Assembly: GCA_964019415.1 (NCBI GenBank)
Contig: OZ025889.1
Location: forward strand, 3,853,399 to 3,917,398
Reading direction: 5' to 3'
Length of the DNA: 64,000 bases
DNA from: Ianthella basta
Lineage: Eukaryota; Porifera; Demospongiae; Verongiida; Ianthellidae
In this document: positions 1-64,000 of the stretch, in pieces
Numbering within the stretch: position 1 is the first letter of the stretch
Layout: every line of letters starts with the position of its first letter
Position numbers and translations under genes: made by a program
Notes under the pieces: model-generated
What the model was told of the DNA's origin: nothing
The model's database searches: none
What the model saw: the letters and a program-made list of their open reading frames with translations, nothing else

Positions 1-744
1 AGTAGTAATGGTCGGCTTGCACTAATTAGACAACTGTTACACTGGACCACACCTGACAACAAATGTATTTAGCAGCCACACATGTACATAATGTCATAAT
101 GGCAAGTGAATTTGCTGTACTTTCATTCATGAGAAGATATGCATTATGTTTATATGGCTCTGGTTTGATTGGCCAAATACCTTGACTTCCTCAGATGAAG
201 ACAGGAGAACCACTCCAAGTCATTTGGACTAACTAGGAAAACCTATAAGAGTTTATGCTATTTATTAAATTCAATGATACCAGATGTAACTCTACGTGGC
301 TTGCATTAATTATTAAATACCAATACACTGAATGATTTTGCAACAAGTTGCTCAGAGTCACCTGCCAAATCCACTCACTAGTAATTCCACCTAGTAAACA
401 TGCATTGCACACAACGGCCCAAGGTTCATGCGTATATATGTTATGCGCAAACCTATATATAGTGCACTGCTGCATTCAAAGTATCTCATCACCATTGTGT
501 ACAATTATTTATTCTTATAACTTCACATCTGTCTCATATTTTAGGTACTGATTATCCAACCTCTTCACTCTGATCCTCTTAACTCTTAGACTATGATCTA
601 CTTGCATTCTTGTTCTTTCTCTTACCTGATGTTATTGGACTTCTTTCCCTCTCATCTCCTCGCCCATATGCATATGTCCTCTCCTCATTAACCTATCCCT
701 CTATGTCTTGCCTATCTCTTTCTTCCTCTTTCTCCCCTCACTAG
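1..744 (+). other. Last intron of upstream RTK (gene A), 3' part
   Basis: The window opens inside the intron before the final coding exon of an RTK whose body lies to the left. The stretch is closely similar to the last introns of genes B (from about 15904), C (split by a LINE), D, E and F (from about 61738), including a pyrimidine-rich run just before the acceptor at 743-744. No coding signal of its own is visible. Confidence 0.75.
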
Positions 745-931
745 GCACCCTGACTACCACTCTCGTGTCAGTTTCACTGAAGTGGTGCAGTCCCTCAACT
801 ATGACCAGAGGTCCCTACTGCAGATGGACCCAAGTGACAAGACAGGAACACCTCTCTCCCTCACACTTGGAGCACCACTGGAACATGGACAAGACCTGCA
901 CAAGGACCTGCAGGGCACTTACAAGAAGTGA
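745..931 (+). CDS. RTK gene A, terminal exon (partial gene)
   Basis: This is the 187-nt terminal exon of a receptor tyrosine kinase. Its first base completes the Trp codon of the conserved kinase CW motif, and it then reads [20 protein letters not shown] to the TGA at 929-931, 61 residues in all. The HPDYHSR segment is the end of the kinase C-lobe (subdomain XI). The rest is a short tail rich in Asp, Leu and Lys ending in TYKK. Exons of the same length and phase end genes B, C, D, E and F. Exon length, phase, acceptor and stop are intact, so gene A probably has a functional 3' end, but its remaining exons are outside the window. Confidence 0.8.
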
Positions 932-1619
932 TTGTCAGTATATGAAAAGATTGAATAATTATGGACTAAAATTTCTGTATTCTTACACATGAATATGCAT
1001 CTTCAATTCAAGTTAGCAACTTGAAACTAATGGTGAGTCTGTGTGTGAACTGTACTCTTAGCTAACTATAAAATTATCATTGGCGCAGCGTGCATTTTGT
1101 TTTTGGAGTTTATACAGATTACATTAGTAATTACATTAGTAATAATGCCTGTAGCAGAGCGATCAATGACTTGATAAAGGCTCATAGCTGCAAGCAGTTG
1201 ACAAAGACCCCTGGGTCGAAACATCCAGATCCCCATTATTTATTAAAGCTGCAGTACTGCTCATCATTTACATGCTAATCATGCCTGTAGCAGTTGAAAC
1301 GTCTGATTACAGCCTAGAATAGCCATGCATTGTTTGTATTATGTCATACAACACTCTGTCATTGTATAATTATCTGTAGTTGGCAAGAGGAAGCTCATGA
1401 AGTGACTTTAGGTACCTGTGTGTAATCACTGGATTGGTGCATTGGCCATGCACTAGACTTCTGGGCTGCTCAAATTTTTGCACAGCTTGTAATTATGACC
1501 AGTAGTCTGTCATTTCACTTGGTGATACTTGTGGCGCTCATTTCGATCGCAATTTGCCTATAGCTGGACCTGCGAGGTATGTGGATGGAAAATGTTTCAG
1601 ATCAGCCACTGAAATACAC

Positions 1620-1650
<31 letters not shown>

Positions 1651-2691
1651 TTCCTTTAGGTTATATAAGTAAGGTAACGGGTTATCAGATGTAATGCAAA
1701 CAGACCCCTCTCCACATCCTAGTGACAGCTCGGATAAAGCAATCAAGCACCCTCAATTATAGTGCATTAGCTTGCACATCAGGTCAATCTGGGTCTAGAG
1801 GGGTATGTAAACACATTCCTTCACTCTCCTTTGGGGATAGGTAAGGGGCAACACGATCATGCATATATAAGCGGTAGCACAAACAGATTAGCTCCACAGG
1901 CTCCTTTGGACAGGACAGGTGATAGAAACAAACACTTCAATTACTGGGTTAGATATGTCAGGACACAATGGGTCAGTAGGGGTAAGGCCAAACTTCATGC
2001 ACAGGGCCAAGAAATGTAGAGTATTTATTAGCCTCTTCAACTGATTGATGTATCCCAAAGGAATCTTGCTGCACAACAAACCCTTATTGGTGGATCTGAA
2101 ATGTTTTGCAAGTGCATGAAGCCAGACTTTGCAGTGATTTGAGAGGAATTATATCAAAATGACAGACAATTGATCATGAACGCTAGGACTAAGAATGACA
2201 TGTTGTACAAATTGACAACAATCCACTAATTCAGTCAACTAGTCCAGTCTCCAGCAAATACAGGTACCCTGATTGTACTTCACTGCCAAGGGTGGACATC
2301 AGCATTATCAGCATACTATGTAGTATGTAGTATTAGAGGGTCAGTCAACTCCATGAGTGACAGCTGCTGTATACCTCTAGGACAATTCCTCCCATTGGGA
2401 CCACAGGTTCGCCATCAAACTTTCAGATGCCCAGGGACACTGCACTATGGCATAGAGCGTTGCAAGGAATGGGATGGGGAACGGGGCCAAATTTAGAGCT
2501 TGCTGAAGGCAGGATTTGCAGCTAGTTATACATAATTCTCTCACACCTTCCTCTGCGATGCTCACTGACACATCAATGACCTACCTGCACACAATGACCT
2601 ATACATTCAACTGAAATAATGGATCACATACACTGCTTTGTATTGTCCTTATTATTATACTGTCATACATAGAATGCTCATCATTAATTAG
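932..2691. repeat. Intergenic segmental-duplication block, copy 1 (first part)
   Basis: This block has no intact gene. It matches 16842-18650, 41548-43560 and, in part, 31994-33700, 53398-53960 and 62678-63690. Landmarks in order are the right half of a hairpin element (about 1195-1280), a CA repeat (1613-1650), and a conserved stretch of about 600 bp ending near 2690. Short open frames here do not stay open in the other copies, so I do not call genes. Confidence 0.7.
1613..1650. repeat. (CA)n microsatellite
   Basis: Short interrupted CA tract. The same position carries a CA tract of very different length in the duplicated blocks (17524-17597, 42295-42514). Confidence 0.9.
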
Positions 2692-3190
2692 AAATGATAC
2701 AGTCGTAACACAGTCTCCTGGAAGTGGTACTGACAAGAAACTTTGCTGAGTAAAGGCAGGATGCTTGTGTATGTGTGTGTGAAAGGGAAACAATAATAAT
2801 TATTGATGAATTTTACTATAATTATGTATAGCTTACAAATTAATGCTCCTTTCAATTTAACTGATTATGGGTTTCATTTCCTATTATGTCACAGGCAGTG
2901 TCATTGCAGCTGTATGTCAAGTTGAAGTGGTAGTCACTGTCCTAGTGACTGGGCTAATTGTACACTTCATTACTAGAAAGGTTGTGAAGAAGTCCATTAT
3001 AAGTCAAGGCAATCATGTGAATGTGGGAAAGCTTGTTACAGCAAGTAAGGATTATTATGAACCTAGGCCTGTGAATACAGTGAGTACAGATCATTATGAA
3101 CCTGTTGGTCTTGATGCGTCTACTGGCGATCATGAAGATGTAGAACTGCAGCCTTCACCAGCTTACCAGGAAGTGCCAGAGTATATGTAG
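2692..3190 (+). pseudogene. Orphan 3' exons of a kinase-less receptor
   Basis: Two exons match the 3' end of gene K. The stalk exon (about 2692-2749) encodes a decayed S-P-G-S-G-T-D repeat with a 1-bp deletion. The final exon (2895-3190, after acceptor ACAG) is open. It encodes a membrane span (VVVTVLVTGLIVHFIT), a basic stop-transfer patch (RKVVKK) and a tail ending in YQEVPEYM. The tail is longer than in gene K and carries two YEP motifs (YYEPRP and DHYEPV). No signal exon or ectodomain exon is visible between gene A and this point. It is therefore probably a relic, or a tail exon spliced from outside the recognised models. Confidence 0.6.
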
Positions 3191-4585
3191 CAACATGCAG
3201 GAAATCAGTAACCTCTTTCAGGCACATGGCTACATTACAATAACCTGTCTGTGAACATAATAACTCATAAGAATTAGTATAGAAGTATTATACTCTGTTA
3301 ACAAGTTATTAATCACACTCAGATATTACCAGGCAAAACACTGCAAAAGCACTCTGTTAGCTATGCAGTAGCTACAATTAGAATTATTAAAATGTTGCCA
3401 CTTTAATCTGAAACAAACATACACATCTGTTATAGATATAGCTATTGGTAAGTGTCACTGTTAAAATTCAGTCTGACAATCAAACACATTAGCGCTCACA
3501 CCAAGGCTGTGATTAATCACTCCGTTTATTAGTCCAGACAGCTTTAGACCCACTTATGACGAAAGCACCGAAGCCTCCATGCTTCGGTGAAGGATGTGTG
3601 CCATTGTCTTTTGCAGTGCTCTGCATGGGACCATCTCAGGCAGACTCTTCTGGAAGCCATGGAGAGATCAAGGGAGGACTTTCCAGTAAAGAGAGGTGGA
3701 GGGAGAGCAGCCCTTGTATTGTCATTGACCTGTAAGAACTATTGTACACTGTCTACTACTAGCTCTATGTGGTCAGCAAGATTCTAGTAATTAATGCATA
3801 GATACATGCTATCAGGCAAACTGTCACGCCCTATATTAAGACTGATCCCAGTTTATTTACGTGGTACTCATCTGTATCCTGCATCTCCCATGATGCATAT
3901 GTGTGCAGTGCTACATTGGACCATGATGTGTTCTAGTGCCTATTGGCATGGTGCACTCTAATAATGATTGAATTGAATTGACTATATGCACCTTCACTTA
4001 TTTGATCATTACTGTGATATGTTCATTTAGGATATGTTGGGTGCTGTAAGAATGGCAATGGTGGCATTGTTACAATAGCTTGGAATCTGCAAGGACCTAC
4101 ACAGTAAAACCTTCTGAAGTTAAGACAAATTACCCAAGTATTCGGTTAATGCTGATTATGTTACCTCTAGCTAATAGGATCCCTAATAATGGGACTTCTT
4201 CTGTTGAGCGCAGATGCAAAAAAGCCAGTGGTTGGCTTTGCTCTTATGGTTGTAAAAAAGCCAGCACGACTGGCTCGCTATTTGAAAGAGCATCATTCAT
4301 CAGAACCGAGTCAAATGGATTGTTTTTGGTTAACAAGCTGTGTACATCTAGGTCTGGAATGTGTAGCTAAAAGTGTGCATTAAGCAATTTAACCTTCAGT
4401 CATGTCACCTATTATAGAAGATCCCATTGGATTGAGATCACATGATCAGTATTAAATATTACTTAATGCAATAATAATTCTACATCAAATTTCCCACACA
4501 TGGAGCACAGAGAGTAGGCTCAATTTGTGTGTTTGAAATTATTGATTAAGGGTGTAGAGTGCAATGTGGCCTTTATGAATGCTGG
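3191..4585. repeat. Segmental-duplication block, copy 1 (second part), with LINE ORF remnant
   Basis: The block matches 18640-19900 and 43550-44880. Around 3587-3690 one frame reads DVCHCLLQCSAWDHLRQTLL, which resembles the Cys/His-rich C-terminal end of LINE ORF2 proteins. The homologous spots near 18955-19060 and 43875-43980 have lost the frame. A 9-bp perfect hairpin lies at 3566-3574/3581-3589. The rest shows no coding signal. Confidence 0.5.
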
Positions 4586-4690
4586 CAAGTGACAAGACAG
4601 GAACACCTCTCTTCCTCACACTTGCATGGAGCTCCACTGGAACATGGACAAGACCTGCACAAGGACCTGCAGGACACGTACAGAAAGTGA
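4586..4690 (+). pseudogene. Truncated RTK terminal exon
   Basis: The second half of the RTK terminal exon (from the codons for SDKTGT to the stop region) is joined directly to an upstream intron-derived sequence at about 4585. A deletion therefore removed the exon's first half and its acceptor. An extra 5-6 bases near 4623 also break the frame. It is a dead fragment of an earlier array member. Confidence 0.75.
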
Positions 4691-8286
<3,596 letters not shown>

Positions 8287-9964
8287 CAACCTCATTCAAG
8301 CACATGGCTACATTACAATAACCGGCCTGTGAACATAACTCATAAGAAAAATTTTTCCAAGTATTTTTCACTGTTAACAAGTTATTAATAACACTTTGCT
8401 TGTAATTACTTGCACAATAGTGTATAGTTATGAGTTGGACATCATCAATGATTGTAAATGAATTGTGGTTTCAAAGGTTAATTAGTTAGCTGAGGGGCTG
8501 TTCACTGGGCTATTCTATTGGTGTAATTCATATTGCACTGCCCATCGGCATGGGTGGCATATGCTTGTAGGGAATTAAAGTCATGTATGCAGGGAAGGAT
8601 GAAGGAAAGACTAGGAAAGCAGGTAAACATGCATAAAGAGTTTCCTGTACACAGCACTCTATTGATGTACATTGTACTTCAAACCATTCAGCCCTTCACA
8701 GTGGCTAATTCAGCTGAATGCACAATTTCCAGTGGTTTCCCCAAGCTTTTATTCCTAATTAAATTCCACCTGACCCTCACTGTTCCATTCTGAGAAAAAA
8801 TGACTCCATCCACAGTCATGAATACTGTTTGAATATGCTAGCTAGCACTACTGTTGGTCTGGGCACAGATTTCTGAATCTAACCTGAAGATACTGCCCAT
8901 CTCCATGCAGCTCTATATTCTAAGAAAGCTGACTGTAGCTGGAATAATCGCCCTCTCCTGTCTCAGCCTCTTCATGGCTGCCTATGCTACCACAAGTGAG
9001 CACTGAGTGTAGCACTATTTACCAGTGACCACTCTGACTCATGTGTATGTTAAAGAGTAGAAACCTGTAGGACAGACCTGACAACATAATTAAATGGATA
9101 TAGTAAATAAATAGCAAATATTACCAGGCACAGCACTGCAAAAGCACTCAGTTATGCAGTACAATAGGATTATCAATGTGCCACTTTAATCTGAAACACA
9201 CATACATATCTGTTATAGATATAGCTATACTAGTACAACTTTATTTATTTGATCATTACTGTGATATGCCTATTTAGGGTAATTTGGGTGCTGTAAGAAT
9301 GGCAATGGCTGGAATTAATGAGTGGCATTGTTGGCAATAGCTTGGAATGTGCAAGGCCCTACACAGTAAACCTTCTAAATTTAAGACACATTACTCAAGT
9401 ATTTAATGCATTAATAATTCTGCATCTAATTTTCCACACATGCATGGAGCACATGTACAGAGAGTAGACTCATTTTGCGTGTTTGAGATTATTAAGAGTG
9501 CAGAGTGCAATGTGGCCTTTATGAATGCTGGTTCTTCCACTAACACATACAGCGCTAAGCGGCACCAGTACTGCCACATTGATCCACTCACTAGTACTTC
9601 CACCTAAACATGCATTGCACACAATGGCCCAAGGTCCATGCGTATATATAGTGAACAGCTGCATTCAAAGTATTTCATCACCACTGTCCACAACTATTTA
9701 TTCTTTCAACTTCACATCTGTGCCATAATACAGATACTGCATGATCATGATGTTTCTATCCTCTCCACTTCAATCCTCACTCTTAAACTACTTTCTTCTT
9801 GAATTTTTGTTCTTTTCTTTACCATACGTGATTGGACTTCTTTCCCTCACATCTCCTCGCCCATATACATGTCCTCTCCTCATTAACCTATTTCCCTCTA
9901 TACACCCATGCACTTCCTCCCTGTGTCTTACCTATCTCTTTCTGCCTCTTTCTCCCCTTGGTAG
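8287..9964. other. Intergenic region between gene K and an orphan exon group
   Basis: No gene is recognised. From about 9225 onward the sequence matches 19360-20360 and 44270-45310, which also end in a broken copy of the RTK terminal exon. The stretch 8287-9100 has no match that I could see elsewhere in the window. Confidence 0.5.
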
Positions 9965-10095
9965 GCACCCTGATTACCACTCTCGTGTCAGTTTCACTGA
10001 AGTGCCATGTGGTGCAGCCCCTCAACTATGATCAGAAGTCCCTACTGCAGATGGACCCAAGTGACAAGACAGGAACACCTCAGAAACTGCCGTAG
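9965..10095 (+). pseudogene. Broken RTK terminal exon
   Basis: It starts like the terminal exon after a good acceptor ([13 protein letters not shown]). A 7-bp insertion after the Glu-Val codons then shifts the frame, and the exon is cut short after the codons for DKTGTP, ending in a new stop at 10093-10095. The truncation after this point is shared with the copies at 20360 and 45311. Confidence 0.8.
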
Positions 10096-10241
10096 TACAT
10101 GTATTGTATAAACTGTACACACTACAATATAGACTCACTTCATTGATATAATATTATAATACTACAGCAGAATCGCCTTGAAATGTACTAGAGTGTACAA
10201 CACTGAATTCCATCACTGGTGTCACCCTCTTGTGTATGCAG

Positions 10242-10612
10242 GTTGTTGAATTGTTTGGTACAGGCTACTGTCAGCCTCCCCCTCCTGGGTGCCACAGGGG
10301 AATCAATGACATCATGGTCTGGTGCTGGTATGTTTGCATATAGCATAGTGGTAGAACATCAAACTCCATTCATGGCTTCATGCAGTTGCATCACACTCCT
10401 TTCTCCATATTAGGAACCCAGACTACCACTTTCGGCCAACATTTGAACGCATCCTGCAGGACCTGATGACAGATGAGTCATTCATCCTTCAGATGGACAT
10501 GAGTGAGGATAGCTCTGATCGCTGCTGTCAACTTGGAGAGCCGTTGAAGTGTGGCAGGGAATTGTACACAGAACTTCAAGCAGATACACAGGAGCAACTG
10601 ATTGATGGATAA
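10242..10612 (+). pseudogene. Orphan kinase C-lobe exon pair (alternative C-tail type)
   Basis: Exon 10242-10327 (86 nt, phase 0 start) encodes a C-lobe end with YCQPPPPGC and IMVWCW. Exon 10414-10612 continues NPDYHFRPTFERILQDLM into a tail unlike the one used by genes B-F. Splice sites are good (TGCAG, GTATGT, TTAG). The first exon has Gly-Cys-His instead of Gly-Cys-Pro and N-D for I-Y-A. The second has a 1-bp deletion near its end that replaces the usual QSRYTGATD end. No kinase N-lobe lies just upstream, so it is probably the remains of a deleted RTK. Confidence 0.65.
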
Positions 10613-10852
10613 TTCAATGCTTTGAACTTTTTACCTACTTGTTTAATTCTGTCCAGTCTAGCATCAAGTTAAGGATGCAAAATCAGAAGTCAGAGAGAAA
10701 GCACGTCGATGATTATGCCTATATATAATTTGCAATGTTATGCATTTATTTATAACGCCATTTCTGTGTAGCGTTAGTCTGGCCTGCTAGCCCCAACTTC
10801 CTGCCCCGATTGCGCGTAGCGTTAGCTACGTCAGAGATAAGCGGAATTTCCT

Positions 10853-10874
10853 TAGTCAGGCGTCGAGTGACTAG
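10853..10874. repeat. Solo arm related to the 10902 hairpin
   Basis: The sequence TAGTCAGGCGTCGAGTGACT resembles the left arm of the hairpin 30 bp downstream, with one difference in the shared part. It may be a remnant of an earlier insertion of the same element. Confidence 0.55.
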
Positions 10875-10892
10875 TATTTCCTGAGGTTGCAT

Positions 10893-10957
10893 GGACAGAA
10901 GTAGTCAGGCGTCGCGTGACCGAGGAGGGGTCACGCGACGCCTGACTAGGACAGAAG
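10893..10957. mobile_element. Minimal foldback element with 9-bp direct repeats
   Basis: A perfect 20-bp inverted repeat (10902-10921 and 10929-10948) surrounds a 7-base spacer and is flanked on both sides by the direct repeat GGACAGAAG (10893-10901 and 10949-10957). The direct repeats look like a 9-bp target-site duplication of a very small inverted-repeat element. It is GC-rich compared with its surroundings and lies about 130 bp before the start of gene B. Confidence 0.7.
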
Positions 10958-11088
10958 TTTAATGAGACAGAGTATTAAACGTGCATGTTACACATATACA
11001 ACAACTTTTGGGGAAGCTCCGAGTTACGTCCGCAGCAGCATTTTTATGATCGATGGGATGCCGGCAAGGTTTACCGACTGATGTAGCT

Positions 11089-14000
11089 ATGTCGTTGTGT
11101 CGCTTGGTTGCTATTCTGTGCTTGACAACCTCAGTATCTGAGAGCCAAAGTGAGCTATTCTCGAAAGATCCGTTGTATATAGCCATAACGCCTTACCTAG
11201 CTACGCGTAGTTAACATTGGGAAGGTATAGTTTAGGTTCTTTTTCATTGTCAGTTTGTCTATCCTTCCCAAGTTGCATAGCTAGTACTGAACAGGCGACA
11301 TTGAAATGATATTTGCTTCCCGCGATAGATAGCTAGCCTTAAATTCTCCAAGCTCTTTTGAACAAATATGGACGGTTGGTGTTAGCAGATGCATGCTCTC
11401 CTATACTGTGCCATCTCGGCGTACGGGCACATGCCCCCTGATTGCTATTGTAAATCTATTATATTTTATAACCCTGTAGGCGATTGCCTTGGCCCTGGAT
11501 TCACTACAACAATTCCAGCCCTAGGACAGCGGTCCCAGTACTCAACTACCGTACTCGGCCCGGGAGGTGGCGCTATTTACACAGCACTCAGCTTTACCTG
11601 CACGGGAACTTTACAGTCGCTGACAATTCCAACGGAAGTTAGGGGCAGTGAATATTCGTACTGGAGTCAAAACCTGCGTGTCTGGATTTCCATTTGGAGG
11701 TTCAATAAGACAGGGTACTACAAAGTTAGAGAGTACCAGATCAGTAGATGGACAAGGCGTTGTTTTTTTGGTTGTTCAAAATTGGCACAAAATGATCTTT
11801 ATCAATACTCCGACACAATAACTACTAATATTGACATCCTTGCAAATGATATACTTGGCTTTCAATTAAGACAGCAAGACAGCGGCATATATCGTCACTT
11901 GCCCCTATTGTACAAACCCGGCCCCACTCCTGGTACCTTCATACCCATTGTCAGTGCCAACATTACTGCTTCAAGTACAAGTGAGTGTAAAGGAAATCTT
12001 TCCACACAAGATTTATATATTCAGTAGCTTGTAAAACAATTAAGGCTCTGCAATGGAACATTGAATGTAGACCACAGCATGCATACTGTAAATGACATGC
12101 TAAAATGAAAATTACATCTGTAATGTGTGGTAAACATCACTCTTATTATAGCACAATGGAGTATTATAGTAAGAGAGGCTGATACTTCACGTGCACTCTA
12201 ATTTTACCACGACAGTTGTGTATGAGAGTCATGATCAATTGTACCATCAAGTCTGTGAATGGCATAATGTTATATAACTGTAGCATGCAATTATAGACAC
12301 CATCCCTCATCCTACAAGCACTGCCAGTACCAGACTTTGGGACTGTGGCACCAGCACAGCTGCTGTACTGACAAAACAGTGCCTTACAGCAACAGTCTCA
12401 GTTAGTGAGCAAAATGAAACATGTGCGATTTCCTTACATCTGTGTATAGCAATCCTATGAGATAGTAGTGCATTATTGGAGCATTATAAGTAATCATCTA
12501 ATGGATTATGTGGTATAATTACTACGCTCAAAACGGTAGTGCATGTGGTTTCAGACAGCCATTGCTGGTTTCTCTGGGACGAAAGGGGTTAAAGTGGTGG
12601 TTTGAAATCACTGCTTGTCCCCGAGAAACCACCAATGGTAGCCCAAAACCACCACTGTGTTTACAGTGTACTATATAATTATAATCACGTAGGCATATGC
12701 ACAGGCCCCAATTGCTGCTGGTACGCATGTGCTTTCCTTCATACTAGATGTTGAGATGAGCACTGCAAATAGCTTAAGCACTCCACTGCCAAACTGCAAT
12801 TTCTTTACAGTTGTATCCACTCTTCAAAATTGTATGTTTAGTACTGGCCCAGACAAGTCAACAACTGAATGGGGATAATTCAGTGGTGACAGCTCTGGGA
12901 GTACTTTTAGCCCTATCCCTCCTTCTCCTCCTGGTCCTGATTGTCGTGGTTGTGGTCCAGTGTGTGATATTGAAGAGGAACAGAAATGGCAGTGAGTGTA
13001 CATGGCATATAGTGCGGTATACATGAGTTGGGAAGAAAGAGTTGGTGGAAGGGGATGGAGTGCACTCTTACTGATTAGCCATTATCATTCCTTCAGAATT
13101 ACCCCTACAAGAGAATGTGTACTACAATGGAAACACCTACTACCCATCTGGTGCTGGTGGTGTAACAACATCAAGTATGTCTCTACTAGTTGCCAATGAG
13201 GCTGAACAGGCTGTGACCATGCTACCCTCAAGGACAGCACCTGGTTCTCAGTCTAGCAATAACAGGATACAGCAGGTTAGGGGAATGTGGATGACATGCA
13301 TCTCAATGCCATTGAGTGGTGTCATGACACTATGCTTTACAACTTTCCCTGTTCCAGACTTATGCCAGCCATGAAGTAGGGGGACAGTATGACTACTGCT
13401 ATGTGCCCAACTCAGTGAGTCCCCACATTCCACAGCACAGCCTTTCAAACATTGCACAATACAGGTACTGGTAATTGCGTCCACAGACTCAGAGGCAGGA
13501 CCCTAATGCCATATATGGAACTGTGGGTAGGAACAGCATCTATGCTACACTAGATGGTGATGGGGAGTATGAAATAGTAAGCTAGAAGTTCATAGTAGCT
13601 CAGTTCCAAGATTATGCAAGTGCATAATTATTTTCCATGTAGGGGAAAGAGGCAACTTACTGGCCTCCTGCTCTAACAACAGCAGGCATCTTTGACCAGA
13701 TGTCTAAAGGCAAGTTCCTTGAGATCCCTCTCTCTTCAGTGAAGAAACATGCTATGCTTGGTGAGGGTGAGTTTGGTGAGGTGTTCAAGGGAGAGTGGAC
13801 CTCCCCAACAAAGACACTGACAGTGGCTCTGAAGTCACTCAAGTCTTCAGCCTCAGATGAGGAGAGGTTGAAGCTCCTCCAAGAGGCAGCCATCATGGGA
13901 CAGTTCAGTCACCCCCACATTGTCAGACTCTATGGAGTGGTCACACTGTTGGAACCGGTATGACATAGCATGCAATGCATGTCATCATCTGCTACTGTCT

Positions 14001-16841
14001 GATGTAGGGCTGATAGGCTTAACTTGAAGGAACTACATTCCAACAATATTTATTTATCTTGTTATTACACCTCTAGGTCATCATAGTGATGGAGCTTCTA
14101 GAAGGAAGTGATCTCAGTAGTCATCTCCACAAGTTAAGGAAGACGAGGTAACTGGAGTTGATGGAAGTGCTAATATACTCAATATGACCACGCTGATGTG
14201 ACAGAGGCACTGCAAATTCACCATGCATGTATGTATTGTTAGATCTGAAGTCAAACAACTGCCAAGACAGTTATTGAAGTTCTGTCGGGAGATAGCTGAT
14301 GCTATGGAGTACCTCTCCAAGAAGGGTTTCATCCACAGAGACCTTGCTGCAAGGAACATACTGCTGACAGCAGATATGAAGTGCAAGGTGTGTATGTATA
14401 TGTGATACATAAGCTGTGAATTGGGAAAATGAAACCTGAAACTGAACGTGCGGCATTGTTAGCTTGTCCATTGTGCTGCTCCTGTCAACAACAGCTTTCA
14501 ACGGCACACATCCATTCTGTGTGAACTGAAGTTGGTCTGTCTGATGAAAGTGCTGATTCATATGTGTTGGCTGTGTATTGAATTACTCAAACACTATAGA
14601 ACTGCTAACTATACACCCAGGCAATATACGTATAGCACCAAGAGAATATCAATTATATTTAGGAAACACAATTACTGTCCTTGCTCTACAGCTTGCCGAC
14701 TTTGGCATGTCCCATGACATGGATGAAGACTACTACTACAAACCCAAAGGAGGTAGGATTCCTGTCAAGTGGACAGCCCCTGAGGCCATTTTGTACAGGA
14801 GGTACACCACAAAGAGTGATGTGTGGAACTATGGGATGGTGATGTATGAGATATGGTCACTGGGACACAAGCCATTTGAGGAGTTCAGCATTCAAGAGGT
14901 GAGGAGCATGATGTTTAGTTTTGTACTGAAAGTGAAAGAAGCTTTGTATAGTCTGTAACATACAGTGTACTGTTGTGCAGTGTATTTGTATGCAGAGATG
15001 TGCTTGCAAATATACAATCATGTATCACTTGTAAACGAGAGAGGAGCGTGATGTTTACTTTTGTATGGAAAGTTAAAGAACTTGTGTATCATAACCCTCC
15101 AAGTGTATTATTTTGTATACACTGTTCAAAATATGATATGACCATTGCACTATTTGTGCAGTTCACTGTGCCTTAAGGTAGTTTGTGTCACCTACAACAA
15201 CCCTACCAGGTGGTATGCATATGCAAATCTTCAAACTAGTACACCCTATATATCATGTGTGAACAGTACTGTGAAGTGCACGTGGTTAGTTTCTCAATGC
15301 ATAACACTTCACTGCATGCATGTTGTGTACACCTATAGGTCATTCAAGCTTTCAACACTGCCTACTGCCAACCTCCCCCACCTGGGTGTCCAAGGGGAGT
15401 GTATGCCATCATGGTCCAGTGCTGGTGAGTGTATGCATGCATTAATCCAGCAATTCAACAGCGTCAAGCATGAAGCATGTTTACCTTTAACATCAACATT
15501 TAGCACCTTTAACATCCTTGGGGCAAGAGCAGGATTAAGTGTATGCACTTCATCCCTTCACTACTACGTATCAATTATAGCTTGCCATTATTATAGTGTT
15601 ATGGCTACATTACATGTGTGAGTGAACCCGCATAAATGACGTATTATGTCATAATGCTGGCCTCTGTGTAGCTCATGCACTCTGCCATACAAGTTAGAAA
15701 CCCAGAGCACTACAGCTGTACGTAGAATCCCAAAGGTAATGAAGCTTCTGTGTAGAGCCTGGATGGTGATGCCTGCATTAGTAGGTTTCAGCTGTTGAAT
15801 AGTACAAATACATATACAGTAGTTTAGTGTAGCAGTAATACATGATTGTAGTTTGTTCTGATTGTCAACCCCGAACTCCTCAAGGTGCTCAAAGCATGCA
15901 AGGAGTAGTAATGGTCGGCTTGCACTAATTAGACAGCTGTTACACTGGACCACACCTGACAACAAATGTATTTAGCAGCCACACATGTACATAATGTCAT
16001 AGTGGCAAGTGAATTTACTGTACTTTAATTAATTAATGAGAAGATATGCATTATGCTTATTATAGTTCTAGTTTGATTGGTCAAATACCTTGACTTCCCC
16101 AGATGAAGACAGGAGAACCACTCTAAGTCAATTGGACTAACTGGGAAAGCTCTAAGTGTTTATGATTTATTAAAGTTGATGAAACCAGATGTAACTCTAC
16201 ATGGCTTGCATTTTAAATACCAATACACTGAAATGATTTTGCAACACATTGTTCAGAGTCACCTGCCAAATCCACTCACTAGTAATTCCACCTAGTAAAC
16301 ATGCACACAATGGTCCATGTGTATATATGTTATGCGCAAACCTATATATAGTGCACAGCTGCATTCAAAGTATCTTGTCACCATTGTGTACAATTATTTA
16401 TTCTTATAACTTCACATCTATTCCACAATACAGATACTGATTATCCAACCTCTCCACTCTGATCCTCTTAACTCTTAGACTATGATCTACTTGCATTCTT
16501 GTTCTTTCTCCTACATGATGTATTGGACTTCTTTCCCTCTCATCTCCTTGCCCATATGCATATATATCCTCTCCTCATTAACCTATTCCCCTCTATACCC
16601 CGCTTCCTCCCTATGTCTTACCTATCTCTTTCTTCCTCTTACTCCCCTCACTAGGCACCCCGATTACCACTCTCGTATCAGTTTCACTGAAGTGTTGCAG
16701 TCCCTCAACTATGACCAGAGGTCCCTACTGCAGATGGACCCAAGTGACAAGACAGGAACACCTCTCTCCCTCACACTTGGAGCACCACTGGAACATGGAC
16801 AAGACCTGCACAAGGACCTGCAGGACACTTACAAGAAGTGA
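11089..16841 (+). CDS. Gene B: receptor tyrosine kinase, class II ectodomain
   Basis: Exons: 11089-11149 (signal peptide [15 protein letters not shown]), 11480-11980 (ectodomain), 12297-12404 (stalk), 12842-12991 (membrane span), 13097-13275, 13358-13414 and 13487-13576 (juxtamembrane), then 13643-13957, 14077-14147, 14243-14387, 14692-14898, 15339-15424 and 16655-16841 (kinase and tail). Joined this way the frame is open for 718 residues. The kinase has [23 protein letters not shown] and ADFGMS, so it should be catalytically competent. Oddities: DVWNYG where all other copies have DVWSYG; an unusually divergent ectodomain; and loss of two stalk micro-exons. The relic at 12705-12720 is 16 nt instead of 15, and the next exon has lost its donor. 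From the stalk onward it is nearly identical to gene F. Confidence 0.78.
12559..12638. repeat. Foldback insertion in the stalk intron of gene B
   Basis: Inverted arms of 22 bp (12559-12580 and 12617-12638, two mismatches) lie in the intron before the defunct stalk micro-exon. The same structure is at 58407-58486 in gene F and is absent from genes C and E. It therefore marks the shared origin of the B and F segments. Confidence 0.65.
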
Positions 16842-17522
16842 TTGTCGCTATATGAAAAGACTGAATAATTATGGACTAAAATTTCTGTATTCTTACACAT
16901 GAATATGCAGCTTCAATTCAAGTTAGCAACTTGAAACAATGATGTTCTTTGTATGAACTGTACTCTTAGCTAACTATAAAATTATCATTGGCGCAGCGTG
17001 CATTTTGTTTCTGGAGTTTATACAGATTACATTAGTAATTACATTAGTAATAATGCCTGTAGCAGAGCGATCAATGACTTGATAGAGGCTCATAGCTGCA
17101 AGCAGTTGACAAAGACCCCTGGGTCGAAACGTCCTGCTCCCCATTATTTATTAAAGTTGAAGTACTGCTCATCATTTACATGCTCATCATGCCTGTAGCA
17201 GTTGAACGTCTGATTACAGCCTAGAATAGCCATGCATTGTTTTGTATTATGTCATACAACACTCTGTCATTGTATAATTATCTGTAGTTGGCAAGAGGAA
17301 GCTCATGAAGTGACTTTAGGTACCTGTGTGTAATCACTAGATTTGGTGCATTGGCCATGGACTAGACTTCTGGGCTGCCTTAGTTTATGCACAGCTTGTA
17401 ATTATGACCAGTAGTCTGTCATTTCACTTGGTGATACTTGTGGTGCTCATTTCTATTGCAATTTGCCTATAGCTAGGCCAGTGAGGTATGTGGATGGAAA
17501 ATGTTTCAGATCAGCCACTGAA

Positions 17523-17570
<48 letters not shown>

Positions 17571-20359
17571 GCGCACGCGCGTACACACACACACACATTC
17601 TTTTAGGTTATGTAAGTAAGGTAACAAGTTATCAGACATAATGCAAGCAGACCCTCTCTCCACATCCTAGGGACAGGTTGGGTAAACACTTTCGATGCAA
17701 GCACCCTCAATCATAGTGCATTAGCTTACACATCAGGTCAATCTGGGTCTGGAGGGGTATGTAAACACATTTCTTCACTCTCCTTTTGGGGATAGGTAAG
17801 GTGCAACACGATGATGCATATATAAGCGGTAGCACAAACAGCTCCATAGGCTCCTTTGGTCAGGTGATACATACAAACACCTTCAATTACTGGGTTAGAT
17901 ATGTCAGGACACACTGGGTCAGTAAGGGTAAGGCCAAACTTCATGCACAGGGCCAAGAAACGTAGGGGTGTTTATTAGCCTACTTCAACTGATTGATGTA
18001 TCCCAAAGGAATCTTGCTGCACAACAAACCCTTATTGGTGGATCTGAAATGTTTTGCAAGTGCATGAAGCCAGACTTTGCAGTGATTTGAGAGGAATTAT
18101 ATCAAAATGACAGACAATTGATCATGAACGCTAGGACTAAGAATGACATGTTGTACAAATTGACAACAATCCACTATTTCAGTCAACTAGTCCAGTCTCC
18201 AGCTAATACAGGCACCCTGATTGTACTTCACTGCCAAGGGTGGACATCAGCATTATCAGCATACTATGTAGTACGGAGGTATTTGAGGGTCAGTCAACTC
18301 CATGAGAGACAGCTGCTGTATGTATACAGTACCTCCAGGACAATTCCTTCCATTGGACCATAGGTTTGCCATCAAACTATCAGAGGCCCAGGTACACTGC
18401 ACTATGGCAAAGAGCGTCGATCGCAAGACATGGGAAACGGGTGAACGGGGCCAAATTTAGAGCTTGTCAAAGGCGGGCCTTGCAGCTAGTTATACATAAT
18501 TCTCCCACACCTTCCTCAGTGATGCCCACAGATGCATCAATGACCTATACATTCAACTGGAATAACGGATCACATGCACTGCTTTGTATTGTGCTTATTA
18601 TTATACTGTCAGACATTGAACGTAATAACTCATAAGAATTAGTATAACAGTATTTTACACTGTTAACAAGTCATTAATCACACTCAGATATTACCAAGCA
18701 CAACACTGCAAAAGCACTCTGTTAGTAATGCAGTAGCTACAATTGGAAATATTAATGTTGCTACTTTAATCTGAAACAAACATACACATCTGTTATAGAT
18801 ATAGCTACCTGTACATGTCACTGTTAAAATTCAGTCTGACAATCAAACCCGTTAGTGCTCACACTAAGACTGTGATCAATCACACTGTTTATTAGTCCAG
18901 ACAGCTTTGGACCCACTTGTGGCGAAAGCACAAAAACCCCCGGTGCTTCAGTGGAGGATGGCTTTTGTAGTGCTCTGCATGGTACCATCTCAGGCAGCCT
19001 CTTCTGGAAGCTATGGAGAGATCAAGGGAGGACTTTCCAGCAAAGAGAGTTGGAGAGAGAGAGCAGCCCTTGTATTGTCACTGGCCTGTAAGAACTATTG
19101 TACACTGTCTACTACTAGCTCTATGTGGTCAGCTAGGTGCTATTAATGCATAGATACATGCTATCAGGCAAACTGTCACACCCTATATTAACACTGATCC
19201 CAGTTTGTTTACATGGTACTCATCTGTATCCTGCATCTCCCATGGTGCATGATGTGTGCAGTGCTACATTGGACCATGATGTGTCCTAGTGCCTATTGGC
19301 ACGGTGCACTCTAATAATGAATTGAATTGAATTGACTATATGCACCTTCACTTATTTGATCACTACTCTTGATATGGTCATTTAGGATATGCTGGGTGTT
19401 GTAAGAATGGCAATGGTGGCATTGTTACAATAGCTTGGAATCTGCAAGGGCCTACACAGTAAAACCTTCTAAAGTTAAGACAAATTACCCAAGTATATAG
19501 TTAATGCTGATCATGTGACCTCCAGCTAATAGGATCCCTTATAATGGGACTTTTTCTGTTTAGTGCGGTGCAAAAAAGCCAGTGGTTGGCTTTTGCTCTT
19601 ATGGTTGTAAAAAAGCCGGCGCTGACTGGCTCGCTATTTGAAAGAGCATCATTCATCAGAACCGAGTCAAATGGATTGTTTTTGATTAACAAGCTGTGTA
19701 CATCCAGGCCTGGAATGTGTAGTTAAAAGTGTGAATTAACAATTCTTAATGCGCACTAAAGTGTGCATTAAGCAATTTAGCCTTCAGTCGTGTGACCTAT
19801 TATAAAGGACCCTATTGGCTAGAGGTCACATGATCAGCATTAAATATTTCCCACACATGGAGCACAGAGAGTAGGCTCAATTTGTGCGTTTGAAAGAGTG
19901 CAATGTGAGCATTATGAATGCTGGTTCTTCCACTAACACATACAGCGCTAAGCGGCACCAGTACTGCCACATTGATCCACTCACTAGTACTTCCACCTAA
20001 ACATGCATTGCACACAATGGCCCAAGCTCCATGCGTACATATAATAGTGAACAGCTGCATTCAAAGTATCTTGTCACCATTGTCTACAATTATTAAAGTA
20101 TTTTAATTTCACATCTGTGTCATAATACAGATACTGATCACGATTTTTCTAACCTCTCCACTCCGATCCTCTTCACTCTTAGACTAGTACGATCTACTTG
20201 CATTTTTGTTCTTTCCTTGTCTTACATTATTGGACTTCTATCCCTCTCATCTCCTTGCCCATATGCATATGTCCTCTACTCATTAACCTATTCCCCTCTA
20301 TACCCCACTTCCTCCCTATGTTTTGCCTATCTCTTTCTTCCTCTTACTCCCCTCACTAG
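16842..20359. repeat. Segmental-duplication block, copy 2
   Basis: This block is collinear with 41548-45310 and, in shorter form, with 932-4560. Landmarks are a half hairpin element (17090-17210), a CA repeat, a LINE C-terminal remnant near 18955-19060, and at about 18640 a deletion junction that removes the kinase-less tail exons present at 2692-3190. No intact gene is found in it. Confidence 0.75.
17524..17597. repeat. (CA)n microsatellite with GC-rich centre
   Basis: About 74 bp of CA repeat interrupted by an alternating CG/CA segment (around 17566-17582), a purine-pyrimidine alternation of the kind that can form Z-DNA. Confidence 0.9.
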
Positions 20360-20489
20360 GCACCCTGATTACCACTCTCGTGTCAGTTTCACTGAAGTGG
20401 TGCAGTCTCACAACTATGACCAGAGGTCCCTACTGCAGATGACAAGACAGGAACACCTCAGAAATTGCAGTAGTACATGCATTGTATGA
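20360..20489 (+). pseudogene. Truncated RTK terminal exon
   Basis: It opens as [20 protein letters not shown] but loses 9 bases after the codons for LLQM and is then cut after the TRQEHL-encoding stretch, ending at a TGA at 20487-20489. The copy at 45311-45440 has the same lesion. Confidence 0.8.
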
Positions 20490-20614
20490 GCTGTACACAC
20501 TACAATATAAAAATCACTTCACCGACATAATATTATTATAATACTACAGCAGAATCGTCTTGAAATGTACTAGAGTGTACAACACTGAATTCCATCATCT
20601 TCTTGTGTATGCAG

Positions 20615-20650
20615 GTTGTTGAAGTGATTGGTACAGGCTACTGTCAGCCA
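20615..20650 (+). pseudogene. Truncated orphan C-lobe exon
   Basis: Only the first 36 bases of the VVEVIGTGYCQP exon remain, after a normal TGCAG acceptor. They are fused to sequence that follows the stop codon of the partner exon. A deletion has removed the rest of the exon pair. Confidence 0.8.
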
Positions 20651-20769
20651 GGTTGTATAATCCTGTAATTAATATTCACTGTTTGAACTTACACCTTCTT
20701 GGTCATAAATTTTCTTTCCAGTCTAGCATGCATTAGGGATGCAAAACGATATATTATGCTGATCTACAC

Positions 20770-20840
20770 ATTCATTCGTTGCGTAGTGTAACACTACGTA
20801 TGAGCACCTTGTACGTCAGAATTTCCTAAGTGCTGAAGTG
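20770..20840 (+). promoter_or_regulatory. Relic RTK promoter module
   Basis: The stretch contains a 17-bp palindrome (CGTAGTGTAACACTACG) followed by GAGCACCTTGTACGTCAGAA and TTTCCT. It matches the region before genes C, E and F, but a CA repeat follows where a gene should start. Homologous relics lie at about 45722-45779 and 54872-54923. Confidence 0.45.
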
Positions 20841-20862
20841 TGGGCACACATTCAGCGTCAAG

Positions 20863-20865
<3 letters not shown>

Positions 20866-20918
<53 letters not shown>
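20866..20918. repeat. (CA)n microsatellite
   Basis: About 53 bp of CA directly downstream of the relic promoter. Its counterparts are 45816-45910 and 54940-55088. Confidence 0.9.
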
Positions 20919-20919
<1 letters not shown>

Positions 20920-21360
20920 CCTCCCATTGTTGTTCACATGAATGCAGTGTATATATATACCATGCAAGTATGTTATAAACAGGTAATACACAAGTAAAGA
21001 TGTACGTAGCTGATTTCTTGTTCGAAACTGAAATTGCATAGGTGTAAGCAGGTAGTAATGCTGTAGCTATATGGAAATGTTTCCTAAACTGTGAACTGAA
21101 TGCACATTTGAGTGCTTCCTATAATATCATAGTTGAAGGCAGTTGAAGAAATAGCTCAGTTTGTTGTCAAGGAAACATATTACGTGAGAGTCAACAGTTT
21201 TGTTTACCAGTGCAGGTGAGCACATGTTTCTCATTCAATTTACTAGACATATGTTTCTACACTCAAAACAACAGGTCCACATTGCATGTACACAATTCTT
21301 ATACAGTTCATACTTTTCTTATGTTAATGTGTTTATACTTTTATACCTTACTTATACTTA

Positions 21361-22020
21361 CAGTTCATTGACTTTACAAAAGCTTATAACAAGGTGGACA
21401 GAGGGAAGCTGTGGGGCTGTTTGGAACAGCTGGGCATACATGATAGGTTTCTAAGGTTTCTGAAGGCTCTGTACCAAGATAGCTCATGTAGGGTGAGGGT
21501 GAATGACAAGTTAAATGAAGAACTTGATATTAGCACAGGACTGAGGCAGGGCTGTGTTCTTTCACCTTTGCTATTTTCCTTGTACAATAATGGTGTAGTG
21601 ACAAGGTTGCATGAAGGGAAGTGTGGTGTACCATGTGGCAGTGATATGGTCCCGGGTCTGCTTTTGCTGATGACACTTCTTTGGTTGCATCTGACAGAGA
21701 AGGGTTGAAGAGGAGCTTAGATGTTTTGATTAAGTAGTGTGAAGAGTGGGGGGGGGGGGGGGGGGGTGAAGATCAATGCGGGAAAGTTGGGCATAATGCA
21801 TAGGAGGAAGAAGGGCTGTGGAGAGATCTGAGATGGAGTATCAGGTGAATGGAGAAGTGATCCCTATGGTGTCTAGCTATAAGTATCTAGGGTTTGTTGT
21901 GGACGAACACTTGAAGCTCAAGGAGATGGTGGAGGAGAAAGCTGCTGCTGGGAGGAGGGCACTAGGTGCTTGGATGAACAGGTGTAAGGCAGAAGTTGGT
22001 GATGTTGGTGTAGGTACGTT
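21361..22020 (+). mobile_element. LINE reverse transcriptase remnant, copy 1
   Basis: Frames read FIDFTKAYNKVDRGKLWG, then STGLRQGCVLSPLLFSLY, then (after a frameshift) FADDTSLVASDREGL, then after a stop VSSYKYLGFVVDEHLKLKE. These are the standard reverse transcriptase blocks of a non-LTR retrotransposon, including the catalytic ADD. A 19-base G run (21748-21766) and frame breaks show that it is dead. It lies in what was the intron between the two orphan C-lobe exons, and was copied with the block (46355, 55669). Confidence 0.8.
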
Positions 22021-22076
22021 GCACATCAACCTAAATTCATGTCTTCAGTTGAATCAAATACCTTTCTCCGTATTAG

Positions 22077-22269
22077 GAACCCAGACTACCACTTTTGGCC
22101 AACATTTGAACGCATACTGCAAGATCTGATGACAGAGGAGTCATTCATCCTTCAGATGGACATGAGTGAGGATAGCTCTGATCGCTGCTGTCAACTTGGA
22201 GAGCCATTGAAGTGTGGCAGGGAATTATACACATATCTTCAAAGCAGATACACTGGAGCAACTGACTGA
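22077..22269 (+). pseudogene. Orphan terminal exon, NPDYHF type
   Basis: This exon is open from acceptor TTAG to TGA: NPDYHFWPTFERILQDLM followed by a 46-residue tail with paired Cys (DRCCQL) and YTGATD at the end. Its partner exon upstream is truncated (20615-20650), so it cannot complete a kinase as it stands. The usual Arg of the RPTF motif is Trp here. Confidence 0.7.
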
Positions 22270-22362
22270 TGGGTTGTATAATCCTGCAATTAAAATTCTC
22301 TGCTTGAACTTACACCTTCTTGATCATTAATTTTCTTTCCTGTCCAACGTATTCATTCGTAT

Positions 22363-22436
22363 AGCGTAGCGTACGCGTTACGTAACGTTTGAGCACCTCG
22401 TACGTCATAGAATTTCCTGTGCGCTGGGCGGAAGCT
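22363..22436 (+). promoter_or_regulatory. Promoter-like module of gene C
   Basis: In order the module has repeated GCGTA elements, a 12-bp palindrome CGTTACGTAACG containing TTACGTAA (the PAR/C-EBP type bZIP consensus), a TACGTCA CRE-like site, GAATTTCCT, and GGGCGGAAGC (ETS-like core GGAA). It lies about 115 bp before the start codon and is conserved before genes E and F. The factor assignments are inference from consensus motifs. Confidence 0.5.
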
Positions 22437-22550
22437 ATCTAAATTTTGACAAAGTAGTGGGTGATGGACGTGCACGGATCACAACCTTCCTGATCACGAT
22501 TTACTTTTACAACGGAATTTTGCGACTGATTTACCCCACAAGATTTATCT

Positions 22551-25500
22551 ATGTCTCTGTGTCGTGTGGTTACTGTTTTGTGCTTGACAGTCTCAGTATC
22601 AAAGGGCCAAAGTGAGTTTAATATAGTTTCGAATCCACTTTGACAGCTTTTAGCTACGATTGTGGAGCGGACTTACGTATAGTAGCTAGTACCATCACTG
22701 TAAATCTAGTCTGCCCACCTCCAGTTGCGTAGGTCTTAACCAGGCCTCGAGCTCCTGTCTATGCACGGTAGCTGTAAAATCAAGCTCTTTCAACTATATT
22801 ATAAACTGCCGGTATACACGATCGGCAATGTATGCTTTTTATAGGCGGCGCTCAAGGAGTGTAGACATAAGGACCTCATTGTTGATGTGTATTCACTTGC
22901 CCTGTAGGTGACTGCCTTGGCCCTGGTTTCACTACAACAATTCCAGTCCCAGATGAAAGGTCCAACTATTCCACTAACGTACTCGGCCCGGGAGGTGGCG
23001 CTATTTACACAACACTCAGATTTACCTGTACGGGAACTTTAGAGTCCTTGACATTTCCATTTGAAGTTAGAGGTAGCGACAATTTGTATTGGGATCGATA
23101 TGTGTACGTTTGGCTTTCCATTTGGAGATTCAATGGGACAGGTTACCACCGAGTTAGACAATTCGAGATCCGGAGCAGGCCGCTCTGCAATAACTTCAGA
23201 TGTTTTCGCATTTTGCAGTCAGATGAAGTCCTTCAATACCTTGGTCAAATACCCACACAGACAGAAGTCCTGGCAAAGGATATGATTGGCTTTCGATTGA
23301 AAGAGCAAAGCAATAACATATATCGCCACTTGCCCCTCCTGTACAAACTCGGCCCCGCTCCTGGCAGCTTCATACCCATCGTCAGTGCCAACATTACTGC
23401 TTCCAGTACTACAAGTGAGGAATGCATGCTGAACTACATCTATTCAATGGCATGTAGAATAAACTGCACATGCATTGGAATACTGAATGTAGACCATAAT
23501 GCTATTTAACTGTATCATGCATAATAATTATACAGACATCATCCCTCATCCTACAAGCACTGCCAGTACCAGACTTTGTGACTGTGGCACCAGCACAGCT
23601 GCTGTACTGACAAAACAGTGCCTTACAGCAACAGTCTCAACTGGTGAGCAGAATGAAATGTGTGCGACTTCCTTGTATCTGTGTATAGCAATTCTGTGAG
23701 ATACTAATACATTACTGGAGCATTATATGTGTTCATTTAATGTATTATTATGTTATATAATAATTACAACATAATCATGTAGGTGCGTGTATACACAGGC
23801 CCAATTGCTGCTGGTATGTAAGCGCTTTCCTTCATATTAGATCATGAAACGAGCACTGTAAATGGCTTAAGTACTCCACAGCCATCAGGTATGTGTGTGC
23901 ATGTAAATTCTCAGAATGAATTGAAATCGGTAGACAGTTCAAAATAATTGTAGCCAACATTTGTACAGAATTGTTATGCCATATTATCTTTGTATGAAGC
24001 AATAGAAAGCACAATACAAAGGGTTATATACAGTACCCAGTTTTGATTGCCAAACTGCAATTTCTTACAGTTGTGTTCACTCTTCAAAATTGTATGCTTA
24101 GTACAGGCCCAGACAAGTCAACAGCTGAATGGGGATAATTCAGTGGTGACAGCTCTGGGAGCACTTTTAGCTCTATCCCTCCTTCTCCTCCTGGTCCTGA
24201 TTGTCGTGGTTGTGGTCCAGTGTGTGATATTGAAGAGGAACAGAAAAGGCAGTGAGCAGTGCATTATACATTTGTTGGGAAGGAATAAGTATAGTTACAA
24301 GGGAAGGAGTGCGGTTTTACAGTTATAATATTATTATCATTCCGTCAGAATTAACCCTACAAGATAATGTGTACTACAATGGAACCACCCACTACCCATC
24401 TGGTGCTGGTGGTGCAACAACATCAAGTATGTCTCTACTAGTTGCCAATGAGGCTGACCATGCTTTGACCATGCTACCCTCAAGGGCAGCACCTGGGTCT
24501 CAGTCAAGCAATAACAGGATGCAGCAGGTAAGGGGATACTCCTCAAAATTGGATGACATGCATTTTATGCTATTGAGTGGCGTTATGACACTATGCTTTA
24601 CAACTTTCCCTGTTTCAGAGCTATTCCAGCCATGAAGCAGGGGGACAGTATGACTACTGCTATGTGCCTAACTCAGTGAGTCCCCACATTCCACAGCACA
24701 GCCTTTCAAACATTGCACAATACAAGTACTGGAAATTGTGTCCACAGACTCAGAGGCAGGACCCTAATGCCATATATGGAGCTGTGGGTGGGGACAGCAT
24801 CTATGCTACTCTGGATGGTGATGGGGAGTATGAAATAGTAAGTTAGAAGTACATAGTAGCTTAGTTCCAAGATCATACAAGTGAGCATAATTGTTGTCCA
24901 TGTAGGGAGAAGAGGCAACTTACTGGCCTCCTGCTCAAACAACAGCAGCCATATATGATCAGATGTCAAAGGGCAAGTACCTTGAGATCCCTCTCTCTTC
25001 AGTGAAGAAACATGCTATGCTTGGTGAGGGTGAGTTTGGTGAGGTGTTCAAGGGAGAGTGGACCTCCCCAACAAAGACACTGAGAGTGGCTCTGAAGTCA
25101 CTCAAGTCTTCAGCCTCCGATGAAGACAGAGTGAAGCTCCTCCAAGAGGCAGCCATCATGGGACAGTTCACTCACCCCCACATTGTCAGACTCTATGGAG
25201 TGGTCACACTGTCAGAGCCGGTATGACATAGTGAAAGTCTACAGGCTATTGGAATGTATAAGGGGTCCATTCGATAATCTTAGGGACAATTGTTGCTTCA
25301 TAGGTCATCATTGTGATGGAACTGCTGCAAGGAAATGATCTCAGTAGTCATCTCCTGCAAGTGAGAAAGATGAGGTAAATGGAGTTCATAAAAGTGCTCA
25401 ATATTTTTGTAATGACCTCACTGCTCTGCCACAAGCACTTTGCACTTGTATGTCTTGCTAGGTCTGAAGTCAAACAACTGCCAAGGCAGTTACTGAGGTT

Positions 25501-28500
25501 CTGTCAGGAGATAGCTGATGCAATGGAATACCTCTCCAAGAAGGGTTTCATCCACAGAGACCTTGCTGCAAGGAACATACTGCTGACAGCAGACATGAAG
25601 TGCAAGGTGTGTACTTGTGTTAGAATATTGTGTATGCATACATTAATGACAATTGCAAGTAGTAACATGACCCCATACCTTGAGAGAAGAGTAAATGCAG
25701 GTGCAAGTAATATATAGCACTGGAGCTTTCATCAGACACTACGATAGTACCCCCTATATAATATATTATAGGGATGGTACAGGGAGTTTTGGATTCACAA
25801 TACCGCATAGTGTAAGAATGGTTTGTATTTAACCCTACCAAACCTTGTTTGGTAAAGTTAAATACACCAAAACCACCAAAAACACATGGCACTTTTTGTG
25901 ATTTTGTCCCTATACCAATATATTGTGAATTCGAAACACCCTGTACCATACGTGCATAGAGAGAACTATCATATACTCTCTGATAATGTACTCAAAGACA
26001 CATTAGTGACATCGTGTAAACAGGAAAATGAAACTTGAAACTAAATGTGCTGATATGGCTGCTCCTACACAATATCGGCCCTTTCATCAGAAAGACCAAT
26101 CCCAGTTCACACAGAATGGATGTGTGCTGAATTACTCTCACACTATACAACTACTAACTATATCCAATCAGGCTATAAGTACGTAGCACCATGAGAATTG
26201 CTATAACATTTATAATGTAATTACTGTCCTTGCTCTACAGCTTGCTGACTTTGGCATGTCCCATGATATGGATGAAGATTACTACTACAAACCCAAAGGA
26301 GGTATGATTCCTGTCAAGTGGACAGCTCCTGAGGCCATTTTGTACAGGAAGTACACCACAAAGAGTGATGTGTGGAGCTATGGGATGGTGATGTATGAGA
26401 TATGGTCACTGGGACACAAGCCATTTGAGAAATTCGGCATTCAAGAGGTGAGGAGCATGATGTTTAGTTTTGTACTGAAAATGAAAGAAGCTTTGTATAG
26501 TCTGTAACATACACTGTACCCTTGTGCAGTGTATTTGTATGCAGAGATGTGCTTGCAAATATGCAATCATGTATCACGTGTAAACGAGAGAGGAGAGTGA
26601 TGTTTACTTTTGTATGGGAAGTTGAAGAAGTTGTGTATCATAACCCTCCAAGTGTATTTGTATATACGGAAGCACATGTATAAACTGTTCAAACATGATG
26701 TGACCGTCGCACTAATCAGTGCTCGCACCTGTGTGTGATCAGTCACACCATTCACTTAGTGGGACATTTGCACTGACATCGGTATTTACATTGTTGTTCA
26801 CATCTAATGAAAATAGCAAATTTGGACACATCTCAGCCTAATGGTATATTGTGTACAGTGGAAGGACCACCTCAAACTATGTGTACTTTGTGCAGTTTAC
26901 TGTGCCTTAAGGTAGTTTGTGTCACCCACAACAACCCTACCAGGTGGTATGTTATGTACCACTCATAATTATGCAAATCTTCAAACTAGTACACCCTATC
27001 ATGTGTGAACAGTACTGTGAAGTGCACGTGGTTAGTTTCTCAATGCATAACACTTCACTGCATGCATGTTGTGTACACCTATAGGTCATTCAAGTTTTCA
27101 ACACTGCCTACTGCCAGCCTCCCCCACCTGGGTGTCCAAGGGGAGTGTATGCCATCATGGTCCAGTGCTGGTGAGTGCATTCATGCATTAATCCAACAAT
27201 TCAACAGCACCAAGCATGAAGCATGTAATCATCTTTACCATCCTTGGGGCAAGAGCAGGAGTATGTTTATGCATTTCATTACGTTGATCATGATGTTTCC
27301 ATTACTACGTTTCAATTATTACTGGCAGTAATTATAGTGTTATGGCTACATTACATGTATGAGTGAACCCGCATAAAGGACATGTTATGTCATAATGCTG
27401 GCCTCTGTGTAGCTCATGCACTCTGCCATACAAGTTAGAAACCCAGATCACTACAGCTGTACGTAGAATCCCAAAGGTAATGAAGCTTCTGTGTAGAGCC
27501 TGCATGGCGATGCCTGCATTAGCAGGTTCAGCTGATGAATAGTACAAATACATATACAGTAGTTTAGTGTAGCAGTAATACATGATTGTAGTTTGTTCTG
27601 ATTGTCAACCCTGGACTCCTCAAGGTGCTCAAAGCATGCAGGGAGTAGTAATGGTCGGCTTGCACTAATTAGACAACTGTTACACTGGACCACACCTGAC
27701 AACAAATGTATTTAGCAGCCACATATGTACATAATGTCATAGTGGCAAGTGAGTTTGCTGTACTTTTTTGATATTGATACTGATATTAATTTTTAGCAGG
27801 AGAGTCCCATCAGTTAGTTTAACCTGCAACGTACATTGACACACATATGTATAATAATGAAACAGTGTTCAATTGCTCAGGTTCATTCTAGTTTATTCAA
27901 CAACAGCACAAGTCATGCAACAATGAATGGTCCTAAAATTGTTATTTCTGGCAGTGAGACAGAAATAGCTTATTGAAAGTCTTCAAATCACTTGCATTTG
28001 TTATCTCAGCATTCAGGCTGTTCCATTGCCTGCCTCCTCTGAATAGAAATGATTGTCTCCCATACTCTGTCCTTACACGAGGAAGATAAATCTTATTATA
28101 TCCTCTGGTACGATTATTGCCCATGTCTGCATTAGTACGAAAAAACATAAATATCCTGGAGCCAAATGGTTTAGACATCCATACACGAGGGCAGCCCGGC
28201 ACATCTCTCTTCTTTTTGGGGCACCGAAGGCGCCCCTATATTGTTTTCAGATTTAGGTATTCATATGGCTTCATGTTCGTATATATATAATTATATATAT
28301 ATATATACTAGCGGACAGACCTGCCCTTTGGGCAGGTCTCTCCGCGTGCTCAGCGTATGCCAGCTGGTCGGACACAGGCTGGTAATGCCATTGCTACTCA
28401 GGCCCCAGCTAGTAATGCACTGGCTGGTCATGCATGTTCTGGCAAAGGATAGTCCAGGCTGGCCTGGTGATGTCAGTGTGACTGACCTAGCTACCATGTG

Positions 28501-31500
28501 TGCATGCAAATTTACATTGAAGATCACCGTAGACTAACAACGGCTAGTTGTAAGAAGCTGATGGTTTCTGTGTGTGAGACAACCCCCTTCCCTTATTCTC
28601 AGCTTCGGCATCACGCTAACTTGGGTGCAATTCTCGCACCTGCGCGAACGCCTAGGATACGGCATAGCTACTTTCTCTAACCCTAACCCTTTTCATACCC
28701 TAACCCTAACCAAAATGTAACCAGATGATCTTAACTAACATTTACATGCACAGCAATGCACAGTCTAAGCCACAGCTAAGACAGTAGCCCATTGATAGGA
28801 TATAGGCTGCATGCTTTGAAGTGTACACATGCTCAATATACACATGTACATACATGCATGCATGCATGAATACTTTCAGGAAGTCTGTGAAGCATCAGTT
28901 ACTACCTTGTAGCATATATTATGAAAGTGAATATTATTTTGCACACCATGCAGCCATCGTCATTCATGCATTGTACCACTATTCACTATAATTACTTTCT
29001 GCTATGTATTCATGTGCACTGAAGGGTGCAATGCATTCATTAATGTATACACCTCTAACATAATTATATGTTATAGCTGCAAGGCCCTGTAGGAGGGTCC
29101 ATTGTATACTGAAAAGTGGTCTAGTGCTTTCTGTAGGGGGGTCTAGTGCGTCCTGTACGTTTTTCGCAGATCCAAGATGGCCGACGGTCGGTTCATCCTA
29201 GGTTTTCGCCACACGCTCCTCGGCAACAGCTTTTTTTGCACGTCTACCACCTTATATTGATGTGAGGTACAGCGTGACACGGCTGGAAACGTTTGGGCAC
29301 GTTTCGTCGACGTTCGCGGGAGGAGTTCGCGAACAACGGTTGGGGTTCTTCTTTTGTATTGGCAGCATAGGAGCGTGCGCGGAAAACCGTATATTTTCTC
29401 CGTAAATCCAAGATGGCGGACGTTTGTTGCAGGTTTTTCGCCGCGCACTCCTCGGCAGGGGCTTCTTCGCGCACGTCGCCCCCTTTAGATCGAGACCGTG
29501 TGTGGCGTCCGTAATCTGGGAAAGTTTGGTGTCCATGCGCCGTTGCTCGCGGGAGGACTTCGCGAACAACCGTTCTGCTCACTACCTCTTTATATATATT
29601 TCTGTCATTGCAAATGGCGGCGCTCACGTCAATCTTTACAAAGCTTTAAATCCTCTCTAATGACGCTTCGCCGTGTTTGAATTGAACGAAATGTGGTCAT
29701 AAACATGTGTTAATAGATTGATACTAATAAAAGACCTAAGGAACGTCTCTTCTGCGAGACACAGCTCCAATTATCACTGACGGACATTGTAAAATGGCCG
29801 CGCGCTCCACGCTTTCTGTTTGCTAGGCTCAAAACCATCTTACTTTAGATTTCGCCGTGTGTCCAAAGAACGCAAAGTGTTTCTTAGACATGTTTAAGTA
29901 ATAGTATTGTGGTAGGAACCTTACTTAACTGTTTTTCTGCGAGGTACAGCCCTAAATACAACAGAAGTCTAGTGACCCGTAGGCCAATAATGGGAGACCA
30001 GCGAGTCGTGACACATAATTATAGCCATGATTCGCTCATAGAGTCATCACAGGGTAGCCTTTTAGCCAGCACACTCCTCCAGGCACAAAGTAACAATTGC
30101 TCATTCAGAATGTCATATAGATAAAAAAGCAGTAGGCAAACATTTGACAGTTTGGTAGGGATGCTTTCACTGGATATGACTGGCTGCTCTGGAGACTTGA
30201 AACTCTTGCAAACCCAACGGTCTAGTGTGTCTTGATGTATCTTTCAGGCCAACAACAATACTGTACCCCCAACTATCTGATTTACTGAACGTACATGGGA
30301 AAATTGCTAGCAAGTAGTTCGAGGTTCAGGGGCGCCCTGGCGCCCCACAAGTTTTTAACTCAAAATACTTGTTTACCAAAGGCAATCAATCTAAATTTCC
30401 TTGCAGCTCTTCACTTGGTGTCCTAGGTGGCTTAGATAGGATAAGTCTCGTTCCATAGTTCTGCACTCGTTCCAGCTTCTGCTGCAGTTCCACTTTGCAC
30501 TCTTGCCACAGAACACAACAGTAGTCGGCTGTGGTAGAGCGAGGGTATTATATAACTTCTTGATGCTGACAGGTAGAACTTTCCTTAGCCTCCTCAGTTT
30601 ATCCAAGCCTCTCAGACACCTTCTTCTCACTGCCATGATGTGCTCATTCCACTTCAACTCATCATCAATCCCTACCCCTAGGTACTTGACCTTCTTGTTT
30701 CTTGGAATAGCTTCACCCCTCAGTTTCACCTGTACCCTTTGAGTTCTACTTCACGCCGCCTTCTACTTAACATTAACATCTGAGTTTTCTTCACATTCAG
30801 CTGCAGCTCATTCCTTTGTAACCATTCGTCCACACTTGCTATATAGGTCTTTTGATAGGCCCATTTGTAAATCAGTGCAACTGTCACTTATGTGATAGGT
30901 AGTAGTATCATCCGCATACTGCTTAGTCTGACTTCCAACAACTGCTTTTGGCAGGTCATTAACATAGATGGTGAAGAGGAGTGGCCCCAGGATTGACCCT
31001 TGTGGGACTCCTCTCAGGATGGCATTCCAGTCTGAGGTGACATTCCCTATGCTCACCCTTTGCCTTCTACCGCTCAGGTACCCTTTAAACCATTGCAACC
31101 TCGCTCCCCTCACACCATAACTCTCTAGTTTAGCACACAGGATGGAGTGATTCACTGAGTCAAAGGCCTTGCTCAAATCAATCATTACAGCCCTCACTAA
31201 CGTGTCTTTGTCCAGTGCCTGTCTCCAGTCCTCTACAGAGCTCACCAGCACATACTTTCATGAGAAGATATGCATTTTGTTTATATAGTTCTAGTTTGAT
31301 TGGCCAAATACCTTGACTTCCCCAGATGAAGACAGGAGAACCACTCCAAGTCATTTGGACTAACTGGGAAAAACTCTAAGAGTTTATGCTATTTATTAAA
31401 GTCGTTGAAACCAGATGTAACTCTACATGGCTTGCATTTTAAATACCAATACACTGGAATTTGCAACAAGTTGTTCAGAGTCACCTGCCACATTGATCCA

Positions 31501-31993
31501 CTCACTAATAATTCCTCCTAAACATGCATTCCATACAATGGCCCAAGGTCCATGTGTACATATATAGTGCACAACTGCATTCAAAGTATCTTGTCATTAT
31601 TGTCCACAATTTTTTATTCTTATAATTTCATTTAATTCATTTCTTTCTCTCATTTTTATTTCATATAATTTCACATCTGTTCCATAATACAGATACCTCT
31701 GCACCCCAATCCTCTTCACTATTCCTAACCTATTCCCCTCTATACACCCATGCACTTCCTCCCTATGTCTTGCCTATCTCTTTCTGCCTCTTTCACCCCT
31801 TGGTAGGCACCCCGATTACCATTCTCGTGTCAGTTTCACTGAAGTGGTGCAGTCCCTCAACTATGACCAGAGGTCCCTACTGCAGATGGACGCAAGTGAC
31901 AAGACAGGAACACCTCTCTCCCTCACACTTGGAGCACCACTGGAACATGGACAAGACCTGCACAAGGACCTGCAGGACACGTACAAGAAGTGA
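22551..31993 (+). CDS. Gene C: receptor tyrosine kinase, class II ectodomain
   Basis: Exons: 22551-22611 (signal peptide), 22908-23414 (ectodomain), 23536-23643, 23799-23813 and 23841-23888 (stalk, including a 15-nt micro-exon), 24102-24251 (membrane span), 24349-24527, 24619-24675 and 24748-24837 (juxtamembrane), 24906-25220, 25304-25374, 25462-25606, 26241-26447, 27085-27170 and 31807-31993 (kinase and tail). The frame is open for 741 residues. All kinase landmarks are present ([40 protein letters not shown]), and the activation loop has three adjacent Tyr (DEDYYYKPK). The last intron is 4.6 kb because a minus-strand LINE sits in it. The juxtamembrane exon ends [14 protein letters not shown], with an ITIM-like tyrosine. 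Confidence 0.82.
28676..28713. repeat. Interstitial telomere-like repeats
   Basis: Two short clusters of CCCTAA (equivalent to TTAGGG, the animal telomere unit) are separated by TTTTCATA. They are too few for a telomere and lie inside the nested element. Confidence 0.7.
29150..29830. promoter_or_regulatory. CpG-rich segment with repeated AAGATGGC motifs
   Basis: This is the most CpG-rich part of the window. Two diverged tandem copies (about 29165-29235 and 29405-29475) each begin TCCAAGATGGC-S-GAC, a YY1-like core, and contain a CGCRCRCTCCTCGGCA-type stretch. Further ATGGC/ATGGCGGCG motifs lie near 29607 and 29793. It may be the promoter or LTR-like part of the nested element. The reading is inference from motif content. 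Confidence 0.4.
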
Positions 31994-35270
<3,277 letters not shown>

Positions 35271-38200
35271 ATGCGACCACCTGTGAGATTTCTCATCCTG
35301 TTCAAATTCGCTATATTGTCACAGTTCTCCCAGAGCCAAGGTGAGCTGGCACAGCGTAGGATGTGGCTCATGAAGAAGTCGGGCAAAACACTGACCCGGG
35401 TTTTGTAGTTAACATACCTCGTTTTTCGCATTATACAGACACTTGTCTATCAGGATTTACCCAAACCCTCCCCAAACAAGAAGAGTGGAATCGTTATGCC
35501 ACACTACACCCTGAAGGTCGTTCATCGAGGACCTACCTCTTCCCTTCCTTGCGGTTTGCTTGCGAAGGAAGGCTAGAAAGACTGGAATTTGTTCCTGCAG
35601 CGATGAGTTCAGAGTACTGGAATGATTTCATAGGTCTCTACTTTTCGGTCTGGAGGCCTGATGGGATAGGGTATATTCCAGTAGCCTCTCAAGAGTTTCG
35701 TATAACAAATGCACAATCTACCTGGACTTCGCCTTTGGTGATAAATTTGCCAACTGATGTTGGAGAAGGTTACATTGTAGGAGTAACTTTACCTCCGAGC
35801 ACACCAACCGTATTCAATAGTCAATGGTTCAGGGGTATCCCTCTCCGAATGTTTACCACCACACAGCCATGCTCCATTGGAAATAATTCGTTCACCTGCT
35901 TTACATATATTAGTACCCCCCTCATCAAGGCGAGTTTCACCCCCTCATCAGGTAAGAGGCACAGCACATGTTTATATGCATATTTTGTAGTTATTCTTAC
36001 CATGGGTATTCAGAATGACACTGACTGTTAGCTGCTGTTACTTTACTTATTTGTTCAGACATTGCAGTGGTAAGCAATTGTGTGGTCTCCCTAACTACTT
36101 CTCTTCAGTGACCAATCGTGAATCACCAATGACAACTACTGTACTTACTAAAATTCAAAGTGAATGCTCATTTTTGTATGCATCTCCAAGTAAGTCAATG
36201 TTTTTGAATCTGATATGCCAGATTGATAACATTTTGGAGAGTTTAATTTTACTGAGTTTGTAATATGTGGCTTTCTGGTACTTAATATTTCCATGGATTT
36301 CAGGCATGGCCACAGTCAGTACTAACCGTGATGGTGGCCCTCCTGCAAGCAATGAGCCACAACCCTCAGGTCAGTTTAGTATTGAGGACTTAATTCACTT
36401 TTGGTAAATCCACAAATGTGGTAAACTTTGATCAGCATAATTAATGCTAGTATACTGATTCATTCAAGTTACTGAAATTATTCAATTTAGGAGTGCCATT
36501 CCAGACTATTCCAAGGCAAGATGCTGACATTTCTGTGATAACAGCACTGGGAGCTCTTCTTGCCCTCTCCTCTCTACTTCTCCTGGTCCTCACTGTGGTG
36601 GTAGTGATTCTGGCTATGATGCTGAAGAGAAGTAGGAAATACAGTGAGTTTGTGAAATAGTAGCTATAGAATTAGGTCATACTAACATGCAGCTGATGTG
36701 CTTTTGAATTTACAAATTGATTTGGTTATGTAGTATACATTCCTTGTTTACTGCATGAATTGTACATGTTCTGCTACTTCTGAATGTACATGCAGAGATT
36801 CCAGCAGAAGAGAATGTTTACTACAATGGAATCTCTCAGGTATCTGGTAGTGGCCATGATGGTGCAATGACTTCAAGTGTGACTTTGCTTGTTGCCAGTG
36901 AGGATGAACCTACTATGACTACAGTACCCTCAAGGCCAACAGCTGGGATTCAGTCAAGCAATAATGGAACACAATTGCAACTGGTGAGATGATACTCCTC
37001 AGTTGTAAATGCCATACATTTTCATGCTACTGCATGAGATATAATATATCTTCTAATAACAACTTTCCCTGTTCCAGAGTTATGACAGCCATGAAGCAGG
37101 GGGACAATATGAGTACTTTTATGTTCCCAACTCAATGAGACTCTACATAATGAAGGCAGCTATAATTGTATTGTCTTAATTCTTGCATTGCATATTAATG
37201 TTCAGGAACACCTCTGTTTCTTACAAATGGCAGCCAAAATTAATGTAAAAAGAAAATGGAATCGTGTAGTGAAGGCAACATAGTTGAGCTGAAGTTTGAT
37301 TTAAAGTTGTTCCATCCGAGTTCTTTCATCTTTTGTGGTTGCCACCAATTCTATGGGATGAAGCAAAGATCATGTTTTCATTCGTCTCCTCCTTCAGTTT
37401 TCTACTGTTCTACATCAAACACAAATCTGAGGATTGACCTAAGGTGGTTGGCACTTTCACTGCTAGACCCCTGTTAAAGTAATTTATTGGCATAAGAAAA
37501 TTCAGTGCACATGGAGTATTTTGGAGGGAGTTCACAAAATACTCTTAATTAAAGTGAATTGTTGATTGGTTAAATGCTCATTTTGTGAACGGCAAGCTGT
37601 GAACCAACCTACATGAATGCCGGCATTCATAACGCATGTAAGCTTGTGCTGAGTAAGGGGTGAGTAAAATACTGTATCTTATAGCAAAAACACTTTTGGT
37701 GGGCTTCCCTGCTATTGCGCACTGACGCCAGACTCTACTCAGACACTGGCATGTTGATAATGGTTACTCAGGAGCAGCGAATTGTTGTCCATCTACCTCC
37801 CTATGACTATCCCCATGCGGTGCCCCGTAATAGTCCCTCGTTTTGCATTGATCGTGTGTGAGCTGCACGAGGAGTTTGTGAATAGAGGATTTCAGCTCTG
37901 CCAAAATATATAATAGAGATTATAGAGGTTAATATGATTGTGTAGCAGTGAGTTAAGTGGATAAATTGCTTGCAATTCTAGACTCAGCGGCAGGATCTGA
38001 ATGTGCAAGGGGAAGGCAACTATGCTACTGTAGATGGTGATCGAGCCTATAAAATGGTATGTAGATTTGAAGCACATATGGTACATATATATAATTCCAA
38101 GCATGATTATACTAATGAATGACTGGGTTCCTTATTGTCTATATAGGGTGAGGAGGCAACTTACTGGCCTCCTGCTCAAACAACAGCAGCCATCTTTGAT

Positions 38201-41200
38201 CAGATGTCAAAGGGCAAGTACCTTGAGATTCCTCTCTCTTCAGTGAAGAAACATGCTATGCTTGGTGAGGGTGAGTTTGGTGAGGTGTTCAAGGGAGAGT
38301 GGACCTCCCCATCAAAGACACTGACAGTGGCTCTGAAGTCACTCAAGTCTTCAGCCTCTGATGAGGAGAGGTTGAAGCTCCTCCAAGAGGCAGCCATCAT
38401 GGGACAGTTCACTCACCCCCACATTGTCAAACTCTATGGAGTGGTCACACTGTCGGAACCGGTATGACATAGCATGCAATGCATGTCATCATCTGCTACT
38501 GTCTGATGTAGGGCTGATAGGCTTAACTTGAAGGAATTACATTCCAACAATATTTAATTATCTTGTTATTACATCTATAGGTCATCATAGTGATGGAGCT
38601 TCTAGGAGGAAATGATCTCAGTAGACATCTCCACAAGTTAAGGAAGACGAGGTAACTGGAGTTGATGGAAGTGCTGATATACTCAATATGACCACACTGG
38701 AGTGACAGAGGCACTGCAAATTCACTATGCATGTATGTATTGTTAGATCTGAAGTCAAACAACTGCCAAGACAGTTATTGAAGTTCTGTCGGGAGATAGC
38801 TGATGCTATGGAGTACCTCTCCAAGAAGGGTTTCATTCACAGAGACCTTGCTGCAAGGAACATACTGCTGACAGCAGACATGAAGTGCAAGGTGTGTACT
38901 TGTGATAGTATAATGTGTATGCATACACTCATGACATGACACCATACCTTAGTGAACATGTGCATAATGAGTGAAGAGTTAATGCAGACTAATGCAAGTA
39001 TTATAATAAGCTTTTATACAGATACGCAATGCAGGTCTTTTCATAAGTATGTACTTGAATATTTACATTTTGAGCTCATAGACACATTAGTGACATGATG
39101 TAAGATGTGAAATTGAAAAATGAAACCTGAAACTGAATGTGTGGCATTGTTAGCTTGTCCATTGTGCTGCTCTTGTCAACAACAACTTTCAACGGCACAC
39201 ATGCATTCTGTGTGAACTGGGGTTGGTCGTCTGTTGAAAGTGCTGATGCATAATTTATGTGTTGGCTGTGTATTGAATTACTCTAACACTATAGAACTGC
39301 TAACTATACAATCAGGCTATAAATACGTAGCACCATGAGAATTGCTATGACTTTTATCTAGAAAACGTAACTACTGTCCTTGCTCTACAGCTTGCCGACT
39401 TTGGCATGTCCCATGACATGGATGAAGACTACTACTACAAACCCAAAGGAGGTATGATTCCTGTCAAGTGGACAGCTCCTGAGGCCATTTTGTACAGGAG
39501 GTACACCACAAAGAGTGATGTGTGGAGCTATGGTATGGTGATGTATGAGATATGGTCACTGGGACACAAGCCATTTGAGAAATTCAGCATTCAAGAGGTG
39601 AGGAGCATGATGTTTAGTTTTGTACTGAAAGTGAAAGAAGCTTTGTATACATAGTCTGTAACATACAGTGTACCCTTGTGCAGTGTATTCGTATCATGTG
39701 GAGACGTGCCTGAAAATATACAATCATGTATCACATGTAAATGAGAGAGGAGTGTGATGTTTACTTTTGTATGGAATGTAAAAGAAGCTGTGTATTATAA
39801 CCCTCCAAGTGTATTTGTATACACTGAAGCATGCACATGTATATGTTATGCTATACACTGTTCAAAATATGGTGTGACTGTCACACTAATCATTGCTCAC
39901 TCCTAGTGTGTGATCAGTCACACCATTCACTTAGTGGGACATCCGCACTGACATCGGTATTAACACTGTTGTTCACATCCAATGAGCATAGCTACCCTGG
40001 ACACACCTCAGCCTAATGGTATGTTGTGTACAATGGGAGGACCTCCTTAAGCTAAGTGTACTTTGTTTACTGTGCCTTATTTTAAAAGGTAGTTTGTGTC
40101 ACCCACAACAACTCTACTAGGTGGTATGTTGTGTACTACACATACTTCAAAGTAGTACACCATATCATGTGTGAACAGTACTGTGAAGTGCACGTTATTA
40201 CTAAGTTTCTCTTACAATGTGTAACACTTTACTGCATGCATGTTGTGTACACCTATAGGTCATTCAAGCTTTCAACACTGCCTACTGCCAGCCTCCCCCA
40301 CCTGGGTGTCCAAGGGGAGTGTATGCCATCATGGTCCAGGGCTGGTGAGTGTATGCAGGCATTAATCCAACAATTCAACAGCGTCAAGCATGAAACATGT
40401 AAACATCATTAACATTACATGTGTGAGTGAACCCGCATAAATGGCATGTTATGTCATAATGCTGGCCTCTGTATAGCTCATGCACTCTGCCATACAAGTT
40501 AGAAGCCCAGAGCACTGCAGCTGTACGTAGAATCCCAAAGGTAATGAAGCTTCTGTGTAGAGCCTGCATGGTGATGCCGGCATTAGTACTGTAGGTTTCA
40601 GCTGTTGAATAGTACAAATACATATACAGTAGTTTAGTGTAGAATTAATACATGATTGTAGTTTGTTCTGATTGTCAACCCTGAACTCCTCAAGGTGCTC
40701 AAAGCATGCAGGGAGTAGTAATGGTTGGCTTGCACTAATTAGACAACTGTTACACTGGACCACACCTGACAACAAATGTATTTAGCAGCCACAAATGTAC
40801 ATACGTACATAGTGGCACGTGAATATATTGTACTTTAATTTATTAATGAGAAGATATGCATTATGCTTATTATAGTTCTAGTTTGATTGGCCAAATACCT
40901 TGACTTCCTCAGATGAAGACAGGAGAACCACTCCAAGTCATTTGGACTAACTGGGAAAGCTCGAAGTGTTTATGCTATTTATTAAAGTCGATGAAACCAG
41001 ATGTAACTCTGCATGGCTGATTTTGCAACACGTCGTTCAGAGTCACCTGCCACATTGATCCACTCACTAGTAGTTCCACCTAAACATGCATTGCACACAG
41101 TGGCCCAAGCTCCATGCGTACATACTGTATAATAGTGAACAGCTGCATTCAAAGTATCTCATCACCGTTGGGTGCAATTATTCATTCTTATAACTTCACA

Positions 41201-41547
41201 TCTGTTCCATAATACAGATACTGATTATCCAACCTCTTCACTCTGATCCTCTTAACTCTTAAACTATGATCTACTTGCATTCTTTATCTTATTCCCATCT
41301 ATACCCCACTTCCCCCCTATGTCTTACCTATCTCTTTCTTCCTCTTTCTACCCTCACTAGGCACCCTGATTACCACTCTCGTGTCAGTTTCACTGAAGTG
41401 GTGCAGTCCCTCAACTATGACCAGAGGTCCCTACTGCAGATGGACCCAAGTGATAAGACAGGAACACCTCTCTCCCTCACACTTGGAGCACCACTGGAAC
41501 ATGGACAAGACCTGCACAAGGACCTGCAGGACACGTACAAGAAGTGA
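35271..41547 (+). CDS. Gene D: receptor tyrosine kinase, class I ectodomain, lost donor site
   Basis: Exons: 35271-35340 (signal peptide [20 protein letters not shown]), 35439-35951 (ectodomain), 36109-36189, 36304-36369 (stalk), 36491-36643 (membrane span), 36796-36983, 37082-37138, 37982-38056 (juxtamembrane), 38147-38461, 38581-38651, 38747-38891, 39391-39597, 40259-40344 and 41361-41547 (kinase). The second juxtamembrane exon lacks a donor: the GTGAGT used elsewhere reads ATGAGA, and the 70-bp intron is replaced by 840 bp of other sequence. Read-through stops at 37177-37179, giving about 390 residues with a membrane span but no kinase. Skipping the 57-nt exon restores an open 718-residue RTK. 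The kinase exons are intact except that the C-lobe MVQCW is MVQGW. Confidence 0.75.
37139..37981. other. Enlarged intron of gene D with inserted sequence
   Basis: This replaces a 70-bp intron of the other copies. It has a 10-bp hairpin (37514-37523 and 37535-37544) and no recognisable protein. No obvious donor follows the upstream exon. Confidence 0.5.
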
Positions 41548-41824
41548 TTGTCACTATATGAAAAGACTGAATAATTATGGACTTAATTTCTGTACTCTTA
41601 CACATGAATATGCATCTTCAATTCAAGTTAGCAACTTGAAACCAATGATGTTCTTTGTGTGAACTGTACTCTTAGCTAACTATAAAATTATCATTGGCAC
41701 AGCGTACATTTTGTTTCTGGAGTTTATACCGATTACATTGGTAATTACATTAGTAATGATGCCTGTAGCAGAGCGATCAATGACTTGATAAAGGCTCATA
41801 GCTGCGATGTTCAATGGATCATGA

Positions 41825-41956
41825 AAATGATGAGCAGTACTGCAGCTTTAATAAACGATGGGGAGCAGGACTGCTTACTAAGCAGTCGACAAAGATCCCT
41901 GGTTAAAACATCCTGCTCCCCATCACTTATTAAAGCTGCAGTACGGCTCATCATTT
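41825..41956. repeat. Long-arm hairpin element, copy 1
   Basis: Arms of 47 bp (41825-41871 and 41910-41956) are near-perfect inverted repeats. The arms include GATGAGCAGTACTGCAGC and GATGGGGAGCAGGA. The spacer is slightly degraded compared with the copy at 53675. Confidence 0.8.
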
Positions 41957-42294
41957 ACATGCTCATCATGCCTGTAGCAGTTGAAACGTCTGATTAAAGC
42001 CTAGAATAGCCATGCATTGTTTTGTATTATGTCATACAACACTCTGTCATTGTATAATCATCTGTAGTTGGCAAGCGGAAGCTCATGAAGTGACTTTGGG
42101 TAATTGTGTATAATCACTGGATTGGTGCATTGGACTAGACTTCTGGGCTGCTCAAATTTTTGCACAGCTTGTAATTATGACCAGTAGTCTGTCATTTCAC
42201 TTGGCGATACTTGTGGTGCTCATTTCTATTGCAATTTGCCTATAGCTAGGCCAGTGAGGTATGTGGATGGAAAATGTTTCAGATCAGCCACTGA

Positions 42295-42514
<220 letters not shown>

Positions 42515-45310
42515 TTCCTTTAGGTTATGTAGGTAAGGTAACGGGTTATCAGATGTAATGCAAACAGACCCTCTCTCCACATCCTAGGGACAGCTCGGGT
42601 AAAGCAATCAAACACCTTTGCTGCAAGCACCCTCAATTATAGTGCATTAGCTTACACATCAAGTTAATCTGGGTCTGGAGGGGTATGCAAACACATTCCT
42701 TCACTCTCCTATTGGAGATAGGTAAGGTGCAACACGATCATGCATATATAAGCGGTAGCACAAACAGATTAGCACCACAGGCTCCTTTGGACAGGTGATA
42801 CATACAAACACCTTCAATTACTGGGTTAGATATGTCGGGACACACTGGGTCAGTAGGGGAAGGCCAAACTTCATGCACAGGGCCAAGAAATGTAGGGGTG
42901 TTTATTAGCCTACTTCAACTGATTGATGTATCCCAAAGGAATCTTGTCGCACAACAAACCCTTATTGGCAGATCTAAAATGTTTTGCATGTGCACGTAGC
43001 CAGACTTTGCAGTGATTTCAGAGAAATTTTTATCAAAGTGACAGACAATTGATCATGAACGTTATGACTAAGAATGACATGTTGTACATAAATGACAACA
43101 ATCCACTAATTCAGTCAACTAGTCCAGTCTCCAGCTAATACAGGCACCCTGATTGTACTTCACTGCCAAGGGTGGACATCAGCATTATCAGCATACTATG
43201 TAGTACGGAGGTATTTGAGGGTCAGTCAACTCCATGAGAGACAGCTGCTGTATGAGTACCTCCAGGACAATTCCTCCCATTGGACCACAGGTTTGCCATC
43301 AAACTTTCAGAGTCCCAGGTACACTGCACTATGGCAAAGAGTGTCGCAAGACATGGGAAACAGGTGAACGGGGCCAAATTTAGAGCTTGTCAAAGGCGGG
43401 CCTTGCAGCTAGTTATACATAATTCTCTCACACCTTCCTCAGTAATGCCCACTGATGCATCAATGACCTATACATTCAACTGGAATAACGGATCACATGC
43501 ACTGCTTTGTATTGTGCTTATTATTATACTGTCAGACATTGAACGTAATAACTCATAAGAATTAGTATAGAAGTATATTACACTGTTAACAAGTCATTAA
43601 TCACACTCAGGTATTACCAAGCACAACACTGCAAAAGCACTCTGTTAGTAATGCAGTAGCTACAATTGGAAATATTAATGTTGCTACTTTAATCTGAAAC
43701 AAACATACACATCTGTTATAGATATAGCTACCTGTACATGTTACTGTTAAAATTCAGTCTGACAATCAAACCCGTTAGTGCTCACACCAAGACTGTGATC
43801 AATCACACTGTTTATTAGTCCAGACAGCTTTGGACCCACTTGTGGCGAAAGCACAAAGCCCCTGGCGCTTCAGTGGAGGATGGCTTTTGTAGTGCTCTGC
43901 ATGGGACCATCTCAGGCAGACTCTTCTGGAAGCTATGGAGAGATCAAGGGAGGACTTTCCAGCAAAGAGAGTTGGAGAGAGAGCAGTCCTTGTATTGTCA
44001 CTGGCCTGGTAGAACTATCGTATACTGCCTATTATTAGCTCTATGTGGTCAGCTAGGTTCTATTAATGCATAGATACATGCTATCAGGCAAACTGTCACA
44101 CCCTATATTAACACTGATCCCAGTTTATTTACATGGTACTCATCTGTATCCTGCATCTCCCATGGTGCATGATGTGTGCAGTGCTACATTGGACCATGAT
44201 GTGTCCTAGTGCCTATTGGCATGGTGCACTCTAATAATGAATTGAATTGAAGTGAATATATGCACCTTTACTTATTTGATCATTACTCTGATATGGTCAT
44301 TTAGGATATGTTGGGTGTTGTAAGAATGGCAATGGTGGCATTGTTACAATAGCTTGGAATGTGCAAGGACCTACACAGTAAAACCTTCTAAAGTTAAGAC
44401 AAATTACTCAAGTATATAGTTAATGCTGATTATGTTACCTCTAGCTAATAGGATCCCTTATAATGGGACTTTTTCTGTTTAGTGCAGATGCAAAAAAGCC
44501 AGTGGTTGGCTCTTGCTCTTATGGTTGTAAAAAAGCCGGCACTGACTGGCTCGCTATTTGAAAGAGCATCATTCATCAGAACCGAGTCAAATGGATTGTT
44601 TTTGGTTAACAAGCTGTGTACATCCAGGCCTGGAATGTGTAGTTAAAAGTGTGAATTAACAATTCTTAATGCACACTAAAGTGCGCATTAAGCAATTTAA
44701 CCTTCAGTCATGTGACCTATTATAAAGGATCCTATTGGCTAGAGGTCACATGATCAGCATTAAATATTACTTAATGCAATAATAATTCTGCATCAAATTT
44801 CCCACACATGGAGCACAGAGAGTACGCTCAATTTGTGTGTTTGAAAGAGTGCAATGTGGCCTTTATGAATGCTGGTTCTTCCACTAACACATACAGCACT
44901 AAGCGACACCAGTACTACCACATTGATCCACTCACTATTAATTCCACTTAAACATGCATTACACACAATGGCCCAAGATCCATGCATACATATAATTGTG
45001 AACAGCTGCATTCAAAGTATCTTGTCACCAATGTCTACAATTATTAGATTCTTTTAATTTCACATCTGTGCCATAATACAAATACTGATCACGATTTTTC
45101 TAACCTCTCCACTCTGATCCTCTTCACTCTTAGACTAGTACGATCTACTTGCATTTTTGTTCTTTCCTTGTCTTACATTATTGGACTTCTATCCCTCTCA
45201 TCTCCTTGCCAATATGCATATGTCCTCTACTCATTAACCTATTCCCCTCTATACCCCACTTCCTCCCTATGTCTTGCCTATCTCTTTCTTCCTCTTACTC
45301 CCCTCACTAG

Positions 45311-45440
45311 GCACCCTGATTACCATTCTCGTGTCAGTTTCACTGAAGTGGTGCAGTCTCACAACTATGACCAGAGGTCCCTACTGCAGGTGACAAGACA
45401 GGAACACCTCAGAAATTGCAGTAGTACATGCATTGTATGA
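45311..45440 (+). pseudogene. Truncated RTK terminal exon
   Basis: It has the same truncated form as 20360-20489: [20 protein letters not shown], then a deletion after LLQ and an early stop. The shared lesion shows the two blocks were duplicated after the damage. Confidence 0.8.
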
Positions 45441-45562
45441 GCTGTACACACTACAATATAAAAATCACTTCACCGACATAATATTATAATACTACAGCAG
45501 AATCGTCTTGAAATGTACTAGAGTGTACAACACTGAATTTCATCATCTTCTTGTGTATGCAG

Positions 45563-45598
45563 GTTGTTGAAGTGATTGGTACAGGCTACTGTCAGCCA
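45563..45598 (+). pseudogene. Truncated orphan C-lobe exon
   Basis: The first 36 bases of the VVEVIGTGYCQP exon are fused to post-stop sequence, exactly as at 20615-20650. Confidence 0.8.
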
Positions 45599-45721
45599 GG
45601 TTGTATTATCCTGTAATTAATATTCACTGTTTGAACTTACACCTTCTTGGTCATAAATTTTCTTTCCAGTCTAGCATGCATTAGGGATGCAAAACGATAT
45701 ATTATGCTGATCTACACATTC

Positions 45722-45779
45722 ATTCGCTGCGTAGTGTAACACTACGTATGAGCACCTTGTACGTCAGAATTTCCCTAAG
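45722..45779 (+). promoter_or_regulatory. Relic RTK promoter module
   Basis: The same 17-bp palindrome and TACGTCAGAATTTCC elements as at 20770-20840 are followed by a CA repeat rather than a signal exon. Confidence 0.45.
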
Positions 45780-45815
45780 TGCTGAAGTGTAGGCACACAT
45801 TCAGCGTCAAGCGTA

Positions 45816-45821
45816 CACACA

Positions 45822-45903
<82 letters not shown>

Positions 45904-45910
45904 CACACAC
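45816..45910. repeat. (CA)n microsatellite
   Basis: About 95 bp of CA downstream of the relic promoter. Confidence 0.93.
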
Positions 45911-46354
45911 AGTCCCCCATTGTTGTTCACATGAATGCAGTGTATATATACCATGCAAGTATGTTATAAACAGGTAATACACAAGTAAAGATGTGCGTAG
46001 CTGATTTCTTGGTCGAAACTGAAATTGCATAGGTGTAAGCAGGTAGTAATGCTGTAGCTATATGGAAATGTTTCCTAAACTGTGAACTGAATGCACATTT
46101 GAGTGCTTCCTATAACATTATAGTTGAAGGCAGTTGAAGAAATAGCTCAGTTTGTTGTCAAGGAAACATATTACGTGAGAGTCAACAGTATTGTTTACCT
46201 GTGCAGGTGAGCAGATGTTTCTCATTCAATTTACTAGACATATGTTTCCACACTCAAAACACACAGGTCCACATTGCATGTACACAATTCTTATACAGTT
46301 TATACTTTTCTTCGGTTAATGTGTTTATACTTTTATATCTTACTTATACTTACA

Positions 46355-46766
46355 GTTCATTGACTTTACAAAAGCTTATGACAAGGTGGACAGAGGGAAG
46401 CTGTGGGGAGGTTTGGAACAGCTGGGCATAAATGATAGGTTTCTAAGGTTTCTGAAGGCTCTGTACCAAGATAGCTCATGTAGGGTGAGGGTGAATGACA
46501 AGTTAAGTGAAGAATTTGATATTAGCACTAGATTGAGGCAGTGCCGTGCTCTTTCACCTTAGCTATTTTCCTTGTACAATAATGGTGTAGTGACAAGGTT
46601 ACACGAAGGGAAGTGTGGTGTACCATGTGGCAGTGATATGGTCCCAGGTCTGCTTTTGCTGATGACACTTCTTTGGTTGCATCTGACAGAGAAGGGCTGG
46701 AGAGGCGCTTGGATGTTTTGATTAAGTATATAGTGTGTAGATCGAATGGGGGGGGGGGGGGGGGGG
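46355..46766 (+). mobile_element. LINE reverse transcriptase remnant, copy 2
   Basis: It matches 21361-21766 up to and including the 19-base G run, where it is cut and joined to orphan C-lobe sequence. The LRQG motif is mutated to LRQC and an in-frame stop follows SP. It is not functional. Confidence 0.8.
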
Positions 46767-46845
46767 TGAAGACCAATCCTCTTGAAATGTACTGGAGTGT
46801 ACAACACTGAATTTCATCACTGGTGTCACCTTCTTGTGTATGCAG

Positions 46846-47206
46846 GTTGTTGAAGTGATTGGTACAGGCTACTGTCAGCCTCCCCCTCCTGAGTGCCCCA
46901 GGGAAATCTATGCCATCATGGTCTGGTGCTGGTACGTATAATTGCATAACAGTAGTAGCATATCAACCTACATTCATGTCTTCAGTTGAATCAAATACTT
47001 TTCTCCGTATTAGGAACCTAGACTACCACTTTCGGCCAACATTTGAACGCATACTGCAGGACTTGATGACAGACGAGTCATTCATCCTTCTGATGACATG
47101 AGCGAGGATAGCTCTGATCGCTGCTGTCAACTTGGAGAGCCGTTGAAGTGTGGCAGGGAATTGTACACAGATCTTCAAAGCAGATACACTGGAGCAACTG
47201 ACTGAT
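46846..47206 (+). pseudogene. Orphan kinase C-lobe exon pair, broken
   Basis: Exon 46846-46931 is intact in length and phase (VVEVIGTGYCQPPPPE, IMVWCW). Exon 47014 onward begins NLDYHFRPTFERILQDLM, then loses one base and stops at 47099-47101. The rest of the former exon continues out of frame to about 47206. It is the nearest such pair downstream of gene D. Confidence 0.75.
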
Positions 47207-47300
47207 GGGTTGTATAATCCTGTAATTAATATTCACTGCTTGAACTTACACTTTCTTGATCAGTAATAATTATCTTGTCCAGTCCAACGCATTCCTTGGC

Positions 47301-47369
47301 TGCGTAGCGTTACGTGACGTTTGAGTACATCGCACGTCATAGAATTTCCTATGCGCTGGGCGGAAGCTG
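47301..47369 (+). promoter_or_regulatory. Promoter-like module of gene E
   Basis: It has a GCGTAGCGT element, TTACGTGACGT (two overlapping bZIP-like sites), GCACGTCATAGAATTTCCT and GGGCGGAAGC, in the same order as before genes C and F. It lies about 105 bp before the start codon. Confidence 0.5.
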
Positions 47370-47474
47370 TTCTATAAGTAGTGATGATGGACGTGTATCG
47401 GATCACAACCTTCCTGATCATGAGTTACTTTTACAGCGGCATTCTGTGACTGAGTTACCCCACAAGATTTATCT

Positions 47475-50400
47475 ATGTCTCTGTGTCGTTTGGTTGCTGT
47501 TTTGTGCTTGACAGTCTCAGTATCAACGGGCCAAAGTGAGCTATTGTAGTTTCGAATCCACTGTAACAGCTTTTAGCTACGATTGCGGAGAGGAGTTACC
47601 AATAGTAGCTACCACCATCACTGTAAATCTAGTCTGCCCATCCCCAGTTGCGTAAGGTACTGACCAGGCCTCCTGTGTATGCACGGTGTATCTAGCTCTT
47701 TCAACCATGTTAGCTAACATACATTTATAGCTTTGCGCAGATTAGAGGTTTGCCCGTAACACGTATTTGCTTTTATAGGCGGCGCGCACGGCGTGCAGAC
47801 AGAAGGACCTCATAGTTGATGCATGTGTATTCACTTACCCTGTAGGTGACTGCCTCGGTCCTGGTTTCACTACAACAATTCCAGTTCGAGATGAATGGTT
47901 CAAGTATTTCACTAACGTACTTGGCCCGGGAGGAGGCGCTATTTACACAGCGCTCAGATTTACCTGTACGGGAACTTTAGAGTCCTTGACATTTCCAGTG
48001 GAAGTTCGAAGCAGCGACAATTTGTACTGGGATCGATACCCGTACGTTTGGCTTTCCATTTGGAGATTCAATGGGACAGGTTACCACCAAGTTAGACAAT
48101 TCGTGATCCGGAGGGGGCCGCTCTGCCGTTGGTCCGGGTGTCATCACACTTCGCAGTCAGATGAAGTTCTTCAATCCCTTGGTGAAATATCCCCACCGAT
48201 AGACGTCCTGGCAAATGACATGATTGGCTTCCATTTGCCAGATCTAAGGGGAACTGACGACTTTAACATATATCGCCACTTGCCCCTCCTGTACAAACCC
48301 GGCCCAACTCCTGGTACATTCATACCCATTGTCAGTGCCAAAGTTACTGCTTCCAGTACTACAAGTGAGGAATGCATGCCAAACTACATCTATTCAGTGG
48401 CATGTAGAATAAGCTGCACATGCATTGGAATATTGAATGTAGACCATAATGTTATATAACTGTATCACTTATTGTGTGTAACATATTATAGACATCATCC
48501 CTCATCCTACAAGCACTGCCAGTACCAGACTTTGTGACTGTGGCACCAGCACAGCTGCTGTACTGACAAAACAGTGCCTTACAGCAACAGTCTCAGCTGG
48601 TGAGCAAAATGAAACATGTGTGACATTCTTGTATTATGCTAGTACATTGCCAGAGCATTATTGTGTTTATCTAATGTATATGTAGTATAATTCTAATAAC
48701 TATATAATCATGTATATATAAGTATGTAAACAGGCCCAATTGCTGCTGGTATGTATGTGCTTTCCTTCATATTAGATCTTGAAATGAGCACTGTAAATAG
48801 CTTAAGTACTCCACAGCCATCAGGTATGTGTGTACGTCAAAATTCTATGAAAAAACAGCATGAAGGGAAGATCAGTAGACAGTTCAAAACAGTTATTACA
48901 GTATTCAACATTTGTACAGATTTGTTATACCATAATATTTTTGTATGAAGCAATAGGAAACACACTAAAAGGGAAATTAATACAGTACCCAGTATTAAAT
49001 GCCAAACTGCAATTACTTTACTGCAACAGTTGTGTCCACTCTTCAAAATTGTATATTTAGCACAGGCCCAGACAAGTCAACAGCTGAATGGGGATAATTC
49101 AGTGGTGACAGCTCTGGGAGCACTTTTAGCCCTATCCCTCCTTATCCTCCTGGTCCTGATTGTTGTGGTTGTGGTCCAGTGTGTGATATTGAAGAGGAAC
49201 AGAAATGGCAGTGAGTGTACATGGCATATAGTGCGGTATACATGAGTTGGGAAGAAAGAGTTGGTGGAAGGGGATGGAGTGCACTCTTACTGATTAGCCA
49301 TTATCATTCTTCCAGAATTACCCCTACAAGAGAATGTGTACTACAATGGAACCACCCACTACCCATCTGGTGCTGGTAGTGTAACAACATCAAGTATGTC
49401 TCTACTTGTTGCCAATGAGGCTGACCAGGCTGTGACCACGCTACCCTCAAGGACAGCACCGCCGGGGTCTCAGTCAAGCAATAACAGGAAGCAGCAGGTA
49501 AGGGGAATGTGAATGACATTCATCTCAATGCCATTGAGTGGTGTTATGACACTATGCTTTACAACGTTCCCTGTTCCAGAGTTATTCCAGCCATGAAGCA
49601 GGGGGACAGTATGAATACTTTTATGTGCCCAACTCTGTGAGTCCCCACATTCCACAGCATAGCCTTTCAAACATTGCACAATTCAGGTACTGGTAATTGC
49701 GTCCACAGACTCAGAGGCAGGACCCTAATGCCATATATGGAACTGTGGGTAGGAACAGAATCTATGCTAGTCTGGATGATGATGGGGAGTATGAAATAGT
49801 AAGTTAGAAGTACATATATAGTAGCTCAGTTCCAAGATCATGCAAGTGCATAATTATTTTCCATGTAGGGAAAAGAGGCAACTTACTGGCCTCCTGCTCA
49901 AACAACAGCAGCCATCTTTGACCAGATGTCTAAAGGCAAGTACCTTGAGATCCCTCTCTCTTCAGTGAAGAAACATGCTATGCTTGGTGAGGGTGAGTTT
50001 GGTGAGGTGTTCAAGGGAGAGTGGACCTCCCCAACAAAGACACTGACAGTGGCTCTGAAGTCACTCAAGTCTTCAGCCTCTGATGAGGAGAGGTTGAAGC
50101 TCCTCCAAGAGGCAGCCATCATGGGACAGTTCACTCACCCCCACATTGTCAGACTCTATGGAGTGGTCACACTGTCTAAACCGGTATGACATAGCATGCA
50201 ATGCATGTCATCATCTGCTACTGTCTGATGTAGGGCTGATAGGCTCAACTTGAAGGAATCACATTCCAACAATATTTAATTATCTTGTTATTACATCTAT
50301 AGGTCATCATAGTGATGGAGCTTCTAGAAGGAAATGATCTCAGTAGACATCTCCACAAGTTAAAGAAGACGAGGTAACTGGAGTTGATGGAAGTGCTAAT

Positions 50401-53397
50401 ATACTCAATATGACCACACTGGTGTGACAGAGGCACTGCAAATTCACTATGCATGTATGTATTGTTAGATCTGAAGTCAAACAACTGCCAAGACAGTTAC
50501 TGAGATTCTGTCAGGAGATAGCTGATGCAATGGAGTACCTCTCCAAGAAGGGTTTCATTCATAGAGACCTTGCTGCAAGGAACATACTGCTGACAGCAGA
50601 CATGAAGTGCAAGGTGTGTACTTGTGATAGTATAATGTGTATGCATACACTCATGACATGACACCATACCTTAGTGAACATGTGCATAATGAGTGAAGAG
50701 TTGATGCAGACTAATGCAAGTATTATAATAAGCTCTTATACAGATACGCAATGCAGGTCTTTTCATAAGTATGTACTTGAATATTTACATTTTGAGCTCA
50801 TAGACACATTAGTGACGTGATGTAAGATGTGAAATGGAAAAATGAAACCTGAAACTGAATGTGTGGCATTGTTAGCTTGTCCATTGTGCTGCTCCTGTCA
50901 ACAACAACTTTCAACAGCACACATCCATTCTGTGTGAACTGGAGTTGGTCTGTCTGATGAAAGTGCTGATGCATATGTGTTGTCTGTGTATTGAATTACT
51001 CTCACACTATACAACTACTAACTATACAATCAGGCTATAAATACATAGCACCATGAGAATTGCTATGACTTTTATCTAGAAAACGTAACTACTGTCCTTG
51101 CTCTACAGCTTGCCGACTTTGGCATGTCCCATGACATGGATGAAGACTACTACTACAAACCCAAAGGAGGTGCGATTCCTGTCAAGTGGACAGCTCCTGA
51201 GGCCATTTTGTACAGGAAGTACACCACAAAGAGTGATGTGTGGAGCTATGGGATGGTGATGTATGAGATATGGTCACTGGGACACAAGCCATTTGAGAAA
51301 TTCAGCATTCAAGAGGTGAGGAGCATGATGTTTAGTTTTGTACTGAAAGTGAATGACGCTTTGTATACATAGTCTGTAACATACAGTGTACTGTTGTGCA
51401 GTGTATTTGTATGCAGAGACGTGCTTGCAAATATACAATCATGTATCACATGTAAATGAGAGAGGAGCGTGATGTTTACTTTTGTATGGAAAGTTGAAGA
51501 AGTTGTGTATCATAACCCTCCAAGTGTATTTGTATACACTGAAGTGTGCGCATGTATAAACTGTTCAAACCATAATGTGACCGTCAGTGCTCACACCTGT
51601 GTGTGATCAGTCACGCCATTCACTTAGTGGGACATTCGCACTGACATCGGTATTTACATTGTTGTTCACATCTAATGAACATAGCTACCCTGGACACACC
51701 TCAGCCTAATGGTATGTTGTGTACAATGGGAGGAGCTCCTCAAACTAAGTATACTATTTGTGAGGTTTACTGTGCCTTAAGGTACGTAGTTTGTGTCACC
51801 CACAACAACTCTACCAGGTGGTATGTTGTGTACTACGCATATGCAAATCTTCAAACTAGTACACCATATCATGTGTGAACAGTACTGTGAAGTGCACGTG
51901 AGTATATAGTTTCTCAATGCATAACACTTCACTGCATGCATGTTGTGTACACCCATAGGTCATTCAAGCTTTCAACACTGCCTACTGCCAACCTCCCCCG
52001 CCTGGGTGTCCAAGGGGAGTGTATGCCATCATGGTCCAGTGCTGGTGAGTGTATGCATGCGTTAATCCAACAATTCAACAGCGCCAAGCATGAAGCATGT
52101 AATCATCTTTAACATCTTTGGGGCAAGAGCAAGAGTATGTTTATGCACATCATTATGTTTCCATTACTACGTATCAATTATAGCTGGCAGTTAATATAGT
52201 GTTATGGCTACATTACATGTGTGAGTGAACCCGCATGTTATGTCATAATGCTGGCCTCTCTGTAGCTCATGCACTCTGCCATACAAGTTAGGAACCCAGA
52301 GCACTGCAGCTGTACGCAGAAGTTTGTTCTGATGCCTGCATGAGTAGGTTTCAGCTGTTGAATAGTACAAATACATATACAGTAGTTTAGTGTAGCAGTA
52401 ATACATGATTGTAGTTTGTTCTGATTGCCAACCCTGAACTCCTCAAGGTGCTCAAAGCATGCAGGGAGTAGTAATGGTCGGCTTGCACTAATTAGACAAC
52501 TGTTACACTGGACCACACCTGACAACAAATGTATTTAGCAGCCACACATGTACATATGTACATAGTGGCACGTGAATTTACTGTACTTTAATTAATTAAT
52601 GAGAAGATATGCATTATGCTTATTATAGTTCTAGTTTGTTTGGCCAAATACCTTGACTTCCTCAGATGAAGACAGGAGAACCACTCCAAGTCATTTGGAC
52701 TAACTGGGAATGCTCGAAGTGTTTATGCTATTTATTAAAGTCGATGAAACCAGATGTAACTCTACATGGCTTGCATTTCAAATACCAATACACTGAAATG
52801 ATTTTGCAACAAGTTGTTCAGAGTCACCTGTCAAATCCACTCACTAGTAATTCCACCTAGTAAACATGCATTGCACACAATGGCCCAAGGTCCATGTGTA
52901 CATATGTAGTGCACTGCTGCATTCAAAGTATCTTATCACCGTTGGATACAATTATTTATTCTTATAACTTCACATCTGTTCCATAATACAGATACTGATT
53001 ATCCAACCTCTTCACTCTGATCCTCTTAACTCTTAAACTATGATCTACTTGCATTCTTTATCTTTCTCTTACCTGATGTTATTGGACTTCTTTCCCTCTC
53101 ATCTCTCTATGCCCATATGCATATGTCCTCTCTTCATTAACCTATTCCCCTCTATACCCCACTTCCTCCCTATGTCTTGCCTATCTCTTTCTTCCTTTTT
53201 CTCTCACTAGGCACCCTGATTACCACTCTCGCATCAGTTTCACTGAAGTGGTGCAGTCCCTCAACTATGACCAGAGGTCCCTACTGCAGATGGACCCAAG
53301 TGACAAGACAGGAACACCTTTCTCCCTCACACTTGGAGCACCACTGGAACATGGACAAGACCTGCACAAGGACCTGCAGGACACATACAAGAAGTGA
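47475..53397 (+). CDS. Gene E: receptor tyrosine kinase, class II ectodomain (best-preserved copy)
   Basis: Exons: 47475-47535, 47846-48364, 48492-48599, 48734-48748, 48776-48823, 49061-49210, 49316-49497, 49580-49636, 49709-49798, 49869-50183, 50303-50373, 50469-50613, 51109-51315, 51959-52044, 53211-53397. The joined frame is open for 746 residues. Approximate layout: signal peptide 1-18, ectodomain 21-193 with four Cys, Thr/Ser-rich stalk 194-260 (LCDCG, KQC), membrane span 264-294, juxtamembrane to 410, kinase about 445-706. Kinase residues: glycine loop [11 protein letters not shown] at 450-460, Lys 474 (VALK), Glu 491, HRD 570-572, DFG 590-592, three Tyr in the activation loop, [11 protein letters not shown]. 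Juxtamembrane tyrosines lie in ENVYYNG, AIYGTV, IYASLD and GEYEI. Ligand unknown. Confidence 0.86.
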
Positions 53398-54134
53398 TTG
53401 TCACTATATGAAAAGACTGAATAATTATGGACTTAATTTCTGTATTCTTACACATGAGTGTACATCTTCAATTCAAGTTAGCAACTTGAAACTAATGGTG
53501 TTCTTTGAGTGAACTGTACACTTAGCTAACTATAAAATCATCATTAGCACAGTGTACATTTTGTTTCTGGAGTCTATACAGATTACACTGGTAATTACAT
53601 TAGTAATAATGCCTATAGCAGAGCAATCAATGACTTGATAGAGGCTCATAGCTGTGATGTTCAATGGATCATGAAAATGATGAGCAGTACTGCAGCTTTA
53701 ATAAACGATGGGGAGCAGGACTGCTTACTGTAAGCAGTTGACTAAGACCCCTGGGTCGAAACGTCCTGCTCCCCATCATTTATTAAAGCTGCAGTACTGC
53801 TCATCATTTACATGCTCATCATGCCTGTAGCAGTTAAAACGTCTGATTACAGCCTAGAATAGCCATGCATTGTTTTGTATTATATCATACAACACTCTGT
53901 CATTGTATAATTATCTGTAGTTGGCAAGAGGAAGCTCATGAAGTGACTTAGGGTACATACAGTACTTGCATTTTTGTTCTTTCCCTTGCCTTACATTATT
54001 GCATGGACTTCTTTCCCTCATATCTCTCCTTGCCCATATGCATATGTCCTCTACTCATTAACCTATTCCCATCTATACCCCACTTCCTCCCTATGTCTTG
54101 CCTATCTCTTTCTGCCTCTATCTCCCCTCGGTAG
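53398..54134. repeat. Short segmental-duplication block downstream of gene E
   Basis: It matches the start of the other intergenic blocks up to the GGCAAGAGGAAGCTCATGAA landmark near 53925. It then jumps directly to the sequence that precedes the broken terminal exon, so roughly 2.8 kb present in copies 2 and 3 is missing here. Confidence 0.7.
53675..53809. repeat. Long-arm hairpin element, copy 2 (best)
   Basis: Two 47-bp arms (53675-53721 and 53763-53809) are inverted copies with one mismatch. The 41-base spacer itself folds: a 9+1+9 palindrome (ACTGCTTAC-T-GTAAGCAGT) is followed by GACCC-CT-GGGTC and then GAAAC. Copies at 1195-1280 and 17090-17210 have lost the left arm. Confidence 0.85.
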
Positions 54135-54260
54135 GCACCCCGATTACCACTCTCTATTAGTTTCACTCAAGTGGTGCAGTCTCACAACTATAACCAGAGG
54201 TCCCTACTGCAGGTGACAAGACAGGAACACCTCAGAAATTGCAGTAGTACATGTATTGTA
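54135..54260 (+). pseudogene. Truncated RTK terminal exon
   Basis: It starts HPDYHS after a good acceptor but has lost three bases (CTCTATTAG for CTCGTGTCAG plus a shift), and carries the same truncation after LLQ as the copies at 20360 and 45311. Confidence 0.75.
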
Positions 54261-54385
54261 TGAGCTGTACACACTACAATATAAAAATCACTTCACCGAC
54301 ATAATATTATTATACTACAGCAGAATCGTCTTGAAATGTACCAGAGTGTACAACACTGAATTTCATCACCTTCTTGTGTATGCAG

Positions 54386-54742
54386 GTTGTTGAAGTGATT
54401 GGTACAGGCTACTGCCAGCCTCCCCCTCCTGGGTGCCCCAGGGGAATCTATGCCATCATGGTCTGGTGCTGGTATGTATGCATAACAGTGATAGCACATC
54501 AACCTACATTCATGCCTTCATTTGAATCAAATACTTTTCTCCGTATTAGGAACCCAGACTACCACCTTCGGCCAACATTTGAACGCATACTGCATGACCT
54601 GATGACAGAGGAGTCATTCATCCTTCAGATGGACATGAGTGAGGATAGCTCTGATCGCTGCTGTCAACTTGAAGAGCCGTTGAAGTGTGGCAGGGAATTG
54701 TACACAGATCTTCAAAGCAGATACACTGGAGCAATTGACTGA
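54386..54742 (+). CDS. Intact orphan C-lobe exon pair, candidate alternative 3' end
   Basis: Exon 54386-54471 ([20 protein letters not shown], then IMVWCW) has acceptor TGCAG and donor GTATGT. Exon 54550-54742 has acceptor TTAG and reads NPDYHLRPTFERILHDLM through a 63-residue end to TGA at 54740-54742. Phases match those needed after the DFG exon of gene E (51109-51315). Both are undamaged, unlike the copies at 10242, 20615 and 46846. They could be alternative terminal exons for gene E, giving the canonical RPTF motif and a different tail. They could equally be a well-preserved relic. Confidence 0.5.
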   Translation, partial: VVEVIGTGYCQPPPPGCPRGIYAIMVWCWYVCITVIAHQPTFMPSFESNTFLRIRNPDYHLRPTFERILHDLMTEESFILQMDMSEDSSDRCCQLEEPLKCGRELYTDLQSRYTGAID

Positions 54743-54871
54743 TGGGTTGTATAATTCTATAATTAATATTCACTGCTTGAACTTACACCTTCTTGGTCAT
54801 AAATTTTTTTTCCAGTCTAGCATGTATTAGGGATGCAAAACGATATATTATGCTGATCTACGCATTCATTC

Positions 54872-54923
54872 GCTGTGTAGTGTAACACTACGTTTGAGCA
54901 TCTCATATATCAGAATTTCCTAT
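54872..54923 (+). promoter_or_regulatory. Relic RTK promoter module
   Basis: This is a third copy of the GTAGTGTAACACTACG palindrome with a degraded downstream part (ATATATCAGAATTTCC instead of TACGTCAGAATTTCC), followed by CA repeats. Confidence 0.4.
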
Positions 54924-54939
54924 GTGCTGAAGTGTAGGC

Positions 54940-55091
<152 letters not shown>

Positions 55092-55668
55092 ACATACATA
55101 CAAGTGCACACATTCAAACAGCATTATATGAGCTACATACAAGCATCAAGGAGGAACACAAAGAGGGGAGCTACACTGACAACCAACCAACCAATCTAGC
55201 ATGAACCATTGTTCAGTATGCTACACCAATGAATGACATGCACACACATTCCCCCATTGTTGTTCACATGAATGCAGTGTATACCAAGTATGTTATAAAC
55301 AGGTAATACACAAGTAAAGATGTACGTAGCTGATTTCTTGGTGTAAACTGAAATTGCATAGGTTGCTGTAGCTATATGGAAATGTTTCCTAAACTGTGAA
55401 CTGAATGCACATTTGAGTGCTTCCTATAACATTATAGTTGAAGGCAGTTGAAGAAATAGCTCAGTTTGTTGTTGAAGAAACATATTACGTGAGAGTCAAC
55501 AGTTTTGTTTACCAGTGCAGGTGAGCACACGTTTCTCATTCAATTTACTAGACGTATGTTTCCACACTCAAAACACACAGGTCCACAATGCATGTACACA
55601 ATTCTTATACAGTTTATACTTTTCTTATGTTAATGTGTTTATACTTTTATACTTTACTTATACTTACA

Positions 55669-56290
55669 GTTCATTGACTTTACAAAAGCTTATGACAAGG
55701 TGGACAGAGGGAAGCTGTGGGGAGGTTTGGAACAGCTGGGCATAAATGATAGGTTTCTAAGGTTTCTGAAGGCTCTGTACCGAGATAGCTCATGTAGGAT
55801 GAGGGTGAATGACAAGTTAAGGGAAGAATTTGTTATTAGCACAGGATTGAGGCAGGCTGTGTTCTTTTGCCTTAGCTATTTTCCTTGTACATTAATGGTG
55901 TAGTGACAAGGTTACACGAAGGGAAGTGTGGTGTACCATGTGGCAGTGATATGGTCCCAGGTCTGCTTTTGCTGATGACACTTCTTTGGTTGCATCTGAC
56001 AGAGAAGGGTTGAAGAGGAGCTTGGATGTTTTGGTTGGGTGAAGATCAATGCGGGAAAGTTGGGCATAATGTATATGAGGAAGAAGGGCTGTGGAGAGAT
56101 CTGAGATGGAGTATCTGGTGAATGGAGAAGTGATCCCTATGGTGTCTAGCTATAAGTATCTAGGGTGTGTTGTGGACGAACACTTGAAGCTCAAGGAGAT
56201 GGTGGAGGAGAGAGCTGCTGCTGGGAGGAGGGCACTATATAGGTGCTTGGATGAACAGGTGTAAGACAGAAGTTGGTGATGTTGGTGTAG
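55669..56290 (+). mobile_element. LINE reverse transcriptase remnant, copy 3
   Basis: It encodes FIDFTKAYDKVDRGKLWGG and MRVNDKLREEFVISTGLRQ, then a frameshift. SSYKYLGCVVDEHLKLKE follows in another frame. The 19-G run of copies 1 and 2 is absent. Both boundaries are shared with copy 1. Confidence 0.8.
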
Positions 56291-56353
56291 GTACGTTGCA
56301 CATCAACCTACATTCATGCCTTCAGTTGGATCAAATACCTTTCTCCGTATTAG

Positions 56354-56546
56354 GAACCCAGACTACCACTTTTGGCCAACATTTGAACGCATACTGCAGG
56401 ACCTGATGACAGACGAGCTATTCATCTTTCAGATGGACATGAGTGAGGATAGCTCTGATCGCTGCTGTCAACTTGGAGAGCCGTTGAAGTGTGGCAGGGA
56501 ATTGTACACAGATCTTCAAAGCAGATACACTGGAGCAATTGACTGA
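56354..56546 (+). pseudogene. Second orphan terminal exon, NPDYHF type
   Basis: This duplicate of 54550-54742 follows the LINE remnant: NPDYHFWPTFERILQDLM to TGA at 56544-56546. It is open, but has no VVEV partner directly upstream. The Trp for Arg in the RPTF motif is shared with 22077-22269. Confidence 0.7.
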
Positions 56547-56635
56547 TGGGTTGTATAATCCTGTAATTAAAATTCACTGCTTGAACTGACACCTTCTTGA
56601 TCATTAATTTTCTTTCCTGTCCAACGTATTCATTT

Positions 56636-56980
56636 GTAGCGTAGCGTACGCGTTACGTAACGTTTGAGCACCTTGGGCCTTGGACCTTTGGCCAAAGTGA
56701 GTTTAATATAGTTTCGAATCCCCTGTAACAGCTTTTAGCTACGATTGTGAAGCGGACTTACGTATAGTAGCTAGTACCATCACTATAAATCTAGTCTGCC
56801 CATCCCCAGTTGCGTAAGGTTCTAACCTCGTAGGTCATAGAATTTCCTGTGCGCTGGGCGGAAGCTGTCTAAATGTTGACAAAGTAGTGGATGATGGACG
56901 TGCACGGATCACAACCTTCCTGATCACGATTTACTTTTACAACGGAATTTTGCGACTGATTTACTCCACAAGATTGATCT
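56636..56980 (+). promoter_or_regulatory. Upstream region of gene F with tandemly duplicated 5' segment
   Basis: It contains the GCGTACGCGTTACGTAACGT element (TTACGTAA at 56653-56660). Next comes a copy of the exon 1/intron 1 junction (GGCCAAAGTGAGTTTAATAT near 56691), then GGTCATAGAATTTCCT and GGGCGGAAGC (56833-56870). The same junction occurs again at the real exon 1 end (57041). A segment of about 340 bp has therefore been duplicated in tandem, splitting the promoter module. Confidence 0.55.
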
Positions 56981-59900
56981 ATGTCTCTCTGTCGTTTGGT
57001 TGCTGTTTTGTGCTTGACAGTCTCAGTATCAAAGGGCCAAAGTGAGTTTAATATAGTTTCGAATCCACTGTAACAGCTTTTAGCTACGATTGTGAAGCGG
57101 ACTTACGTATAGTAGCTAGTACCATCATTGTAAATCTAGTCTGCCCATCCCCAGTTGCGTAAGGTTCTAACCAGGCCCCTGTGTATTACACACGATCGGC
57201 AATGTACTATACTACTATAGTAGGCGGCGCTCACTGCGTGCAGATATAATGACCTCATTGTTGATGTGTATTCACTTGCCCTGTAGGTGACTGCCTTGGA
57301 CCTGGTTTCACTACAACAATTCCAGTCCCAGGTGAACGGTCCAACTATTCCACTACCGTACTCGGCCCGGGAGGTGGCGCTATTTACACAGCACTCAGAT
57401 TTACCTGTACGGGAACTTTAGAGTCCTTGACATTTCCATTGGAAGTTAGAGGCAGCGACAATTTGTATTGGGATCAATACCTGAACGTTTGGCTTTCCAT
57501 TCGGAGATTCAATGGTACAGGGTACCACCAAGTTAGACAATTCGAGATCTTGAGAGGGCCGTTCTGCGTTAACTTTGGTAACTTCGGATGTTTTCACACT
57601 TTGCAGTCAAATGAAGTTCTTCCGTACCTTGGTGAAATATCCACACAGACAGAAGTCCTGGCAAATGACATGATTGGCTTTCAATTGGCAGATCTAAGGC
57701 GAACTCGAGCTAACAACGTTAACATATATCGCCACTTGCCCCTCTTGTACAAACCCGGCCCCGCTCCTGGTACCTTCATACCCATTGTCAGTGCCAAAGT
57801 TACTGCTTCCAGTACTACAAGTGAGGAATGCAAGCCAAACTAAATTCTATTCGGTGGCATGTAGAATAAAGTGCACATGCATTGGAATATTGAATGTAGA
57901 CTACAGCATGCATTCCTAAATTCATTCATAATTTTCATGCTGCATGAAAATTATTGTTATAATATAATTATGAATGCATTCTGTAGTGGAATCCGTCTCT
58001 CATAATATTATTATAGCACAATGGAGTGTAGTAAGAGAGGATGCTTTACTGCAATTATACCATGTGTATGCGAGTCATGATCATTTGTACCATGAAGTCT
58101 GTGAATTAATGGCGTAATGTTATATATCTGTGTCATGTATAGACATCATCCCTCATCCTACAAGCACTGCCAGTACCAGACTTTGTGACTGTGGTACCAG
58201 CACACAGCTGCTGTACTGACAAAACAGTGCCTTACAGCAACAGTCTCAGTTAGTGAGCAAAATGAAACATGTGCGACTTCCTTACATCTGTGTATAGCAA
58301 TCCTATGGGATAGTAGTGCATTATTGGAGCATTATAAGTAATCATCTAATGGATTATGTGGTATAATTACTACGCTCAAAACGGTAGTGCACGTTGATTC
58401 AGACAGCCATTGCTGGTTTCTCTGGGACGAAAGGGGTTAAAGTGGTGGTTTGAAATCACTGCTTGTCCCCGAGAAACCACCACTGGTTGCCCAAAACCAC
58501 CACTGTGTTTACAGTGTACTATATAATTATAATCACGTAAGCATATGCACAGGCCCCAATTGCTGCTGGTACGCATGTGCTTTCCTTCATACTAGATGTT
58601 GAAATGAGCACTGCAAATAGCTTAAGCACTCCACTGCCAAACTGCAATTTCTTTACAGTTGTATCCACTCTTCAAAATTGTATGTTTAGTACTGGCCCAG
58701 ACAAGTCAACAACTGAATGGGGATAATTCAGTGGTGACAGCTCTGGGAGCACTTTTAGCCCTATCCCTCCTTCTCCTCCTGGTCCTGATTGTCGTGGTTG
58801 TGGTCCAGTGTGTGATATTGAAGAGGAACAGAAATGGCAGTGAGTGTACATGGCATATAGTGCGGTATACATGAGTTGGGAAGAAAGAGTTGGTGGAAGG
58901 GGATGGAGTGCACTCTTACTGATTAGTCATTATCATTCTTCCAGAATTACCCCTACAAGAGAATGTGTACTACAATGGAAACACCTACTACCCATCTGGT
59001 GCTGGTGGTGTAACAACATCAAGTATGTCTCTACTAGTTGCCAATGAGGCTGAACAGGCTGTGACCATGCTACCCTCAAGGACAGCACCTGGTTCTCAGT
59101 CTAGCAATAACAGGATACAGCAGGTTAGGGGAATGTGGATGACATGCATCTCAATGCCATTGAGTGGTGTCATGACACTATGCTTTACAACTTTCCCTGT
59201 TCCAGACTTATGCCAGCCATGAAGTAGGGGGACAGTATGACTACTGCTATGTGCCCAACTCAGTGAGTCCCCACATTCCACAGCACAGCCTTTCAACCAT
59301 TGCACAATACAGGTACTGGTAATTGCGTCCACAGACTCAGAGGCAGGACCCTAATGCCATATATGGAACTGTGGGTAGGAACAGCATCTATGCTACACTA
59401 GATGGTGATGGGGAGTATGAAATAGTAAGCTAGAAGTTCATAGTAGCTCAGTTCCAAGATTATGCAAGTGCATAATTATTTTCCATGTAGGGGAAAGAGG
59501 CAACTTACTGGCCTCCTGCTCAAACAACAGCAGGCATCTTTGACCAGATGTCTAAAGGCAAGTTCCTTGAGATCCCTCTCTCTTCAGTGAAGAAACATGC
59601 TATGCTTGGTGAGGGTGAGTTTGGTGAGGTGTTCAAGGGAGAGTGGACCTCCCCAACAAAGACACTGACAGTGGCTCTGAAGTCACTCAAGTCTTCAGCC
59701 TCAGATGAGGAGAGGTTGAAGCTCCTCCAAGAGGCAGCCATCATGGGACAGTTCAGTCACCCCCACATTGTCAGACTCTATGGAGTGGTCACACTGTTGG
59801 AACCGGTATGACATAGCATGCAATGCATGTCATCATCTGCTACTGTCTGATGTAGGGCTGATAGGCTTAACTTGAAGGAACTACATTCCAACAATATTTA

Positions 59901-62677
59901 ATTATCTTGTTATTACACCTATAGGTCATCATAGTGATGGAGCTTCTAGAAGGAAGTGATCTCAGTAGTCATCTCCACAAGTTAAGGAAGACGAGGTAAC
60001 TGGAGTTGATGGAAGTGCTAATATACTCAATATCACCACGCTGATGTGACAGAGGCACTGCAAATTCACCATGCATGTATGTATTGTTAGATCTGAAGTC
60101 AAACAACTGCCAAGACAGTTATTGAAGTTCTGTCGGGAGATAGCTGATGCTATGGAGTACCTCTCCAAGAAGGGTTTCATCCACAGAGACCTTGCTGCAA
60201 GGAACATACTGCTGACAGCAGATATGAAGTGCAAGGTGTGTATGTATATGTGATACATAAGCTGTGAATTGGGAAAATGAAACCTGAAACTGAACGTGCG
60301 GCATTGTTAGCTTGTCCATTGTGCTGCTCCTGTCAACAACAACTTTCAACAGCACACATCCATTCTGTGTGAACTGGAGTTGGTCTGTCTGATGAAAGTG
60401 CTGATGCATATGTGTTGTCTGTGTATTGAATTACTCTCACACTATACAACTACTAACTATACAATCAGGCTATAAATACATAGCACCATGAGAATTGCTA
60501 TGACTTTTATCTAGAAAACGTAACTACTGTCCTTGCTCTACAGCTTGCCGACTTTGGCATGTCCCATGACATGGATGAAGACTACTACTACAAACCCAAA
60601 GGAGGTAGGATTCCTGTCAAGTGGACAGCCCCTGAGGCCATTTTGTACAGGAGGTACACCACAAAGAGTGATGTGTGGAGCTATGGGATGGTGATGTATG
60701 AGATATGGTCACTGGGACACAAGCCATTTGAGGAGTTCAGCATTCAAGAGGTGAGGAGCATGATGTTTAGTTTTGTACTGAAAGTGAATAAAGCTTTGTA
60801 TAGTCTGAAATATACAGTGTACTGTTGTGCAGTGTATTCGTATGCAGAGATGTGCTTGCAAATATACAATCATGTATCACTTGTAAACGAGAGAGGAGCG
60901 TGATGTTTACTTTTGTATGGAAAGTTAAAGAACTTGTGTATCATAACCCTCCAAGTGTATTATTTTGTATACACTGTTCAAAATATGATATGACCATTGC
61001 ACTATTTGTGCAGTTCACTGTGCCTTAAGGTAGTTTGTGTCACCTACAACAACCCTACCAGGTGGTATGCATATGCAAATCTTCAAACTAGTACACCCTA
61101 TATATCATGTGTGAACAGTACTGTGAAGTGCACGTGGTTAGTTTCTCAATGCATAACACTAGTTTCACTGCATGCACGTTGTGTACACCTATAGGTCATT
61201 CAAGCTTTCAACACTGCCTACTGCCAACCTCCCCCACCTGGGTGTCCAAGGGGAGTGTATGCCATCATGGTCCGGTGCTGGTGAGTGTATGCATGCATTA
61301 ATCCAGCAATTCAACAGCGTCAAGCATGAAGCATGTAATCATCATTAACATCCTTGGGGCAAGAGCAGGATTAAGTGTATGCACTTCATCCCTTCACTAC
61401 TACGTATCAATTATAGCTTGCCATTATTATAATGTTATGGCTACATTACATGTGTGAGTGAACCCGCATAAATGACGTATTATGTCATAATGCTGGCCTC
61501 TGTGTAGCTCATGCACTCTGCCATACAAGTTAGAAACCCAGAGCACTACAGCTGTACGTAGAATCCCAAAGGTAATGAAGCTTCTGTGTAGAGCCTGGAT
61601 GGTGATGCCTGCATTAGTAGGTTTCAGCTGTTGAATAGTACAAATACATATACAGTAGTTTAGTGTAGCAGTAATACATGATTGTAGTTTGTTCTGATTG
61701 TCAACCCCGAACTCCTCAAGGTGCTCAAAGCATACAAGGAGTAGTAATGGTCGGCTTGCACTAATTAGACAACTGTTACACTGGACCACACCTGACAACA
61801 AATGTATTTAGCAGCCACACGTGTACATAATGTCATAATGGCACGTGAATTTACTGTACTTTAATTAATTAATGAGAAGATATGCATTATGCTTATTATA
61901 GTTCTAGTTTGATTGGCCAAATACCTTGACTTCCCCAGATGAAGACAGGAGAACCACTCTAAGTCAATTGGACTAACTGGGAAAGCTCTAAGTGTTTATG
62001 ATTTATTAAAGTTGATGAAACCAGATGTAACTCTACATGGCTTGCATTTTAAATACCAATACACTGAAATGATTTTGCAACACATTGTTCAGAGTCACCT
62101 GCCAAATCCACTCACTAGTAATTCCACCTAGTAAACATGCACACAATGGTCCATGTGTATATATGTTATGCGCAAACCTATATATAGTGCACAGCTGCAT
62201 TCAAAGTATCTTGTCACCATTGTGTACAATTATTTATTCTTATAACTTCACATCTATTCCACAATACAGATACTGATTATCCAACCTCTCCACTCTGATC
62301 CTCTTAACTCTTAGACTATGATCTACTTGCATTCTTGTTCTTTCTCCTACATGATGTATTGGACTTCTTTCCCTCTCATCTCCTTGCCCATATGCATATA
62401 TATCCTCTCCTCATTAACCTATTCCCCTCTATACCCCACTTCCTCCCTATGTCTTACCTATCTCTTTCTTCCTCTTACTCCCCTCACTAGGCACCCCGAT
62501 TACCACTCTCGTATCAGTTTCACTGAAGTGTTGCAGTCCCTCAACTATGACCAGAGGTCCCTACTGCAGATGGACCCAAGTGACAAGACAGGAACACCTC
62601 TCTCCCTCACACTTGGAGCACCACTGGAACATGGACAAGACCTGCACAAGGACCTGCAGAACACGTACAAGAAGTGA
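56981..62677 (+). CDS. Gene F: receptor tyrosine kinase, class II ectodomain, damaged stalk
   Basis: Exons: 56981-57041, 57287-57820 (ectodomain), 58690-58839 (membrane span), 58945-59123, 59206-59262, 59335-59424, 59491-59805, 59925-59995, 60091-60235, 60544-60750, 61195-61280, 62491-62677. Joined, these stay open for 693 residues with all kinase landmarks ([36 protein letters not shown]). The stalk exon 58143-58252 has a 2-bp CA insertion that shifts the frame to a stop. The next micro-exon relic (58553-58568) is 16 nt and the third stalk exon has no donor. Because ectodomain and membrane exons are both phase 1, skipping all three stalk exons keeps the frame. The ectodomain resembles C and E while the rest matches B. 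Confidence 0.72.
57928..57954. repeat. AT-rich perfect hairpin in gene F intron 2
   Basis: Arms ATAATTTTCATG and CATGAAAATTAT surround a 3-base loop. It is absent from the corresponding introns of C and E. Confidence 0.7.
58407..58486. repeat. Foldback insertion in the stalk intron of gene F
   Basis: Homologue of 12559-12638 in gene B, with arms at 58407-58428 and 58465-58486. Confidence 0.65.
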
Positions 62678-63694
62678 TTGTCACTATATGAAAAGACTGA
62701 ATAATTGTGGACTTAATTTCTGTATTCTTACACATGAATATGCATCTTCAATTCAAGTTAGCAACTTGAAACAATGATGTTCTTTGTGTGAACTGTACTC
62801 TTAGCTAACTATAAAATTATCATTGGCGCAGCGTGCATTTTGTTTCTGGAGTTTATACAGATTACATTGGTAATTACATTAGTAATAATGCCTGTAGCAG
62901 AGCAATCAATGACTTGATAAAGGCTCATAGCTGCGATGTTCAATGGATCATGAAAATGATGAGCAGTACTGCAGCTTTAATAAACGATGGGGAGCAGGAC
63001 TGCTTACTGTAAGCAGTTGACAAAGACCTCTGGGTCAAAATGTCCTGCTCCCCATCATTTATTAAAGCTGCAGTACGGCTCATCACTTACATGCTCATCT
63101 TGCACGTAGGCAGACTTTGCAGTGATTTGAGAGGAATTATATCAAAATGACAGACAATTGATCATGAACGTTTGACTAAGAATGAAATGTTGTACAAAAA
63201 TGACAACAATCCAATAATTCAGTCAACTAGTCCGGTCTCCGGCAAATACAGGCACCCTGATTGTACTTCACTGCCAAGGGTGGACATCAGCATTATCAGC
63301 ATACTATGTAGTACATAGTATTAGAGGGTGAGTCAACTCCATGAGAGACAGCTGCTGTACGAATACCTCCAGGACAATTCCTTCCAATGGGACCACAGGT
63401 TCGCCATCAAACGTTCAGAGGCCCAGGGACACTGCACTATGGCATAGAGCGTTGCAAGGAATATGGGATGGGGAACGGGTGAACGAGGCCAAATTTAGAG
63501 CTGCCGAAGGCAGGATTTGCAGCTAGTCATACATAATTCTCTCACACCTTCCTCTGCAATGCTCACTGACACATCAATGACCTACCTGCACACTATGACC
63601 TATATATTCAACTGAAATAATGGATCACATGCACTGCTTTGTATTGTGCTTATTATTATACTGTCATACATAGAATGCTCATCATTAATTCGAG
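62678..63694. repeat. Segmental-duplication block downstream of gene F
   Basis: It matches the beginning of the other blocks to about 63090, including a long-arm hairpin. It then skips directly (no CA repeat, no 17.2-18.0 kb equivalent) to the part matching 2095-2690 and 18055-18640. No intact gene is found in it. Confidence 0.7.
62954..63088. repeat. Long-arm hairpin element, copy 3
   Basis: Arms at 62954-63000 and 63042-63088. The spacer keeps the ACTGCTTAC-T-GTAAGCAGT palindrome, but GGGTCGAAAC is altered to GGGTCAAAAT. Confidence 0.8.
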
Positions 63695-63910
63695 ATGATA
63701 CAGTCGTAACTCAGGCTCCTGGAAGTGGTACAGACAGCAGCACTTTGCTGAGTAAGGACAGGATGCTTGTGTATGTGTGTGCGAAAGGGAAACAATAATA
63801 TTGATGAATTATACTATAATTATGCATAGCTTAAAATTAATGCTCCTTTCAATGGAACTGATCATGGGTTTCATTTAATTTCCTTCATGTCACAGGCAGT
63901 ATCATTGCAG
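63695..63910 (+). pseudogene. Kinase-less receptor fragment, cut by a repeat junction
   Basis: Stalk exon 63695-63751 is intact (S-G-T-D-S-S-T-L-L type, donor GTAAGG). The membrane-span exon starts at 63896 after ACAG but is cut after 15 bases at 63910, where unrelated sequence begins. It is the third place in the window where kinase-less tail exons follow an RTK block. Confidence 0.7.
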
Positions 63911-64000
63911 GCGAATACATAGTTTGTGGGCAATACGTAGCAGATTATTCAACAACTGAATGCAGGACGTTTCGGCCCAAAGGCCTTTGTCAGCTGCGTA
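63911..64000 (-). repeat. Repeat sharing the GAAACGTCCTGC core of the hairpin elements
   Basis: On the minus strand it reads CTGACAAAGGCC, TTTG, GGCCGAAACGTCCTGC. This resembles the spacer and right arm of the long-arm hairpins (GTTGACAAAGACCC, CT, GGGTCGAAACGTCCTGC). It runs off the window edge. Confidence 0.5.

Follow-up and report, generated by a model that had tools for sequence, protein, structure and literature searches.

Early animals distinguish self from non-self, and the receptors they use are largely unknown. The sponge Geodia cydonium reportedly has a polymorphic receptor tyrosine kinase of the Ig type, proposed to act in self-recognition. In plants, the OAK cluster of Arabidopsis encodes receptor-like kinases of the plant serine/threonine type. 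The available part of a study of sponge grafts takes the specificity as a sign of a genetic system that is polymorphic, and reports that aggregation-factor-mediated adhesion genes were not significantly enriched in the graft response (PMC5450542); the accessible text of a sponge hologenome paper mentions tyrosine kinases once, in its references (PMC4772301). As far as the available sections of the sources describe them, the systems closest to the locus reported here are the clustered protocadherins of vertebrates, a tandem array with a 3' part homogenised by regional gene conversion, raised third-position GC and a diversified distal ectodomain (PMC1852091); the OAK cluster, with hypervariable tandem membrane kinases, suspected recombination or conversion and selected sites that cluster in one portion of the ectodomain (PMC3136440); and sponge Eph receptors, in which the Eph kinase and ligand-binding domains give differing trees (PMC6485061). 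An array such as the present one is not described in the accessible parts of the literature on the holozoan tyrosine kinome (PMC8662651) and IgSF (PMC11999971), nor in the literature searched overall, most subscription literature lying outside that search.

The window, that is, the whole stretch of 64,000 nucleotides that we analysed (contig C22, positions 3853399-3917398, forward strand, of a 209-Mb genome in 96 contigs), contains five receptor tyrosine kinase genes, B to F, in tandem on the plus strand from the start codon of B (11089) to the end of the stop codon of F (62677). Taking the best explanation as a whole, we think it likely that they belong to a birth-and-death array of receptor tyrosine kinases. 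The genes and gene remnants are as follows.

1..931, plus strand: 3' end of the upstream gene m1; last kinase exon 745-931, remainder upstream of the window
6166..6882, plus strand: gene A; signal exon 6166-6235, ectodomain exon 6328-6882
11089..16841, plus strand: gene B, 13 exons; ectodomain 11480-11980, stalk 12297-12404, then TM, three juxtamembrane and six kinase exons
22551..31993, plus strand: gene C, plan as B; ectodomain exon 22908-23414, kinase exons 24906-31993
35271..41547, plus strand: gene D, type 2; signal exon 35271-35340, ectodomain exon 35439-35951, TM exon match 36502-36636, kinase exons 38147-41547
47475..53397, plus strand: gene E, plan as B; ectodomain exon 47846-48364, kinase exons 49869-53397
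54335..54742, plus strand: relic last two kinase exons, k5'/k6'
56981..62677, plus strand: gene F, plan as B; ectodomain exon 57287-57820, kinase exons 59491-62677
10182-10605, 22021-22269, 46786-47205 and 56298-56546: further k5'/k6' relic copies before B, C, E and F

Type-1 genes have 13 exons, for a signal peptide, the ectodomain, a stalk, a membrane segment, three juxtamembrane parts and six parts of the kinase. In the annotated 264 kb (200 kb fetched around the window; 5,000 bases read N) this type comprises m1, B, C, E, F, G and K, plus a truncated J for which no kinase exons were found. The type-2 genes D, H, I and L, and A without kinase, have a different ectodomain subfamily, fewer exons and their own signal exon; no stalk exon was found in type-2 genes of the annotated 264 kb. 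All modelled ectodomain exons start and end in phase 1. The preliminary description had located B to F and given their kinase exons as 315, 71, 145, 207, 86 and 187 nt, which holds in all five, with AG/GT splice sites; equally correct were its ectodomain exon lengths of 501, 507, 513, 519 and 534 nt for B, C, D, E and F, respectively. It had missed that two additional nucleotides, CA, in the F stalk exon (within 58197-58210) cause a frameshift ahead of the membrane segment, and that D has lost its j2 splice donor and has no stalk exon that we could find; j3 was not found in D either. Downstream of A we detected no membrane exon and none of the first four kinase exons, so A appears to be an ectodomain gene without kinase exons; further along the array, three kinase-less ectodomain units stand before one kinase.

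These genes carry the features of receptor tyrosine kinases: a signal peptide and a single membrane segment (both judged by eye), an ectodomain, and the HRDLAARN and DFG kinase motifs, present in all eleven complete genes, with a glycine-loop change in m1 as the sole exception. Among the PDB matches listed, the closest solved kinases by single-domain score were Eph kinases, at best 249 bits, and the best 60 of 2689 matches included 43 Eph and 16 focal adhesion kinases, a tentative affinity by score; the EGFR entry that heads the list, 9p9u, is a double-kinase construct whose copies score 172 bits apiece.

Beyond B to F, six further genes with all six kinase exons lie on the same chromosome, at 3.81-4.08 Mb. 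With the first kinase exon of F as query, the genome gave at least 150 matches (150 of 323 candidates scored). Among those listed, 21 showed 75-100% identity, all on the plus strand of C22 at 3.84-4.13 Mb, and the other 129, at most 61% identical, were spread farther down C22 and over clusters elsewhere, chiefly on contigs C15 and C8. All 31 matches to the F ectodomain lay on C22, 28 of them in plus orientation at 3.82-4.11 Mb and three in minus orientation near 4.36-4.37 Mb; the D ectodomain also gave 31, 29 on C22 and two on C5. Because ectodomain matches fall almost all on C22 and kinase matches spread over contigs, the ectodomain appears nearly private to the locus, and the kinase part of a much larger family, at the search sensitivity used. 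The contrast between heads and kinases extends some 190 kb past the window, since at 4.11 Mb two heads about 30% identical to that of F adjoin kinase exons 87-92% identical to those of F.

We compared the kinase halves of the eleven genes that have a full set of six kinase exons (m1, B-I, K and L), estimating dS by NG86; the divergent N, O and P stand outside this set, as does the upstream gene with the copied tail. Three blocks in the window recur below.

12217..17099, plus strand: homogenised block of B, common to F 58063-62934
38462..40258, plus strand: kinase block of D, introns k1>k2 to k4>k5 with the exons between, 99-100% identical to m1
58063..62934, plus strand: homogenised block of F, common to B

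The preliminary description had noted that B and F are nearly identical from the stalk onward and differ in their ectodomains. Indeed, from the ectodomain intron onward they share 97.6% identity over 4,897 alignment columns, introns included (segments from the stalk to the last exon, 92-100%; introns mostly at least 97%), whereas the ectodomain exon shows 76% and the first intron 47%; dS is 0.443 in the ectodomain versus 0.005 in the kinase. C and G behave likewise (dS 0.549 versus 0.057), with identities of 50% in the first intron, 74% in the ectodomain and 99% in introns k1>k2 and k2>k3. For B and G the relation is reversed, with dS 0.072 in the ectodomain versus 0.150 in the kinase, and identities of 95% upstream, 97% in the first intron, 94% in the ectodomain and only 39% in intron k1>k2. 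Between D and F, dS falls from saturation in the ectodomain through 1.12 (TM) and 0.54 (juxtamembrane) to 0.07 in the kinase. A nearest-partner map shows D as a mosaic of an H/I-like 5' half, the kinase block of its neighbour m1, a last intron resembling that of E and a 3' end resembling that of F; its ectodomain is a very distant one. The trees of ectodomain and kinase disagree beyond chance (AU p<1e-38): B+F (1e-39) and C+G (1e-62) are rejected by the ectodomain and B+G (4e-42) by the kinase, so that a common history of the two halves is rejected. Third-position GC, a mark of gene conversion in the accessible text of PMC1852091, is 0.55-0.58 in the kinase versus 0.41-0.48 in the ectodomain in 11 of 11 complete genes, as a within-gene comparison only. 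In all, the kinase half is homogenised at silent sites and in introns, and the comparisons show that introns, 3' ends and single exons have repeatedly been passed between kinase halves, which has re-paired these with different ectodomains.

Selection was evaluated with codon site models (our own code, naive posteriors, few sequences) on the eight type-1 ectodomains of the annotated 264 kb or the subsets stated; type-2 ectodomains are too few or too distant for such tests, and Q, R and Zm1-Zm3 were left out. With the eight genes, 2dlnL was 43.1 for M1a/M2a, 44.2 for M7/M8 and 43.1 for M8a/M8, at an M0 omega of 0.92, with about a quarter of the codons at omega 3.7 and about 45% of sites near 0.1. 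The kinases of the seven type-1 genes having one gave omega 0.30 and 2dlnL of 0.9-1.3 (M8a/M8 0.93), with no positively selected sites under the site models. Without gap columns and their neighbours, M1a/M2a remained at 25.4 (eight genes) and 19.2 (six genes), and under other trees at 26.2 (six genes, star tree) and 35.2 (seven genes, kinase tree). Under an M1a null for the six-gene set, none of 25 simulations without recombination exceeded 5.99, the highest value being 2.33; when four random-tree segments were used, 4 of 25 passed this threshold, the highest value being 6.44, and none of the 25 reached 19.15. Recombination thus inflates the test mildly. The models therefore place positively selected sites, as far as these alignments tell, in the ectodomain exon, the kinase of these genes showing none. 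The separate dN/dS estimates proposed in the preliminary description, which had suggested a constant kinase with a variable ectodomain, hence agree with it, together with the homogenised silent sites and introns of the kinase; equal divergence with purifying selection in both halves was not observed.

The ectodomain is predicted to be a jelly-roll, possibly of the TNF/C1q or discoidin-like kind. A Pfam scan of the ectodomain exons of A, B, C and D found no family above the cut-off, and thus no ephrin-binding domain and no cadherin repeats in these four. Thirteen of 18 selected sites fall in three loops of the predicted jelly-roll (p=5e-5), many of the 18 adjoining gaps, and one of the three loops is closed by two cysteines.

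57553..57597, plus strand: hypervariable loop of the F ectodomain at codons 89-103, which holds Cys93, Cys101 and clustered positively selected codons

A single 4.7-Mb contig, probably from an assembly of this genome made elsewhere, encodes public proteins whose ectodomains are identical to those of m1, B and G. The public protein P0002, from an 888-nt contig, matches the F ectodomain in 118 of 119 residues, the differing one being the first, a start methionine, and past the ectodomain this contig reads like the intron of E; it could represent a second haplotype or a chimera of short reads, and is no more than a hint of variation. Because another public head, P0028, is 70% identical to kinase-less A, the latter is probably not mere debris.

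The pattern is as would be expected of a recognition system. Most likely, gene conversion with some unequal crossing-over would keep the membrane-to-kinase part alike, conversion would seldom cross into the diverged, phase 1-1 ectodomain exon, and within that exon selection would fix amino-acid changes. Each receptor would then display a jelly-roll head on a short stalk, its variable loop pole binding a fast-changing partner (a surface molecule of another individual, a microbe or a paralogous head), and all would feed a common Eph-like kinase output. We infer that turnover and positive selection are best fitted by self/non-self or microbe recognition, internal cell labelling being the main rival. 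The diversity might instead serve development, as labels for cell types or their sorting within one body: the array resembles clustered protocadherins and Eph-like kinases guide cell sorting, but positive selection and copy turnover are, on reasoning, less expected for internal labels, and we hold this reading possible though improbable. A fuller version of the recognition reading is a long shot: a polymorphic recognition locus (self/non-self or microbe) in which recurrent conversion deals loop-diversified heads onto an interchangeable kinase, with kinase-less, phase-compatible units (A, J and the three before one kinase) as alternative heads or a donor archive.

Chimeras arising solely by unequal crossing-over or segmental duplication, with no gene conversion, are an unlikely source of the mosaics. 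A relic k5'/k6' stands before every type-1 gene of the window (B, C, E and F); it is the tail of one upstream gene, carried along as a mark of tandem duplication. The C-G similarity also runs beyond the 3' end. However, B-F identity drops to 87-88% right after the block, and H combines a type-2 head with an I/m1-like kinase and a G-like 3' end. Moreover, k1 and k4 of L show dS of 0.03-0.15 amid kinase introns at best 54-74% identical to any copy, which needs short tracts; across L and K, k4 dS is 0.03-0.11 versus the copies tested and kinase introns reach at best 45-74% identity, suggesting single-exon transfer tracts in both. Gene conversion would thus be the simplest reading of the mosaics, and crossing-over probably contributes because the relic tails precede the type-1 genes of the window.

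It is rather improbable that the ectodomains are under relaxed constraint or decay without positive selection. Their mean omega of 0.92 and 1.19 does not differ significantly from 1 (2dl 0.39 and 1.08), and for this reason our claim concerns sites and not the whole domain. The gap-free signal is marginal with four genes, at 7.83 for C, E, F and K and 7.76 for the B, C, E and F of the window (both p=0.02), not far above the maximum of 6.44 under the recombining null. Some divergence may also be decay, because certain members are damaged: m1 is missing a splice donor and apparently a portion of j3, J is truncated and F is frameshifted in the stalk. Against this, a site class at omega 3.3-6.3 persists after dropping m1 and J (gap-free M1a/M2a 15.7), close to half of the sites are strongly constrained, and the type-1 ectodomain exons are open in 8 of 8. 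Furthermore, corresponding loops are selected in a second subfamily, type 3, where six of nine ectodomains 42-48% identical to F were tested (the three minus-strand ones left out), with 2dlnL of 34.9, or 13.3 gap-free (p=0.001), and sites at matching places by eye.

Purifying selection alone, with a constrained kinase, a drifting ectodomain and no transfer between copies, is hardly credible: the low kinase omega and the conserved motifs would suit it, but silent sites and introns are homogenised too, so it is insufficient, B-F introns being 92-100% identical from the stalk onward at an ectodomain dS of 0.44, and the trees of the two halves conflict.

The locus is thus a concrete candidate for recognition, with a common kinase output and heads that bear positively selected loop sites. 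The Geodia cydonium receptor, reportedly polymorphic, has Ig domains; here a jelly-roll is predicted, from one reference genome. The array shares with sponge Eph receptors the conflict between domain trees and, unlike them, has no ephrin-binding domain in the four ectodomain exons scanned. It shares with the OAK cluster the hypervariable tandem kinases and the concentration of selected sites, and differs from it in that the OAK ectodomain is malectin-like and allelic variation was demonstrated there, according to the available text (PMC3136440), versus a single reference genome for the sponge. Unlike clustered protocadherins, B to F each have their own six kinase exons instead of one shared constant set, a tyrosine kinase output and no cadherin repeats in the scanned exons. 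By analogy, the array would work like the clustered protocadherins, with a constant 3' part and a variable ectodomain, although it is not one of them, and it would extend protocadherin-style regional homogenisation to receptor tyrosine kinases.

The array contains repeated relics of kinase exons in addition to its receptor tyrosine kinase genes:
54335-54742, relic of the last two kinase exons
10182-10605, 22021-22269, 46786-47205 and 56298-56546, further relic copies, each ahead of a type-1 gene

The further copies, two of which retain the last kinase exon only, are 89–96% alike to that at 54335, and frames are open in the translated relic pieces. These repeated exons ahead of type-1 genes are the footprint left by the duplication unit. 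Other intergenic elements are:
21328-21705, plus strand, reverse transcriptase fragment (Pfam RVT_1)
30811-31257, minus strand, reverse transcriptase fragment (Pfam RVT_1)
5490-5600, 7385-7530, 33162-33300, 42298-42514, 45815-45911 and 54939-55102, long (AC/GT)n arrays

The RVT_1 fragments, both between genes, are probably LINE-type remnants, and the (AC/GT)n arrays are possible recombination-prone spots.

Several genes carry apparent lesions. Gene m1 (C22:3847562-3854329, upstream of the window) looks damaged, because its stalk splice donor is lost, its glycine loop has a G to D change and inserted-looking sequence replaces the start of juxtamembrane exon j3; despite this apparent damage, a large part of its kinase block is 99–100% identical to that of gene D. 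In D, the j2 splice donor is lost (GT to AT; 37078-37190), as it is in H and I, array genes outside the window, and our search for a j3 exon in these three genes found none. Reading D through past j2 encounters a stop codon, and thus j2 would either be skipped or yield a truncated receptor. The stalk exon of gene F has, versus other stalk exons, an additional CA within 58197-58210 that shifts the reading frame upstream of the membrane segment; an assembly slip, a real pseudogene or cryptic splicing might explain it.

Beyond the array, F's first kinase exon retrieved at least 129 further matches to related kinase exons on contigs C15, C8 and C22, many of them clustered. Other ectodomain sequences are:
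6166-6882, gene A, kinase-less ectodomain gene
C5:10863500-10872499, positions 2987-3400 and 5745-6158, minus strand, two ectodomain-like exons

The two C5 exons are near-identical to each other and distantly ectodomain-like (26–27% identity), possibly representing a related receptor or ligand family; the 9 kb retrieved there yielded no convincing match to a kinase exon. Gene A has a homologue in public data, protein P0028, with 70% identity.
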